DNA from: Desulfobacula toluolica Tol2
Lineage (GTDB): Bacteria; Desulfobacterota; Desulfobacteria; Desulfobacterales; Desulfobacteraceae
DNA length: 64,000 bases
Direction of reading: 5' to 3'
Assembly: GCF_000307105.1 (NCBI RefSeq)
Contig: NC_018645.1
Coordinates: 2,379,501 to 2,443,500 of the forward strand
Shown here: piece after piece, positions 1 through 64,000 of the stretch
Layout: the number at the start of each line of letters is the position of its first letter
Position numbering within the stretch: position 1 is the stretch's first letter
Notes under the pieces: model-generated
The model's input: only the letters and a program-made list of their open reading frames with translations
What the model was told of the DNA's origin: nothing
Databases searched by the model: none
Made by a program: the position numbers and the translations under genes

Positions 1-27
1 TTTAAAACGTTTGATTAAATTGCTCAT
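1..27 (-). CDS. Tyrosine recombinase of IS91-like copy A, N-terminal end only
   Basis: Only the first nine codons (MSNLIKRFK) are inside the window; they are identical to the start of the 291-residue recombinase of the complete copies. The ATG sits inside the 17-bp inverted repeat described for these elements. Confidence 0.8.
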
Positions 28-104
28 GGTATCTTCCTTTTTTCTTTAACCTTGTCGGGTGAAGATACCGACCTGCAAGCCGGTAACAAGATACCATGAG
101 CAAT
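19..104 (-). promoter_or_regulatory. int leader hairpin, copy A
   Basis: ATTGCTCATGGTATCTT at 19-35 is the exact reverse complement of 88-104. In the minus-strand transcript the two arms would pair over the start codon of the recombinase. See the copy at 9588-9673 for detail. Confidence 0.55.
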
Positions 105-155
105 GGAATTGAACAATGATGATACGGCTTAATCTGCCGCGCAGCGGCTTACTTG

Positions 156-278
156 AACAGGCGGGTGAACCGGACAGCAAGGGTCTCCTTCTTTTTAACG
201 GTTGAAAAAACTTTTGAATGATGTGCTTTCAATTAACTTTTTTGGTAACCCTTGCTGCCCGTTACCCAAGCGTTGGGG
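156..278 (+). repeat. attC site 1
   Basis: Integron recombination site running from the R'' AAC (156-158) to R' GTTGGGG (272-278). The outer arms GGGTGAACCGGACAGCAAGGGT and ACCCTTGCTGCCCGTTACCC are complementary except for two extrahelical bases and one mismatch, the arrangement that lets IntI recognise the folded bottom strand. The bases before AAC have been replaced by IS91-like copy A. Confidence 0.85.
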
Positions 279-663
279 GCAACCTACAAGCCAGTTGTAT
301 CGTTGTAGTTTAATTTTACTGTTTGTGGAACGTGTATAATCACTGGCCACCGACATAAGGCGGAACAATTTGAACCGATTGATGCGAGTCTTCCAGAAGC
401 ACCTTATTATACGGAGTGTCTTGGCCTAAAATGGCAGCCTAATCACTAAAATAAGATTATTGATTTTGTAGTAAATTTAGCAGGGCTATTCCTCAAAAAA
501 ATAGTTCCAGATCAATTTTCTGGAAGAGGTTTTCTGTCTGTAAATCTTCAAAATAGAGTTTTCCAGAATAGGCTGTGTTTTACAGGATGTCCCGAGTTAA
601 ATCAGCAATAATTTTATGCAGATATGCTATTGACCTTTGTAAAAAAAAATAGAACCCTCGGTG
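279..663 (+). other. ORF-less integron cassette (cassette 1)
   Basis: No credible gene. The body is at least 95 percent identical to the next cassette (791-1172) and related to those at 1299, 15616 and 28918. It carries two degenerate copies of a 50-60 bp repeat with the pattern CTTCCAGAA...TTATTCTACGGAGTGTC...CGGCTTAA (around 388-430 and 541-597). One frame reads ATDIRRNNLNRLMRVFQ then a stop at 427-429, but has no ATG or ribosome site and is broken in the twin cassette. It may therefore be a structured RNA or a decayed short gene. Confidence 0.6.
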
Positions 664-790
664 CCCCAACCAGCGGGTGAACCGGACAGCAAGGGTCTCC
701 TTCTTTTTAAAGATTGAAAAAACTTTTAAATGGTGTGCTTTCAATTAACTTTATTGGAAACCCTTGCTGCCCGTTACCCAAACGTTGGGG
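664..790 (+). repeat. attC site 2, undisturbed
   Basis: Complete site from R'' CCCCAAC (664-670) to R' GTTGGGG (784-790). It is one of the few sites here with neither intron nor IS, so it gives the native R'' sequence (GTGCCCCAACCAGCGGG) against which the intron and IS insertion points can be read. Confidence 0.9.
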
Positions 791-1172
791 GCAACCTACA
801 AGCCAGTAGTATTGTTGTAGTTTGATTTTACTGTTTGTGGAACGTGTATAATCACTGGCAACCGACATAAGGCGGAACAATTTGAACCGATTGACGTGAG
901 TCTTCCAGAAGAACCTTGTTATACGGAGTGTCTTGGCCTAAAATGGCAGCCTAATCACTAAAATAAGATTATTGATTTTGTAGTAAATTTAGCAGGGCTA
1001 TTCCTCAAAAAATAGTTCCAGATCAATTTTCTGGAAGAGGTTTTCTGTCTGTAAATCTTCAAAATAGAGTTTTCCAGAATATGCTGTGTTTTACAGGATG
1101 TCCCGAGTTAAATCAGCAATAATTTTATGCAGATATGCTATTGACCTTTGTAAAAAAATAGAACCCTCGGTG
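791..1172 (+). other. ORF-less integron cassette (cassette 2), near copy of cassette 1
   Basis: Tandem near-duplicate of 279-663 with few substitutions. One changes the ATGCGA seen in cassette 1 to ACGTGA, creating a stop in the only conserved reading frame. No open gene is visible on either strand. Confidence 0.65.
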
Positions 1173-1298
1173 CCCCAACCAGCGGGTGAACCGGACAGCA
1201 AGGGTCTCCTTCTTTTCAACGGTTAAAAAACTTTTAAATGGTGTGATTCCAATTAACTTTATTGGAAACCCTTGCTGCCCGTTACCCCAACGTTATCT
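1173..1298 (+). repeat. attC site 3, undisturbed
   Basis: R'' CCCCAAC at 1173-1179, R' GTTATCT at 1292-1298. It has the same arms as site 2. The variable first bases of R' belong to the following cassette. Confidence 0.88.
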
Positions 1299-1314
1299 TA
1301 AAAAACACAAACAC

Positions 1315-1440
1315 ATGAAAAATCAGGCTACCGGCGTAAGGCGAGACAGTTTGCACTGGTTGATGAGAGTCTTCCAGCATATAAATCTCAAAAATAGGAC
1401 CTTCCAGAAGAAGCTTATTCTACGGGGTGTCCCGGCTTAA
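1315..1440 (+). CDS. Possible 41-residue peptide in cassette 3
   Basis: Begins MKNQATGVRRDSLHWLMRVF and ends LRGVPA. The central ATxxRRxxLxxLMRxFQ pattern recurs in the same frame in the cassettes at 279, 15616 and 28918. There is no clear ribosome site, one relative carries a premature stop, and conservation is not obviously codon-based. I regard it as a doubtful gene; the alternative is a conserved nucleic-acid element. Confidence 0.25.
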   Translation: MKNQATGVRRDSLHWLMRVFQHINLKNRTFQKKLILRGVPA

Positions 1441-1619
1441 GAGACGCAGAAAAAAATAACACCACAAAAATTTAATCTGTACAAATGGGGGTATTGACAG
1501 TCCATTTTTCAATGCCATAATTTGTGCTGAGACACAGAGCTTATTTTTGTGTAGGTCAAATCATACCCATATGGATGTATTTATTTCTATGTCCCTTACC
1601 GTTATGTGATAGGAATGGA

Positions 1620-2093
1620 ATGGAACAAATATTACAAAACATAGCCGACCCTTCATGGTGGTTTACAGGAACCTTCTTTGTCGTTTTCGGAATTGCATTG
1701 ATAAATCTTCCGAAAGTATGGCGCAAAGCTATGGTCATCATGCCGGCACTAAATCAACAAATTTATAGGTGGAAAGAACTAAAAATTTTATTAATCATAA
1801 AAAGAAACAGACAGCATGAAGTTAAAATAATTTGGCTCATTGGGCGGTATTGGTGCCTATCAACTGTCACAATAATCTACATGGGTTTCCTTATAATTTC
1901 TTACATCTTATCAGAGCCCCCTTCCGAGGTAATCAATTTTATAAAATTTCACTACAAAACACTAATAAAATATTTCCCAATTGTTGTCCCTGCCTATCTG
2001 CTTGCACTATTCACAATGTGGGAAAAAGAATTGTTACGACGAATTATTGAAGAACACATAAAGTGGAAAAATCGTATAAAAACTCACTTGTAA
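1620..2093 (+). CDS. Cassette-encoded membrane protein, three predicted transmembrane segments
   Basis: 157 residues starting MEQILQNIADPSWW. The ATG at 1620 is chosen because AGGA lies six bases upstream; an in-frame ATG at 1524 would add a poorly supported extension. Hydrophobic stretches lie at about residues 12-30, 80-103 and 120-137, followed by a basic, charged C-terminus (KELLRRIIEEHIKWKNRIK), suggesting an inner-membrane protein. No family is recognised. It is the only sizeable gene of its cassette and reads toward a variant attC that begins at its last codons. Confidence 0.55.
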   Translation: MEQILQNIADPSWWFTGTFFVVFGIALINLPKVWRKAMVIMPALNQQIYRWKELKILLIIKRNRQHEVKIIWLIGRYWCLSTVTIIYMGFLIISYILSEPPSEVINFIKFHYKTLIKYFPIVVPAYLLALFTMWEKELLRRIIEEHIKWKNRIKTHL

Positions 2094-2208
2094 AGGACAG
2101 CAAGGGGCCAGTGGTTTTGGTTTTAAAATTATTTTTTTGCAACAGAGGCTTTCAAGGTGTTCTAAAAAGACTTGTTCCACTTGCTCTCTCACAGCTCAAG
2201 CGTTAGGG
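2077..2208 (+). repeat. Candidate divergent attC site
   Basis: Begins near AAAAAC at the end of the preceding gene and ends with R'-like GTTAGGG (2202-2208). The segment CTTGTAAAGGACAGCAAG can pair partly with CTTGCTCTCTCACAGCTCAAG. It is less regular than the other sites and could be a decayed one. Between it and the intron at 2293 is an 84-bp stretch with no gene. Confidence 0.4.
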
Positions 2209-2292
2209 ATTCGTTTTTGTGTTGTGGCATCACTAATGGAAAAGTATCGCTCGTAGTTGTTAACAATATGATAAAAATAGAACTAATCAGAT

Positions 2293-4223
2293 ATCGGGAT
2301 AGGACCCCCCATCACTGAGGAGCCCTCCCACACCACCGGACATACGGATCGCGTATCCGGCGGTTCGGCTGATCAGGCAGATTAGTTCCCGGGCAGAAAT
2401 AATCCAAGAGAAAGGAAATATTTGTTTGGCAGAGCCATGACAACCCATTTAACCCTGCTCATGCGCCAGTGTTTCTTGCGGGAATTTCCGCAAGTGACGG
2501 CATATTGAAACGGTATGCCTCGTTTAAGCAGGTTCCGGATTTTCGTTCCGGGATTTTTCCACTGTTTCCATACAACACATCTCAAGCGGCGGATAATCCA
2601 GCCGTTCAAGGACTTGAATATGTGTCTTGCTTCGGTGAGACAGTAATAATTCCACCATCCCCTGATGTACATATTCAATTTATCAATGATCTGGGGAAGA
2701 CTTAGACCACAGTTCCGGTTTGTTAATTCTCGAACCCTTTCTTTGAAGCGCTCGATTGTTTTCCGGTGTATGCGGATCTTGGTCTTGCCGCACATACTGA
2801 TAAATGTGTAGCCGAGAAATTTGTCCAGCCATGGTCGGCTGACCTTGCTTTTCTCTTCATTGACCTTGAGCCTGAGCTTTACGGTTATAAACCGTGTAAC
2901 ACTTTTCATAACACGTTTGGCCGCTTTCTTGCTCTTGAGATATATGACAAAGTCATCAGCGTATCTGACAAATTTATGCCCTCTTTTCTCCAACTCTTTA
3001 TCCAGTTCATCCAAAACGATATTTGAAATCACTGGTGAAAGAGGGCCGCCTTGAGGAGTTCCTTCAGCGGCAGATACAACCACCCCGTCGATCATGACAC
3101 CGGCTGTTAAGTAACTTCGGATAAGCTTGAGAACCCGCTTATCCTTTATTCTTTCAGCCAGACGGCTCATGAGGCGGTCATGGTTCACTCTGTCGAAAAA
3201 TTTGGAAAGATCCATATTAACAGAGTGTGTATATCCTGAGAGCAGATAAACTTTGCCTTGGAGTATGGCATCATGCTGGGATCTTCCAGGTCTGAATCCA
3301 TGACTGGACTCAGAAAAATGCGGGTCCCATATTTGCTGCAATATCTCGCTGACGGCTTGCTGGATCAAACGATCCAAAACTGTTGGAATGCCGAGCAGTC
3401 TTACTCCGCCATCGGGTTTAGGAATTTCTTTCCTTTTCACCGGTAATGGCTTGTAGTTTCCCTGCAGCAACTTTCCCTTAACTTTGGGCCAGTGGCGTCT
3501 GAGGTAACCCGGTAGTTGATCAACGGTCATGTTGTCGATTCCAGGTGCCCCTTTGTTGCTACGGACCCTTTTTAATGCTCTGAACATGTTTCCCCTTTCA
3601 AGGATAAACTCCATGAGTCGGGAACTTTCTGTCGGACTTTCGGTGATCTGTAACGCTGTGAACATTTCCATCTGCTGTGGCAATATGTCCATAAGTATAC
3701 ACCTCCTATTTGTCTCTATCATTTACCCGTACCATTCGGTCCGGGCACCGTTCGGGCCTTCACCGGGGTGAGTCCTCCGTGGAATTCACGGCTCGTTTTC
3801 CTGCGGCTACTATGCCCTCTGCTGACTTCTTCCATGCGGTCGGAGCAGGTTACCCTGCCCTCAGTCAATTTCTGCCGCACGCGGCATCCCAGGGCAGCAT
3901 GGAAGATCTCCCGGGGTAAAACACACGTCTTTCAATACGTGGGTGCCGAGTATACGGACATTGCCTATAATGGATAGAGGACTTTACCTTGTGTTGCAGG
4001 CTCGTCCCGCAAATGCACGCCTAACTCGATTTCTGTACGTCACCCCGTACTTTTGTGCCACTCCGCCTCGGCGAAGCCACTGCCTTCCGGAGTACCGTCA
4101 CCGGGACCCCGTTGTGATAACACTATGCCCTTCGCCTCCATCTGGCTGGGCTTGGGACTTGCCTTGACTTCCATAAAGGAAGATGCAGGCTCACCCTTAA
4201 GACGTGTGCCGTGCCCGGCACAC
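2293..4223 (-). mobile_element. Group IIC (attC-type) intron, copy 1
   Basis: 1931 bp on the minus strand, from 5' GTGTGCCGGG (right end) to 3' CCCGAT (left end). The exact length and ends are fixed by comparison with eleven other copies in different surroundings. The 3' part (2293-2381) carries a domain V-like hairpin at about 2333-2363 (CCGCCGGATACG and CGTATGTCCGGTGG arms) and a short domain VI ending in AT. Domains I-IV (3693-4223) precede the reverse-transcriptase gene and hold no other gene. The 5' exon on the minus strand is CCGCCTGTT, the R'' box of the attC to the right. Private bases include T at the CGTTTGGCC site and T in CTCAGTCAATTT. Confidence 0.93.
2382..3692 (-). CDS. ltrA: Group II intron reverse transcriptase/maturase, copy 1
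   Basis: 436-residue intron-encoded protein that helps the intron RNA splice and copies it into DNA at new sites. Residues 1-100 form the RT-0 region. The RT core has D161 in MDLSKFFD, the GTPQGGPLSP motif (211-220) and YADD at 244-247, whose two Asp complete the metal triad. The maturase (X) domain follows, with GWWNYY at 345-350. There is no HNH endonuclease domain, as usual for class IIC, which primes without second-strand cleavage. The start at 3692 is chosen because AGGAGGT lies eight bases upstream; an ATG ten codons earlier lacks such a site. This copy differs from the majority by Lys for Glu in KKAAKRVMKS. Confidence 0.93.
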   Translation of the reverse strand: MDILPQQMEMFTALQITESPTESSRLMEFILERGNMFRALKRVRSNKGAPGIDNMTVDQLPGYLRRHWPKVKGKLLQGNYKPLPVKRKEIPKPDGGVRLLGIPTVLDRLIQQAVSEILQQIWDPHFSESSHGFRPGRSQHDAILQGKVYLLSGYTHSVNMDLSKFFDRVNHDRLMSRLAERIKDKRVLKLIRSYLTAGVMIDGVVVSAAEGTPQGGPLSPVISNIVLDELDKELEKRGHKFVRYADDFVIYLKSKKAAKRVMKSVTRFITVKLRLKVNEEKSKVSRPWLDKFLGYTFISMCGKTKIRIHRKTIERFKERVRELTNRNCGLSLPQIIDKLNMYIRGWWNYYCLTEARHIFKSLNGWIIRRLRCVVWKQWKNPGTKIRNLLKRGIPFQYAVTCGNSRKKHWRMSRVKWVVMALPNKYFLSLGLFLPGN

Positions 4224-4347
4224 AACAGGCGGGTGAACCGGACAGCAAGGGTCTCATTCTTTTTAAAGGTTGAAAAAACTTTTGAATGATGTGCTTTTAA
4301 TCAACTTTTTTTGGAAACCCTTGCTGCCCGTTACCCAAGCGTTAGGG
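4224..4347 (+). repeat. attC site with intron 1 at its R'' box
   Basis: AAC (4224-4226) directly follows the intron 5' end; R' is GTTAGGG at 4341-4347. The intron replaces RYYY of R'' with CACAC but leaves the stem intact. Confidence 0.85.
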
Positions 4348-4353
4348 GTTAAA

Positions 4354-5235
4354 ATGAATATACCTGCTCATACATACAGAAAATTAACTGGTTTTGACAA
4401 TCCAGATACTGCTCCATATATAAGAGCAAAATTGTTTTTATATTTTGTAACCTGTATTGTTGAAATGAGAGGTGAAATGACTCCATCTGTCATAAAGGAC
4501 AGATTATACGATTGGGGCTATGAAGACATAACTGTTGATGAAATCCAAAATCAATTCGAAAATGATCCAGATGTGCGTCACTCTAGAAACAGACGTGGTA
4601 CATACGAAATAAATCCTGCATCAACACATGATATATCAGAAAAATATAAATTAAAATCTTATGAATTAAGTGATTGGAGATTCAAAGTACTATCAGTTCC
4701 TATGGTTATTACGTCACTTGCCATGTTAATTGTGTTAGCTATAACTGGTTACCATATTGTAATTAAAAGCGTTGAAATACGTGATATCTCATGGGGAGAG
4801 TTCAAAGGCAAGACTAAATTTAACGACAATAAAGTATCTGATGAAACAAGGGCAAAACTCATACTATATTTCATAACAGAACATATAAAACTTAGGTATG
4901 ATATGACCCCTGATGTATTAATTAATCGTTTACACGATCAAGGGTACACAAAAGCAGAGCTGAACAAGTTGATTTCATCTATAAAAAAAGATGACGATTT
5001 TTTGCCATCAACCCAGAGACAAGGGGCTTATAGGATAAATCCAAAATCTGTTAGTAAATATAGAGAAATGCTTAGTATTCAATTTCCAAAAAATAATCAT
5101 CTTACTATTAATTGGTTTATGAAACATATACCTTTAAGTGGTTGGATTAAATTTATTTGCATTTTTGCTTCAATCATATCAGCCTCTTTTGGTGTTGGTT
5201 TGGTAGTTGGGTATTTAAAATCAAAAGAATCATAG
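4354..5235 (+). CDS. Cassette-encoded membrane protein with duplicated domain
   Basis: 293 residues. ATG 4354 follows AGGGGTT, which is part of the attC R' box and may serve as ribosome site. Two homologous domains are visible: residues 24-90 (RAKLFLYFVT...MTPSVIKDRLYDWGY...RRGTYEINPAS) and 166-232 (RAKLILYFIT...MTPDVLINRLHDQGY...RQGAYRINPKS). A transmembrane segment (about 113-137) lies between them and a second one near the C-terminus (264-288). The helical-then-GxYxINP pattern suggests small winged-helix-like modules, but this is inference. No family is recognised. It is the sole gene of its cassette. Confidence 0.7.
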   Translation: MNIPAHTYRKLTGFDNPDTAPYIRAKLFLYFVTCIVEMRGEMTPSVIKDRLYDWGYEDITVDEIQNQFENDPDVRHSRNRRGTYEINPASTHDISEKYKLKSYELSDWRFKVLSVPMVITSLAMLIVLAITGYHIVIKSVEIRDISWGEFKGKTKFNDNKVSDETRAKLILYFITEHIKLRYDMTPDVLINRLHDQGYTKAELNKLISSIKKDDDFLPSTQRQGAYRINPKSVSKYREMLSIQFPKNNHLTINWFMKHIPLSGWIKFICIFASIISASFGVGLVVGYLKSKES

Positions 5236-5395
5236 AAAAACGGCCTCTTTTGTATTTTGGTTTACACTTTCCAGAACAAGACTCCCTCTTTGAGGGACAC
5301 TATCTCAAAAAAATGTAAAGCACTTTGAGGGTCATATGAAGGATGCCGAAAAACCTCTAAAATAACACGGTTAAGATTGATGCCATAAAAAACCT
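5236..5395. other. Cassette tail, no gene
   Basis: 160 bp between the membrane-protein gene and intron 2. It contains a small inverted repeat (CCCTC TTT GAGGG, about 5284-5296) without a T-tract, so a terminator is not supported. Nothing else is seen. Confidence 0.5.
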
Positions 5396-7326
5396 ATCGG
5401 GATAGGACCCCCCATCACTGAGGAGCCCTCCCACACCACCGGACATACGGATCGCGTATCCGGCGGTTCGGCTGATCAGGCAGATTAGTTCCCGGGCAGA
5501 AATAATCCAAGAGAAAGGAAATATTTGTTTGGCAGAGCCATGACAACCCATTTAACCCTGCTCATGCGCCAGTGTTTCTTGCGGGAATTTCCGCAAGTGA
5601 TGGCATATTGAAACGGTATGCCTCGTTTAAGCAGGTTCCGGATTTTCGTTCCGGGATTTTTCCACTGTTTCCATACAACACATCTCAAGCGGCGGATAAT
5701 CCAGCCGTTCAAGGACTTGAATATGTGTCTTGCTTCGGTGAGACAGTAATAATTCCACCATCCCCTGATGTACATATTCAATTTATCAATGATCTGGGGA
5801 AGACTTAGACCACAGTTCCGGTTTGTTAATTCTCGAACCCTTTCTTTGAAGCGCTCGATTGTTTTCCGGTGTATGCGGATCTTGGTCTTGCCGCACATAC
5901 TGATAAATGTGTAGCCGAGAAATTTGTCCAGCCATGGTCGGCTGGCCTTGCTTTTCTCTTCATTGACCTTGAGCCTGAGCTTTACGGTTATAAACCGTGT
6001 AACACTTTTCATAACACGTTCGGCCGCTTTCTTGCTCTTGAGATATATGACAAAGTCATCAGCGTATCTGACAAATTTATGCCCTCTTTTCTCCAACTCT
6101 TTATCCAGTTCATCCAAAACGATATTTGAAATCACTGGTGAAAGAGGGCCGCCTTGAGGAGTTCCTTCAGCGGCAGATACAACCACCCCGTCGATCATGA
6201 CACCGGCTGTTAAGTAACTTCGGATAAGCTTGAGAACCCGCTTATCCTTTATTCTTTCAGCCAGACGGCTCATGAGGCGGTCATGGTTCACTCTGTCGAA
6301 AAATTTGGAAAGATCCATATTAACAGAGTGTGTATATCCTGAGAGCAGATAAACTTTGCCTTGGAGTATGGCATCATGCTGGGATCTTCCAGGTCTGAAT
6401 CCATGACTGGACTCAGAAAAATGCGGGTCCCATATTTGCTGCAATATCTCGCTGACGGCTTGCTGGATCAAACGATCCAAAACTGTTGGAATGCCGAGCA
6501 GTCTTACTCCGCCATCGGGTTTAGGAATTTCTTTCCTTTTCACCGGTAATGGCTTGTAGTTTCCCTGCAGCAACTTTCCCTTAACTTTGGGCCAGTGGCG
6601 TCTGAGGTAACCCGGTAGTTGATCAACGGTCATGTTGTCGATTCCAGGTGCCCCTTTGTTGCTACGGACCCTTTTTAATGCTCTGAACATGTTTCCCCTT
6701 TCAAGGATAAATTCCATGAGTCGGGAACTTTCTGTCGGACTTTCGGTGATCTGTAACGCTGTGAACATTTCCATCTGCTGTGGCAATATGTCCATAAGTA
6801 TACACCTCCTATTTGTCTCTATCATTTACCCGTACCATTCGGTCCGGGCACCGTTCGGGCCTTCACCGGGGTGAGTCCTCCGTGGAATTCACGGCTCGTT
6901 TTCCTGCGGCTACTATGCCCTCTGCTGACTTCTTCCATGCGGTCGGAGCAGGTTACCCTGCCCTCAGCCAATTTCTGCCGCACGCGGCATCCCAGGGCAG
7001 CATGGAAGATCTCCCGGGGTAAAACACACGTCTTTCAATACGTGGGTGCCGAGTATACGGACATTGCCTATAATGGATAGAGGACTTTACCTTGTGTTGC
7101 AGGCTCGTCCCGCAAATGCACGCCTAACTCGATTTCTGTACGTCACCCCGTACTTTTGTGCCACTCCGCCTCGGCGAAGCCACTGCCTTCCGGAGTACCG
7201 TCACCGGGACCCCGTTGTGATAACACTATGCCCTTCGCCTCCATCTGGCTGGGCTTGGGACTTGCCTTGACTTCCATAAAGGAAGATGCAGGCTCACCCT
7301 TAAGACGTGTACCGTGCCCGGCACAC
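5396..7326 (-). mobile_element. Group IIC (attC-type) intron, copy 2
   Basis: Exactly 1931 bp. Left flank ACCT (a good RYYY) and right flank AAC show entry into an R'' box. Here the attC is of a different type (stem at 9728-9850), now separated from the intron by IS91-like copy B. The minus-strand 5' exon would have read GTTTTGTT. Private alleles include GGCTGGCC and GACGTGTACCG. Confidence 0.92.
5485..6795 (-). CDS. ltrA: Group II intron reverse transcriptase/maturase, copy 2
   Basis: Full length, 436 residues, all RT motifs present. It differs from the majority protein by Ala for Val in EEKSKASRPW and Ile for Val in QYAITCGN. Same ribosome site and start choice as copy 1. Confidence 0.92.
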   Translation of the reverse strand: MDILPQQMEMFTALQITESPTESSRLMEFILERGNMFRALKRVRSNKGAPGIDNMTVDQLPGYLRRHWPKVKGKLLQGNYKPLPVKRKEIPKPDGGVRLLGIPTVLDRLIQQAVSEILQQIWDPHFSESSHGFRPGRSQHDAILQGKVYLLSGYTHSVNMDLSKFFDRVNHDRLMSRLAERIKDKRVLKLIRSYLTAGVMIDGVVVSAAEGTPQGGPLSPVISNIVLDELDKELEKRGHKFVRYADDFVIYLKSKKAAERVMKSVTRFITVKLRLKVNEEKSKASRPWLDKFLGYTFISMCGKTKIRIHRKTIERFKERVRELTNRNCGLSLPQIIDKLNMYIRGWWNYYCLTEARHIFKSLNGWIIRRLRCVVWKQWKNPGTKIRNLLKRGIPFQYAITCGNSRKKHWRMSRVKWVVMALPNKYFLSLGLFLPGN

Positions 7327-7638
7327 AACAAATAAAGGATTAGTAACCGTGCCGAGGCACGAGGCTCGGTACTAATCCTATGGTTCAAGAAGCCGCGGAT
7401 CAATAGGGGGAAAGGTTAACGATTTGCTGGATGTGTTTATGACAAGATGTGATTAAAATATCAAAAGATGGCCTTTATCCTGATGTAAAAATCAAAATTC
7501 AGGTCGTTTTCAGCCCTTAAAACCCAGGTCAAAAATTAAAATACCGTCAATTTGGCGTACGGATACTGAAGCATGTCGATAGTCATTTATCAGGCTGTTT
7601 TTAAAGTCGAGCAACACCGGGTAGTCAGTTTTGTGAAG

Positions 7639-8724
7639 TTATCCGGGCCTGCCTCTTGGTTCCGGCTTTGCAAAGAAAATAAATTTCAAATCATGCCCGC
7701 AATGGCTGCATTTAATACCCGGTATTTCAAGTTCCGGGATTTTAATAAAAAGAGCAATAATGTCATGGATGAATGAGATGAGTTCACGGATTTTTTCTAT
7801 GGACAATGCGCTGTTGGGATTGAGAAATCCATAATGTCTAATTTTCATAAACCCTTTGGGAAGAACATGCTGCAAGAACCGTCGGATAAACTCCATGGCA
7901 TCCAATGCCATAGTTTTCCACTTCTTTTTTTCACGGTCTTTATATAAAAATTTGATGACGCCATTTTCAATGCTTTTAATACGATTATTGGAGATGGCAA
8001 CCCGGAACAAATATCTTGAAAGATAGCGCAGGGAATTTTGTCCCTGCGCCACGGCCTGGCTGTCAATCACCCATTGCTGTTTCCATACTGCGGAATCAAT
8101 TTTATCGAGCAGCCCGGCTTTTTTTATGGCATCTTTGAATTTGGCTTTAAAAATGACCGCCAGAGGTTTTGTGTGAACAAACAGATCCTGTCTGGAAGAA
8201 AGCCATTGGTCATTATCAGATAAAGCACCTCCGGGAATTATTATATGCAAATGTGGATGATACTGAAGCATGCCGCCCCATGTGTGGAGGGCTGCCAGAT
8301 ATCCGATTCGATCAGATCCGATAAACCGTGTATCTTGTGCCAGTTTTTTCAGGGCTTCATTGGTGCATGAAAACAGGGCACCATAAGATAATTTTTGATG
8401 AGACCTTACAACATCCCGCAGGCCCTGGGGAAGTGTAATGGTTAACAGGAAATAATAGGTCGGCAGCAGCTTTTTCATCTGCTGATCCAGCCATTGGTCC
8501 GCTTTACTCTGCTGACAGTTGGGACAATGACGATTGCCGCAGCAGCAGTGAATAAAATGCAGATTACGGCAGTCATCACATTCATACACCATTGTTCCAA
8601 AGGAACCCTTTCTGCAGGCACTGATATCCCGTATGGTTTTTTTATGAGACTTCGGCATTCGATCTCCATAAAGTGTCAGATATTTCGGCCCATACATTTG
8701 GAAGATTTTTTGAACAGCACTCAT
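7639..8724 (-). CDS. IS91-family HUH transposase, copy B
   Basis: 361 residues. An N-terminal zinc-binding region has Cys clusters (CDDC at 49-52, CCCGNRHCPNC at 60-70). The HUH metal site is HPHLH at 156-160. The catalytic tyrosine candidates are Y234 and Y238 in RYLSRYLFR. A C-terminal CSHCGHD may bind a second zinc. The family nicks one strand and moves by rolling-circle replication. The start overlaps the upstream recombinase stop by four bases (ATGA), indicating translational coupling. This copy has Leu in SRYLFR where copies C-E have Val. Confidence 0.92.
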   Translation of the reverse strand: MSAVQKIFQMYGPKYLTLYGDRMPKSHKKTIRDISACRKGSFGTMVYECDDCRNLHFIHCCCGNRHCPNCQQSKADQWLDQQMKKLLPTYYFLLTITLPQGLRDVVRSHQKLSYGALFSCTNEALKKLAQDTRFIGSDRIGYLAALHTWGGMLQYHPHLHIIIPGGALSDNDQWLSSRQDLFVHTKPLAVIFKAKFKDAIKKAGLLDKIDSAVWKQQWVIDSQAVAQGQNSLRYLSRYLFRVAISNNRIKSIENGVIKFLYKDREKKKWKTMALDAMEFIRRFLQHVLPKGFMKIRHYGFLNPNSALSIEKIRELISFIHDIIALFIKIPELEIPGIKCSHCGHDLKFIFFAKPEPRGRPG

Positions 8725-9596
8725 GACAACACCCCCTGCATGACTTTGGAAACTTTGTCATTGGAATCAACTTGGGCCTGTGTGGTTACATGCAGATAAA
8801 TCATGGTGCTTTTAAGGGTTTTATGGCCTAATATTTTTTGCACATGGCGTATGGGGATATTAGCTTCCAGCAAATGCGTCGCATAGGCATGGCGGAAGAT
8901 ATGAGGGTGAACATGTTTTTTAAACTTCAGGCGTTTCAAAGTAGATCGCAAAACGCCTTGAACCCCACTGTCACTGACATGATTTTTGGCATATTGAGCG
9001 TCCTTACCGCCATTGCGGCCCAAAGCAGGGAATATCCATTTTGAATTACGATGGGTTTTATAGTATTTGCGCAACGTCAACAGGGTTATTTTGGGTAAAG
9101 GCACCGTCCTGTCCATGGCACCCTTTCCACCGTGAATATGCACAAGTCCCCTGTCGGAAAGAATATCTTTGACCTGAAGTGTTGTTGCCTCCCTTAAACG
9201 CAGTCCCATGGAATATAATGTCAAATAAAATGCATGACTTTGCACAGTGGGAAGGGCATAAATAATCTTTCTGACTTCCTCCAGACTCAGAATAGTCGGT
9301 AAGGTCTGCTCACGCTTCCATTTGATGTCGTTGAAAATGTTCCAGGACCGGACCAGCGTTTTGGTAAAAAAATGCTGAATACCAGAGTAACTGATCCGCA
9401 GAGTAGCAGCGCTCCAGCCGAATTCATTCTGGCAGCAAAGCCAGTATTGACGGAGCTGTTCTTCAGTGATATCTTCTAATGGTTTATTGTAAAAGCGATG
9501 TAGTCTTAAAACCGAACTGGTATAGGATTGAATGCTCCTTTTTGCATAACCGGCAAGTTGGAGATCTTCTTTAAAACGTTTGATTAAATTGCTCAT
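8721..9596 (-). CDS. Tyrosine recombinase of IS91-like element, copy B
   Basis: 291 residues with a SAM-like core-binding N-terminus (about 1-85) and a catalytic domain: R133 in GLRLRE, K158 in HGGKGAMDR, H232-xx-R235 in HPHIFRH, H258 in LGHKTL and nucleophile Y267 in MIYLHV. All catalytic residues are present, so it should be active. Its job in the element is unknown; resolving co-integrates or helping target choice are possibilities. Some IS91-family members are known to carry such a gene. The start ATG is inside the leader hairpin at 9588-9673. Ile in HPHIFRH is Val in the other copies. Confidence 0.92.
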   Translation of the reverse strand: MSNLIKRFKEDLQLAGYAKRSIQSYTSSVLRLHRFYNKPLEDITEEQLRQYWLCCQNEFGWSAATLRISYSGIQHFFTKTLVRSWNIFNDIKWKREQTLPTILSLEEVRKIIYALPTVQSHAFYLTLYSMGLRLREATTLQVKDILSDRGLVHIHGGKGAMDRTVPLPKITLLTLRKYYKTHRNSKWIFPALGRNGGKDAQYAKNHVSDSGVQGVLRSTLKRLKFKKHVHPHIFRHAYATHLLEANIPIRHVQKILGHKTLKSTMIYLHVTTQAQVDSNDKVSKVMQGVLS

Positions 9597-9673
9597 GGTA
9601 TCTTCCTTTTTTCTTTAACCTTGTCGGGTGAAGATACCGACCTGCAAGCCGGTAACAAGATACCATGAGCAAT
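9588..9673 (-). promoter_or_regulatory. Leader hairpin covering the start codon of the tyrosine recombinase
   Basis: The 17-base arms ATTGCTCATGGTATCTT (9588-9604) and its exact complement (9657-9673) are separated by 52 bases. In the mRNA the downstream arm contains the int ATG and lies next to its AAGGA ribosome site, so pairing would block translation. A shorter competing pairing exists: GGTATCTTC at 9597-9605 with GAAGATACC at 9630-9638. This gives two mutually exclusive folds, an arrangement that could act as a switch. It is present in all five copies. Confidence 0.55.
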
Positions 9674-9724
9674 GGAATTGAACAATGATGATACGGCTTA
9701 ATCTGCCGCGTAGCGGCTTACTTG

Positions 9725-9850
9725 AACAAAACGCTGCAGCTGACCGGGGGGAGCTAGCGGCTCTTTGAACGTGCTTGGTTTTAGAAAAAACTTGGCTTTT
9801 AGAAAGTGCTCGGCTATATGCCCCCCGGCCAGCTGAGCTCCCCGTTATAT
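9725..9850 (+). repeat. attC site of a second type
   Basis: AAC (9725-9727), then CGCTGCAGCTGACCGGGGGG near the start, pairing with CCCCCCGGCCAGCTGAGCTCC at the end with an extrahelical G. R' is GTTATAT (9844-9850). The sequence differs from the common attC of this array, but its target AAC was still used by the same intron and IS91-like element. Confidence 0.75.
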
Positions 9851-9882
9851 TCAGATTCAACAACCTTAGAAATGGAGAAACA

Positions 9883-10182
9883 ATGTCAAATCGAATTACA
9901 CCTATAAAAAAAACCGTTTATGGGTTTGTAATTGCTGCAATTTTAGTTTTAGTCAATTCTGGTGTAGCCATTACAAGCCTCTCCAAATCAAGTAAAGTTA
10001 TTTCAAAACTGGCAACTATTCAGAATATCGATGAAAGAAATGAAATCACAATGAATCTGATTCAGTTCCAAGCAAACGCAAATAAGAAATTAATCATTTC
10101 TTCGATAACATCTGTTGCTGTAATTTTATTAACTGGCACAATGATTGGGCGTGCATTAATTGCGACAGAGAAGAAAAGTTAA
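9883..10182 (+). CDS. Small cassette-encoded protein with two transmembrane segments
   Basis: 99 residues. ATG 9883 is preceded by GGAGAAACA, a good ribosome site. Hydrophobic segments at about 11-32 (VYGFVIAAILVLVNSGVAI) and 69-92 flank a polar loop rich in Ser, Lys and Asn. The two-TM layout with an extracytoplasmic loop resembles a minimal sensor or chemoreceptor N-terminus, but there is no HAMP or signalling domain, and no family is recognised. It is the only gene of its cassette, whose R'' box is occupied by IS91-like copy C. Confidence 0.6.
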   Translation: MSNRITPIKKTVYGFVIAAILVLVNSGVAITSLSKSSKVISKLATIQNIDERNEITMNLIQFQANANKKLIISSITSVAVILLTGTMIGRALIATEKKS

Positions 10183-10531
10183 ATGAGATATGAGATAATT
10201 CATCAGCCATTTTGAATATAACAAATAAAGGATTAGTAACCGTGCCGAGGCACGAGGCTCGGTACTAATCCTATGGTTCAAGAAGCTGCGGATCAATAGG
10301 GGGAAAGGTTAACGATTTGCTGGATGTGTTTATGACAAGATGTGATTAAAATATCAAAAGATGGCCTTTATCCTGATGTAAAAATCAAAATTCAGGTCGT
10401 TTTCAGCCCTTAAAACCCAGGTCAAAAATTAAAATACCGTCAATTTGGCGTACGGATACTGAAGCATGTCGATAGTCATTTATCAGGCTGTTTTTAAAGT
10501 CGAGCAACACCGGGTAGTCAGTTTTGTGAAG

Positions 10532-11617
10532 TTATCCGGGCCTGCCTCTTGGTTCCGGCTTTGCAAAGAAAATAAATTTCAAATCATGCCCGCAATGGCT
10601 GCATTTAATACCCGGTATTTCAAGTTCCGGGATTTTAATAAAAAGAGCAATAATGTCATGGATGAATGAGATGAGTTCACGGATTTTTTCTATGGACAAT
10701 GCGCTGTTGGGATTGAGAAATCCATAATGTCTAATTTTCATAAACCCTTTGGGAAGAACATGCTGCAAGAACCGTCGGATAAACTCCATGGCATCCAATG
10801 CCATAGTTTTCCACTTCTTTTTTTCACGGTCTTTATATAAAAATTTGATGACGCCATTTTCAATGCTTTTAATACGATTATTGGAGATGGCAACCCGGAA
10901 CACATATCTTGAAAGATAGCGCAGGGAATTTTGTCCCTGCGCCACGGCCTGGCTGTCAATCACCCATTGCTGTTTCCATACTGCGGAATCAATTTTATCG
11001 AGCAGCCCGGCTTTTTTTATGGCATCTTTGAATTTGGCTTTAAAAATGACCGCCAGAGGTTTTGTGTGAACAAACAGATCCTGTCTGGAAGAAAGCCATT
11101 GGTCATTATCAGATAAAGCACCTCCGGGAATTATTATATGCAAATGTGGATGATACTGAAGCATGCCGCCCCATGTGTGGAGGGCTGCCAGATATCCGAT
11201 TCGATCAGATCCGATAAACCGTGTATCTTGTGCCAGTTTTTTCAGGGCTTCATTGGTGCATGAAAACAGGGCACCATAAGATAATTTTTGATGAGACCTT
11301 ACAACATCCCGCAGGCCCTGGGGAAGTGTAATGGTTAACAGGAAATAATAGGTCGGCAGCAGCTTTTTCATCTGCTGATCCAGCCACTGGTCCGCTTTAC
11401 TCTGCTGACAGTTGGGACAATGACGATTGCCGCAGCAGCAGTGAATAAAATGCAGATTACGGCAGTCATCACATTCATACACCATTGTTCCAAAGGAACC
11501 CTTTCTGCAGGCACTGATATCCCGTATGGTTTTTTTATGAGACTTCGGCATTCGATCTCCATAAAGTGTCAGATATTTCGGCCCATACATTTGGAAGATT
11601 TTTTGAACAGCACTCAT
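10532..11617 (-). CDS. IS91-family HUH transposase, copy C
   Basis: 361 residues, identical to copy B except Val in SRYVFR. HPHLH and YLSRY motifs are intact. Four-base overlap with the recombinase gene upstream. Confidence 0.92.
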   Translation of the reverse strand: MSAVQKIFQMYGPKYLTLYGDRMPKSHKKTIRDISACRKGSFGTMVYECDDCRNLHFIHCCCGNRHCPNCQQSKADQWLDQQMKKLLPTYYFLLTITLPQGLRDVVRSHQKLSYGALFSCTNEALKKLAQDTRFIGSDRIGYLAALHTWGGMLQYHPHLHIIIPGGALSDNDQWLSSRQDLFVHTKPLAVIFKAKFKDAIKKAGLLDKIDSAVWKQQWVIDSQAVAQGQNSLRYLSRYVFRVAISNNRIKSIENGVIKFLYKDREKKKWKTMALDAMEFIRRFLQHVLPKGFMKIRHYGFLNPNSALSIEKIRELISFIHDIIALFIKIPELEIPGIKCSHCGHDLKFIFFAKPEPRGRPG

Positions 11618-12489
11618 GACAACACCCCCTGCATGACTTTGGAAACTTTGTCATTGGAATCAACTTGGGCCTGTGTGGTCACATGCAGATAAATCATGGT
11701 GCTTTTAAGGGTTTTATGGCCTAATATTTTTTGCACATGGCGTATGGGGATATTAGCTTCCAGCAAATGCGTCGCATAGGCATGGCGGAAGACATGAGGG
11801 TGAACATGTTTTTTAAACTTCAGGCGTTTCAAAGTAGATCGCAAAACGCCTTGAACCCCACTGTCACTGACATGATTTTTGGCATATTGAGCGTCCTTAC
11901 CGCCATTGCGGCCCAAAGCAGGGAATATCCATTTTGAATTACGATGGGTTTTATAGTATTTGCGCAACGTCAACAGGGTTATTTTGGGTAAAGGCACCGT
12001 CCTGTCCATGGCACCCTTTCCACCGTGAATATGCACAAGTCCCCTGTCGGAAAGAATATCTTTGACCTGAAGTGTTGTTGCCTCCCTTAAACGCAGTCCC
12101 ATGGAATATAATGTCAAATAAAATGCATGACTTTGCACAGTGGGAAGGGCATAAATAATCTTTCTGACTTCCTCCAGACTCAGAATAGTCGGTAAGGTCT
12201 GCTCACGCTTCCATTTGATGTCGTTGAAAATGTTCCAGGACCGGACCAGCGTTTTGGTAAAAAAATGCTGAATACCAGAGTAACTGATCCGCAGAGTAGC
12301 AGCGCTCCAGCCGAATTCATTCTGGCAGCAAAGCCAGTATTGACGGAGCTGTTCTTCAGTGATATCTTCTAATGGTTTATTGTAAAAGCGATGTAGTCTT
12401 AAAACCGAACTGGTATAGGATTGAATGCTCCTTTTTGCATAACCGGCAAGTTGGAGATCTTCTTTAAAACGTTTGATTAAATTGCTCAT
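11614..12489 (-). CDS. Tyrosine recombinase of IS91-like element, copy C
   Basis: 291 residues, all catalytic residues present (R133, H232, R235, H258, Y267), with HPHVFRH in place of HPHIFRH. Confidence 0.92.
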   Translation of the reverse strand: MSNLIKRFKEDLQLAGYAKRSIQSYTSSVLRLHRFYNKPLEDITEEQLRQYWLCCQNEFGWSAATLRISYSGIQHFFTKTLVRSWNIFNDIKWKREQTLPTILSLEEVRKIIYALPTVQSHAFYLTLYSMGLRLREATTLQVKDILSDRGLVHIHGGKGAMDRTVPLPKITLLTLRKYYKTHRNSKWIFPALGRNGGKDAQYAKNHVSDSGVQGVLRSTLKRLKFKKHVHPHVFRHAYATHLLEANIPIRHVQKILGHKTLKSTMIYLHVTTQAQVDSNDKVSKVMQGVLS

Positions 12490-12566
12490 GGTATCTTCCT
12501 TTTTTCTTTAACCTTGTCGGGTGAAGATACCGACCTGCAAGCCGGTAACAAGATACCATGAGCAAT
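12481..12566 (-). promoter_or_regulatory. int leader hairpin, copy C
   Basis: Same 17-base arms and spacing as at 9588-9673, covering the int ATG at 12489. Confidence 0.5.
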
Positions 12567-12617
12567 GGAATTGAACAATGATGATACGGCTTAATCTGCC
12601 GCGTAGCGGCTTACTTG

Positions 12618-12740
12618 AACAGGCGTGTGAACCGGACAGCAAGGGTCTCATTCTTTTTAAAGGTTGGAAAACTTTTAAATGATGTGCTTTCAATCGACTT
12701 TTTTTGGAAACCCTTGCTGCCCGTTACCCAAGCGTTGGAA
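12618..12740 (+). repeat. attC site split by IS91-like copy C
   Basis: AAC 12618-12620, R' GTTGGAA 12734-12740. Common arm sequence with GCGTGTGAACC in place of GCGGGTGAACC. Confidence 0.85.
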
Positions 12741-12788
12741 AGCCTCCTTGCCGATTTTGAGCTATTGTACTATGCAATCATTTTTAGC

Positions 12789-12817
12789 TTGCACATGCAA
12801 TCATTATGCGCTATCAT
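12789..12817 (+). promoter_or_regulatory. Promoter of hicAB (first pair)
   Basis: TTGCAC (12789-12794), 17-base spacer, TATCAT (12812-12817). The expected start of transcription falls at or next to the hicA ATG at 12824, so the message would be leaderless. The direct repeat ATGCAATCATT occurs at about 12774 and 12795, the second within the spacer, and is a candidate HicB operator. Confidence 0.55.
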
Positions 12818-12823
12818 ATTAGC

Positions 12824-13078
12824 ATGAAAACAAAACACCAAAAAACTTTGGCAACAATTTTCACTGACCCTGTAAATGGGAATATGGAATGGAACAAGAT
12901 TGAGGCGCTTCTTATCGCACTTGGTTGCCGAGTTATTGAGGGAGCAGGATCAAGCGTTACCTTTGAGAAAAAAGGCATTCGAGCATATTTTCACAGACCA
13001 CATCCTGAGAAGGAAGCTTTGAGGTATCGCATTAAGGATGCTCGTGAATTCATAAAGAAAATAGGAGAGACACCATGA
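12824..13078 (+). CDS. hicA: HicA-like mRNA-interferase toxin
   Basis: 84 residues (MKTKHQKTLATIFTDP...). The small double-stranded-RNA-binding fold of HicA is suggested by WNKIEALLIALGCRVIEGAGSSVTFEKKG and the HRPHPEKEA segment bearing the His typical of the family. ATG 12824 is preferred over 12806, which would lie upstream of the predicted -10 box. It overlaps hicB by four bases (ATGA), standard for toxin-first hicAB operons. The toxin cleaves mRNA when HicB is degraded. Confidence 0.85.
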   Translation: MKTKHQKTLATIFTDPVNGNMEWNKIEALLIALGCRVIEGAGSSVTFEKKGIRAYFHRPHPEKEALRYRIKDAREFIKKIGETP

Positions 13079-13410
13079 AAGGGATGAATCATAAAGGCTA
13101 TTTCGCCAAAGTTGAATTTGACTCTGAGGATCATATCTTTGTCGGCCATATTATTGGCATCCGTGATATTGTTGGTTTTCATGGTGAATCTGTCACCGAG
13201 TTGGAAACAGCCTTTCAAGAGGCAGTTGACAACTACCTTGCTGCCTGTAACGAACTTGGCCAAGAGCCTAACAAGCCATATTCCGGCAATCTTATGCTAA
13301 GAATTCCTTCCGAGATACATGCGGCAGTGGCTTCTGCAGCAGAAGCCAGCGGTAAAAGCATTAACCAGTGGGCGGCTGGAGTTCTGGAGAAAGAAAGTCA
13401 CGCCCATTAA
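13075..13410 (+). CDS. hicB: HicB-like antitoxin
   Basis: 111 residues. The N-terminal partly degraded RNase H-like HicB fold (YFAKVEFDSEDHIFVGHIIGI...FHGESVTELETAFQEAVDNYL) neutralises HicA. The C-terminal ribbon-helix-helix stretch (LMLRIPSEIHAAVASAAEASGKSINQW) should bind the operator. Translationally coupled to hicA. Confidence 0.88.
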   Translation: MKGMNHKGYFAKVEFDSEDHIFVGHIIGIRDIVGFHGESVTELETAFQEAVDNYLAACNELGQEPNKPYSGNLMLRIPSEIHAAVASAAEASGKSINQWAAGVLEKESHAH

Positions 13411-13562
13411 TTTTCCAAGAGACTCAAGCTTATAGCTTCTAAGTACTCGAACATAAGTTCCGTCCTCTACATAGCAAGGGATTCCGCCGATTGAGAGGCC
13501 TTCTTCCAAGCTGAAATCGGAAAAAATTTTAGTCCAGGTGCTTAAGTGGTTCCTGCATTTCC
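13411..13562. other. Cassette tail with possible reversed gene fragment
   Basis: On the minus strand one frame reads FSLEEGLSIGGIPCYVEDGT and on to KLESLGKL without stops, looking protein-like, but it has no own stop before running antisense into hicB and no start. It may be the C-terminal remnant of a gene lost when intron 3 entered, or chance. No function proposed. Confidence 0.3.
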
Positions 13563-15493
13563 ATCGGGATAGGACCCCCCATCACTGAGGAGCCCTCCCA
13601 CACCACCGGACATACGGATCGCGTATCCGGCGGTTCGGCTGATCAGGCAGATTAGTTCCCGGGCAGAAATAATCCAAGAGAAAGGAAATATTTGTTTGGC
13701 AGAGCCATGACAACCCATTTAACCCTGCTCATGCGCCAGTGTTTCTTGCGGGAATTTCCGCAAGTGACGGCATATTGAAACGGTATGCCTCGTTTAAGCA
13801 GGTTCCGGATTTTCGTTCCGGGATTTTTCCACTGTTTCCATACAACACATCTCAAGCGGCGGATAATCCAGCCGTTCAAGGACTTGAATATGTGTCTTGC
13901 TTCGGTGAGACAGTAATAATTCCACCATCCCCTGATGTACATATTCAATTTATCAATGATCTGGGGAAGACTTAGACCACAGTTCCGGTTTGTTAATTCT
14001 CGAACCCTTTCTTTGAAGCGCTCGATTGTTTTCCGGTGTATGCGGATCTTGGTCTTGCCGCACATACTGATAAATGTGTAGCCGAGAAATTTGTCCAGCC
14101 ATGGTCGGCTGACCTTGCTTTTCTCTTCATTGACCTTGAGCCTGAGCTTTACGGTTATAAACCGTGTAACACTTTTCATAACACGTTCGGCCGCTTTCTT
14201 GCTCTTGAGATATATGACAAAGTCATCAGCGTATCTGACAAATTTATGCCCTCTTTTCTCCAACTCTTTATCCAGTTCATCCAAAACGATATTTGAGATC
14301 ACTGGTGAAAGAGGGCCGCCTTGAGGAGTTCCTTCAGCGGCAGATACAACCACCCCGTCGATCATGACACCGGCTGTTAAGTAACTTCGGATAAGCTTGA
14401 GAACCCGCTTATCCTTTATTCTTTCAGCCAGACGGCTCATGAGGCGGTCATGGTTCACTCTGTCGAAAAATTTGGAAAGATCCATATTAACAGAGTGTGT
14501 ATATCCTGAGAGCAGATAAACTTTGCCTTGGAGTATGGCATCATGCTGGGATCTTCCAGGTCTGAATCCATGACTGGACTCAGAAAAATGCGGGTCCCAT
14601 ATTTGCTGCAATATCTCGCTGACGGCTTGCTGGATCAAACGATCCAAAACTGTTGGAATGCCGAGCAGTCTTACTCCGCCATCGGGTTTAGGAATTTCTT
14701 TCCTTTTCACCGGTAATGGCTTGTAGTTTCCCTGCAGCAACTTTCCCTTAACTTTGGGCCAGTGGCGTCTGAGGTAACCCGGTAGTTGATCAACGGTCAT
14801 GTTGTCGATTCCAGGTGCCCCTTTGTTGCTACGGACCCTTTTTAATGCTCTGAACATGTTTCCCCTTTCAAGGATAAACTCCATGAGTCGGGAACTTTCT
14901 GTCGGACTTTCGGTGATCTGTAACGCTGTGAACATTTCCATCTGCTGTGGCAATATGTCCATAAGTATACACCTCCTATTTGTCTCTATCATTTACCCGT
15001 ACCATTCGGTCCGGGCACCGTTCGGGCCTTCACCGGGGTGAGTCCTCCGTGGAATTCACGGCTCGTTTTCCTGCGGCTACTATGCCCTCTGCTGACTTCT
15101 TCCATGCGGTCGGAGCAGGTTACCCTGCCCTCAGCCAATTTCTGCCGCACGCGGCATCCCAGGGCAGCATGGAAGATCTCCCGGGGTAAAACACACGTCT
15201 TTCAATACGTGGGTGCCGAGTATACGGACATTGCCTATAATGGATAGAGGACTTTACCTTGTGTTGCAGGCTCGTCCCGCAAATGCACGCCTAACTCGAT
15301 TTCTGTACGTCACCCCGTACTTTTGTGCCACTCCGCCTCGGCGAAGCCACTGCCTTCCGGAGTACCGTCACCGGGACCCCGTTGTGATAACACTATGCCC
15401 TTCGCCTCCATCTGGCTGGGCTTGGGACTTGCCTTGACTTCCATAAAGGAAGATGCAGGCTCACCCTTAAGACGTGTGCCGTGCCCGGCACAC
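13563..15493 (-). mobile_element. Group IIC (attC-type) intron, copy 3
   Basis: 1931 bp. Left flank TTCC, right flank AACAGGCGGG. Majority alleles: GTGACGG, TTGAGATC and AAACTCC. Confidence 0.93.
13652..14962 (-). CDS. ltrA: Group II intron reverse transcriptase/maturase, copy 3
   Basis: 436 residues, identical to the majority protein of the array (same as copies 4, 7, 9, 10 and 12). YADD and GTPQGGPLSP intact. Confidence 0.93.
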   Translation of the reverse strand: MDILPQQMEMFTALQITESPTESSRLMEFILERGNMFRALKRVRSNKGAPGIDNMTVDQLPGYLRRHWPKVKGKLLQGNYKPLPVKRKEIPKPDGGVRLLGIPTVLDRLIQQAVSEILQQIWDPHFSESSHGFRPGRSQHDAILQGKVYLLSGYTHSVNMDLSKFFDRVNHDRLMSRLAERIKDKRVLKLIRSYLTAGVMIDGVVVSAAEGTPQGGPLSPVISNIVLDELDKELEKRGHKFVRYADDFVIYLKSKKAAERVMKSVTRFITVKLRLKVNEEKSKVSRPWLDKFLGYTFISMCGKTKIRIHRKTIERFKERVRELTNRNCGLSLPQIIDKLNMYIRGWWNYYCLTEARHIFKSLNGWIIRRLRCVVWKQWKNPGTKIRNLLKRGIPFQYAVTCGNSRKKHWRMSRVKWVVMALPNKYFLSLGLFLPGN

Positions 15494-15615
15494 AACAGGC
15501 GGGTGAACCGGACAGCAAGGGTCTCATTCTTTTTAAAGGTTGAAAAACTTTTCAATGGTGTGCTTTCAATCGACTTTTTTGGAAACCCTTGCTGCCCGTT
15601 ACCCAAACGTTGGGG
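15494..15615 (+). repeat. attC site with intron 3 at its R'' box
   Basis: AAC 15494-15496, R' GTTGGGG 15609-15615. Confidence 0.85.
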
Positions 15616-16009
15616 GCAACCTACTATCAATTTTAAAGCGACCGACGTAAAAACAGACAGATTGAACCGTTTGAAGATTTTTCAGCATGTAGGATTCAAA
15701 ATGCAATTTCATAGAAAATCCTTATCCTACCGGGTGTTTCAGTTTAAAAAGGATCATTGATTTTGTTTTGAATTTAACGAGGTTATTCAGTTCAAGGAAT
15801 TTACCGATAGCACCCTACCCTGCTTTGCCTATCTTTTCTTCAACAATTCCAAATAAATTTGCGAGGGAGAGTTCTTCCGAACGCAAGCCTCAAAAATAGA
15901 ATCTTCCAAAAGAGTCATATTTTACAGAATATCACAGCTTCAATCAGCAACCATCCGATGAATATATGCCCATTGACCTTTTTAAAAAAAATAGAAACAT
16001 CGGTGCCCC
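15616..16009 (+). other. ORF-less integron cassette (cassette 8)
   Basis: No credible gene in 394 bp. Related to cassettes 1-3 and 12: it begins with the ACCGACGTAAAAACAGACAG variant of the shared 5' segment, carries the CTTCCAG...TTATCCTACCGGGTG repeat near 15690-15750 and a second copy near 15866-15932, and ends with ATTGACCTTTTTAAAAAAAATAG...GTGCCCC, the same tail as cassettes 1 and 2. Possibly a structured RNA cassette. Confidence 0.55.
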
Positions 16010-17940
16010 ATCGGGATAGGACCCCCCATCACTGAGGAGCCCTCCCACACCACCGGACATACGGATCGCGTATCCGGCGGTTCGGCTGATCAGGCAGATT
16101 AGTTCCCGGGCAGAAATAATCCAAGAGAAAGGAAATATTTGTTTGGCAGAGCCATGACAACCCATTTAACCCTGCTCATGCGCCAGTGTTTCTTGCGGGA
16201 ATTTCCGCAAGTGACGGCATATTGAAACGGTATGCCTCGTTTAAGCAGGTTCCGGATTTTCGTTCCGGGATTTTTCCACTGTTTCCATACAACACATCTC
16301 AAGCGGCGGATAATCCAGCCGTTCAAGGACTTGAATATGTGTCTTGCTTCGGTGAGACAGTAATAATTCCACCATCCCCTGATGTACATATTCAATTTAT
16401 CAATGATCTGGGGAAGACTTAGACCACAGTTCCGGTTTGTTAATTCTCGAACCCTTTCTTTGAAGCGCTCGATTGTTTTCCGGTGTATGCGGATCTTGGT
16501 CTTGCCGCACATACTGATAAATGTGTAGCCGAGAAATTTGTCCAGCCATGGTCGGCTGACCTTGCTTTTCTCTTCATTGACCTTGAGCCTGAGCTTTACG
16601 GTTATAAACCGTGTAACACTTTTCATAACACGTTCGGCCGCTTTCTTGCTCTTGAGATATATGACAAAGTCATCAGCGTATCTGACAAATTTATGCCCTC
16701 TTTTCTCCAACTCTTTATCCAGTTCATCCAAAACGATATTTGAGATCACTGGTGAAAGAGGGCCGCCTTGAGGAGTTCCTTCAGCGGCAGATACAACCAC
16801 CCCGTCGATCATGACACCGGCTGTTAAGTAACTTCGGATAAGCTTGAGAACCCGCTTATCCTTTATTCTTTCAGCCAGACGGCTCATGAGGCGGTCATGG
16901 TTCACTCTGTCGAAAAATTTGGAAAGATCCATATTAACAGAGTGTGTATATCCTGAGAGCAGATAAACTTTGCCTTGGAGTATGGCATCATGCTGGGATC
17001 TTCCAGGTCTGAATCCATGACTGGACTCAGAAAAATGCGGGTCCCATATTTGCTGCAATATCTCGCTGACGGCTTGCTGGATCAAACGATCCAAAACTGT
17101 TGGAATGCCGAGCAGTCTTACTCCGCCATCGGGTTTAGGAATTTCTTTCCTTTTCACCGGTAATGGCTTGTAGTTTCCCTGCAGCAACTTTCCCTTAACT
17201 TTGGGCCAGTGGCGTCTGAGGTAACCCGGTAGTTGATCAACGGTCATGTTGTCGATTCCAGGTGCCCCTTTGTTGCTACGGACCCTTTTTAATGCTCTGA
17301 ACATGTTTCCCCTTTCAAGGATAAACTCCATGAGTCGGGAACTTTCTGTCGGACTTTCGGTGATCTGTAACGCTGTGAACATTTCCATCTGCTGTGGCAA
17401 TATGTCCATAAGTATACACCTCCTATTTGTCTCTATCATTTACCCGTACCATTCGGTCCGGGCACCGTTCGGGCCTTCACCGGGGTGAGTCCTCCGTGGA
17501 ATTCACGGCTCGTTTTCCTGCGGCTACTATGCCCTCTGCTGACTTCTTCCATGCGGTCGGAGCAGGTTACCCTGCCCTCAGCCAATTTCTGCCGCACGCG
17601 GCATCCCAGGGCAGCATGGAAGATCTCCCGGGGTAAAACACACGTCTTTCAATACGTGGGTGCCGAGTATACGGACATTGCCTATAATGGATAGAGGACT
17701 TTACCTTGTGTTGCAGGCTCGTCCCGCAAATGCACGCCTAACTCGATTTCTGTACGTCACCCCGTACTTTTGTGCCACTCCGCCTCGGCGAAGCCACTGC
17801 CTTCCGGAGTACCGTCACCGGGACCCCGTTGTGATAACACTATGCCCTTCGCCTCCATCTGGCTGGGCTTGGGACTTGCCTTGACTTCCATAAAGGAAGA
17901 TGCAGGCTCACCCTTAAGACGTGTGCCGTGCCCGGCACAC
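16010..17940 (-). mobile_element. Group IIC (attC-type) intron, copy 4 (left member of a triple stack)
   Basis: 1931 bp. Its left flank GTGCCCC is the native RYYY end of an R'' box, while its right neighbour is directly another intron (CACAC|ATCGGG). If each new insertion uses the same 5' exon, this is the oldest of the three. Alleles: GTGACGG, TTGAGATC. Confidence 0.93.
16099..17409 (-). CDS. ltrA: Group II intron reverse transcriptase/maturase, copy 4
   Basis: 436 residues, majority protein sequence, all motifs intact. Confidence 0.93.
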   Translation of the reverse strand: MDILPQQMEMFTALQITESPTESSRLMEFILERGNMFRALKRVRSNKGAPGIDNMTVDQLPGYLRRHWPKVKGKLLQGNYKPLPVKRKEIPKPDGGVRLLGIPTVLDRLIQQAVSEILQQIWDPHFSESSHGFRPGRSQHDAILQGKVYLLSGYTHSVNMDLSKFFDRVNHDRLMSRLAERIKDKRVLKLIRSYLTAGVMIDGVVVSAAEGTPQGGPLSPVISNIVLDELDKELEKRGHKFVRYADDFVIYLKSKKAAERVMKSVTRFITVKLRLKVNEEKSKVSRPWLDKFLGYTFISMCGKTKIRIHRKTIERFKERVRELTNRNCGLSLPQIIDKLNMYIRGWWNYYCLTEARHIFKSLNGWIIRRLRCVVWKQWKNPGTKIRNLLKRGIPFQYAVTCGNSRKKHWRMSRVKWVVMALPNKYFLSLGLFLPGN

Positions 17941-19871
17941 ATCGGGATAGGACCCCCCATCACTGAGGAGCCCTCCCACACCACCGGACATACGGATCGC
18001 GTATCCGGCGGTTCGGCTGATCAGGCAGATTAGTTCCCGGGCAGAAATAATCCAAGAGAAAGGAAATATTTGTTTGGCAGAGCCATGACAACCCATTTAA
18101 CCCTGCTCATGCGCCAGTGTTTCTTGCGGGAATTTCCGCAAGTGATGGCATATTGAAACGGTATGCCTCGTTTAAGCAGGTTCCGGATTTTCGTTCCGGG
18201 ATTTTTCCACTGTTTCCATACAACACATCTCAAGCGGCGGATAATCCAGCCGTTCAAGGACTTGAATATGTGTCTTGCTTCGGTGAGACAGTAATAATTC
18301 CACCATCCCCTGATGTACATATTCAATTTATCAATGATCTGGGGAAGACTTAGACCACAGTTCCGGTTTGTTAATTCTCGAACCCTTTCTTTGAAGCGCT
18401 CGATTGTTTTCCGGTGTATGCGGATCTTGGTCTTGCCGCACATACTGATAAATGTGTAGCCGAGAAATTTGTCCAGCCATGGTCGGCTGACCTTGCTTTT
18501 CTCTTCATTGACCTTGAGCCTGAGCTTTACGGTTATAAACCGTGTAACACTTTTCATAACACGTTCGGCCGCTTTCTTGCTCTTGAGATATATGACAAAG
18601 TCATCAGCGTATCTGACAAATTTATGCCCTCTTTTCTCCAACTCTTTATCCAGTTCATCCAAAACGATATTTGAAATCACTGGTGAAAGAGGGCCGCCTT
18701 GAGGAGTTCCTTCAGCGGCAGATACAACCACCCCGTCGATCATGACACCGGCTGTTAAGTAACTTCGGATAAGCTTGAGAACCCGCTTATCCTTTATTCT
18801 TTCAGCCAGACGGCTCATGAGGCGGTCATGGTTCACTCTGTCGAAAAATTTGGAAAGATCCATATTAACAGAGTGTGTATATCCTGAGAGCAGATAAACT
18901 TTGCCTTGGAGTATGGCATCATGCTGGGATCTTCCAGGTCTGAATCCATGACTGGACTCAGAAAAATGCGGGTCCCATATTTGCTGCAATATCTCGCTGA
19001 CGGCTTGCTGGATCAAACGATCCAAAACTGTTGGAATGCCAAGCAGTCTTACTCCGCCATCGGGTTTAGGAATTTCTTTCCTTTTCGCCGGTAATGGCTT
19101 GTAGTTTCCCTGCAGCAACTTTCCCTTAACTTTGGGCCAGTGGCGTCTGAGGTAACCCGGTAGTTGATCAACGGTCATGTTGTCGATTCCAGGTGCCCCT
19201 TTGTTGCTACGGACCCTTTTTAATGCTCTGAACATGTTTCCCCTTTCAAGGATAAACTCCATGAGTCGGGAACTTTCTGTCGGACTTTCGGTGATCTGTA
19301 ACGCTGTGAACATTTCCATCTGCTGTGGCAATATGTCCATAAGTATACACCTCCTATTTGTCTCTATCATTTACCCGTACCATTCGGTCCGGGCACCGTT
19401 CGGGCCTTCACCGGGGTGAGTCCTCCGTGGAATTCACGGCTCGTTTTCCTGCGGCTACTATGCCCTCTGCTGACTTCTTCCATGCGGTCGGAGCAGGTTA
19501 CCCTGCCCTCAGCCAATTTCTGCCGCACGCGGCATCCCAGGGCAGCATGGAAGATCTCCCGGGGTAAAACACACGTCTTTCAATACGTGGGTGCCGAGTA
19601 TACGGACATTGCCTATAATGGATAGAGGACTTTACCTTGTGTTGCAGGCTCGTCCCGCAAATGCACGCCTAACTCGATTTCTGTACGTCACCCCGTACTT
19701 TTGTGCCACTCCGCCTCGGCGAAGCCACTGCCTTCCGGAGTACCGTCACCGGGACCCCGTTGTGATAACACTATGCCCTTCGCCTCCATCTGGCTGGGCT
19801 TGGGACTTGCCTTGACTTCCATAAAGGAAGATGCAGGCTCACCCTTAAGACGTGTGCCGTGCCCGGCACAC
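17941..19871 (-). mobile_element. Group IIC (attC-type) intron, copy 5 (middle of the stack)
   Basis: 1931 bp with introns directly on both sides. Alleles GTGATGG and TTGAAATC, plus private TGCCAAGCAG and TTTCGCCGG, distinguish it from both neighbours, so it is not a simple tandem duplicate. Confidence 0.93.
18030..19340 (-). CDS. ltrA: Group II intron reverse transcriptase/maturase, copy 5
   Basis: 436 residues. Differs from the majority by Ala for Val in PLPAKRKEIPK and Ile in QYAITCGN. Motifs intact. Confidence 0.92.
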   Translation of the reverse strand: MDILPQQMEMFTALQITESPTESSRLMEFILERGNMFRALKRVRSNKGAPGIDNMTVDQLPGYLRRHWPKVKGKLLQGNYKPLPAKRKEIPKPDGGVRLLGIPTVLDRLIQQAVSEILQQIWDPHFSESSHGFRPGRSQHDAILQGKVYLLSGYTHSVNMDLSKFFDRVNHDRLMSRLAERIKDKRVLKLIRSYLTAGVMIDGVVVSAAEGTPQGGPLSPVISNIVLDELDKELEKRGHKFVRYADDFVIYLKSKKAAERVMKSVTRFITVKLRLKVNEEKSKVSRPWLDKFLGYTFISMCGKTKIRIHRKTIERFKERVRELTNRNCGLSLPQIIDKLNMYIRGWWNYYCLTEARHIFKSLNGWIIRRLRCVVWKQWKNPGTKIRNLLKRGIPFQYAITCGNSRKKHWRMSRVKWVVMALPNKYFLSLGLFLPGN

Positions 19872-21802
19872 ATCGGGATAGGACCCCCCATCACTGAGGA
19901 GCCCTCCCACACCACCGGACATACGGATCGCGTATCCGGCGGTTCGGCTGATCAGGCAGATTAGTTCCCGGGCAGAAATAATCCAAGAGAAAGGAAATAT
20001 TTGTTTGGCAGAGCCATGACAACCCATTTAACCCTGCTCATGCGCCAGTGTTTCTTGCGGGAATTTCCGCAAGTGATGGCATATTGAAACGGTATGCCTC
20101 GTTTAAGCAGGTTCCGGATTTTCGTTCCGGGATTTTTCCACTGTTTCCATACAACACATCTCAAGCGGCGGATAATCCAGCCGTTCAAGGACTTGAATAT
20201 GTGTCTTGCTTCGGTGAGACAGTAATAATTCCACCATCCCCTGATGTACATATTCAATTTATCAATGATCTGGGGAAGACTTAGACCACAGTTCCGGTTT
20301 GTTAATTCTCGAACCCTTTCTTTGAAGCGCTCGATTGTTTTCCGGTGTATGCGGATCTTGGTCTTGCCGCACATACTGATAAATGTGTAGCCGAGAAATT
20401 TGTCCAGCCATGGTCGGCTGACCTTGCTTTTCTCTTCATTGACCTTGAGCCTGAGCTTTACGGTTATAAACCGTGTAACACTTTTCATAACACGTTCGGC
20501 CGCTTTCTTGCTCTTGAGATATATGACAAAGTCATCAGCGTATCTGACAAATTTATGCCCTCTTTTCTCCAACTCTTTATCCAGTTCATCCAAAACGATA
20601 TTTGAGATCACTGGTGAAAGAGGGCCGCCTTGAGGAGTTCCTTCAGCGGCAGATACAACCACCCCGTCGATCATGACACCGGCTGTTAAGTAACTTCGGA
20701 TAAGCTTGAGAACCCGCTTATCCTTTATTCTTTCAGCCAGACGGCTCATGAGGCGGTCATGGTTCACTCTGTCGAAAAATTTGGAAAGATCCATATTAAC
20801 AGAGTGTGTATATCCTGAGAGCAGATAAACTTTGCCTTGGAGTATGGCATCATGCTGGGATCTTCCAGGTCTGAATCCATGACTGGACTCAGAAAAATGC
20901 GGGTCCCATATTTGCTGCAATATCTCGCTGACGGCTTGCTGGATCAAACGATCCAAAACTGTTGGAATGCCGAGCAGTCTTACTCCGCCATCGGGTTTAG
21001 GAATTTCTTTCCTTTTCACCGGTAATGGCTTGTAGTTTCCCTGCAGCAACTTTCCCTTAACTTTGGGCCAGTGGCGTCTGAGGTAACCCGGTAGTTGATC
21101 AACGGTCATGTTGTCGATTCCAGGTGCCCCTTTGTTGCTACGGACCCTTTTTAATGCTCTGAACATGTTTCCCCTTTCAAGGATAAACTCCATGAGTCGG
21201 GAACTTTCTGTCGGACTTTCGGTGATCTGTAACGCTGTGAACATTTCCATCTGCTGTGGCAATATGTCCATAAGTATACACCTCCTATTTGTCTCTATCA
21301 TTTACCCGTACCATTCGGTCCGGGCACCGTTCGGGCCTTCACCGGGGTGAGTCCTCCGTGGAATTCACGGCTCGTTTTCCTGCGGCTACTATGCCCTCTG
21401 CTGACTTCTTCCATGCGGTCGGAGCAGGTTACCCTGCCCTCAGCCAATTTCTGCCGCACGCGGCATCCCAGGGCAGCATGGAAGATCTCCCGGGGTAAAA
21501 CACACGTCTTTCAATACGTGGGTGCCGAGTATACGGACATTGCCTATAATGGATAGAGGACTTTACCTTGTGTTGCAGGCTCGTCCCGCAAATGCACGCC
21601 TAACTCGATTTCTGTACGTCACCCCGTACTTTTGTGCCACTCCGCCTCGGCGAAGCCACTGCCTTCCGGAGTACCGTCACCGGGACCCCGTTGTGATAAC
21701 ACTATGCCCTTCGCCTCCATCTGGCTGGGCTTGGGACTTGCCTTGACTTCCATAAAGGAAGATGCAGGCTCACCCTTAAGACGTGTGCCGTGCCCGGCAC
21801 AC
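19872..21802 (-). mobile_element. Group IIC (attC-type) intron, copy 6 (right member, next to the attC)
   Basis: 1931 bp. Its 5' exon on the minus strand is the R'' sequence CCGCCTGTT, so it would be the last to arrive. Alleles GTGATGG with TTGAGATC form a combination unlike either neighbour. Confidence 0.93.
19961..21271 (-). CDS. ltrA: Group II intron reverse transcriptase/maturase, copy 6
   Basis: 436 residues, Ile for Val in QYAITCGN, otherwise the majority protein. Confidence 0.92.
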   Translation of the reverse strand: MDILPQQMEMFTALQITESPTESSRLMEFILERGNMFRALKRVRSNKGAPGIDNMTVDQLPGYLRRHWPKVKGKLLQGNYKPLPVKRKEIPKPDGGVRLLGIPTVLDRLIQQAVSEILQQIWDPHFSESSHGFRPGRSQHDAILQGKVYLLSGYTHSVNMDLSKFFDRVNHDRLMSRLAERIKDKRVLKLIRSYLTAGVMIDGVVVSAAEGTPQGGPLSPVISNIVLDELDKELEKRGHKFVRYADDFVIYLKSKKAAERVMKSVTRFITVKLRLKVNEEKSKVSRPWLDKFLGYTFISMCGKTKIRIHRKTIERFKERVRELTNRNCGLSLPQIIDKLNMYIRGWWNYYCLTEARHIFKSLNGWIIRRLRCVVWKQWKNPGTKIRNLLKRGIPFQYAITCGNSRKKHWRMSRVKWVVMALPNKYFLSLGLFLPGN

Positions 21803-21925
21803 AACAGGCGGGTGAACCGGACAGCAAGGGTCTCCTTCTTTTTAAAGGTTGAAAAAACTTTTGAATGATGTGCTTTCAATCAATTTTTTTGGAAACCCTT
21901 GCTGCCCGTTACCCAAGCGTTGTAC
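21803..21925 (+). repeat. attC site with stacked introns 4-6 at its R'' box
   Basis: AAC 21803-21805, R' GTTGTAC 21919-21925. Confidence 0.85.
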
Positions 21926-21973
21926 CCCAATTACACATGGCAGCCAGTGTGGAGATATGTCAAGATTTTTTGC

Positions 21974-22002
21974 TTGAAACGGTTACAAAAAAGACCTATA
22001 AT
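21974..22002 (+). promoter_or_regulatory. Promoter of the Phd/RelE cassette
   Basis: TTGAAA (21974-21979), 17 bases, perfect TATAAT (21997-22002). AAGACCTA occurs at 21991-21998 and again at 22003-22010, straddling the -10 box, and is a candidate site for autorepression by the antitoxin. Confidence 0.6.
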
Positions 22003-22039
22003 AAGACCTAAATATCAACCATTATTAATGGAGGTCTTT

Positions 22040-22291
22040 ATGGAGGCCGTATTAGCTAACTGTTCAGCAAGTATTTCTGAGTTAAAGAAAAACCCCTCAG
22101 CATTGATTGACGCATCAGGCGGAGAACCCATTGCTATCTTAAACCACAACAAACCAACCGCTTACTTGATCCCAGCCGACACCTATCAGCAAATCCTTGA
22201 TAGGTTGGAGGATTATGAACTCGGACTGATCGTTAAAGAGCGTGAACATGAGAAAGCCCAGGCCATTGAGGTAGATATCAATGAGCTATAA
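22040..22291 (+). CDS. Phd/YefM-family antitoxin
   Basis: 83 residues (MEAVLANCSASISELKKNPS...). The N-terminal DNA-binding and dimerising fold shows SISELKKNPSALIDASGGEPIAILNHNKPTAYLIP; the acidic C-terminal helix would wrap the toxin. The start at 22040 follows GGAGGT at 22030-22035; an ATG at 22028 overlaps that site and is less likely. It overlaps the toxin gene by 11 bases. Confidence 0.88.
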   Translation: MEAVLANCSASISELKKNPSALIDASGGEPIAILNHNKPTAYLIPADTYQQILDRLEDYELGLIVKEREHEKAQAIEVDINEL

Positions 22292-22565
22292 ACTAAAGTT
22301 TCTCCCAACGGCTCTGAAGGAATGGAAGAAGCTGGATAATTCTATTTTGGCGCAATTCAGGAAGAAACTGAAAGAGTGTTTGGAGGTACCTCATGTACCC
22401 TCCGGTAAGCTTTCCGGCTTTGAGAATCATTACAAAATCAAACTTAGGGCCAGTGGGTATCGACTTGTGTATGAAGTGATCGATCAAGAATTGTTCGTCC
22501 TTGTTGTTGCTGTTGGAAAAAGAGAAAAAGGTGCTGTGTATGAAAAAGCACGAGACAGATCATGA
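22281..22565 (+). CDS. relE: RelE-family toxin
   Basis: 94 residues (MSYKLKFLPTALKEWKKLDN...). The ParE/RelE fold is seen in the KLKFLPTALKEWKKLD start, the YKIKLRASGYRLVYEVIDQ central strand with basic catalytic residues, and the VLVVAVGKREKGAVY end. Predicted to cleave mRNA on the ribosome. Its TGA overlaps an ATG opening a third, broken gene. Confidence 0.9.
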   Translation: MSYKLKFLPTALKEWKKLDNSILAQFRKKLKECLEVPHVPSGKLSGFENHYKIKLRASGYRLVYEVIDQELFVLVVAVGKREKGAVYEKARDRS

Positions 22566-22870
22566 ACTCAAATAAAGCCTCCCGAGAGAAGCTAATAAAA
22601 AACCTTGGTGGATACGATGGTAGCACCGGACCCTCTTAAGCTGCAAAAGCCGAAATTTTTGCAAGTTGCGTTGAAGATCTTATAAACTCTATTGACAAAA
22701 ATTCCGAAAAAAGTAGTCTGCTAAGCAGGATCCTTATTTGGCTGAATGTCATTTTGGCTATTGCGACACTGGCATTGGCAATTATTGCCGGAACAGATCT
22801 GTATTTGTGCATTCAGGGGGTTGGCAGCTTTCACCAAAGCACTCAGATTTCTACAGATGTGAGCAAATAG
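22562..22870 (+). pseudogene. Third gene of the Phd/RelE operon, small membrane protein with in-frame stop
   Basis: The ATG overlaps the relE stop (ATGA). The frame reads MNSNKASREKLIKNLGGYDG and, after a TAA at 22637-22639 (codon 26), continues without break for 77 codons to TAG at 22868-22870. The later part has a coiled or helical region (EIFASCVEDLINSIDKNSEK) and one strong membrane segment (ILIWLNVILAIATLALAII). The intact frame on both sides of one stop suggests a recent nonsense mutation. Function unknown. Confidence 0.6.
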
Positions 22871-23004
22871 TGGTCTATTTGCTTGATACCGTTCTGCTTC
22901 AACTTTTTGGTATTCCTCTGCAAGTCTTGGTCGATTAATGAAAAATTGAACTTAAATCAATGAGTTGTTGAATTATTTAATTTCTCCTTATGCGAGGGTA
23001 CAAC
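22871..23004. other. Cassette tail, no gene
   Basis: About 130 bp with no gene, ending GTACAAC, the R'' box into which IS91-like copy D inserted. Confidence 0.5.
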
Positions 23005-23313
23005 AAATAAAGGATTAGTAACCGTGCCGAGGCACGAGGCTCGGTACTAATCCTATGGTTCAAGAAGCTGCGGATCAATAGGGGGAAAGGTTAACGATTT
23101 GCTGGATGTGTTTATGACAAGATGTGATTAAAATATCAAAAGATGGCCTTTATCCTGATGTAAAAATCAAAATTCAGGTCGTTTTCAGCCCTTAAAACCC
23201 AGGTCAAAAATTAAAATACCGTCAATTTGGCGTACGGATACTGAAGCATGTCGATAGTCATTTATCAGGCTGTTTTTAAAGTCGAGCAACACCGGGTAGT
23301 CAGTTTTGTGAAG

Positions 23314-24399
23314 TTATCCGGGCCTGCCTCTTGGTTCCGGCTTTGCAAAGAAAATAAATTTCAAATCATGCCCGCAATGGCTGCATTTAATACCCGGTAT
23401 TTCAAGTTCCGGGATTTTAATAAAAAGAGCAATAATGTCATGGATGAATGAGATGAGTTCACGGATTTTTTCTATGGACAATGCGCTGTTGGGATTGAGA
23501 AATCCATAATGTCTAATTTTCATAAACCCTTTGGGAAGAACATGCTGCAAGAACCGTCGGATAAACTCCATGGCATCCAATGCCATAGTTTTCCATTTCT
23601 TTTTTTCACGGTCTTTATACAAAAATTTGATGACGCCATTTTCAATGCTTTTAATACGATTATTGGAGATGGCAACCCGGAACACATATCTTGAAAGATA
23701 GCGCAGGGAATTTTGTCCCTGCGCCACGGCCTGGCTGTCAATCACCCATTGCTGTTTCCATACTGCGGAATCAATTTTATCGAGCAGCCCGGCTTTTTTT
23801 ATGGCATCTTTGAATTTGGCTTTAAAAATGACCGCCAGAGGTTTTGTGTGAACAAACAGATCCTGTCTGGAAGAAAGCCATTGGTCATTATCAGATAAAG
23901 CACCTCCGGGAATTATTATATGCAAATGTGGATGATACTGAAGCATGCCGCCCCATGTGTGGAGGGCTGCCAGATATCCGATTCGATCAGATCCGATAAA
24001 CCGTGTATCTTGTGCCAGTTTTTTCAGGGCTTCATTGGTGCATGAAAACAGGGCACCATAAGATAATTTTTGATGAGACCTTACAACATCCCGCAGGCCC
24101 TGGGGAAGTGTAATGGTTAACAGGAAATAATAGGTCGGCAGCAGCTTTTTCATCTGCTGATCCAGCCACTGGTCCGCTTTACTCTGCTGACAGTTGGGAC
24201 AATGACGATTGCCGCAGCAGCAGTGAATAAAATGCAGATTACGGCAGTCATCACATTCATACACCATTGTTCCAAAGGAACCCTTTCTGCAGGCACTGAT
24301 ATCCCGTATGGTTTTTTTATGAGACTTCGGCATTCGATCTCCATAAAGTGTCAGATATTTCGGCCCATACATTTGGAAGATTTTTTGAACAGCACTCAT
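23314..24399 (-). CDS. IS91-family HUH transposase, copy D
   Basis: 361 residues, same protein as copy C (SRYVFR). HUH and Tyr motifs intact. Confidence 0.92.
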   Translation of the reverse strand: MSAVQKIFQMYGPKYLTLYGDRMPKSHKKTIRDISACRKGSFGTMVYECDDCRNLHFIHCCCGNRHCPNCQQSKADQWLDQQMKKLLPTYYFLLTITLPQGLRDVVRSHQKLSYGALFSCTNEALKKLAQDTRFIGSDRIGYLAALHTWGGMLQYHPHLHIIIPGGALSDNDQWLSSRQDLFVHTKPLAVIFKAKFKDAIKKAGLLDKIDSAVWKQQWVIDSQAVAQGQNSLRYLSRYVFRVAISNNRIKSIENGVIKFLYKDREKKKWKTMALDAMEFIRRFLQHVLPKGFMKIRHYGFLNPNSALSIEKIRELISFIHDIIALFIKIPELEIPGIKCSHCGHDLKFIFFAKPEPRGRPG

Positions 24400-25271
24400 G
24401 ACAACACCCCCTGCATGACTTTGGAAACTTTGTCATTGGAATCAACTTGGGCCTGTGTGGTCACATGCAGATAAATCATGGTGCTTTTAAGGGTTTTATG
24501 GCCTAATATTTTTTGCACATGGCGTATGGGGATATTAGCTTCCAGCAAATGCGTCGCATAGGCATGGCGGAAGACATGAGGGTGAACATGTTTTTTAAAC
24601 TTCAGGCGTTTCAAAGTAGATCGCAAAACGCCTTGAACCCCACTGTCACTGACATGATTTTTGGCATATTGAGCGTCCTTACCGCCATTGCGGCCCAAAG
24701 CAGGGAATATCCATTTTGAATTACGATGGGTTTTATAGTATTTGCGCAACGTCAACAGGGTTATTTTGGGTAAAGGCACCGTCCTGTCCATGGCACCCTT
24801 TCCACCGTGAATATGCACAAGTCCCCTGTCGGAAAGAATATCTTTGACCTGAAGTGTTGTTGCCTCCCTTAAACGCAGTCCCATGGAATATAATGTCAAA
24901 TAAAATGCATGACTTTGCACAGTGGGAAGGGCATAAATAATCTTTCTGACTTCCTCCAGACTCAGAATAGTCGGTAAGGTCTGCTCACGCTTCCATTTGA
25001 TGTCGTTGAAAATGTTCCAGGACCGGACCAGCGTTTTGGTAAAAAAATGCTGAATACCAGAGTAACTGATCCGCAGAGTAGCAGCGCTCCAGCCGAATTC
25101 ATTCTGGCAGCAAAGCCAGTATTGACGGAGCTGTTCTTCAGTGATATCTTCTAATGGTTTATTGTAAAAGCGATGTAGTCTTAAAACCGAACTGGTATAG
25201 GATTGAATGCTCCTTTTTGCATAACCGGCAAGTTGGAGATCTTCTTTAAAACGTTTGATTAAATTGCTCAT
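24396..25271 (-). CDS. Tyrosine recombinase of IS91-like element, copy D
   Basis: 291 residues, same protein as copy C, with a complete catalytic set. Confidence 0.92.
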   Translation of the reverse strand: MSNLIKRFKEDLQLAGYAKRSIQSYTSSVLRLHRFYNKPLEDITEEQLRQYWLCCQNEFGWSAATLRISYSGIQHFFTKTLVRSWNIFNDIKWKREQTLPTILSLEEVRKIIYALPTVQSHAFYLTLYSMGLRLREATTLQVKDILSDRGLVHIHGGKGAMDRTVPLPKITLLTLRKYYKTHRNSKWIFPALGRNGGKDAQYAKNHVSDSGVQGVLRSTLKRLKFKKHVHPHVFRHAYATHLLEANIPIRHVQKILGHKTLKSTMIYLHVTTQAQVDSNDKVSKVMQGVLS

Positions 25272-25348
25272 GGTATCTTCCTTTTTTCTTTAACCTTGTC
25301 GGGTGAAGATACCGACCTGCAAGCCGGTAACAAGATACCATGAGCAAT
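25263..25348 (-). promoter_or_regulatory. int leader hairpin, copy D
   Basis: Same inverted 17-base arms over the int ATG at 25271. Confidence 0.5.
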
Positions 25349-25399
25349 GGAATTGAACAATGATGATACGGCTTAATCTGCCGCGTAGCGGCTTACTTG

Positions 25400-25453
25400 A
25401 ACCAGTCGTTCCACCGGACTCGCTGAGGCTCGCCGGTGAACTTAACGTTCGCC
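25400..25453 (+). repeat. Short attC site (third type)
   Basis: About 54 bp: AAC, then TCCACCGGACTCGC, a TGAG loop, GCTCGCCGGTGAA and R' GTTCGCC (25447-25453). It resembles the compact ~60-bp attC sites common in mobile integrons. Confidence 0.7.
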
Positions 25454-25467
25454 TCCCAAAGCACATA

Positions 25468-25496
25468 TTGACATTTTAGTATCATATTGATACCAT
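25468..25496 (+). promoter_or_regulatory. Promoter and operator of hicAB (second pair)
   Basis: TTGACA (25468-25473), 17 bases, TACCAT (25491-25496), then seven bases to the hicA ATG, which predicts a leaderless message. The perfect inverted repeat GTATCA TAT TGATAC (25479-25493) lies between and over the promoter boxes, a likely HicB operator. Confidence 0.6.
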
Positions 25497-25503
25497 TTTA
25501 ATT

Positions 25504-25698
25504 ATGCCAAAAAAAATCAGACAACTTATAAAAGATCTTGAAAAAGCTGGTTTTATCAACCGAGGAGGGAAAGGCAGCCATCGGAATTTAATTCATCCCA
25601 AAGGAGTAGCCATAACAATTTCCGGAAACCTTGGTGATGATGCTAAGCATTATCAGGAAAAAGAAGTTCAACTTAAAATAAAAAGGTCTAAAAAATGA
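25504..25698 (+). CDS. hicA: HicA toxin
   Basis: 64 residues with the classic small HicA pattern: DLEKAGFINRGGKGSHRNLIHP, with the active-site His in GSH, followed by VAITISGNLGDDAKHYQ. It overlaps hicB by four bases. No ribosome site is visible, in keeping with leaderless start. Confidence 0.92.
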   Translation: MPKKIRQLIKDLEKAGFINRGGKGSHRNLIHPKGVAITISGNLGDDAKHYQEKEVQLKIKRSKK

Positions 25699-26030
25699 AG
25701 AAAAAAGACCATTATTTAAAAATTGTTGAGTGGTCAGAAGAAGATCAATGCTATATCGGTTCCATTCCCGGTTGGATTGGCAAATGCTGTCATGGTGACA
25801 ATGAAGAGGATGTTTATCAGCAATTGTGCCAAATATTGGATGAATGGATTGAAATTTATGAAAAGGACAATATTCCTTTGCCTGCAAGCATTTCCGGTAA
25901 AAAGTTTTCAGGGAAATTTCAATTGAGAGTTGACAGCGATTTGCATAAAGCTCTAACCATCAAAGCAATGCAAGCGAATGAAAGCTTAAACAGTTTTTGT
26001 GGAAAAATATTGCGGAAAACAATCGCATAA
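25695..26030 (+). CDS. hicB: HicB antitoxin
   Basis: 111 residues. The N-terminal HicB fold has YLKIVEWSEEDQCYIGSIPG and the CCHGDNEEDVYQQL helix; the C-terminal ribbon-helix-helix segment is FQLRVDSDLHKALTIKAMQA. Paired with hicA, likely autorepressor at 25479-25493. Confidence 0.92.
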   Translation: MKKKDHYLKIVEWSEEDQCYIGSIPGWIGKCCHGDNEEDVYQQLCQILDEWIEIYEKDNIPLPASISGKKFSGKFQLRVDSDLHKALTIKAMQANESLNSFCGKILRKTIA

Positions 26031-26047
26031 ACAAACCATTAAAGGCG

Positions 26048-27978
26048 ATCGGGATAGGACCCCCCATCACTGAGGAGCCCTCCCACACCACCGGACATAC
26101 GGATCGCGTATCCGGCGGTTCGGCTGATCAGGCAGATTAGTTCCCGGGCAGAAATAATCCAAGAGAAAGGAAATATTTGTTTGGCAGAGCCATGACAACC
26201 CATTTAACCCTGCTCATGCGCCAGTGTTTCTTGCGGGAATTTCCGCAAGTGACGGCATATTGAAACGGTATGCCTCGTTTAAGCAGGTTCCGGATTTTCG
26301 TTCCGGGATTTTTCCACTGTTTCCATACAACACATCTCAAGCGGCGGATAATCCAGCCGTTCAAGGACTTGAATATGTGTCTTGCTTCGGTGAGACAGTA
26401 ATAATTCCACCATCCCCTGATGTACATATTCAATTTATCAATGATCTGGGGAAGACTTAGACCACAGTTCCGGTTTGTTAATTCTCGAACCCTTTCTTTG
26501 AAGCGCTCGATTGTTTTCCGGTGTATGCGGATCTTGGTCTTGCCGCACATACTGATAAATGTGTAGCCGAGAAATTTGTCCAGCCATGGTCGGCTGACCT
26601 TGCTTTTCTCTTCATTGACCTTGAGCCTGAGCTTTACGGTTATAAACCGTGTAACACTTTTCATAACACGTTCGGCCGCTTTCTTGCTCTTGAGATATAT
26701 GACAAAGTCATCAGCGTATCTGACAAATTTATGCCCTCTTTTCTCCAACTCTTTATCCAGTTCATCCAAAACGATATTTGAGATCACTGGTGAAAGAGGG
26801 CCGCCTTGAGGAGTTCCTTCAGCGGCAGATACAACCACCCCGTCGATCATGACACCGGCTGTTAAGTAACTTCGGATAAGCTTGAGAACCCGCTTATCCT
26901 TTATTCTTTCAGCCAGACGGCTCATGAGGCGGTCATGGTTCACTCTGTCGAAAAATTTGGAAAGATCCATATTAACAGAGTGTGTATATCCTGAGAGCAG
27001 ATAAACTTTGCCTTGGAGTATGGCATCATGCTGGGATCTTCCAGGTCTGAATCCATGACTGGACTCAGAAAAATGCGGGTCCCATATTTGCTGCAATATC
27101 TCGCTGACGGCTTGCTGGATCAAACGATCCAAAACTGTTGGAATGCCGAGCAGTCTTACTCCGCCATCGGGTTTAGGAATTTCTTTCCTTTTCACCGGTA
27201 ATGGCTTGTAGTTTCCCTGCAGCAACTTTCCCTTAACTTTGGGCCAGTGGCGTCTGAGGTAACCCGGTAGTTGATCAACGGTCATGTTGTCGATTCCAGG
27301 TGCCCCTTTGTTGCTACGGACCCTTTTTAATGCTCTGAACATGTTTCCCCTTTCAAGGATAAACTCCATGAGTCGGGAACTTTCTGTCGGACTTTCGGTG
27401 ATCTGTAACGCTGTGAACATTTCCATCTGCTGTGGCAATATGTCCATAAGTATACACCTCCTATTTGTCTCTATCATTTACCCGTACCATTCGGTCCGGG
27501 CACCGTTCGGGCCTTCACCGGGGTGAGTCCTCCGTGGAATTCACGGCTCGTTTTCCTGCGGCTACTATGCCCTCTGCTGACTTCTTCCATGCGGTCGGAG
27601 CAGGTTACCCTGCCCTCAGCCAATTTCTGCCGCACGCGGCATCCCAGGGCAGCATGGAAGATCTCCCGGGGTAAAACACACGTCTTTCAATACGTGGGTG
27701 CCGAGTATACGGACATTGCCTATAATGGATAGAGGACTTTACCTTGTGTTGCAGGCTCGTCCCGCAAATGCACGCCTAACTCGATTTCTGTACGTCACCC
27801 CGTACTTTTGTGCCACTCCGCCTCGGCGAAGCCACTGCCTTCCGGAGTACCGTCACCGGGACCCCGTTGTGATAACACTATGCCCTTCGCCTCCATCTGG
27901 CTGGGCTTGGGACTTGCCTTGACTTCCATAAAGGAAGATGCAGGCTCACCCTTAAGACGTGTGCCGTGCCCGGCACAC
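26048..27978 (-). mobile_element. Group IIC (attC-type) intron, copy 7
   Basis: 1931 bp, left flank GGCG, right flank AACAGGCGGG. Majority alleles. Confidence 0.93.
26137..27447 (-). CDS. ltrA: Group II intron reverse transcriptase/maturase, copy 7
   Basis: 436 residues, majority protein, motifs intact. Confidence 0.93.
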   Translation of the reverse strand: MDILPQQMEMFTALQITESPTESSRLMEFILERGNMFRALKRVRSNKGAPGIDNMTVDQLPGYLRRHWPKVKGKLLQGNYKPLPVKRKEIPKPDGGVRLLGIPTVLDRLIQQAVSEILQQIWDPHFSESSHGFRPGRSQHDAILQGKVYLLSGYTHSVNMDLSKFFDRVNHDRLMSRLAERIKDKRVLKLIRSYLTAGVMIDGVVVSAAEGTPQGGPLSPVISNIVLDELDKELEKRGHKFVRYADDFVIYLKSKKAAERVMKSVTRFITVKLRLKVNEEKSKVSRPWLDKFLGYTFISMCGKTKIRIHRKTIERFKERVRELTNRNCGLSLPQIIDKLNMYIRGWWNYYCLTEARHIFKSLNGWIIRRLRCVVWKQWKNPGTKIRNLLKRGIPFQYAVTCGNSRKKHWRMSRVKWVVMALPNKYFLSLGLFLPGN

Positions 27979-28100
27979 AACAGGCGGGTGAACCGGACAG
28001 CAAGGGTCTCCTTCTTTTTAAAGGTTGAAAAAACTTTTGAATGATGTGTTTTTAATCAACTTTTTGGAAACCCTTGCTGCCCGTTACCCAAGCGTTCTCT
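27979..28100 (+). repeat. attC site with intron 7 at its R'' box
   Basis: AAC 27979-27981, R' GTTCTCT 28094-28100. Confidence 0.85.
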
Positions 28101-28124
28101 TTTAATCGTCAAATTTTAATATGC

Positions 28125-28151
28125 TTGACTAAGTTCACATATTTGTATACT
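28125..28151 (+). promoter_or_regulatory. Promoter of higBA (first pair)
   Basis: TTGACT at 28125-28130 and TATACT at 28146-28151 (15-base spacer; TACTTT at 28148 gives 17). The higB ATG at 28160 is within 6-8 bases of the -10 box, predicting a leaderless message. Confidence 0.45.
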
Positions 28152-28159
28152 TTATATTT

Positions 28160-28504
28160 ATGAGATTGATATCATTTTACAAGACCACCTCAGGCAAATG
28201 TCCCGTTGAAGATCACTTGGAATCACTCTCAGATACTCAGGTCACCAAAATTACTTGGGTTCTGAAATTAATACGAGAAACACAAAACATCTCAACCAAA
28301 TATTTTAAGAAACTGGTCAACACAGATGATATATGGGAAGTAAGAGTTAGTGTTGGAAAGAATATTTTCCGCCTTCTTGGTTTTATACAGGATCAAGAAT
28401 TAATAATTTTGACAAATTCTTTTCAAAAGAAAACTCAGAAAACCCCAAGGAAAGAAATTAAATTGGCAGAAAATAGAAAGAAAGATTATTTGAGCAGGAG
28501 GTAA
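28160..28504 (+). CDS. higB: HigB-like toxin (phage Gp49/RelE superfamily)
   Basis: 114 residues. Family marks are [22 protein letters not shown] at the start, the [29 protein letters not shown] core and the [18 protein letters not shown] segment typical of the DUF891/Gp49 branch. Predicted ribosome-dependent mRNA interferase. Toxin-first order with higA two bases downstream. Confidence 0.9.
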
Positions 28505-28506
28505 TT

Positions 28507-28782
28507 ATGGATGACCTTGATAAATATATTGAGAAAAGAAAAAAAGAGAGTCCTGCATTTGCTCAAAACTATGATAAGGGCTATGAGCAGTTCAAAATTG
28601 GCGCTCTTCTTAAACAGGCTCGACTTGATGCAGGGCTTACTCAAGCACAAGTAGCAAATAAATTAAAAACTGGCAAATCTGCAATTTCAAGAATTGAGAA
28701 TCATGCTGAAGATATTCGTCTGTCAACTCTTGTAAACTATGCACAAGCTTTGGGAAAGAGCCTAAAATTAGAAGTGGCATAA
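28507..28782 (+). CDS. higA: HigA antitoxin, XRE-type helix-turn-helix
   Basis: 91 residues. The Cro/CI-type helix-turn-helix is at about 36-85 ([20 protein letters not shown]...[25 protein letters not shown]). AGGAGG lies just upstream of the ATG. Binds and neutralises HigB and probably represses the operon. Confidence 0.92.
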
Positions 28783-28791
28783 TCAAACACA

Positions 28792-28917
28792 AGAGAACAG
28801 GCGGGTGAACCGGACAGCAAGGGTCTCCTTCTTTTTAAAGGTTAAAAAACTTTTAAATGATGTGCTTTCAATCGACTTTTTTGGAAACCCTTGCTGCCCG
28901 TTACCCAAGCGTTATAA
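28792..28917 (+). repeat. attC site, undisturbed
   Basis: R'' AGAGAAC (28792-28798), R' GTTATAA (28911-28917). A third intact site without intron or IS. Confidence 0.88.
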
Positions 28918-29086
28918 TACTTGACGTTTGGAAAAAACAGCTACCGACATAAAGCGGGACAGTTTGAACAGATTGATGAGAATCTTCCAGCGAGTAAGCC
29001 TCAGAAACAAGGATTCCAGAAAATCCTTATTCTACGGAGTGTACCGGCTTAAAATGGTAGACGAAAAAACTACCAAGCTCAATGCA
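28918..29086 (+). other. Cassette start with shared repeat of the ORF-less cassettes
   Basis: About 28930-29055 contains the ACCGACATAAAGCGGGACAG ... CTTCCAG ... TTATTCTACGGAGTGTACCGGCTTAAAATGG element seen in cassettes 1-3 and 8. A frame from TTG 28928 reads EKTATDIKRDSLNRLMRIFQ but lacks an ATG. Confidence 0.45.
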
Positions 29087-29350
29087 TCAAAGACCTTTGT
29101 AAATATCTTTTCTGTGCCCAACTTTTACAATCAGAATGACTAATTTGTCATCATGAATCTCATATATTATACGATAATCTCCGCTTCGAATCTTATGAAA
29201 AGAATTATTCCCTTTCATCTTTGTGGTATTTGGCTCCGGCAAATTCTGACCAAGAGCCTCTATCTTTTTTTTTATGCGGACCAAATCCCTTTTGGGAAAT
29301 TTCTTCATATTTTTCAATACCACAGGTCGAAACTCTATAGAATATGTCAT
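29087..29350 (-). CDS. relE: RelE-family toxin (reversed cassette)
   Basis: 87 residues (MTYSIEFRPVVLKNMKKFPK...). RelE pattern: SIEFRPVVLKNMKKFPKRD, the FHKIRSGDYRIIYEIHDDKLVI core with basic residues, and the VKVGHRKDIYKGL end. Three bases after the antitoxin stop. The pair reads against the cassette direction, so it must use its own promoter. Confidence 0.93.
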   Translation of the reverse strand: MTYSIEFRPVVLKNMKKFPKRDLVRIKKKIEALGQNLPEPNTTKMKGNNSFHKIRSGDYRIIYEIHDDKLVILIVKVGHRKDIYKGL

Positions 29351-29353
29351 AAA

Positions 29354-29605
29354 TCAAAGCCCCAATTGCTTCCAGACTTCTTCGGCGGGAATATTATTTC
29401 CAGGTTCTGCAAGAGCCCGTTTGGCATCTTCAATATCAATATGGTCTTCAATTTGTTGAAGCAGTTCAAGCTCATCAATAGAAATCAAAGCAGCAACATC
29501 TTGGCCTCTGCGTGTCAGAACTATAGGTTCATTTCCATAAGCTACTTTGTTAACAATATCAGCAAAATTTTTTCTTGCATCGGCTGTAGAAACTTTAGTG
29601 GTCAT
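29354..29605 (-). CDS. Phd/YefM-family antitoxin (reversed cassette)
   Basis: 83 residues: VSTADARKNFADIVNKVAYGNEPIVLTRRG followed by DVAALISIDEL is the standard Phd N-terminal fold; an acidic C-terminal helix follows. GGAGGT (29611-29616 on the plus strand as ACCTCC) precedes the start. Confidence 0.93.
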   Translation of the reverse strand: MTTKVSTADARKNFADIVNKVAYGNEPIVLTRRGQDVAALISIDELELLQQIEDHIDIEDAKRALAEPGNNIPAEEVWKQLGL

Positions 29606-29637
29606 TTTACACCTCCAATTGTGTACTTTATGTATAT

Positions 29638-29666
29638 AGCGTACAACAGGTACTTCACAATGTCAA
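29638..29666 (-). promoter_or_regulatory. Promoter of the reversed Phd/RelE pair
   Basis: On the minus strand TTGACA (29661-29666), 17 bases, TACGCT (29638-29643). Three GTAC motifs lie around the -10 box and could mark the autoregulatory site. Confidence 0.5.
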
Positions 29667-29696
29667 TCATAGGCGAAAAAGTAAAAACCGTATTAT

Positions 29697-31627
29697 ATCG
29701 GGATAGGACCCCCCATCACTGAGGAGCCCTCCCACACCACCGGACATACGGATCGCGTATCCGGCGGTTCGGCTGATCAGGCAGATTAGTTCCCGGGCAG
29801 AAATAATCCAAGAGAAAGGAAATATTTGTTTGGCAGAGCCATGACAACCCATTTAACCCTGCTCATGCGCCAGTGTTTCTTGCGGGAATTTCCGCAAGTG
29901 ACGGCATATTGAAACGGTATGCCTCGTTTAAGCAGGTTCCGGATTTTCGTTCCGGGATTTTTCCACTGTTTCCATACAACACATCTCAAGCGGCGGATAA
30001 TCCAGCCGTTCAAGGACTTGAATATGTGTCTTGCTTCGGTGAGACAGTAATAATTCCACCATCCCCTGATGTACATATTCAATTTATCAATGATCTGGGG
30101 AAGACTTAGACCACAGTTCCGGTTTGTTAATTCTCGAACCCTTTCTTTGAAGCTCTCGATTGTTTTCCGGTGTATGCGGATCTTGGTCTTGCCGCACATA
30201 CTGATAAATGTGTAGCCGAGAAATTTGTCCAGCCATGGTCGGCTGACCTTGCTTTTCTCTTCATTGACCTTGAGCCTGAGCTTTACGGTTATAAACCGTG
30301 TAACACTTTTCATAACACGTTCGGCCGCTTTCTTGCTCTTGAGATATATGACAAAGTCATCAGCGTATCTGACAAATTTATGCCCTCTTTTCTCCAACTC
30401 TTTATCCAGTTCATCCAAAACGATATTTGAAATCACTGGTGAAAGAGGGCCGCCTTGAGGAGTTCCTTCAGCGGCAGATACAACCACCCCGTCGATCATG
30501 ACACCGGCTGTTAAGTAACTTCGGATAAGCTTGAGAACCCGCTTATCCTTTATTCTTTCAGCCAGACGGCTCATGAGGCGGTCATGGTTCACTCTGTCGA
30601 AAAATTTGGAAAGATCCATATTAACAGAGTGTGTATATCCTGAGAGCAGATAAACTTTGCCTTGGAGTATGGCATCATGCTGGGATCTTCCAGGTCTGAA
30701 TCCATGACTGGACTCAGAAAAATGCGGGTCCCATATTTGCTGCAATATCTCGCTGACGGCTTGCTGGATCAAACGATCCAAAACTGTTGGAATGCCGAGC
30801 AGTCTTACTCCGCCATCGGGTTTAGGAATTTCTTTCCTTTTCACCGGTAATGGCTTGTAGTTTCCCTGCAGCAACTTTCCCTTAACTTTGGGCCAGTGGC
30901 GTCTGAGGTAACCCGGTAGTTGATCAACGGTCATGTTGTCGATTCCAGGTGCCCCTTTGTTGCTACGGACCCTTTTTAATGCTCTGAACATGTTTCCCCT
31001 TTCAAGGATAAATTCCATGAGTCGGGAACTTTCTGTCGGACTTTCGGTGATCTGTAACGCTGTGAACATTTCCATCTGCTGTGGCAATATGTCCATAAGT
31101 ATACACCTCCTATTTGTCTCTATCATTTACCCGTACCATTCGGTCCGGGCACCGTTCGGGCCTTCACCGGGGTGAGTCCTCCGTGGAATTCACGGCTCGT
31201 TTTCCTGCGGCTACTATGCCCTCTGCTGACTTCTTCCATGCGGTCGGAGCAGGTTACCCTGCCCTCAGCCAATTTCTGCCGCACGCGGCATCCCAGGGCA
31301 GCATGGAAGATCTCCCGGGGTAAAACACACGTCTTTCAATACGTGGGTGCCGAGTATACGGACATTGCCTATAATGGATAGAGGACTTTACCTTGTGTTG
31401 CAGGCTCGTCCCGCAAATGCACGCCTAACTCGATTTCTGTACGTCACCCCGTACTTTTGTGCCACTCCGCCTCGGCGAAGCCACTGCCTTCCGGAGTACC
31501 GTCACCGGGACCCCGTTGTGATAACACTATGCCCTTCGCCTCCATCTGGCTGGGCTTGGGACTTGCCTTGACTTCCATAAAGGAAGATGCAGGCTCACCC
31601 TTAAGACGTGTGCCGTGCCCGGCACAC
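29697..31627 (-). mobile_element. Group IIC (attC-type) intron, copy 8 (left of a double stack)
   Basis: 1931 bp, left flank TTAT, right neighbour directly intron 9. Alleles TTGAAATC and AAATTCC differ from those of copy 9. Confidence 0.93.
29786..31096 (-). CDS. ltrA: Group II intron reverse transcriptase/maturase, copy 8
   Basis: 436 residues. Ser replaces Arg in KTIESFKERV just before the maturase domain; otherwise majority protein. Confidence 0.92.
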   Translation of the reverse strand: MDILPQQMEMFTALQITESPTESSRLMEFILERGNMFRALKRVRSNKGAPGIDNMTVDQLPGYLRRHWPKVKGKLLQGNYKPLPVKRKEIPKPDGGVRLLGIPTVLDRLIQQAVSEILQQIWDPHFSESSHGFRPGRSQHDAILQGKVYLLSGYTHSVNMDLSKFFDRVNHDRLMSRLAERIKDKRVLKLIRSYLTAGVMIDGVVVSAAEGTPQGGPLSPVISNIVLDELDKELEKRGHKFVRYADDFVIYLKSKKAAERVMKSVTRFITVKLRLKVNEEKSKVSRPWLDKFLGYTFISMCGKTKIRIHRKTIESFKERVRELTNRNCGLSLPQIIDKLNMYIRGWWNYYCLTEARHIFKSLNGWIIRRLRCVVWKQWKNPGTKIRNLLKRGIPFQYAVTCGNSRKKHWRMSRVKWVVMALPNKYFLSLGLFLPGN

Positions 31628-33558
31628 ATCGGGATAGGACCCCCCATCACTGAGGAGCCCTCCCACACCACCGGACATACGGATCGCGTATCCGGCGGTT
31701 CGGCTGATCAGGCAGATTAGTTCCCGGGCAGAAATAATCCAAGAGAAAGGAAATATTTGTTTGGCAGAGCCATGACAACCCATTTAACCCTGCTCATGCG
31801 CCAGTGTTTCTTGCGGGAATTTCCGCAAGTGACGGCATATTGAAACGGTATGCCTCGTTTAAGCAGGTTCCGGATTTTCGTTCCGGGATTTTTCCACTGT
31901 TTCCATACAACACATCTCAAGCGGCGGATAATCCAGCCGTTCAAGGACTTGAATATGTGTCTTGCTTCGGTGAGACAGTAATAATTCCACCATCCCCTGA
32001 TGTACATATTCAATTTATCAATGATCTGGGGAAGACTTAGACCACAGTTCCGGTTTGTTAATTCTCGAACCCTTTCTTTGAAGCGCTCGATTGTTTTCCG
32101 GTGTATGCGGATCTTGGTCTTGCCGCACATACTGATAAATGTGTAGCCGAGAAATTTGTCCAGCCATGGTCGGCTGACCTTGCTTTTCTCTTCATTGACC
32201 TTGAGCCTGAGCTTTACGGTTATAAACCGTGTAACACTTTTCATAACACGTTCGGCCGCTTTCTTGCTCTTGAGATATATGACAAAGTCATCAGCGTATC
32301 TGACAAATTTATGCCCTCTTTTCTCCAACTCTTTATCCAGTTCATCCAAAACGATATTTGAGATCACTGGTGAAAGAGGGCCGCCTTGAGGAGTTCCTTC
32401 AGCGGCAGATACAACCACCCCGTCGATCATGACACCGGCTGTTAAGTAACTTCGGATAAGCTTGAGAACCCGCTTATCCTTTATTCTTTCAGCCAGACGG
32501 CTCATGAGGCGGTCATGGTTCACTCTGTCGAAAAATTTGGAAAGATCCATATTAACAGAGTGTGTATATCCTGAGAGCAGATAAACTTTGCCTTGGAGTA
32601 TGGCATCATGCTGGGATCTTCCAGGTCTGAATCCATGACTGGACTCAGAAAAATGCGGGTCCCATATTTGCTGCAATATCTCGCTGACGGCTTGCTGGAT
32701 CAAACGATCCAAAACTGTTGGAATGCCGAGCAGTCTTACTCCGCCATCGGGTTTAGGAATTTCTTTCCTTTTCACCGGTAATGGCTTGTAGTTTCCCTGC
32801 AGCAACTTTCCCTTAACTTTGGGCCAGTGGCGTCTGAGGTAACCCGGTAGTTGATCAACGGTCATGTTGTCGATTCCAGGTGCCCCTTTGTTGCTACGGA
32901 CCCTTTTTAATGCTCTGAACATGTTTCCCCTTTCAAGGATAAACTCCATGAGTCGGGAACTTTCTGTCGGACTTTCGGTGATCTGTAACGCTGTGAACAT
33001 TTCCATCTGCTGTGGCAATATGTCCATAAGTATACACCTCCTATTTGTCTCTATCATTTACCCGTACCATTCGGTCCGGGCACCGTTCGGGCCTTCACCG
33101 GGGTGAGTCCTCCGTGGAATTCACGGCTCGTTTTCCTGCGGCTACTATGCCCTCTGCTGACTTCTTCCATGCGGTCGGAGCAGGTTACCCTGCCCTCAGC
33201 CAATTTCTGCCGCACGCGGCATCCCAGGGCAGCATGGAAGATCTCCCGGGGTAAAACACACGTCTTTCAATACGTGGGTGCCGAGTATACGGACATTGCC
33301 TATAATGGATAGAGGACTTTACCTTGTGTTGCAGGCTCGTCCCGCAAATGCACGCCTAACTCGATTTCTGTACGTCACCCCGTACTTTTGTGCCACTCCG
33401 CCTCGGCGAAGCCACTGCCTTCCGGAGTACCGTCACCGGGACCCCGTTGTGATAACACTATGCCCTTCGCCTCCATCTGGCTGGGCTTGGGACTTGCCTT
33501 GACTTCCATAAAGGAAGATGCAGGCTCACCCTTAAGACGTGTGCCGTGCCCGGCACAC
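31628..33558 (-). mobile_element. Group IIC (attC-type) intron, copy 9 (right of a double stack)
   Basis: 1931 bp, right flank AACCAGCGGG (5' exon CCGCTGGTT). Alleles TTGAGATC and AAACTCC. Confidence 0.93.
31717..33027 (-). CDS. ltrA: Group II intron reverse transcriptase/maturase, copy 9
   Basis: 436 residues, majority protein. Confidence 0.93.
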   Translation of the reverse strand: MDILPQQMEMFTALQITESPTESSRLMEFILERGNMFRALKRVRSNKGAPGIDNMTVDQLPGYLRRHWPKVKGKLLQGNYKPLPVKRKEIPKPDGGVRLLGIPTVLDRLIQQAVSEILQQIWDPHFSESSHGFRPGRSQHDAILQGKVYLLSGYTHSVNMDLSKFFDRVNHDRLMSRLAERIKDKRVLKLIRSYLTAGVMIDGVVVSAAEGTPQGGPLSPVISNIVLDELDKELEKRGHKFVRYADDFVIYLKSKKAAERVMKSVTRFITVKLRLKVNEEKSKVSRPWLDKFLGYTFISMCGKTKIRIHRKTIERFKERVRELTNRNCGLSLPQIIDKLNMYIRGWWNYYCLTEARHIFKSLNGWIIRRLRCVVWKQWKNPGTKIRNLLKRGIPFQYAVTCGNSRKKHWRMSRVKWVVMALPNKYFLSLGLFLPGN

Positions 33559-33680
33559 AACCAGCGGGTGAACCGGACGTCAAGGGTCTCCTTTTTTTAA
33601 AGGTTAAAAAAATTTTGAAGCGATGTGTTTTTATTTAACTTTTTTGGCAACCCTTGGCGCCCGTTACCCCAACGTTGGCA
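33559..33680 (+). repeat. attC site with stacked introns 8-9 at its R'' box
   Basis: AAC 33559-33561, R' GTTGGCA 33674-33680. Arms carry covarying changes relative to the others (GGACGTCAAGGG with CCCTTGGCGCCCG). Confidence 0.83.
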
Positions 33681-33771
33681 AGTGACAATCTTCATCTCAC
33701 CTTGTCCAAGCTATTGAACAATAAGATTTGTTGCCATTCCAAGTCTTTTTATTCAAAGCTCAACAATGTTG

Positions 33772-33800
33772 TTGACACAATAACGTTTGTCAGTTATTGT
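33772..33800 (+). promoter_or_regulatory. Promoter and operator of the Phd/VapC cassette
   Basis: TTGACA (33772-33777), 17 bases, TATTGT (33795-33800). The inverted repeat AATAAC / GTTATT with an 8-base centre (33779-33798) fills the spacer, a likely antitoxin operator. Leader of about 35 bases with GAGGTG before the ATG. Confidence 0.6.
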
Positions 33801-33841
33801 TTAGACAGTCTAGCCTAAAAATAACAAATAGAGGTGTGATC

Positions 33842-34096
33842 ATGATTGAAAACTATTGGCAACTTCAAGATGCAAAAAACAAATTTAGCAATCTTGTTGA
33901 AACTGCGCAGCAGAAAGGTCCTCAAATTGTAACCAAACATGGTAAAGAGGCTGTAGTTATTCTTTCAATTAAAGAATATAAAAGGTTAACCAAACCCAAA
34001 ATAAATTTGGTTCAATTTTTTAAAAATTCTCCTCTTGCAGAAGAAATGATTGAATTTTCGAGAAACAAAGATATTCCGAGAGATGTCGACTTATGA
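33842..34096 (+). CDS. Phd-like antitoxin paired with a PIN toxin
   Basis: 84 residues: YWQLQDAKNKFSNLVETAQQ, then PQIVTKHGKEAVVILSIKEY is the Phd/YefM fold; the C-terminal part (EEMIEFSRNKDIPRDVDL) would cover the toxin. ATG 33842 has GAGGTG upstream. Four-base overlap with the toxin. Confidence 0.9.
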   Translation: MIENYWQLQDAKNKFSNLVETAQQKGPQIVTKHGKEAVVILSIKEYKRLTKPKINLVQFFKNSPLAEEMIEFSRNKDIPRDVDL

Positions 34097-34512
34097 ACTA
34101 CTTATTAGACACATGTGTTATCTCAGAATTAATAAAAAAACAGCCAAACCCAAAAGTGGTTCAATGGATATCAAATATTGAAGAAGCAAGCTTATTCATA
34201 AGTGTACTCACAATAGGTGAACTTCATAAAGGAATAGAGAAATTACCAGAGAGCAAGAAAAAAAATAGACTTCACAAATGGGTTACTTATGACCTAAAAA
34301 AACGGTTTGAAAATAAAATTATTGACTTTGATCTCCAAACAGCAACTATTTGGGGTAAAATTCAAGCCAATTCAGAATTATTGGGCCAGACATTACCCGC
34401 TATTGATGCTCTTATTGCTTCTACAGGAATATCGCATGGCCTTATTGTTGTAACAAGGAATACTAAGGACATGGAAATCAGTGGGGTAGACTTGCTTAAT
34501 CCCTGGTTATGA
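34093..34512 (+). CDS. vapC: VapC-like PIN-domain ribonuclease toxin
   Basis: 139 residues, full PIN domain. The acidic metal-binding residues are D6 (LLDTCVISEL), E43 (TIGELHKGI), D105 (PAIDALIA) and D126 (TRNTKDM). Likely cleaves tRNA or rRNA when freed. Phd-type antitoxins with PIN toxins are a known combination. Confidence 0.92.
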   Translation: MNYLLDTCVISELIKKQPNPKVVQWISNIEEASLFISVLTIGELHKGIEKLPESKKKNRLHKWVTYDLKKRFENKIIDFDLQTATIWGKIQANSELLGQTLPAIDALIASTGISHGLIVVTRNTKDMEISGVDLLNPWL

Positions 34513-34597
34513 AATATTCATTGTCACTGTTTATAGTGGACCCCGAAAACTGGACAATGTGTTAAGATAAAATATAACAGTCCAGAAAGGGGATATT

Positions 34598-34879
34598 TTG
34601 AAACGAAAAAACTACAGTAAAGAATTAAAAAGCAAGGTCGCATTGGCAGCCATAAAAGGAAATCAAACTGTCAATGAGATAGCCTCTGAGTTCGGCATTC
34701 ATGCTAGTCTTGTAAATCGGTGGAAAAAGGAAGCCATAGAAGCCCTGCCATTGGTTTTTGGCAATAGCAAGGCAAAACAAACCAAAGAAGCCGAAATTGA
34801 GCGAGACCGTCTTTATCAAACGGTTGGTAAACTCCAGGTTGAACTGGATTGGTTAAAAAAAAACACCGGACACCTTTAA
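34598..34879 (+). CDS. IS3-family OrfA (helix-turn-helix subunit)
   Basis: 93 residues starting at TTG with AAAGGGG upstream. The helix-turn-helix is NQTVNEIASEFGIHASLVNRWKKE, followed by a leucine-rich coiled coil (ERDRLYQTVGKLQVELDWLKK). The nine-A run at 34855-34863 near its end fits a -1 ribosomal frameshift into OrfB, making the active OrfAB fusion. Confidence 0.9.
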   Translation: MKRKNYSKELKSKVALAAIKGNQTVNEIASEFGIHASLVNRWKKEAIEALPLVFGNSKAKQTKEAEIERDRLYQTVGKLQVELDWLKKNTGHL

Positions 34880-35739
34880 TGAGTATTGAAGAAAAAAAAC
34901 AGCGAATTCAATCCAAGCACTCTAAAATCAGTATTCAAAGGCAATGTGAGTTGATAGGACTGCCTCGTTCCAGCTATTACCGTGAAAGCCGGGGGGAACA
35001 GGAAACGCCTGAAAATCTTGAGCTAATGAAACTCATTGACATTGAATATACTGATCATCCGTTCTATGGTACCCGCCAAATGCGCAATATTATGAGACGC
35101 AAAGGATATAAGATTAACCGAAAACGGGTTCAGCGATTGATGCGGAAAATGGGAATTCAATCCATTGCACCGAAGCCGAATACCAGTAAGGCTCATCCCC
35201 AAAATAAAGTGTATCCATATCTTTTGAGAACTTTTGATGTAACCAGATCAAATCAGGTGTGGTCTACGGATATAACCTATATCCCACTTTCTGGTGGTTT
35301 CGTTTATTTGACGGCGGTCATGGACTGGCATAGTCGTTATGTCCTCTCTTGGGAACTTTCTATAACCATGGACAAGGAATTTTGTATATCCTCTCTGGAA
35401 ATGGCACTGCGATGTCATGGGACCCCCTATATATTCAACACGGATCAAGGATCTCAATACACAAGTCACGAGTTTACAAAAGTATTGAAATATAAGGACA
35501 TTAAAATCAGTATGGATGGGAAAGGCCGGTGTATGGACAATATTTTCATAGAACGGCTATGGCGCAGCGTGAAATATGAAGAAATTTATGTAAACGAATT
35601 TCAATCCGTTGAGCAGCTGCGCAAGTCCTTGAAAAAATATTTCAATTTTTACAACCATGAACGACCTCACCAGAGTTTTAACGGGCAAACGCCAGCCGAA
35701 ATATATTATGGTAAAAATCAGTTGAGGTTGGTGGGATGA
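34849..35739 (+). CDS. IS3-family transposase OrfB, DDE integrase core
   Basis: About 290 residues. An HTH_21 segment (YGTRQMRNIMRRKGYKINRKRVQRLMR) precedes the retroviral-type catalytic core: Asp in WSTDITYIPL, Asp in FNTDQGSQYTS and Glu in IFIERLWRSVKYEE. Lies in the -1 frame relative to OrfA. All catalytic residues present. Confidence 0.92.
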   Translation: MVKKKHRTPLMSIEEKKQRIQSKHSKISIQRQCELIGLPRSSYYRESRGEQETPENLELMKLIDIEYTDHPFYGTRQMRNIMRRKGYKINRKRVQRLMRKMGIQSIAPKPNTSKAHPQNKVYPYLLRTFDVTRSNQVWSTDITYIPLSGGFVYLTAVMDWHSRYVLSWELSITMDKEFCISSLEMALRCHGTPYIFNTDQGSQYTSHEFTKVLKYKDIKISMDGKGRCMDNIFIERLWRSVKYEEIYVNEFQSVEQLRKSLKKYFNFYNHERPHQSFNGQTPAEIYYGKNQLRLVG

Positions 35740-35992
35740 TGAAAACGATGTACCGAAAAACCCGCTCCAGCGGAAACCAACACCTTCCGACGGGCAGATT
35801 TTGGGGTGCCCATTCTCAGGGCCTGGTTTCCACTTCCGCTAGTCGCCGAAGCAAATCTGAACGCCGAACCGTGACACAGAATTACGAACATTTTCAAAAT
35901 GGAAAATGACGCTTAAATTGAATGAAAAACTGTCTTGACATTGGGGTCCACTATAGTTATTCGATAAAAAAAACTCATACAGTCATGGAAAT

Positions 35993-36113
35993 TGCCAACC
36001 AGCGTGTGAACCGGACAGCAAGGGTCTCCTTCTTTTAAAGGTTAAAAAAACTTTTGAATGATGTGCTTTCAATTAGCTTTTTTGACAACCCTTGCTGCCC
36101 GTTACCCCAACGT
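35993..36113 (+). repeat. attC site invaded at R' by the ISKra4-like element (left part)
   Basis: R'' TGCCAAC (35993-35999), arms normal; the R' box was CGTTGTGC before insertion. CCCCAACGT at 36105-36113 is duplicated at 41788-41796; the rest of R' is at 41797-41801. Confidence 0.8.
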
Positions 36114-36164
36114 GGGTGTAAATCACGGTTGTTGTGTAAGCGATCAGTAAACCCTATCTTTTAA

Positions 36165-37912
36165 CCTGAGTTCCCGGAAAGTTGTAACGAGCATTACTCA
36201 TAAGTAGTTAAAAATAAATAATATATATGATTTTCCTTGCATTTTTACTCGTTACGTTTTATGTTGTTGTAACGAGGAAGGAGAAATTATATGACAGCCA
36301 TCGTGTATCAAACCAATAAAAAGACCGGGGTCACCTACGCTTACGAGTCGATCTCATACTGGGATAAAGAAAAGCAACAGTCCCGGGCAAAACGCAAATG
36401 CATTGGCCGGGTAGACCCAGAGACAAAAAAGGTCGTTCCCACCCGTAAAAAGAAACAACGTGTAGTTGAAGAAAAGGCCAAACGGGGTCCAGCGCCTATC
36501 ACAGCGTCAGCCCGTAGTTTTTATGGGGCTACTTATCTTTTTGACCGCATCGGAAAGAACACAGGAGTGATTGAAGATCTTAAGGCTTGCTTTCCTGATA
36601 GCTACCGTCAGATTTTATCCATTGCCTATTATCTGACCCTGGAGGATAAAAGTCCCCTGAGCCGTTTCCCCCGGTGGGCATCCATTCATCGGCATCCCTA
36701 TGGTGATGTCATATCTTCCCAGAGAAGCAGTGAGTTGTTCGCATCTATCACCGAGGAAGCCAAGCAGCGTTTTTTTCGGCTTCAAGGAAAACGCAGGCTT
36801 GAGAAGGAGTTTATGGCCTATGACACCACGTCAGTTTCCAGCTATTCAAAATGCCTCCGACAAGTCCGCTACGGTAAAAACAAAGACCATGAGCATCTAC
36901 CACAAATCAATTTGGCCCTGCTGTTCGGGCAACAATCCCGTCTGCCTTTTTATTATCGAAAGCTGGCTGGCAACATTTCCGACGTTAAAACTCTGAAAAA
37001 GCTACTGGCTGACATGAACACGCTTGGCTATAAAAAATTCAAGGTAGTTCTGGACCGTGGTTTCTACAGCGCTACTAACATCAATGACTTGTACAAACAC
37101 CATATGAAATTCCTGATCGGAGCCAAATTGTCGTTAAAAGTTGTGAAAACACACCTTGATACTGTTCGGGATACGATGTGCAATTGGACCTATTACAGCC
37201 AGGATTACCAGCTTTATGCCTATTCATTGCCTATTGCCTGGAACTATGTCCAGGACCGTCCGTATAAAGGAGATAAAATCAAAGCAAATCGGCGAATGTA
37301 TCTTCACCTGTACTATTCTCCGGAAAGAGCTTTAGAGGATGAAATAGCCTTCAACAATCGAATGGCCGATTTACAGAAAGAATTGGAAAGCGGCCAACGA
37401 CATCCAGACCATGAAAAACAGTACGCCAAATATTTTGAGGTTAAAATCACTCCAATCCGAGGTACTAAAGTTGTTGCAATAGAAGAAGCGATGGCAGAGG
37501 CAAAACACAATTACGGTTATTTTACCCTTTTGAGCAATGAGATAAAGGATGCTGTCACGGCTCTGGAGATCTATCGGAATAAGGATTTGGTAGAAAAGGC
37601 CTTCGATAACCTTAAAGAGCGACTCAGCTTGCGCCGAGTAGCTGTTTCGTCAGAAAAAAGCCTGGATGGAAAAATCTTTGTGCAGTTCATAGCGCTCATC
37701 TTTTTATCTTATATCACAAAGAAAATGCAGGAGACCAACCTGTTCAAGAAGCATACACTACAGGGCGTTTTGGATGAGTTCGATATGATTGAATGCTTTG
37801 AGGTTCCAGGTCAGCAACTACAGGTCGGGGAAACAACTAAGCGCCAGATGGACCTATACACGAAATTAGACGTCACGCCACCCACCTCGTTACAATAAAT
37901 CGGGAATTCAGG
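36165..37912 (+). mobile_element. IS1634-like (IS4 superfamily) element
   Basis: 1748 bp with inverted ends CCTGAGTTCCCGG / CCTGAATTCCCGA and TTGTAACGAG further in. TTTTAA repeats at 36159-36164 and 37913-37918, a 6-bp duplication. Innermost of three nested elements. Confidence 0.9.
36291..37898 (+). CDS. IS1634-family transposase
   Basis: 535 residues, GGAAGGAG upstream of ATG. N-terminal IS1634-type region (YESISYWDKEKQQSRAKRKC), then the DDE domain: Asp in FMAYDTTSVSSYS, Asp in VVLDRGFYSATN, and Glu in the Y(2)R...E signature region EIYRNKDLVEKAFDNLKERL. Full length, appears intact. Confidence 0.92.
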   Translation: MTAIVYQTNKKTGVTYAYESISYWDKEKQQSRAKRKCIGRVDPETKKVVPTRKKKQRVVEEKAKRGPAPITASARSFYGATYLFDRIGKNTGVIEDLKACFPDSYRQILSIAYYLTLEDKSPLSRFPRWASIHRHPYGDVISSQRSSELFASITEEAKQRFFRLQGKRRLEKEFMAYDTTSVSSYSKCLRQVRYGKNKDHEHLPQINLALLFGQQSRLPFYYRKLAGNISDVKTLKKLLADMNTLGYKKFKVVLDRGFYSATNINDLYKHHMKFLIGAKLSLKVVKTHLDTVRDTMCNWTYYSQDYQLYAYSLPIAWNYVQDRPYKGDKIKANRRMYLHLYYSPERALEDEIAFNNRMADLQKELESGQRHPDHEKQYAKYFEVKITPIRGTKVVAIEEAMAEAKHNYGYFTLLSNEIKDAVTALEIYRNKDLVEKAFDNLKERLSLRRVAVSSEKSLDGKIFVQFIALIFLSYITKKMQETNLFKKHTLQGVLDEFDMIECFEVPGQQLQVGETTKRQMDLYTKLDVTPPTSLQ

Positions 37913-37973
37913 TTTTAATTGGATTCAGGACATGGGAAGATAACCCAAATCCAAATTCGAGGAGGGTTATAAA

Positions 37974-38306
37974 ATGTCAGACAGGTCCAAAGAAGCCAAC
38001 CGGAAGCGTACCCAATTCTGGAAGCACCATATAGAAGAATGGTCCAAATCAGAATTATCCCAGAATGCTTATTGTCGAGAAAATGGTTTAAAACCCAACC
38101 AGCTCACCTATTGGAAAAATAAATTCAAGCGCCAAAATCTCCCGGCAGAGTTTGCCCAGGTGTCGCCGGTGCAAATTGCTGAGCTGCTCAATTCCCGCAG
38201 AGAAAGACTTTTGCTGAATATCGACTCAGGATATCAGATTGAAATACCGGACGGTTTTTCCCATACGACATTGGCGCAGGTACTCCAGGTATTAAGAGGG
38301 GAATGA
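37974..38306 (+). CDS. IS66 TnpA-like protein
   Basis: 110 residues; HTH-like QFWKHHIEEWSKSELSQNAYCRENGLKPNQLTYWKNKF as in IS66 accessory proteins. GAGGAGGG before ATG. Four-base overlap with tnpB. Confidence 0.88.
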   Translation: MSDRSKEANRKRTQFWKHHIEEWSKSELSQNAYCRENGLKPNQLTYWKNKFKRQNLPAEFAQVSPVQIAELLNSRRERLLLNIDSGYQIEIPDGFSHTTLAQVLQVLRGE

Positions 38307-38659
38307 TGTTTTCCCCTAAGCAGAATTTAAAAATCCATATTGCCCTTGGAAGTACGGATATGCGCAAATCCATTGACGGACTGTCCATTCTGGTCAGTGA
38401 AAAATTCAATCTGGACCCTTTTTCAGGGCACCTGTTTGTCTTCTGCAACCGGAAGCAGACCATATTGAAAATCCTGTATTGGGATCGCAATGGATTTTGC
38501 CTTTGGCACAAGCGATTGGAAAAGGATCGTTTTCAATGGCCCCGGTCAAAAGATGCGGTAATGACCATAGGGGCTCATGAACTTGCCTGGCTGATCGACG
38601 GCCTTTCAATTCATCAGAAAAAAGCTTATAAACCATTAAGATTTACTAGTGTTTTTTGA
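38303..38659 (+). CDS. tnpB: IS66 TnpB (Orf2) protein
   Basis: 118 residues: GSTDMRKSIDGLSILV and the FVFCNRKQTILKILYWDRNGFCLWHKRLEKDRFQWP core define the IS66 Orf2 family. Required for IS66 transposition; exact activity not known. Confidence 0.93.
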   Translation: MMFSPKQNLKIHIALGSTDMRKSIDGLSILVSEKFNLDPFSGHLFVFCNRKQTILKILYWDRNGFCLWHKRLEKDRFQWPRSKDAVMTIGAHELAWLIDGLSIHQKKAYKPLRFTSVF

Positions 38660-38704
38660 TAGAAAAAAATATGAAAAACCGAGTGTTTATGCTATGTACA
38701 GTGC

Positions 38705-40288
38705 ATGAATATCGAGGTTTTTGCAGACATAAATGATGTTGAAAAATTAAAAGAGAAAATCTTTTCTTTTGCCAAAGATTTTTCCAACAAAGAGCAGAAT
38801 TATAAAGCGGAAATCAAAATTCTCAATGAGCAGATCAAAAGCCTTCAGGATAGACTTTTTGGTAAAAAAACAGAAAAAATTCATCGGGATGACGACCAGA
38901 TTTATCTTTTTGAGATTCCCGAGCCTGAATGTTCAGTATCGGAAGAACCCGAGGAAATAACGGTTCCATCCCACAACCGGAAAAAAAAGGGGCGTAAGCC
39001 GCTGCCTGAAAACCTGCCGCAGGTTGAAGTTATCCATGACCTTACAGAAGAAGAAAAACTGTGCGGATGCGGGTGCATCAAATCCCGTTGTGGTCAGGAA
39101 ATATCGGAACAACTTGAGATTATCCCTGCACAAATGAAGGTCATTAAAAATATCCGCTATAAATACGTCTGTAAAAATTGTGAGGGGGTTGAAGATGACG
39201 GTCCCACAATATCCATTGCCAGAATGCCAGAGCAGATGATTCCCAAAAGCATGGCAACACCGGGGCTGCTTGCTCATATTCTGACAGCCAAATTTGCAGA
39301 TGCCCTGCCGTTTTACCGGCAGGAAAAACAATTCAACAGGATAGGCGTTGAACTTCCTCGGTCAACCATGTGCAGCTGGGCAATGAAGGTGGCCCAACAG
39401 TGTGAAATCCTAATGGAATTTATGCAGACTCAAATTCTCAAGAGCCCTGTGATTAATATTGATGAGACTACGGTTCAAGTGTTGAAAGTGACGAATCGGT
39501 CAAAATGCTATATGTGGGTGTTCAAGGGAGGGACACCGGATAAGCAGATTATCCTGTTCCAGTATCACCCCACACGATCCGGAGATGTTGCATCAGACTT
39601 TTTGAATGGATACCAGGGTATTGTTCAGACCGACGGCTATGGAGGATATGACTTCCTTGACAAGGCTTCCGGCATTATTCATGTTGGTTGCTGGATTCAT
39701 TCTCGAAGAAAATTCGTGGCGGTGACCAAAGCCGCCGGTATCAAAAAAGGTGATCCTCCCACCGGTAATGCTTGCACTGCTTTGAAGTATATCAGCAAGC
39801 TCTACAAGATTGAAAAAGAAGCACGAGAGCTGGATTTGTCTGCTGAAGACCTTTACAAAAAAAGGCAGGAAGAAGCAGTGCCCATCCTCGATGAATTTAA
39901 AAAATGGTTGGATGCAAGAGTTGAAAAAATTCCGCCTAAAAGTCTTCTTGGCAAAGCAATCGGCTATACCCTTAACCAATGGCATCGTCTGATCCAGTAT
40001 ACTAAAGACGGTCGGGTCGGACCTGATAATAATGTGGTTGAAAATGCCATCAGACCTTTTGTTGTGGGTCGAAAAAACTGGTTGTTCAATTGCACCCCTG
40101 AAGGTGCAAGCGCTAGCGCCTGCATCTACAGCCTGATCGAAACCGCCAAGGCAAACGGTCTTGAACCTTACTGGTATCTTAAATACCTGTTTGAAAATTT
40201 ACCTGAAGCCATGACGGCTGATGAATTTATTGCCTTGATGCCCCAGAATGTTGATAAAACCCTGCTTGAAGGTCCTCCGGCTAAATAA
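38705..40288 (+). CDS. tnpC: IS66 TnpC transposase
   Basis: 527 residues. N-terminal coiled coil (about 15-55), zinc-binding region with CGCGCIKSRC and CKNCEG, then the DDE core: Asp in VINIDETTVQVL, Asp in IVQTDGYGGYDFL with HVGCWIHSRRKF, Glu in NNVVENAIRPFVVGRKNW. Complete. Confidence 0.93.
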   Translation: MNIEVFADINDVEKLKEKIFSFAKDFSNKEQNYKAEIKILNEQIKSLQDRLFGKKTEKIHRDDDQIYLFEIPEPECSVSEEPEEITVPSHNRKKKGRKPLPENLPQVEVIHDLTEEEKLCGCGCIKSRCGQEISEQLEIIPAQMKVIKNIRYKYVCKNCEGVEDDGPTISIARMPEQMIPKSMATPGLLAHILTAKFADALPFYRQEKQFNRIGVELPRSTMCSWAMKVAQQCEILMEFMQTQILKSPVINIDETTVQVLKVTNRSKCYMWVFKGGTPDKQIILFQYHPTRSGDVASDFLNGYQGIVQTDGYGGYDFLDKASGIIHVGCWIHSRRKFVAVTKAAGIKKGDPPTGNACTALKYISKLYKIEKEARELDLSAEDLYKKRQEEAVPILDEFKKWLDARVEKIPPKSLLGKAIGYTLNQWHRLIQYTKDGRVGPDNNVVENAIRPFVVGRKNWLFNCTPEGASASACIYSLIETAKANGLEPYWYLKYLFENLPEAMTADEFIALMPQNVDKTLLEGPPAK

Positions 40289-40431
40289 TACCCTGTTTTT
40301 GCGTTATCGAAAAGGTGCGGTTAACTGATCGCTTACGTTGTTGTAGCAACAGTTAAAAAATCAAAAAGTCCGGGACATTCTCATTCCATTCTGTTAGGGA
40401 AAAATAGTATCCTTAACATAAAGAGGGCATC

Positions 40432-41756
40432 ATGGAAAAAAACTGTTATAAAAAGATTATTGAAGAAGTCAGCAACAAATTGGCTCAAGAATTCATATCA
40501 AAAGAAAACAACTTGGAAAAACGAGCTACATTAATAGATAGAGATATCGCTGATATTGTTCAAGAGATTGGATTAAAAACATGTAAACAGGTTTTAGAAA
40601 AAACACGAGATGAAATAGTCAAAAAAAAAAGATAAATGGATTTTTCATTCATAGAAATCCAACCATAATATTCAACACAATCTTTGGCCGCACAGAGATA
40701 TCGTCCCCTTATTTATGGAGACCTGGAAAAGATGCATCAAAGCCTGTAAATGATATTATGAAAATTTATCATCAAAGCAGGAGTGAAACCGTCATCCGAG
40801 CGTTAAGTGATTTTGGTATTGAAGAATCGTTTGCCCAAGCGGCGATTAGATTCAAAGAACACTATCATTACCACATCAGCCCAAGCACTGCTGCAAGATC
40901 GACTAAAAATACGGCTCAGCAAGCGATGGAGTACATAGAAGAAAAATTATCAAACGAACATGCCGAAAATCAAAAGGATAAGGAGCCTGTGGATAAAATG
41001 GTTGTAGAATTAGATGGCTGCGAGATTCGAACAGCTCGGTTTGTTCCTGGTGAAGACCTGAAAACTACATCTGTTTACAATAATCCTGTAAAAACCAAAA
41101 ATATAAAATGGCGTGATGTTAGATTGGGTTTCGTAAAACCATTGAATTCAGAATCAAAGACATATACAGGCAAAATGGATTCATACCAGGCTGTTGTTGC
41201 TCAGATGCATAGCGCGGCAGTTCTAAATAATATGACATCAGCAACCCAGATAATAGGGATTGCAGATGGCGGTAATGGGCTCAGTGAAGAGTTGAAAAGA
41301 CAATTTCCAACGATGCAATTCATTTTGGATAAATCACATCTCAAAGACCATTTTTATGAAACGGTCGAAGAACTCGGATTAAACCAAAAGGATCGACCGG
41401 GCTGGGTTAAACCAAGGATTAAAGCTATTTCTGAGGGAGATGTCGAAACTGTCATGAAAAAACTTGAAGAACAATATGAAAAAAATCAGAATGATCGTTT
41501 GAAACGTCTAATAGGGTACATCAAGCGATTCTATGACTCATTAAATTACGAAAATTTTAAATCTATGGGCTATCCGATAGGGTCTGGAGAAATAGAGAGT
41601 GCCCATAAATCAATTCCACAAAAAAGATTGAAATTTCCTGGGGCAACTTGGAACCCGAATTCAATAAATCCAATGCTTGCCTTGAGAATTTTGAGAGCCA
41701 ATGATTGGTGGAATGAATTTTGGATGCAACGCGAAGATCAATTAATGGCGGCTTAA
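40432..41756 (+). CDS. ISKra4-family transposase, two frames joined by a -1 shift
   Basis: Frame 1 runs from ATG 40432 to TAA 40633-40635 (67 residues, charged and helical). The rest is read in the -1 frame. The frames meet at a ten-A run (40621-40630), where -1 slippage gives KKKINGFFIHRNPTIIFNTI and then about 360 residues including MVVELDGCEIRTARF, IIGIADGGNGLSEELK, FILDKSHLKDHFYETVEELG and GYPIGSGEIESAHKSI, the ISKra4 DDE motifs. The fused product is about 441 residues, near family size. Frameshifting or transcript slippage is inferred; a plain mutation in the A-run is the alternative. Confidence 0.8.
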
Positions 41757-41787
41757 CGAATAACTACAACAGGAGTGATTTACACCC

Positions 41788-41801
41788 CCCCAACGTTGTG
41801 C
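41788..41801 (+). repeat. R' remainder of the attC split by the nested elements
   Basis: Second copy of the duplication CCCCAACGT followed by TGTGC, so R' is GTTGTGC at 41795-41801. Confidence 0.7.
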
Positions 41802-41847
41802 GATGCAATTATATGCTCAAATCAATAATGATCGGGCGACTACCGAA

Positions 41848-41876
41848 TTGCATAAAGTTAAAAAAACTGCTATTCT
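41848..41876 (+). promoter_or_regulatory. Promoter of the DUF4160/DUF2442 cassette
   Basis: TTGCAT (41848-41853), 17 bases, TATTCT (41871-41876); leader of about 50 A/T-rich bases before the first ATG. Confidence 0.5.
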
Positions 41877-41931
41877 TAATAAAATTAACTGATGTAAAAA
41901 TTAAGAACAAAAAAAATTTAAAAAGATAATA

Positions 41932-42198
41932 ATGCCTACGATATCAATGTTTTATGGAATCATTATACGAATGTATTTTGCTCCCGACGAGCATCCACCA
42001 CCGCACTTTCATGTTTATTACGCTGAATACAAAGCAACAGTCGATATCCGCACATGTGAAATCATCGAAAGCAATCTTCCCAGAAAACAGAAGAGGCTTG
42101 TCATAGCATGGGCTGAATTGCACCAGGAAGAACTAATTGCAAACTGGCAATTGGTTATGAATGGAGAAAAACCATTCAATATTGAACCTCTTAAATAA
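41932..42198 (+). CDS. DUF4160-family protein
   Basis: 88 residues. Signature: MPTISMFYGIIIRMYFAPDE then HPPPHFHVYYAEYKATVDI and LPRKQKRLVIAWAELHQEEL. DUF4160 genes are commonly followed by DUF2442 genes, as here 12 bases later, and the pair is suspected to be a toxin-antitoxin-like module; the role of each is not established. Confidence 0.88.
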   Translation: MPTISMFYGIIIRMYFAPDEHPPPHFHVYYAEYKATVDIRTCEIIESNLPRKQKRLVIAWAELHQEELIANWQLVMNGEKPFNIEPLK

Positions 42199-42210
42199 GG
42201 AAATTATGTT

Positions 42211-42468
42211 GTGTATCCATCAGTAAAACAAGTTAAGCCCGGTAAAAATTACATTCTTTCAATAGTTTTTGATAACGGTGAGACTGGAATACTGGACATG
42301 AAACCGTTTCTTGACTTTGGAGTTTTTCGTAGCCTCAAGGATCATGAAATATTCCAACAAGTCAAAGTAAACTTTGATACAATTGAATGGCCATTCTCTA
42401 TTGATCTTGATCCCGAATTTGTTTATCAGAAATGCCACAAAAGCCACTCAAATACGAGTTGCCAATAA
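42211..42468 (+). CDS. DUF2442-family protein
   Basis: 85 residues starting at GTG (MYPSVKQVKPGKNYILSIVF). The family pattern is DNGETGILDMKPFLDFGVFRSLKDHEIFQQVKV and IEWPFSIDLDPEFVY. The last residues (KCHKSHSNTSCQ) may be extended or changed relative to the family. Probable partner of the DUF4160 protein. Confidence 0.88.
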   Translation: MYPSVKQVKPGKNYILSIVFDNGETGILDMKPFLDFGVFRSLKDHEIFQQVKVNFDTIEWPFSIDLDPEFVYQKCHKSHSNTSCQ

Positions 42469-42507
42469 AGGTAAAAAGTTCAAAAGAAAACACAGCCGTG
42501 GACGCAC

Positions 42508-44438
42508 ATCGGGATAGGACCCCCCATCACTGAGGAGCCCTCCCACACCACCGGACATACGGATCGCGTATCCGGCGGTTCGGCTGATCAGGCAGATTAG
42601 TTCCCGGGCAGAAATAATCCAAGAGAAAGGAAATATTTGTTTGGCAGAGCCATGACAACCCATTTAACCCTGCTCATGCGCCAGTGTTTCTTGCGGGAAT
42701 TTCCGCAAGTGACGGCATATTGAAACGGTATGCCTCGTTTAAGCAGGTTCCGGATTTTCGTTCCGGGATTTTTCCACTGTTTCCATACAACACATCTCAA
42801 GCGGCGGATAATCCAGCCGTTCAAGGACTTGAATATGTGTCTTGCTTCGGTGAGACAGTAATAATTCCACCATCCCCTGATGTACATATTCAATTTATCA
42901 ATGATCTGGGGAAGACTTAGACCACAGTTCCGGTTTGTTAATTCTCGAACCCTTTCTTTGAAGCGCTCGATTGTTTTCCGGTGTATGCGGATCTTGGTCT
43001 TGCCGCACATACTGATAAATGTGTAGCCGAGAAATTTGTCCAGCCATGGTCGGCTGACCTTGCTTTTCTCTTCATTGACCTTGAGCCTGAGCTTTACGGT
43101 TATAAACCGTGTAACACTTTTCATAACACGTTCGGCCGCTTTCTTGCTCTTGAGATATATGACAAAGTCATCAGCGTATCTGACAAATTTATGCCCTCTT
43201 TTCTCCAACTCTTTATCCAGTTCATCCAAAACGATATTTGAAATCACTGGTGAAAGAGGGCCGCCTTGAGGAGTTCCTTCAGCGGCAGATACAACCACCC
43301 CGTCGATCATGACACCGGCTGTTAAGTAACTTCGGATAAGCTTGAGAACCCGCTTATCCTTTATTCTTTCAGCCAGACGGCTCATGAGGCGGTCATGGTT
43401 CACTCTGTCGAAAAATTTGGAAAGATCCATATTAACAGAGTGTGTATATCCTGAGAGCAGATAAACTTTGCCTTGGAGTATGGCATCATGCTGGGATCTT
43501 CCAGGTCTGAATCCATGACTGGACTCAGAAAAATGCGGGTCCCATATTTGCTGCAATATCTCGCTGACGGCTTGCTGGATCAAACGATCCAAAACTGTTG
43601 GAATGCCGAGCAGTCTTACTCCGCCATCGGGTTTAGGAATTTCTTTCCTTTTCACCGGTAATGGCTTGTAGTTTCCCTGCAGCAACTTTCCCTTAACTTT
43701 GGGCCAGTGGCGTCTGAGGTAACCCGGTAGTTGATCAACGGTCATGTTGTCGATTCCAGGTGCCCCTTTGTTGCTACGGACCCTTTTTAATGCTCTGAAC
43801 ATGTTTCCCCTTTCAAGGATAAACTCCATGAGTCGGGAACTTTCTGTCGGACTTTCGGTGATCTGTAACGCTGTGAACATTTCCATCTGCTGTGGCAATA
43901 TGTCCATAAGTATACACCTCCTATTTGTCTCTATCATTTACCCGTACCATTCGGTCCGGGCACCGTTCGGGCCTTCACCGGGGTGAGTCCTCCGTGGAAT
44001 TCACGGCTCGTTTTCCTGCGGCTACTATGCCCTCTGCTGACTTCTTCCATGCGGTCGGAGCAGGTTACCCTGCCCTCAGCCAATTTCTGCCGCACGCGGC
44101 ATCCCAGGGCAGCATGGAAGATCTCCCGGGGTAAAACACACGTCTTTCAATACGTGGGTGCCGAGTATACGGACATTGCCTATAATGGATAGAGGACTTT
44201 ACCTTGTGTTGCAGGCTCGTCCCGCAAATGCACGCCTAACTCGATTTCTGTACGTCACCCCGTACTTTTGTGCCACTCCGCCTCGGCGAAGCCACTGCCT
44301 TCCGGAGTACCGTCACCGGGACCCCGTTGTGATAACACTATGCCCTTCGCCTCCATCTGGCTGGGCTTGGGACTTGCCTTGACTTCCATAAAGGAAGATG
44401 CAGGCTCACCCTTAAGACGTGTGCCGTGCCCGGCACAC
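42508..44438 (-). mobile_element. Group IIC (attC-type) intron, copy 10
   Basis: 1931 bp, left flank GCAC, right flank AACCAGCGGG. Allele TTGAAATC with AAACTCC. Confidence 0.93.
42597..43907 (-). CDS. ltrA: Group II intron reverse transcriptase/maturase, copy 10
   Basis: 436 residues, majority protein. Confidence 0.93.
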   Translation of the reverse strand: MDILPQQMEMFTALQITESPTESSRLMEFILERGNMFRALKRVRSNKGAPGIDNMTVDQLPGYLRRHWPKVKGKLLQGNYKPLPVKRKEIPKPDGGVRLLGIPTVLDRLIQQAVSEILQQIWDPHFSESSHGFRPGRSQHDAILQGKVYLLSGYTHSVNMDLSKFFDRVNHDRLMSRLAERIKDKRVLKLIRSYLTAGVMIDGVVVSAAEGTPQGGPLSPVISNIVLDELDKELEKRGHKFVRYADDFVIYLKSKKAAERVMKSVTRFITVKLRLKVNEEKSKVSRPWLDKFLGYTFISMCGKTKIRIHRKTIERFKERVRELTNRNCGLSLPQIIDKLNMYIRGWWNYYCLTEARHIFKSLNGWIIRRLRCVVWKQWKNPGTKIRNLLKRGIPFQYAVTCGNSRKKHWRMSRVKWVVMALPNKYFLSLGLFLPGN

Positions 44439-44561
44439 AACCAGCGGGTGAACCGGACAGCAAGGGTCTCCTTCTTTTTAAAGGTTGAAAAAACTTTTGA
44501 ACGATGTGCTTTTAATCAACTTTATTGGAAACCCATGCTGCCCGTTACCCAAACGTTAGGT
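44439..44561 (+). repeat. attC site with intron 10 at its R'' box
   Basis: AAC 44439-44441, R' GTTAGGT 44555-44561. One arm base differs (ACCCATGCTG). Confidence 0.85.
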
Positions 44562-44623
44562 GTCAGGTGTAGTTTTATAAAAATTTGGAGTAAGGTTTGA
44601 GTGATAAAATAACTTGTTTGAAT
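44562..44623. other. Cassette remnant
   Basis: 62 bp of the start of a cassette, cut off by the IS66-type element. No gene. Confidence 0.5.
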
Positions 44624-44708
44624 TGTGTCCTTTCGGTTGGCCTGCGTGAATTAATTTTAACAGGATGATAAATTTCGGTTCTAAACTTTATTATACGAGG
44701 AGGAACCG

Positions 44709-45107
44709 ATGAAACCAGCGACATCATCAACCACAGATTCTGCACTGGAAGAAGTCAGACAACAGTTCAGTGAATGGCGCAGGACAAAAATTGGAAGAGA
44801 ACGTATCCCGGAATTTTTATGGCAGTCAGCCATAGGTCTGTTTAATACCGGAGGGTACAGCCTGCATAAAATTTCCAAAACATTAAGATTGAACCACACA
44901 GATTTAAAAAAACATGTAAACAAAAACCTTGCCGTCCCACAAGAAAAGACACCTGCCTTTATTGATCTGGAACCGCCGGTATCTGATTCAGAATGTGTCA
45001 TAGAGATGGAAAATATTTCCGGATCAAAGATGAGGATGTGCTTTCGGGGAAAGCCTGATCCGAATTTGATTGAACTGGGCAAATCCTTCTGGAGGAAACC
45101 GGCATGA
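44709..45107 (+). CDS. IS66-type TnpA-like protein
   Basis: 132 residues; helix-turn-helix-like IPEFLWQSAIGLFNTGGYSL and HKISKTLRLNHTDLKKHV. GAGGAGG upstream. Four-base overlap with the tnpB frame. Confidence 0.75.
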   Translation: MKPATSSTTDSALEEVRQQFSEWRRTKIGRERIPEFLWQSAIGLFNTGGYSLHKISKTLRLNHTDLKKHVNKNLAVPQEKTPAFIDLEPPVSDSECVIEMENISGSKMRMCFRGKPDPNLIELGKSFWRKPA

Positions 45108-45461
45108 TTCAGGTCACCCCTCATATGAGGATATTTTTAGCCGTGGAACCGGTAGATTTCAGAAAAGGCATTGACACCTTGGCGGCATTATGCCGAACCA
45201 CTTTAAAGTGTGATCCGTTTTCAGGATGTATGTTTGTGTTTCTTAATCGTCGAAGAACCGCCATCAAAATTTTATGCTACGACGGCCAGGGGATTCTGGA
45301 TCTGTCAGAAACGTTTGTCCCAGGGGCGTTTCAAATGGTGGCCGAAAAAGGGCTGCGATACGACTCTGACCCTTGATGCCCATGAACTCCAGATGCTGCT
45401 GTGGAATGGAAATCCTTTTAATACCCAGACAGCTCCCATGTGGAGAAAAATTCCAGCATAA
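45104..45461 (+). pseudogene. tnpB: IS66 tnpB with +1 frameshift
   Basis: Frame 1 gives MIQVTPHMRIFLAVEPVDFR and on to KILCYDGQG; after the G-run at 45289-45292 the family sequence FWICQKRLSQGRFKWWPK continues in the +1 frame to 45461. One extra G explains it. Frame 1 alone ends at 45376 with an unrelated tail. Confidence 0.8.
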
Positions 45462-45617
45462 TTTTTTTATTCAATCTGGATTTTTTTGCATACGCTTCAA
45501 TTGAAAGTGTGCTATATGCAGTTGTCATGGAAAACGACAGCATACTTACATACTGTGGCAAAAATGTAATAAAAAAGATATTGGGTTTACCACACCCATC
45601 AACGGAATGACTTGGTC

Positions 45618-47240
45618 ATGAAAAAGATCCAGTTAACTCAGGAGGAGGTTGATGCCCTTTTGGAAAGGGTAAAGGCTAATAATCTCACCAACGGAGATTA
45701 TGATATCATTAAATCCATGGCTGATGCTGTCACGATTTTAAGCCAGGCTCTTAATAAAAAAGCAACCTCTATAAAACGGCTGTTGACCATGCTGCTTGGT
45801 GCAAAGACTGAAAAAAAGGATAAGGTGTTGAAAAACACCACCACTACGAATAACAATAACACCACCGCCAACAATAATGATAAATCTAAAAAGGGTACTG
45901 CAGCAAAACCCGGTTCAAATAAGAAAAAAGCGGGACATGGCCGAATACCGGCTTGTGACTACACAGGAGCCGACAGGGTCTCCATATCCCATGATAAGCT
46001 CAAGCACAAAGATCCATGTCCCTTATGTCCAAATGGTAAACTTTACAAAATCAAAGATCCCGGTGTTGCGATCAGGATCAACGGTCAGGCACTCTTGAAT
46101 GCAACCGTGTATGAACTGGAGAAACTGCGCTGTAACCTGTGTGGAGAAGTCTTTACAGCAGCAGCTCCGGATAACACCACCGGAAAACAGTATGATGAAA
46201 CTGCCAAAGCCATGATCGCCCTTTTAAAGTACGGCTGCGGTTTTCCCTGGTACCGCCTGGCAGGTCTTCAGAAAAGCCTGGGTATTCCTGTTCCGGCATC
46301 CATCCTGTGGGAAAATGCAGAATCATCAGCAGACCACATCTATCCTGCATTTGATGAACTCATGCGGCAAGCGGCCCAGGGCAACGTCTTCCAAAATGAT
46401 GACACCACCATGAAAATCCTGGATTTGATCAAGGAAAACCAGTTTTTGGATAAAAAGGAACGTACTGGAATTTTTACCTCCGGCATCATCTCAGTTTTAG
46501 ATGATGATAAATGGATCGCCCTTTTTTTCACGGGCCGCTGCCATGCCGGTGAAAATATTGCATCCCTTTATGACCTGAGGAATAAAGAAAAGCCTCCACC
46601 GCTTCAGATGTGCGATACCCTCTCCAGGAACATGTCTTCCGAGTTTAAAATTATTCTCATCCATTGCATGGTCCATGCCCGCCGAAATTTTGTCGATGTG
46701 GTGACAGCCTTTCCGGATGAATGCCGTCATGTCATTGAAATCCTGGCCAAGGTCTATGAAACTGATGCCATTGCAAAAACCGAACGGATGAGCCCGGAAG
46801 AGCGGCTGACATATCACCAGACTCACAGCGGTCCCAAAATGAAAGCGTTACGAACTTGGCTGGACAAGCAGATTAATGAAAAGCTGGTTGAACCCAATTC
46901 CGGTATAGGCAATGCCATTGCCTATATGCGAAAACACTGGACAGAACTCACCCAATTTCTAAGGGTTCCCGGCGCACCGCTTGATAATAATATCTGCGAA
47001 CAGGCCTTGAAACGCAGTATTCTTAACCGAAAAAATGCTCTGTTTTACAAAACTCAGCACGGAGCTTACATCGGAGATATGTTCATGAGCCTTATTCATA
47101 CCTGCAGTTTAATGAAGGTCAATCCCTTTAATTATCTGGTGGCCCTTCAAAAATATTCTGCCCGGGTGTTTAAAAATCCCTCCCAATGGATGCCCTGGAA
47201 CTATGAGACAGCTGCAACTCTTGCGGCACAGTCGGCCTGA
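45618..47240 (+). CDS. tnpC: IS66-type TnpC transposase
   Basis: 540 residues from ATG 45618 (a TTG two codons upstream is possible). Asn/Thr-rich linker (TTTNNNNTTANNN, about 78-90), zinc-binding region (CPLCPNGK ... LRCNLCGE), and the DDE core: QNDDTTMKIL, MVHARRNFVDVV, and PLDNNICEQALKRSILNRKNAL. Differs clearly from the two other TnpC proteins, as does its end sequence. Confidence 0.9.
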   Translation: MKKIQLTQEEVDALLERVKANNLTNGDYDIIKSMADAVTILSQALNKKATSIKRLLTMLLGAKTEKKDKVLKNTTTTNNNNTTANNNDKSKKGTAAKPGSNKKKAGHGRIPACDYTGADRVSISHDKLKHKDPCPLCPNGKLYKIKDPGVAIRINGQALLNATVYELEKLRCNLCGEVFTAAAPDNTTGKQYDETAKAMIALLKYGCGFPWYRLAGLQKSLGIPVPASILWENAESSADHIYPAFDELMRQAAQGNVFQNDDTTMKILDLIKENQFLDKKERTGIFTSGIISVLDDDKWIALFFTGRCHAGENIASLYDLRNKEKPPPLQMCDTLSRNMSSEFKIILIHCMVHARRNFVDVVTAFPDECRHVIEILAKVYETDAIAKTERMSPEERLTYHQTHSGPKMKALRTWLDKQINEKLVEPNSGIGNAIAYMRKHWTELTQFLRVPGAPLDNNICEQALKRSILNRKNALFYKTQHGAYIGDMFMSLIHTCSLMKVNPFNYLVALQKYSARVFKNPSQWMPWNYETAATLAAQSA

Positions 47241-47378
47241 ATTCAGCTGGCTTCTAATCAATTTGGGGTTCATGGTTCACAGCCTCTGGACAAATTCATG
47301 CTGAAGGTCATGCTGTATTTAGAACCATTGGTAACATACCCGTAAATAAATTTCACGCAGGCTCACCGAAAGGACACA

Positions 47379-47410
47379 AACCCTTGCTGCCCGTTACCCA
47401 AGCGTTGGCT
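47379..47410 (+). repeat. Right half of an attC site
   Basis: AACCCTTGCTGCCCGTTACC, then R' GTTGGCT (47404-47410), directly after the IS end; the R'' half is missing. Confidence 0.75.
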
Positions 47411-47479
47411 GTGCGAGTGAGCTTTATTTTGGGCTGTAGAATGAAAATAGTGTCAAAAAACCTCTTAAATTTATTGCGC

Positions 47480-47507
47480 TTGATATTTGTACCAATTATG
47501 GTACACT
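47480..47507 (+). promoter_or_regulatory. Promoter and operator of higBA (second pair)
   Basis: TTGATA (47480-47485), 16 bases, TACACT (47502-47507), then six bases to ATG 47514: leaderless. The perfect inverted repeat GTACCA ATTA TGGTAC (47489-47504) sits between the boxes, a likely HigA operator. Confidence 0.6.
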
Positions 47508-47513
47508 TTAGAC

Positions 47514-47867
47514 ATGAATTTAAATATCATCTTACAGGTTGTATTTTATCGAACTAACGCAGGTTCAGAACCGGTAAGGGAATGGTTAAAAGGTTTGGAC
47601 AAAGAGGAACGTAAAATAATCGGAGAGGATATTAAAACTGTTCAACTTGGTTGGCCTTTGGGTATGCCCTTGGTTCGAAAGCTTGATAAAGGATTGTGGG
47701 AAGTTCGCATCCAACTGAACAGAAAAATAGCAAGAGTTCTCTTTACTACCTACGAGGGAATGATGATTTTGTTGCATGGGTTTGTTAAGAAATCACAAAA
47801 AACCCCGACCAATGATTTAAAACTTGCCAAGCAACGTATGGCGACATTAGGAGGTCGAAATGGATAA
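47514..47867 (+). CDS. higB: HigB-like toxin (phage Gp49/RelE superfamily)
   Basis: 117 residues: VVFYRTNAGSEPVREWLKGL, then PLVRKLDKGLWEVRIQLNRK and ILLHGFVKKSQKTPTNDLKL. ATG 47514 is chosen over an in-frame TTG at 47487, which lies upstream of the predicted -10 box. Overlaps higA by eight bases. Confidence 0.92.
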   Translation: MNLNIILQVVFYRTNAGSEPVREWLKGLDKEERKIIGEDIKTVQLGWPLGMPLVRKLDKGLWEVRIQLNRKIARVLFTTYEGMMILLHGFVKKSQKTPTNDLKLAKQRMATLGGRNG

Positions 47868-48138
47868 ACATATCGGAAGCAATTTTGATGATTTTTTGGA
47901 AGACGAAGGGATTTTGCCTGAAACTGAGGCTGTGGCTGTAAAGCGCGTAATTGCATATCAAGTCTCTCTGATAATGGAAAAAAAACAAATATCAAAAGCG
48001 GCTATGGCAAGGCAAATGAAAACTAGTCGGTCAGCGCTGGAAAGACTCCTTGATCCTAAAAACACATCTATTACTCTTCAAACATTAGAGCGTGCTGCGC
48101 ATGTGATCGGTAAACGGTTGCGCATTGAATTTGCATAG
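47860..48138 (+). CDS. higA: HigA antitoxin, helix-turn-helix
   Basis: 92 residues; helix-turn-helix QISKAAMARQMKTSRSALERLLDPKN followed by TLQTLERAAHVIGKRLRIEF. AGGAGGT upstream. Confidence 0.92.
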   Translation: MDKHIGSNFDDFLEDEGILPETEAVAVKRVIAYQVSLIMEKKQISKAAMARQMKTSRSALERLLDPKNTSITLQTLERAAHVIGKRLRIEFA

Positions 48139-49540
48139 CATATAGCCATCGGGATAGGACCCCCCATCACTGAGGAGCCCTCCCACACCACCGGACATAC
48201 GGATCGCGTATCCGGCGGTTCGGCTGATCAGGCAGATTAGTTCCCGGGCAGAAATAATCCAAGAGAAAGGAAATATTTGTTTGGCAGAGCCATGACAACC
48301 CATTTAACCCTGCTCATGCGCCAGTGTTTCTTGCGGGAATTTCCGCAAGTGACGGCATATTGAAACGGTATGCCTCGTTTAAGCAGGTTCCGGATTTTCG
48401 TTCCGGGATTTTTCCACTGTTTCCATACAACACATCTCAAGCGGCGGATAATCCAGCCGTTCAAGGACTTGAATATGTGTCTTGCTTCGGTGAGACAGTA
48501 ATAATTCCACCATCCCCTGATGTACATATTCAATTTATCAATGATCTGGGGAAGACTTAGACCACAGTTCCGGTTTGTTAATTCTCGAACCCTTTCTTTG
48601 AAGCGCTCGATTGTTTTCCGGTGTATGCGGATCTTGGTCTTGCCGCACATACTGATAAATGTGTAGCCGAGAAATTTGTCCAGCCATGGTCGGCTGACCT
48701 TGCTTTTCTCTTCATTGACCTTGAGCCTGAGCTTTACGGTTATAAACCGTGTAACACTTTTCATAACACGTTCGGCCGCTTTCTTGCTCTTGAGATATAT
48801 GACAAAGTCATCAGCGTATCTGACAAATTTATGCCCTCTTTTCTCCAACTCTTTATCCAGTTCATCCAAAACGATATTTGAGATCACTGGTGAAAGAGGG
48901 CCGCCTTGAGGAGTTCCTTCAGCGGCAGATACAACCACCCCGTCGATCATGACACCGGCTGTTAAGTAACTTCGGATAAGCTTGAGAACCCGCTTATCCT
49001 TTATTCTTTCAGCCAGACGGCTCATGAGGCGGTCATGGTTCACTCTGTCGAAAAATTTGGAAAGATCCATATTAACAGAGTGTGTATATCCTGAGAGCAG
49101 ATAAACTTTGCCTTGGAGTATGGCATCATGCTGGGATCTTCCAGGTCTGAATCCATGACTGGACTCAGAAAAATGCGGGTCCCATATTTGCTGCAATATC
49201 TCGCTGACGGCTTGCTGGATCAAACGATCCAAAACTGTTGGAATGCCGAGCAGTCTTACTCCGCCATCGGGTTTAGGAATTTCTTTCCTTTTCACCGGTA
49301 ATGGCTTGTAGTTTCCCTGCAGCAACTTTCCCTTAACTTTGGGCCAGTGGCGTCTGAGGTAACCCGGTAGTTGATCAACGGTCATGTTGTCGATTCCAGG
49401 TGCCCCTTTGTTGCTACGGACCCTTTTTAATGCTCTGAACATGTTTCCCCTTTCAAGGATAAACGTAAGCGGTAATTAAACCCCATCTACTAAGGCCTCC
49501 AGATTTCGCTTAATATCTCTTCTCAAAAAGGAGGTGTGTA

Positions 49541-49861
49541 TTGAGCAAATCGTGGAAGAAAATAAACGAAGAAAAGGCAATATTCTGGAAAACACATATC
49601 GATCAATGGACTGAATCCCGCCTGTCCCAAATAGAGTACTGCCGCCAGAATGGCCTGAGGCCGAACAGGTTCACCTATTGGAAGATTAAATTCGGTAAAC
49701 CAAATCAGCCCACAGGACTGGTTCAGGTTCCTGTGCCGACTCACTTTTGTCAAGCAGGGCTAAAACTGAATATAGGCCGGGAACTGCAAGTGGAAATCCC
49801 TGACGGTTTTAAGAAAGAAACCCTTGAGCAGGTGCTTTCTGTATTGAAGGCTGTCCAATGA
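49541..49861 (+). CDS. IS66 TnpA-like protein
   Basis: 106 residues from TTG with AAGGAGGTG upstream; same fold as at 37974 (FWKTHIDQWTESRLSQIEYC, then RQNGLRPNRFTYWKIKF). Overlaps tnpB by four bases. Confidence 0.88.
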   Translation: MSKSWKKINEEKAIFWKTHIDQWTESRLSQIEYCRQNGLRPNRFTYWKIKFGKPNQPTGLVQVPVPTHFCQAGLKLNIGRELQVEIPDGFKKETLEQVLSVLKAVQ

Positions 49862-50205
49862 TGAATTTTCCGTCAGACACCAAGGTCTATCTATTCTTAG
49901 GCGCAACGGATATGCGCAAAGCTATTAACGGATTGTCCGTCATTGTCAGTGAACAGATGCAACTTGACATATTTTCCTCCAACTTGTTTGTATTCTGCAA
50001 CCGGACGCAGACCATTTTAAAAATTTTATACTGGGATAAAAATGGCTTCTGTATGTGGCAGAAACGTCTTGAAAAAGACCGTTTCAAGTGGCCGAAAACA
50101 TCTGACGATGTCATGAATATTACCAGTCGAGAGTTGTCCTGGTTAGTTGACGGCCTGAATATAAATCAGGCACATAAACCCTTGAAATATTCCATGATTT
50201 ATTGA
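49858..50205 (+). CDS. tnpB: IS66 TnpB (Orf2) protein
   Basis: 115 residues; GATDMRKAINGLSVIV and ILKILYWDKNGFCMWQKRLE, intact. Confidence 0.93.
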   Translation: MMNFPSDTKVYLFLGATDMRKAINGLSVIVSEQMQLDIFSSNLFVFCNRTQTILKILYWDKNGFCMWQKRLEKDRFKWPKTSDDVMNITSRELSWLVDGLNINQAHKPLKYSMIY

Positions 50206-50249
50206 TGTTAAAACTATGAAAAAGCCCGTGGTTATGGTATATACAGTCC

Positions 50250-51782
50250 ATGACTAAAGGCAAGGTAAAAGGTAATCGGAATCTGGATGAAGTGAAGAAA
50301 ATTGCTTGTGATTTGATTGATGAGAATCAAATCCTTAAAGAGCAGGTTAAATCACTTCAGAATATGATCTTTGGTCGCAAATCAGAGAAAACGCCTAAAG
50401 ATGACGGGCAAATGTCTCTGTTCGATATGCCTGAACCCGAACTTCCTATCCTGGAAAAAGAGGAGGAAGACGTAACGATTGGTGAACATACCCGTAAAAA
50501 ACGTGGCCGCAAGCCTTTACCCGCCGATCTTCCCCGTATAGATGTTATACATGAACTCAGCGAGGATGAAAGACAGTGCAACTGCGGTTGCCTTAAGGAA
50601 CGCATCGGCCAGGAAGAGTCAGAACAACTGGACTATATCCCTGCCAAAGTAAGGGTACTTCGAAACATCCGGTATAAATACGCCTGCAAAAATTGTGAAG
50701 GTGTGGAAGACGACGGCCCCACCGTGTCAATTGCCAGGATGCCTGAACAGATTATCCCCAAAAGCATTGCTACCCCGGGCCTTCTGGCACATATTCTGAC
50801 CGCAAAATTTGCAGATGCCCTGCCGTTTTACCGTCAGGAAAAGCAATTTACCAGGATCGGTATTGAACTTGGCCGGTCGACCATGTGTACATGGGCCATG
50901 AAAGTCGCTGACGCCTGTGATATTCTAATCGACATGATGCAAAAGGACATACTGGCAAGCCCGATGATTGGTGCTGATGAAACACCTCTTCTGGTCTTAA
51001 AGGGCCCCCGGAAATCAAAATCATATATGTGGATTTTTAGAGGTGGTCCGCCTGATATGCCAATTATTCAATTCCAATATCATCCGACACGATCCGGAGA
51101 TGTTGCCGCATCATTTTTGAATGGATACAAAGGCATTGTTCAGACGGATGGCTATAAAGGATATGATTTTCTGGACAAAATAACAGATATCATTCATGTG
51201 GCATGCTGGACTCACGCCCGCAGGGGATTTAAAAATGTAACAAAAGCTGCAGGGAATAAAAAGAGTTCGTCGGGCAATGCCGGCACCGCTTTAAAGTATA
51301 TCAGTCTGCTTTATAAAATTGAAAAAGAAGCCCGGGTGCAGGAATTAACGCCTGACCAATTATATGCTCGGAGGCAAAAAGAAGCGGTTCCAATTTTAGA
51401 AGAGTTCAAGAAATGGCTTGATGCAAGAGTGGAAAAAGTTCCTCCCAAAAGTCTGCTTGGCAAGGCGATCCATTATACTCTCAACCAATGGCACAGGCTC
51501 ATCCAATACACGACCGACGGAATCATCAGGCCTGATAACAATCTGGTTGAAAATGCCATCCGACCTTTTGTGGTCGGACGAAAGAATTGGCTTTTCTCGG
51601 ACACCGTTAAGGGTGCCCGGGCCAGTGCACTGATTTACAGCTTGATTGAAACAGCCAAATCAAATGGGCTGGAGCCATATTGGTATCTCAAATATCTGTT
51701 TGAACACTTGCCTGAGGCTATGACGGAAGATGATTTTAAGGCGTTGCTTCCATACAATGTCGATAAAAAACAGTTGGCTTGA
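50250..51782 (+). CDS. tnpC: IS66 TnpC transposase
   Basis: 510 residues, clearly homologous to the protein at 38705: zinc region CNCGCLKERI / CKNCEGVEDDGP, catalytic MIGADETPLLVL, IVQTDGYKGYDFL, NNLVENAIRPFVVGRKNW. Complete. Confidence 0.93.
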   Translation: MTKGKVKGNRNLDEVKKIACDLIDENQILKEQVKSLQNMIFGRKSEKTPKDDGQMSLFDMPEPELPILEKEEEDVTIGEHTRKKRGRKPLPADLPRIDVIHELSEDERQCNCGCLKERIGQEESEQLDYIPAKVRVLRNIRYKYACKNCEGVEDDGPTVSIARMPEQIIPKSIATPGLLAHILTAKFADALPFYRQEKQFTRIGIELGRSTMCTWAMKVADACDILIDMMQKDILASPMIGADETPLLVLKGPRKSKSYMWIFRGGPPDMPIIQFQYHPTRSGDVAASFLNGYKGIVQTDGYKGYDFLDKITDIIHVACWTHARRGFKNVTKAAGNKKSSSGNAGTALKYISLLYKIEKEARVQELTPDQLYARRQKEAVPILEEFKKWLDARVEKVPPKSLLGKAIHYTLNQWHRLIQYTTDGIIRPDNNLVENAIRPFVVGRKNWLFSDTVKGARASALIYSLIETAKSNGLEPYWYLKYLFEHLPEAMTEDDFKALLPYNVDKKQLA

Positions 51783-52441
51783 CCTTCCGCCCCCTGAGTG
51801 GGGTTAAAACATCGCTTACGGATAAACTCCATGAGTCGGGAACTTTCTGTCGGACTTTCGGTGATCTGTAACGCTGTGAACATTTCCATCTGCTGTGGCA
51901 ATATGTCCATAAGTATACACCTCCTATTTGTCTCTATCATTTACCCGTACCATTCGGTCCGGGCACCGTTCGGGCCTTCACCGGGGTGAGTCCTCCGTGG
52001 AATTCACGGCTCGTTTTCCTGCGGCTACTATGCCCTCTGCTGACTTCTTCCATGCGGTCGGAGCAGGTTACCCTGCCCTCAGCCAATTTCTGCCGCACGC
52101 GGCATCCCAGGGCAGCATGGAAGATCTCCCGGGGTAAAACACACGTCTTTCAATACGTGGGTGCCGAGTATACGGACATTGCCTATAATGGATAGAGGAC
52201 TTTACCTTGTGTTGCAGGCTCGTCCCGCAAATGCACGCCTAACTCGATTTCTGTACGTCACCCCGTACTTTTGTGCCACTCCGCCTCGGCGAAGCCACTG
52301 CCTTCCGGAGTACCGTCACCGGGACCCCGTTGTGATAACACTATGCCCTTCGCCTCCATCTGGCTGGGCTTGGGACTTGCCTTGACTTCCATAAAGGAAG
52401 ATGCAGGCTCACCCTTAAGACGTGTGCCGTGCCCGGCACAC

Positions 52442-52564
52442 AACCAGCGGGTGAACCGGACAGCAAGGGTCTCCTTCTTTTTAAAGGTTGAAAAAACTTT
52501 TGAATGATGTGCTTTCAATCAACTTTATTGGAAACCCTTGCTGCCCGTTACCCAAACGTTGGGA
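52442..52564 (+). repeat. attC site with intron 11 at its R'' box
   Basis: AAC 52442-52444, R' GTTGGGA 52558-52564. Confidence 0.85.
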
Positions 52565-52585
52565 GAAATTCAACAAAGGAAAGGA

Positions 52586-52921
52586 TTATTCCCCATACAT
52601 ATCAGTTATGAGCTTTCGCAATTGAGCGGATTTGGTATTAGACAATTTGTCAATTTTCTTTTTAAGTCGTTGCTTGCTAATAGTTCGGATTTGGTCAACC
52701 GCAATTTCAGATTTTTTATTCACGCATTTAATCTGAAGCCGGGTTCTCCATTGTGGATGCAATTTTGAGGTTAATGGGCATACGACAACAGTTTCTAAAT
52801 GCGTATTCATTTCATCTTGGCTAATTATGACAACAGGACGTACTTTTTTTATTTCACTACCTATAGTTTGATTGAGATCAGCAAAATATATTTCATACCT
52901 TTTAATATTCAAAGTCCTCAT
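52586..52921 (-). CDS. mazF: MazF/PemK-family mRNA-interferase toxin (reversed cassette)
   Basis: 111 residues from ATG 52921 (MRTLNIKRYEIYFADLNQTI). Family marks: the IYFADLNQTIGSEIKKVRPVVIIS strand pair, VVVCPLTSKLHPQWRTRLQI, and IAVDQIRTISKQRLKK. Overlaps mazE by 20 bases. A longer upstream frame exists but runs antisense-like through mazE and is not the gene. Confidence 0.92.
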   Translation of the reverse strand: MRTLNIKRYEIYFADLNQTIGSEIKKVRPVVIISQDEMNTHLETVVVCPLTSKLHPQWRTRLQIKCVNKKSEIAVDQIRTISKQRLKKKIDKLSNTKSAQLRKLITDMYGE

Positions 52922-53174
52922 CCTCCAAGCCGTCAAAAACTGTAGTGTCAAAATCGTCCCAGTCTTCCTTTTCATTAGCCATGGCTTTATATGTATCTTC
53001 CCAAGAAAGTTTACAGTCATCTTTTTTGCGGAGAAGCAGCCCTCTGTCTGTTTCTTCAAGCAACAGAGTATTCGAAAGATCATATTTCTGCAGGAGTGCT
53101 TTTGGTATGCGAACTCCCTTTGAGTTCCCGATCGGAACCAGTTTAATATCTCTTGAGCGTATTTGCTTTTCCAT
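52902..53174 (-). CDS. mazE: MazE-like antitoxin, AbrB-type DNA-binding (reversed cassette)
   Basis: 90 residues: swapped-hairpin AbrB domain IKLVPIGNSKGVRIPKALLQKYDLSNTLLL, then an acidic C-terminus (EKEDWDDFDTTVFDGLEDED) that would occupy the toxin groove. AAGGAG lies upstream. TGTAATTACA (53214-53223) is a perfect palindrome upstream, a candidate operator. Confidence 0.92.
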   Translation of the reverse strand: MEKQIRSRDIKLVPIGNSKGVRIPKALLQKYDLSNTLLLEETDRGLLLRKKDDCKLSWEDTYKAMANEKEDWDDFDTTVFDGLEDEDFEY

Positions 53175-53312
53175 CCTATCAACTCCTTAATTTACAGTTA
53201 TTTATGTATGTATTGTAATTACATTGCTCCAAGAAATCAAGAGCGTAAAAAAATAATCATATCGTGTGACATTATGTATATTATTTGCATGATACGAGAC
53301 CACCAGTACCCC

Positions 53313-55243
53313 ATCGGGATAGGACCCCCCATCACTGAGGAGCCCTCCCACACCACCGGACATACGGATCGCGTATCCGGCGGTTCGGCTGATCAGGCAG
53401 ATTAGTTCCCGGGCAGAAATAATCCAAGAGAAAGGAAATATTTGTTTGGCAGAGCCATGACAACCCATTTAACCCTGCTCATGCGCCAGTGTTTCTTGCG
53501 GGAATTTCCGCAAGTGACGGCATATTGAAACGGTATGCCTCGTTTAAGCAGGTTCCGGATTTTCGTTCCGGGATTTTTCCACTGTTTCCATACAACACAT
53601 CTCAAGCGGCGGATAATCCAGCCGTTCAAGGACTTGAATATGTGTCTTGCTTCGGTGAGACAGTAATAATTCCACCATCCCCTGATGTACATATTCAATT
53701 TATCAATGATCTGGGGAAGACTTAGACCACAGTTCCGGTTTGTTAATTCTCGAACCCTTTCTTTGAAGCGCTCGATTGTTTTCCGGTGTATGCGGATCTT
53801 GGTCTTGCCGCACATACTGATAAATGTGTAGCCGAGAAATTTGTCCAGCCATGGTCGGCTGACCTTGCTTTTCTCTTCATTGACCTTGAGCCTGAGCTTT
53901 ACGGTTATAAACCGTGTAACACTTTTCATAACACGTTCGGCCGCTTTCTTGCTCTTGAGATATATGACAAAGTCATCAGCGTATCTGACAAATTTATGCC
54001 CTCTTTTCTCCAACTCTTTATCCAGTTCATCCAAAACGATATTTGAAATCACTGGTGAAAGAGGGCCGCCTTGAGGAGTTCCTTCAGCGGCAGATACAAC
54101 CACCCCGTCGATCATGACACCGGCTGTTAAGTAACTTCGGATAAGCTTGAGAACCCGCTTATCCTTTATTCTTTCAGCCAGACGGCTCATGAGGCGGTCA
54201 TGGTTCACTCTGTCGAAAAATTTGGAAAGATCCATATTAACAGAGTGTGTATATCCTGAGAGCAGATAAACTTTGCCTTGGAGTATGGCATCATGCTGGG
54301 ATCTTCCAGGTCTGAATCCATGACTGGACTCAGAAAAATGCGGGTCCCATATTTGCTGCAATATCTCGCTGACGGCTTGCTGGATCAAACGATCCAAAAC
54401 TGTTGGAATGCCGAGCAGTCTTACTCCGCCATCGGGTTTAGGAATTTCTTTCCTTTTCACCGGTAATGGCTTGTAGTTTCCCTGCAGCAACTTTCCCTTA
54501 ACTTTGGGCCAGTGGCGTCTGAGGTAACCCGGTAGTTGATCAACGGTCATGTTGTCGATTCCAGGTGCCCCTTTGTTGCTACGGACCCTTTTTAATGCTC
54601 TGAACATGTTTCCCCTTTCAAGGATAAATTCCATGAGTCGGGAACTTTCTGTCGGACTTTCGGTGATCTGTAACGCTGTGAACATTTCCATCTGCTGTGG
54701 CAATATGTCCATAAGTATACACCTCCTATTTGTCTCTATCATTTACCCGTACCATTCGGTCCGGGCACCGTTCGGGCCTTCACCGGGGTGAGTCCTCCGT
54801 GGAATTCACGGCTCGTTTTCCTGCGGCTACTATGCCCTCTGCTGACTTCTTCCATGCGGTCGGAGCAGGTTACCCTGCCCTCAGCCAATTTCTGCCGCAC
54901 GCGGCATCCCAGGGCAGCATGGAAGATCTCCCGGGGTAAAACACACGTCTTTCAATACGTGGGTGCCGAGTATACGGACATTGCCTATAATGGATAGAGG
55001 ACTTTACCTTGTGTTGCAGGCTCGTCCCGCAAATGCACGCCTAACTCGATTTCTGTACGTCACCCCGTACTTTTGTGCCACTCCGCCTCGGCGAAGCCAC
55101 TGCCTTCCAGAGTACCGTCACCGGGACCCCGTTGTGATAACACTATGCCCTTCGCCTCCATCTGGCTGGGCTTGGGACTTGCCTTGACTTCCATAAAGGA
55201 AGATGCAGGCTCACCCTTAAGACGTGTGCCGTGCCCGGCACAC
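53313..55243 (-). mobile_element. Group IIC (attC-type) intron, copy 12
   Basis: 1931 bp, left flank CCCC, right flank AACAGGCGGG. Alleles TTGAAATC, AAATTCC and a private TTCCAGAGTACC. Confidence 0.93.
53402..54712 (-). CDS. ltrA: Group II intron reverse transcriptase/maturase, copy 12
   Basis: 436 residues, majority protein, motifs intact. Confidence 0.93.
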   Translation of the reverse strand: MDILPQQMEMFTALQITESPTESSRLMEFILERGNMFRALKRVRSNKGAPGIDNMTVDQLPGYLRRHWPKVKGKLLQGNYKPLPVKRKEIPKPDGGVRLLGIPTVLDRLIQQAVSEILQQIWDPHFSESSHGFRPGRSQHDAILQGKVYLLSGYTHSVNMDLSKFFDRVNHDRLMSRLAERIKDKRVLKLIRSYLTAGVMIDGVVVSAAEGTPQGGPLSPVISNIVLDELDKELEKRGHKFVRYADDFVIYLKSKKAAERVMKSVTRFITVKLRLKVNEEKSKVSRPWLDKFLGYTFISMCGKTKIRIHRKTIERFKERVRELTNRNCGLSLPQIIDKLNMYIRGWWNYYCLTEARHIFKSLNGWIIRRLRCVVWKQWKNPGTKIRNLLKRGIPFQYAVTCGNSRKKHWRMSRVKWVVMALPNKYFLSLGLFLPGN

Positions 55244-55361
55244 AACAGGCGGGTGAACCGGACAGCAAGGGTCTCCTTCTTTTTAAAGGTTAAAAAACTT
55301 TTAAATGATGCGCTTTCAATGAACTTTATTGGAAACCCTTGCTGCCCGTTACCCAAACGTT
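55244..55361 (+). repeat. attC site with an intron at each end
   Basis: AAC 55244-55246 abuts intron 12. The R' GTT (55359-55361) abuts the 5' end of a different group II intron. Last recognisable attC of the window. Confidence 0.82.
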
Positions 55362-55814
55362 GTCGCGCCGAGGAAAGCTTGGCGTATCTTGCAGGGTGAA
55401 AGTCCCTGTCGGGAGGAAATCAGTAATGATTTCTGTAAGGATTAGCCACCCACCCGTATCGAGCCTTGGACCCATGGCGGAGTTGTATGAATGAATGCAG
55501 CGAACAAATAAAGGATTAGTAACCGTGCCGAGGCACGAGGCTCGGTACTAATCCTATGGTTCAAGAAGCCGCGGATCAATAGGGGGAAAGGTTAACGATT
55601 TGCTGGATGTGTTTATGACAAGATGTGATTAAAATATCAAAAGATGGCCTTTATCCTGATGTAAAAATCAAAATTCAGGTCGTTTTCAGCCCTTAAAACC
55701 CAGGTCAAAAATTAAAATACCGTCAATTTGGCGTACGGATACTGAAGCATGTCGATAGTCATTTATCAGGCTGTTTTTAAAGTCGAGCAACACCGGGTAG
55801 TCAGTTTTGTGAAG

Positions 55815-56900
55815 TTATCCGGGCCTGCCTCTTGGTTCCGGCTTTGCAAAGAAAATAAATTTCAAATCATGCCCGCAATGGCTGCATTTAATACCCGGTA
55901 TTTCAAGTTCCGGGATTTTAATAAAAAGAGCAATAATGTCATGGATGAATGAGATGAGTTCACGGATTTTTTCTATGGACAATGCGCTGTTGGGATTGAG
56001 AAATCCATAATGTCTAATTTTCATAAACCCTTTGGGAAGAACATGCTGCAAGAACCGTCGGATAAACTCCATGGCATCCAATGCCATAGTTTTCCACTTC
56101 TTTTTTTCACGGTCTTTATATAAAAATTTGATGACGCCATTTTCAATGCTTTTAATACGATTATTGGAGATGGCAACCCGGAACACATATCTTGAAAGAT
56201 AGCGCAGGGAATTTTGTCCCTGCCCCACGGCCTGGCTGTCAATCACCCATTGCTGTTTCCATACTGCGGAATCAATTTTATCGAGCAGCCCGGCTTTTTT
56301 TATGGCATCTTTGAATTTGGCTTTAAAAATGACCGCCAGAGGTTTTGTGTGAACAAACAGATCCTGTCTGGAAGAAAGCCATTGGTCATTATCAGATAAA
56401 GCACCTCCGGGAATTATTATATGCAAATGTGGATGATACTGAAGCATGCCGCCCCATGTGTGGAGGGCTGCCAGATATCCGATTCGATCAGATCCGATAA
56501 ACCGTGTATCTTGTGCCAGTTTTTTCAGGGCTTCATTGGTGCATGAAAACAGGGCACCATAAGATAATTTTTGATGAGACCTTACAACATCCCGCAGGCC
56601 CTGGGGAAGTGTAATGGTTAACAGGAAATAATAGGTCGGCAGTAGCTTTTTCATCTGCTGATCCAGCCATTGGTCCGCTTTACTCTGCTGACAGTTGGGA
56701 CAATGACGATTGCCGCAGCAGCAGTGAATAAAATGCAGATTACGGCAGTCATCACATTCATACACCATTGTTCCAAAGGAACCCTTTCTGCAGGCACTGA
56801 TATCCCGTATGGTTTTTTTATGAGACTTCGGCATTCGATCTCCATAAAGTGTCAGATATTTCGGCCCATACATTTGGAAGATTTTTTGAACAGCACTCAT
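55815..56900 (-). CDS. IS91-family HUH transposase, copy E
   Basis: 361 residues; Gly for Ala in SQAVGQGQN just before the catalytic Tyr region; otherwise as copy C. Confidence 0.92.
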   Translation of the reverse strand: MSAVQKIFQMYGPKYLTLYGDRMPKSHKKTIRDISACRKGSFGTMVYECDDCRNLHFIHCCCGNRHCPNCQQSKADQWLDQQMKKLLPTYYFLLTITLPQGLRDVVRSHQKLSYGALFSCTNEALKKLAQDTRFIGSDRIGYLAALHTWGGMLQYHPHLHIIIPGGALSDNDQWLSSRQDLFVHTKPLAVIFKAKFKDAIKKAGLLDKIDSAVWKQQWVIDSQAVGQGQNSLRYLSRYVFRVAISNNRIKSIENGVIKFLYKDREKKKWKTMALDAMEFIRRFLQHVLPKGFMKIRHYGFLNPNSALSIEKIRELISFIHDIIALFIKIPELEIPGIKCSHCGHDLKFIFFAKPEPRGRPG

Positions 56901-57772
56901 GACAACACCCCCTGCATGACTTTGGAAACTTTGTCATTGGAATCAACTTGGGCCTGTGTGGTCACATGCAGATAAATCATGGTGCTTTTAAGGGTTTTAT
57001 GGCCTAATATTTTTTGCACATGGCGTATGGGGATATTAGCTTCCAGCAAATGCGTCGCATAGGCATGGCGGAAGACATGAGGGTGAACATGTTTTTTAAA
57101 CTTCAGGCGTTTCAAAGTAGATCGCAAAACGCCTTGAACCCCACTGTCACTGACATGATTTTTGGCATATTGAGCGTCCTTACCGCCATTGCGGCCCAAA
57201 GCAGGGAATATCCATTTTGAATTGCGATGGGTTTTATAGTATTTGCGCAACGTCAACAGGGTTATTTTGGGTAAAGGCACCGTCCTGTCCATGGCACCCT
57301 TTCCACCGTGAATATGCACAAGTCCCCTGTCGGAAAGAATATCTTTGACCTGAAGTGTTGTTGCCTCCCTTAAACGCAGTCCCATGGAATATAATGTCAA
57401 ATAAAATGCATGACTTTGCACAGTGGGAAGGGCATAAATAATCTTTCTGACTTCCTCCAGACTCAGAATAGTCGGTAAGGTCTGCTCACGCTTCCATTTG
57501 ATGTCGTTGAAAATGTTCCAGGACCGGACCAGCGTTTTGGTAAAAAAATGCTGAATACCAGAGTAACTGATCCGCAGAGTAGCAGCGCTCCAGCCGAATT
57601 CATTCTGGCAGCAAAGCCAGTATTGACGGAGCTGTTCTTCAGTGATATCTTCTAATGGTTTATTGTAAAAGCGCTGTAGTCTTAAAACCGAACTGGTATA
57701 GGATTGAATGCTCCTTTTTGCATAACCGGCAAGTTGGAGATCTTCTTTAAAACGTTTGATTAAATTGCTCAT
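56897..57772 (-). CDS. Tyrosine recombinase of IS91-like element, copy E
   Basis: 291 residues; Gln for His in LRLQRFYNK; catalytic residues unchanged. Confidence 0.92.
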   Translation of the reverse strand: MSNLIKRFKEDLQLAGYAKRSIQSYTSSVLRLQRFYNKPLEDITEEQLRQYWLCCQNEFGWSAATLRISYSGIQHFFTKTLVRSWNIFNDIKWKREQTLPTILSLEEVRKIIYALPTVQSHAFYLTLYSMGLRLREATTLQVKDILSDRGLVHIHGGKGAMDRTVPLPKITLLTLRKYYKTHRNSKWIFPALGRNGGKDAQYAKNHVSDSGVQGVLRSTLKRLKFKKHVHPHVFRHAYATHLLEANIPIRHVQKILGHKTLKSTMIYLHVTTQAQVDSNDKVSKVMQGVLS

Positions 57773-57849
57773 GGTATCTTCCTTTTTTCTTTAACCTTGT
57801 CGGGTGAAGATACCGACCTGCAAGCCGGTAACAAGATACCATGAGCAAT
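57764..57849 (-). promoter_or_regulatory. int leader hairpin, copy E
   Basis: Same 17-base arms over the int ATG at 57772. Confidence 0.5.
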
Positions 57850-58339
57850 GGAATTGAACAATGATGATACGGCTTAATCTGCCGCGTAGCGGCTTACTTG
57901 AACAAGATGGGTTAAGCGTAGGCAGAGAATTTTGTAGGCCGTAGTGGTGGTCGCGCACCCTGAAGTGCTGGTACAGCTTCGAAATGGTAATTACGGATGC
58001 CGAGGGTTTTAACGTACACCGAAGGCAACACAGAAGCATTCGTTTAATGGCAAGAATGTGGAGGTCCGCCGGAGTCCACAGGCCGTGGCATGCAAAAAGA
58101 GATACGCTTTAGAACTCGGGAAGCCCCAAAGGTTCCAGGAGATTATGGCACATTATACCAGTGAAATGTTGGAAAATAATTTCTGGTGGGAGGAAAGTCG
58201 GGATGCCGACGGACCTCTACACGCCGATGGGGTGTCTTATCAGGCATACTACTCAGAGGTGGGGAAAGCCCACTACACGGGGAAGGACCTGACGGAAGTA
58301 TGTAGCCCGCAAAGGAAACTCGTACCGGACAATGTAGGG

Positions 58340-58488
58340 CTGGAACAATGCGAGCAAACCTCACTACGGGGAATAGCAATTAAAGCAAAAGCAGATGGAA
58401 AACACCGTTTTCAAGACCTGTACCGATGTCTGAATGCCCCATTTTTACACACCTGTTGGAAGGACTTGAACAAGAAGGCCGCCAGTGG
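58340..58488 (+). pseudogene. ltrA: N-terminal remnant of a group II intron reverse transcriptase
   Basis: The frame reads LEQCEQTSLRGIAIKAKADG, then HRFQDLYRCLNAPFLHTCWK and DLNKKAASG, the RT-0 region of group II maturases, then stops at an IS boundary. The usual first codon is CTG here (58340), perhaps a mutated ATG. Not related closely to the other intron's protein. Confidence 0.75.
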
Positions 58489-58544
58489 CCCCCTGTGTCA
58501 GGATAGATGTCGCCTCAATTAAAAATTAAATTTGGGGCATTGAG

Positions 58545-59093
58545 GTGATAAATATAGGATATTCTATTCAATTAAAAGAAGCTGTGTTAAAAAAGGTGTT
58601 ACAGGGAAACAAACCCCACCATGAAATTGCAAAAGAATTAGGTGTTGGCCGGTCTACAATCGGTAAATGGTTAAGAGAATACAAACAAAACGGAAGCATA
58701 AAATTGAAATCAAAAGAAAAACGCCCCAAAGACTGGACAGCCGAAGAACGTATTTCAGCAATAATTAAAATAGGTTCCATGACTGCTGACGAACGCACTG
58801 CCTGGTGCCTCAAAAATGGTATTTTTATACATAATTTGGACCAGTGGAAAAAAGATGCCATATCAGCAATAATCCCGAAGGCGAATAAAGAACAAATTGA
58901 AGAACACAAAAATCTTAAAAAAGAAATCGTTGCTCTAAAAAAAGACCTGTCCCGTAAAGACAAAGCTCTGGCAGAAACAGCAGCCTTGCTGGTTCTTAAA
59001 AAAAAGCCCAGGAAATCTGGGTGGAGTCAGAGGACGATTGATCAGTCAAGAAGACAAAAAAACTGTGCTGAAATTGATTTCAGAGGCCTGTAA
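58545..59093 (+). CDS. IS3-like OrfA, helix-turn-helix transposase subunit
   Basis: 182 residues from GTG (first codons inside the 67-bp repeat). HTH SIQLKEAVLKKVLQGNKPHHEIAKELGVGRSTIGKWLREY; second helical part and a Lys/Glu-rich coiled coil (ANKEQIEEHKNLKKEIVALKKDLSRKDK). Overlaps the following frame by 56 bases in a different phase, as in two-ORF IS elements. Confidence 0.75.
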   Translation: MINIGYSIQLKEAVLKKVLQGNKPHHEIAKELGVGRSTIGKWLREYKQNGSIKLKSKEKRPKDWTAEERISAIIKIGSMTADERTAWCLKNGIFIHNLDQWKKDAISAIIPKANKEQIEEHKNLKKEIVALKKDLSRKDKALAETAALLVLKKKPRKSGWSQRTIDQSRRQKNCAEIDFRGL

Positions 59094-59418
59094 ATCAGGG
59101 GCACGAAAAAGCAAGGCAGCCCAATTATTGGGACTGACCATTCGAACCCTTCAGCGGTGGAGTAAAAATGGCCTATTGGACAGCCGAAAAGGCTCCCGAG
59201 CCGACCCTGGTAACAAATTGTCTGATGATGAAAAGACCCGGATAGCCAATGTATTAGAGTCGCCTGAATTTGCTGAGTCCAATCCAAATCAGATCGTACC
59301 AATACTTGCTTACCAGGGAATTTATCTGGGTTCTGAATCAACCATGTACAGAATTCTTAGCCCATCTTTTCGACCTAATGTTAAAATCTACTATAATTAC
59401 AGCTTGTTATATTTTTAA
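59038..59418 (+). pseudogene. Truncated OrfB of the same element
   Basis: Start MISQEDKKTVLKLISEACKS, with RTLQRWSKNGLLDSRKGSR and QIVPILAYQGIYLGSESTMYRIL, is the HTH-containing N-terminus of an IS3-type OrfB. After about 59360 the sequence is unrelated (IS1634-like end), so the catalytic core is lost. Confidence 0.7.
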
Positions 59419-60531
59419 TTTGTTCGTTATGGCACTACTTTTATTGATTACTCTTTTAACCGTTTCTCCCGGATGAAAACTGATCCCCAAGGCAGAATAA
59501 ATTTCCTGTTGCCTTGGTTCGGGGCGGCTACTCTTTCTAACATGCACGATATCATCATTTTTACAGCGCATTGAAACGGTGGTTCTATTTTGGCCTGCCA
59601 GCTGTTCTCTCAATCCAGACCAACCAGTGTCAATATCGACCTTTTTAAGCCGGTATCGGATACAATGAACCAAATGATAGGCCAAGACGCTTATAAAAAG
59701 ATGACCTGTTATACGTTCTGTCACCTGATGAAAAACAGGCCTCATTCCCAGTTCAGATTTTAATGAACGAAAAACAGATTCCAGGTCCGTCAACATTGTA
59801 TAGGTTCGCCAAAGCGTATTTTCATCCAGATCCTTGTGACTCGTTCTAAGGCAATATACTCCGGGAAATCCATCCTTTGTATCTGGCTCGGCTTTGCGGG
59901 TCCAACTGAGTTTTACTGCATTACCACTTTTGTCGTCTTTGGAAATATCTATTTTATAGAGCTTGGAAGCTTTGGAATATTTTTGCTTCAACCGACCTGT
60001 TTTTTCCAAAACTTTATCGTATTTCTTCAGCCGGTCCTTGATATGCAGCCCAGCCTCAAGGTGTTTGAGGGCCTCTTCAAATCGTTCGGTAAAACGATTA
60101 TTTATAGCCAGCTCCTTTTTTGCTCGCTGTGTTGAGTGACAATACAGCAGCACTTCATTTTTTTCTGAATCAATTACCTTTTGCGCTTTTACGGTGTATC
60201 CATGGTCTTGCTTGACCACAACAGCCTCGTCTTCATCGAACTGCCGATGGCGCTTACGGCTGACAACAATATATGGATATTTATTCTCCTTGAGCCACTC
60301 AATATTGTCATCGGAGGCAATTCCGGCATCCATCACAATCGTTGCTTTTTTCGGCTCAAATATATTTGGATTTCGGCCTTTTCTTTCCAGCCCTTTGATC
60401 ATTTTTTTTAAAGTTGACGACTCGCTTACATTACCCTCAAATACTTGGCTTGATTTTGGGAAACCGCTGCTATCAAGCATTAAAGCCAACGTCACCAGAG
60501 GGCAATCCGTCCTTTTTTCTTTGGAACGACC
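59407..60531 (-). pseudogene. IS1634-family transposase, N-terminally truncated
   Basis: The frame enters from the 67-bp repeat as KYGRSKEKRTDCPLVTLALM, then DSSGFPKSSQVFEGNVSES, IVMDAGIASDDNIEWLK, LLYCHSTQRAKKE and YTMLTDLESVFRSLKSELGMRPV. About 375 residues of a ~550-residue family; the N-terminal third and the first catalytic region are missing. Confidence 0.8.
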
Positions 60532-60664
60532 ATATTTATCACCTCAATGCCCCAAATTTAATTTTTAATTGAGGCGACATCTATCCTGACACAGGGGGGT
60601 ATTGGCACACGCTGATTTTATATCGAGTACCTTTTTAGTTGGGTGTGTCCCACCTTTTACATAT

Positions 60665-60766
60665 CTATATAGAGGTTTTTTCCATAATGTTTTGTTCTGT
60701 ACCTGAATTTATGAACTCAGTAACATCAGCCGACAAATATTTTATTGCCTGATAAATTTTTTATAT
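60665..60766 (-). pseudogene. Displaced C-terminal tail of the DDE transposase at 62483
   Basis: On the minus strand KIYQAIKYLSADVTEFINSG and TEQNIMEKTSI then TAG. It joins in sense to ...ATRKHYI at 62503 if the IS110 element is taken out. Confidence 0.55.
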
Positions 60767-61130
60767 GTAACACTACCCCCGAAAAAGGGAATAACGCTCC
60801 ATCGGTTTATGGTTTTACTCCAAAAACACTTTGATTGATTTCCAAGTTTGAATTATCCAATCGATAAAGTATTTTCCGTCAAGTTAATAATTCAAGCACA
60901 GAAGGTAATTTCTTAAATTATCAGTAATGGCCAGCTTATTTAAATAAGTTTTATATACGTAGTTCCCTTGGCAGGGACTAACAGTTCGTTGTGCAAAAAA
61001 CCGACCAGTCATGTTATATTCGCGCTCTAAGGCTTCACTTTAACATCCGACTTTTTTTACTGAATCAATAATCTCTTTATCTGCTGTACTCCTTTAAACA
61101 ATATCTGCATAAAGCCCTTTGCTAAGTCAA
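60767..61130 (-). ncRNA. Candidate guide RNA region of the IS110 element
   Basis: 364 bp without a gene downstream of the transposase. The position is that used for the guide RNA by the IS1111 branch. I have not folded it, and loops matching the target (near TTATAT) and donor ends have not been identified. Confidence 0.3.
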
Positions 61131-62387
61131 TTAACCTTCACAAGGCACGAGTTTCATTCCTAATCCATCCGCCTTTTTGGCCAAATTTTTCAACATTCTT
61201 TGCTTATTGGGCTTGCTTAAATACTCTTCTCCAAGGTCTTTATACCTGTCGCCATTTTTGATGATGCTGTAAATGGCTTTTGCCATCCTATGGGCTATGG
61301 CAACAATTGCTTTTCTGGCACCCCGTCTGGACTTCAGTTTATAATATTTGGCCTTGTAGTATGATCCCTTTTTCTTAATCGCTGCCCATGCAGCCTGGAC
61401 TAAAATCGTTTTAAATGGATGATTTCGAACCGCGTTTCGGCCACTTTTCCTTTTACCTGCGCTTTCATTGTTTCCAGGGCACAATCCCGCCCATGAAACA
61501 AAGGCTGACATGGTTTTGAATTCAGCCAGTGTAATCCCGACTTCTCCAATAATGGATTGTGCTGATTTTTTATCGATTCCGGGAACTTCATCTAATCTTT
61601 CCAGCAAATCATTGTGGTCTCGTGTCAGCAATTCCAGCCTGGCATTAATTTGGTCAATCTGCCGTTGAAACATATTAATGGCCTCCATCATGCCAATCAG
61701 TTGAAATTGATGGTGATCTTTAAAATACCCATGGAGGCTTCTATACAATTCAGGAATCTTCTTTTTAAGGCTTCCTTTTGTGCATTCCTGAACCTTTTCC
61801 AGAGTCAGTTCATCGTTTTTACATAACAACTCAATGAGATTCAGGCCGGTAAGGCCAAATAGATCAGAAACGATTGAATCAATTTTAATATTTGCCGTAA
61901 TAAACAACTTATGAACACGTCGCTTATAATCCGCGAGAGATTCGGTATATGTCTTTCTTAATCGGGATAATTCACGCCATTCCCGGACATGTTCAGGAGG
62001 AATAAAACTACCTTTTACCAATCCGTGACGAAGAAGCCCGGCAAGCCATTTACTGTCACAAATGTCTGTTTTCCTGCCAGGGACATTTTTAATATGCCTG
62101 GCATTCACCAAAACAACCTCCATCGTATCTTCAATGGTATTATAAACCGGATGCCAATATACTCCGGTACTTTCCATTGCCACGATAGGACAGTTATTTT
62201 CAATTAACCAGGTTTTCATTTTCTGAAGATCTTGAGTAAATGATGAATACTCTTGTATCTCGTGTTGTTCTTTTCCATTATCATCTACAGTGATTAAACA
62301 AACCGAAATTTTATCTTTATGAACATCTAAACCGCAACAAATTGGGTGAACAATTTGGATTAATGTGCTATTTGATCTCTTGGTCAT
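61131..62387 (-). CDS. IS110-family DEDD transposase
   Basis: 418 residues. RuvC-like DEDD site: D21 in CGLDVHKDK, E72 in AMESTGVYW, D108 and D111 in GRKTDICDSKWLA. The C-terminal Transposase_20 domain has DEVPGIDKKSAQSIIGEVG and SWAGLCPGNNESAGKRKSGR with the catalytic Ser in NESAG. Intact. Confidence 0.93.
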   Translation of the reverse strand: MTKRSNSTLIQIVHPICCGLDVHKDKISVCLITVDDNGKEQHEIQEYSSFTQDLQKMKTWLIENNCPIVAMESTGVYWHPVYNTIEDTMEVVLVNARHIKNVPGRKTDICDSKWLAGLLRHGLVKGSFIPPEHVREWRELSRLRKTYTESLADYKRRVHKLFITANIKIDSIVSDLFGLTGLNLIELLCKNDELTLEKVQECTKGSLKKKIPELYRSLHGYFKDHHQFQLIGMMEAINMFQRQIDQINARLELLTRDHNDLLERLDEVPGIDKKSAQSIIGEVGITLAEFKTMSAFVSWAGLCPGNNESAGKRKSGRNAVRNHPFKTILVQAAWAAIKKKGSYYKAKYYKLKSRRGARKAIVAIAHRMAKAIYSIIKNGDRYKDLGEEYLSKPNKQRMLKNLAKKADGLGMKLVPCEG

Positions 62388-62482
62388 GGCTCTCCTCTTT
62401 CTAATTTCTTGGTCGAAAAAAAAATTGGATAGTTATGACCATTTTTCAAATTTTGCAAGTGTTTCATGCTTCGTTGTGTCCT

Positions 62483-63790
62483 CTAGGACATGGGTGTTAT
62501 ATAGTGTTTTCGTGTTGCCGCCGACCTTATGCCGTCATGATTTTTTTCCAGACGTCTGAGAAGCCTCATACCCGATTCCGAATTTGAGGCGCGCCGATAT
62601 TTGGCCAACCCTCTTTTCTTCAGGTACTGCATGGCAGCATCCCAGTGATCAGAAAAAAACTTTGTTATCTTACCCAGATAACTGTTTTCGAGTTTTTCAA
62701 TCTGATTTTTCAAATTTTTCAGTTTGATTTTTGCCTGAATTTCCGTATTTGAATGATCAAAAATATTTGCAATTTGACCGATTATGGAACGAAATTTTGA
62801 AATAAAGCCGCTGTCTTTCTTTTCAAGCGCCTCTATCTTTTCACGTTCATTTTCAGTCAGGTTGGAAGGCTTTTTCAGCAGTATCCATAGCAGTTTCCAA
62901 AGCTCTGAGGCAATTTCCAGCATATCTTCATCCTTATTTTTTTCACCTTCCGCTTTCAGGTTCCTTCTGTATTCCAGAAGGCATTTCTTTAAATTTTTCC
63001 ATATATTTTTCGCCGTATAAAAATGATCAGCCTGAAATTTAGCATCAGGAAATACTTCTCTTATTGCTTTTACATAGCTGTCTGAATAATCTGAGAATGC
63101 CGAAGTAACTGTCATTCCACATTTTTTTATCTTTTGTAAAAATTTAATGGCATCATCACCGTTTTCCGAAGCGGCCTCATGAGTAATAAGAATCCGATCC
63201 GATTCATCTTTTATAACCATCACGCAGTTGTCTGTCCCCATGGGATAATAACCGTCAATATGACACTGATACGGTTTTTTCAGTTCTATCAGCTGTTTCA
63301 AAATCCCTTCTTCCGAAGGAAGGCTGCTTCCGATTGTGTCAATCCACCTTTTTACAGACGATTTGCTTACAGGAATCCGAAACAGAACTGTGAATATTGT
63401 TGTAATATTCCTCAGAGTCACCCCGCAAACAACTGCCAGAAAACATGCCAAATGCAACACACATTTGCTCACATGCTGTTGTGCTGATACCTCTCTGAGC
63501 TTCGGGGTAAAACAGATTTGTCTGTTATGGTCATCATAATACCAGGCCTGAGCTAATATGAACCGGTAAATAATCGGATTATGAAATACTGAAAATTCGT
63601 GTATATCTACATTATATGTCTTTTCCGGCCAGTAAACTTCATGGTTTATCCCGGCTTCTTTCTGCCAATCCCGCTTCCTCATATCAAATTCGATAATTGT
63701 ATTCTCTCCTTCTGTATATGAACGGGTGAATACATCCAGATTTGCTTCCAAAACGGCAGAATTGAACTGACTTTGAATTATTACAGGCAT
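62483..63790 (-). pseudogene. DDE transposase, last residues replaced by IS110 insertion
   Basis: 435 residues in the present frame (MPVIIQSQFNSAVLEANLDV...). Recognisable parts: VSKSSVKRWIDTIGSSLP (HTH), CHIDGYYPMGTDNCVMVI (first Asp region), VTSAFSDYSDSYVKAIREVFPDAKFQADHFYTAKNIWK (second) and YRRASNSESGMRLLRRLEKNH (last acidic). It ends TPMS from IS110 sequence instead of its native tail of about 33 residues, so it may be partly functional. Family uncertain. Confidence 0.75.
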
Positions 63791-64000
63791 TTTTTATCAT
63801 CCTTCCCTCTTAATTTGATATTGCGCCTTATGTAAAAGGTGGGACACACCCACATTTGTTCTTTCTCAAAATGAAACAGTGGTGTCCCATGGAAGAGCGG
63901 TTTTACTGGGTGATCATACCTGTGTCCCTAAGGATGGACGTCAAATGCCATGCGTGGTTACCATGCATCAGCATTCTGAAACTCAGAGCAAACCATCTTA

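Follow-up and report, generated by a model that had tools for sequence, protein, structure and literature searches.

The IS91-family element in the Tol2 integron array

The window—i.e. the whole stretch of 64,000 nucleotides of the Desulfobacula toluolica Tol2 genome that was analysed—carries five copies (A to E) of a two-gene element of the IS91 family. Their features, by position in the window, are as follows:

1..158, minus strand: right (ter) end of copy E, the rest lying beyond the window's left edge (L009 17258-19658)
159..274, plus strand: attC remainder right of copy E, R' GTT at 272
7330..9727, minus strand: copy A, 2398 bp, next to its target AAC (7327-7329) and with a group IIC intron as left flank
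7330..7398, plus strand: ori-side end of copy A, AAATAAAGG followed by a hairpin and by GTTCAAGAAGCCGCGG at 7383-7398, which repeats the ter end in inverted form
7639..8724, minus strand: copy A transposase, 361 aa, IS91 family (Y2_Tnp, Zn_Tnp_IS91)
8721..9596, minus strand: copy A tyrosine recombinase, 291 aa, XerA/IntI-like, 4-base overlap with the transposase start
9704..9727, plus strand: ter-side end of copy A, TGCCGCGTAGCGGCTTACTTGAAC, kept in relatives
9728..9846, plus strand: attC remainder of copy A, with stem; R' GTT at 9844
10216..10222, plus strand: R'' ATATAAC of the attC that copy B interrupts, complementary to GTTATAT at 9844, with which its own cassette begins
10223..12620, minus strand: copy B; transposase 10532-11617, recombinase 11614-12489
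12621..12736, plus strand: attC remainder of copy B, R' GTT at 12734
23005..25402, minus strand: copy C; transposase 23314-24399, recombinase 24396-25271; GTACAAC at 22998-23004
25403..25449, plus strand: attC remainder of copy C, short type, R' GTT at 25447
55506..57903, minus strand: copy D, outside attC, at a GCGAAC site; transposase 55815-56900, recombinase 56897-57772

The Tol2 genome is complete (5,197,905 bp), and a Y2_Tnp search returns 11 places, which are nine full transposases and two fragments. The nine full copies of the element each measure 2398 bp from after the target AAC to the end of the element's own ...CTTGAAC, rather than the 2395 bp given in the first-pass annotation, and the other eight are 99.46-99.79% identical to copy A. 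The two genes of each copy lie on the same strand, one for a tyrosine recombinase of 291 aa and one for an IS91 transposase of 361 aa, and overlap by 4 bases. With the ori side to the left, the ends read AAC^AAATAAAGGATTAG-hairpin ... TGCCGCG(T/C)AGCGGCTTACTTGAAC^, where the caret marks the junction.

The transposase matches NF033538 at 355.6 bits (the IS91 equivalog, cut-off 125), PF04986 at 186.5 bits, and PF14319 at 89.5 bits, and in the window it carries the HLH (HUH) and YLSRY (double-tyrosine) motifs. With loose patterns, an HUH-like motif is present in 63, and a YxxxY-like motif in 62, of 65 full-length relatives. The element is placed in the IS91 family by a transposase above the curated cut-off with a zinc domain, the HUH/Y2 motifs, distinct hairpin-bearing ori and ter ends, and no target duplication seen. 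It shares with IS91, IS801, and IS1294 the Y2 HUH transposase with its zinc domain, the hairpin-bearing ends, and an AAC-type target that abuts ori and whose letters recur at ter, with no sign of target duplication. Unlike that family, it has a tyrosine recombinase gene upstream of, and overlapping, the transposase gene. The second-best curated match of this recombinase is the integron integrase (TIGR02249), which it matches with 151 bits where the cut-off is 265. Across the nine full copies its matches cover 2-181 and 203-304, with model positions 181-203 unmatched, and we rejected its assignment as an integron integrase on these grounds.

Insertion directly after the R'' AAC of attC

The Tol2 integron is canonical, with intI (405 bits, minus strand) at 2,358,238, ~20 kb left of the window, and attC sites pointing away from it. 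The main attC type occurs at 38 places in the genome, 14 of them in the window and all of these on the plus strand.

All nine copies have AAC at both junctions, and new sequence begins right of the element's own GAAC. An attC remainder follows copies A, B, C, E, F, G, and I; copy D has none and lies inside a group II intron of another kind (RF02005). The automatic hairpin test described below places seven of the nine copies immediately behind the R'' AAC of an attC. It is positive for A, B, C, G, I, and E/F (whose flanks were merged into one), as well as for a remnant in L012, and negative for H (L014; P = 0.33) and D (P = 0.86). The right flank of copy H, attC-like by eye only, is probably an attC remainder as well and makes this the eighth copy. 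The earlier count of four of the five window copies at an attC stands, the four being E, A, B, and C with D outside, as do the AAC at both junctions and the three attC sequence types hit within the window. Copies C and I have at least 2 kb of left flank in common and are thus not independent on that side. With H counted and 200 attC sites assumed genome-wide, the chance of finding eight of nine copies at attC is ~3e-23.

The insertion point can be placed exactly after the R'' AAC, with no sign of target duplication, because an attC of the same type that holds a group IIC intron alone reads CACAC^AACAGGCGG or CACAC^AACCAGCGG. The left AAC is thus the target's and the right AAC the element's. 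The window has 14 strong R''-hairpin sites, which overlap, but differ from, the 14 main-type places (the short attC of copy C falls below the cut); three are split by the element, eight hold an intron alone, and three hold neither. Group IIC-attC introns are likewise attC-specific, and they occupy a neighbouring position in the same array (CACAC^AAC). These introns, however, are retroelements and split R'' before AAC, whereas the element splits it after. The group IIC introns and the element share or compete for the same attC sites.

attC at the junctions of relatives

Elements were drawn from three sources, i.e. 97 related genomes, 395 genomes of the phylum searched by ter pattern, and the best 80 of 369 GTDB contig-scan relatives. 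The ter pattern occurs at 37 places in 16 of the 395 genomes, and the reversed control gives 0. Merging identical flanks and leaving out one 2-base flank (L113) yields 78 flanks. We scored each for an AAC-stem-GTT hairpin against dinucleotide shuffles, with an add-on stem test that does not demand the GTT. The hairpin is positive in 43 of 78 flanks (26 of which also pass the free-stem test), and the add-on contributes four more, for 47 attC flanks. False positives of the hairpin test alone amount to 18 of 400 AAC(A/C) control sites inside elements; at the 5% level of the free-stem test, one or two of its four could be chance. A run with other shuffles gives 45 instead of 43 of 78 positives, with two borderline flanks changed. 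A hairpin score whose null was drawn from the same loci was rejected, as those loci are full of real attC.

Counting flanks with a recombinase match beside the end, most of which also have a transposase match, leaves 67 distinct flanks from several phyla, and attC is at the junction in 45 of these. The 11 flanks left out have no transposase or recombinase match (four in G346, three in G377, two in G143, and L183 and L185), and attC was called in two of them (L183 and L187); in 7 of the 11 the missing gene means little, because the element side there spans less than 800 bases. With identity measured against the transposase, or against the recombinase if a transposase match is missing, attC is found in 17 of 20 flanks at 60% or more (10 of 11 outside Tol2), 24 of 43 at 40-60%, and 4 of 4 at 30-40%, one of these last (L190) being based on a 118-aa recombinase fragment. 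One flank counted as attC, the second of L092, comes from a lone piece of ter lying ~700 bases away from a full copy.

The remaining 22 of the 67 flanks fail the automatic test; 8 look attC-like or half-site-like by eye, and 14 do not. Among 21 other genomes searched, intI is present in 14. With the Tol2 array and its intI, and with the R''-L''-loop-L'-R' hairpins bearing GTT at the junctions, the targets qualify as attC sites. Absence of an integron cannot explain all non-attC insertions, since G200, G368, G397, and G463 have clear ones despite carrying intI. The attC preference is strong, not absolute. The homologues, collected and scored as the first-pass annotation had proposed, thus bear out its suggestion that attC is a preferred target, and most of them do not lie at plain AAC/GAAC sites.

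In a tree built from 77 transposases (42 with labels), attC and non-attC insertions are intermixed within one supported set of 63 rows (98/97). By record names, this set covers Thermodesulfobacteriota, Nitrospirota, Verrucomicrobiota, Kiritimatiellota, Planctomycetota, Pseudomonadota, Rokubacteria, and rows labelled Myxococcota, although single MAG contigs may be assigned to a wrong taxon. The labels change 9 times on the tree against a shuffled mean of 12.3 (11 of 500 shuffles are as low), and are therefore somewhat clustered. From the sequences compared, attC targeting looks old in this group, which we call IS91-attC.

Target sequence and strand polarity

The target consensus is AAC^(A/C)-N6-T-N2-A. 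Across the 47 attC flanks, 2 of them without protein evidence, A or C follows the junction in 47, with A+2 in 38, T+8 in 45, A+11 in 44, A+16 in 37, and C+17 in 30. Of the 43 hairpin-positive flanks, 24 have A and 19 have C directly after AAC, and 41 have C in front of the called R' GTT, so that an insertion at R' would read AAC-G. The R' side also reads RYYYAAC on the other strand. Judged by flanking bases, no insertion at R' is found among the attC flanks; all fit R''. It is the top strand of attC that reads ...AAC and continues into the element; in Tol2 the position of intI sets the attC orientation independently.

The GAAC/CAAG target quoted in the first-pass annotation does not describe these elements, since 27 of 33 ori ends have T or C in front of AAC and only 6 have G. 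AAC itself belonged to the pattern that found those 33 ends; it is independent of the pattern in the nine Tol2 copies (9 of 9) and in the copies compared with one another (three in Pontiella, four in G042, two in G067). For IS91 the available text of PMC8768599 gives GAAC, and for IS801 that of PMC3189936 gives GAAC/GGAC/CAAG/CGAC. Compared with the GAAC/CAAG target of the IS91 family, the element here mostly has YAAC, followed further downstream by the T/A positions that typify attC. This YAAC-type target is a variant of the IS91 rule, not a different mechanism.

T+8 and A+11 are attC letters anyway, and within attC they are no proof of reading by the transposase; the informative cases are the non-attC insertions. 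Across 14 clear ones (the eight attC-like-by-eye flanks were kept out) and four G042 copies, A+11 occurs in 12 of 18, T+8 in 11 of 18, and both together in 8 of 18 (P = 7e-5; 0.088 expected, as measured inside elements). G042 is a 31-33% relative, and the register of its copies was set by the AAC rule; without it the pair occurs in 5 of 14, a modest result (P = 0.0054). The pair is found in 13 of 31 of all hairpin-negative flanks and in 6 of 22 of a stricter set (P = 0.0035). The attC stem letters +16/+17 are not enriched in a wider non-attC set (26 flanks, some without protein evidence). Enrichment of T+8/A+11 at insertions without an attC hairpin fits a linear reading of top-strand R''-L'' better than a folded bottom strand. 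Complementarity of the left R'' with the right R' was rejected as proof of a split attC, being weak (1.76 against 1.43 for shuffled pairs, SD 0.17, 25 pairs), as it should be if R' is part of the next cassette.

Proposed mechanism

We propose, with a probability of about 0.7, that IS91-attC is a sub-group of the IS91 family specialised on attC, which moves by HUH/Y2 rolling-circle transposition and whose target has been extended from GAAC to R''-L''. The transposase would nick the target strand after AAC in 5'-(R)YYYAAC^(A/C)A-N5-T-N2-A, i.e. the attC top-strand R''-L'', and the ori end (AAC^NNNTAAGG plus hairpin) would be joined at the nick. Copying would stop at the ter hairpin followed by CTTGAAC, and since it would end there, AAC would be restored in front of the attC stem. 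The rolling-circle order, the nicked strand, and the transposase rather than the recombinase as target reader are carried over from the IS91 model, which, with ori abutting the target AAC and ter ending in the same letters, would by analogy account for both junctions. The extended attC target is the new part relative to that model.

Bottom-strand folds made with the original R'' and with the element end have nearly equal energies for copies B, C, and F, and the element end lowers the energy for I from -10.7 to -12.1 and for H from -5.6 to -5.9, although H has no clear attC hairpin in either fold. With AAC restored and fold energies unchanged in three of five cases and lower in two, the attC may stay usable, and the element would then be carried in the upstream cassette. 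A broader proposal, to which we give somewhat less than even odds, is that an ancient, phylum-spanning HUH group reads linear R''-L'', restores AAC, and keeps attC foldable, so that the transposon would become part of an IntI-movable cassette and the two would be mutual vehicles.

Alternative explanations

The XerA/IntI-like recombinase, or the host IntI, could instead recognise attC and either recruit the transposase or insert a circle at the GTT/AAC core. A circle recombining within GTT would yield identical junctions, a recombinase match (some partial) lies on the element side in all 67 counted flanks, and the integron integrase is the second-best curated match of the protein; A+11, whose position corresponds to an extrahelical base used by IntI, also counts for this explanation. 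Still, we hold it to be unlikely. The score below the integrase cut-off and the unmatched model positions speak against it, as does G042, whose recombinase is of the same kind and yet none of whose four insertions passes the attC test. Six plasmid relatives at 29-33% identity also carry the recombinase; two of their ter ends, read by eye, differ. In a plasmid search for close relatives, every one of the 1591 records falls short of 60% identity (the top among the 40 matches listed has 36.5%). To our knowledge, IS91 itself has no recombinase gene. IS801, with one coding sequence, obeys a GAAC-type rule in the available text of PMC3189936.

It is also conceivable, though distinctly improbable in our view, that a folded attC (cruciform or single-strand hairpin) is recognised and that sequence conservation is a by-product. 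HUH enzymes are often hairpin binders, according to the available text of PMC8266576, and the hairpin is significant in more than half of the 78 flanks (43). The same text has IntI acting on the attC bottom strand, however, and the polarity of the junctions is that of the top strand at R''; moreover, the R' side of the same hairpin is unused, judged by flanking bases, and hairpin-less insertions keep the T+8/A+11 preference. The folded bottom strand, which the first-pass annotation had put forward as a possible substrate, finds no favour in these observations. That there is no specificity, arrays being safe and abundant targets rich in AAC, is hardly tenable even though integron arrays tolerate insertions and copies C and I share a left flank, because the counts already contradict it: only 14 strong attC R'' sites stand beside 2118 AAC sites (both strands) in the window, yet the copies hit R'' to the very base and in a single orientation, as do most relatives in other genomes.

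Relation to known systems and implications

In the literature covered on IS91, attC, integrons, and HUH enzymes, with few subscription journals, we found no attC-specific IS91 elements. The nearest case by description is ISShvi3 of Shewanella sp. Choline-02u, an IS91-like element directly beside an attC in a new cassette structure (PMC9229058). ISShvi3 is a single case for which the available text proposes no attC specificity, and its authors report there that no IS was found interrupting attC sites. The IS1111-attC group of the IS110 family likewise targets attC, but with a DEDD transposase and a guide RNA, as far as the available text of PMC11187229 goes. We rejected membership of the present element in that group, which needs an IS110-type DEDD transposase where the one here is HUH.

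Integrons move many accessory genes, and IS91-type elements can take neighbouring DNA along. The attC-aiming mobile elements described so far, in the texts available to us, are of two kinds, IS1111-type elements and group IIC introns. If an attC-specialised IS91 group is real, it would add a third, chemically unrelated kind across several phyla, and attC would be a general landing site. Through such a group genes might pass into cassette arrays and out again, and the group would serve as a natural test case for the way in which an HUH transposase gains a long target.

Group II introns beside the element

At three places, the end of an intron lies immediately at the AAC that precedes the ori end of the element.

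window 7326/7327, intron/ori-end junction
L009 (the stretch holding copy E) 17257/17258, intron/ori-end junction
L066 (a further locus) ~4508, intron/ori-end junction

Within the element, the ori hairpin is followed by TTTATTTGTT (other strand), and this arrangement may itself be an intron target. In the array, group IIC introns of 1931 bp each also stand in tandem, head to tail, with three at window 16010-21802 and two at 29697-33558, and the joints in both tandems read CACAC/ATCGGG (slash at the joint). Copy D is located inside a group II intron of a second kind.

window 57832-58085, RF02005, the group II intron in which copy D lies

Element ends and partial copies

The ori side also repeats the ter end in inverted form.

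window 7383-7398, GTTCAAGAAGCCGCGG, inverted copy of the ter end

We find the similar GTTCAAG in many of the listed ori ends, and this end sequence is perhaps a protein binding site. The ter sequence occurs 5 times in a single genome, G346. The four flanks examined there (L149, L172, L177, and L178) are unrelated and none is attC. L177 gives no transposase or recombinase match despite >3 kb of element-side sequence, and in L149, L172, and L178 this sequence is cut short, so gene absence there carries little weight. These ter-bearing sequences are perhaps non-autonomous elements.

Diverged remnants of the element (86-92% to copy A) lie at L012 7396-12766, among them additional solo ori ends, two of which adjoin AAC. 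A truncated copy of 577 bases at L011 13463-14039 retains an intact ori end beside CCGAAC.

Integron context and possible recombination between copies

The Tol2 genome encodes a second integron integrase, far from the first. More main-type attC places lie at ~3.07-3.09 Mb and ~3.61-3.64 Mb.

G000 (Tol2) C1:3035682-3036611, second integron integrase, 366 bits

Copies C and I have in common a left flank of at least 2 kb at 99.8% (window 20995-23004; L011 5037-7040), whereas their right-hand attC sites differ, a combination that suggests recombination between element copies.
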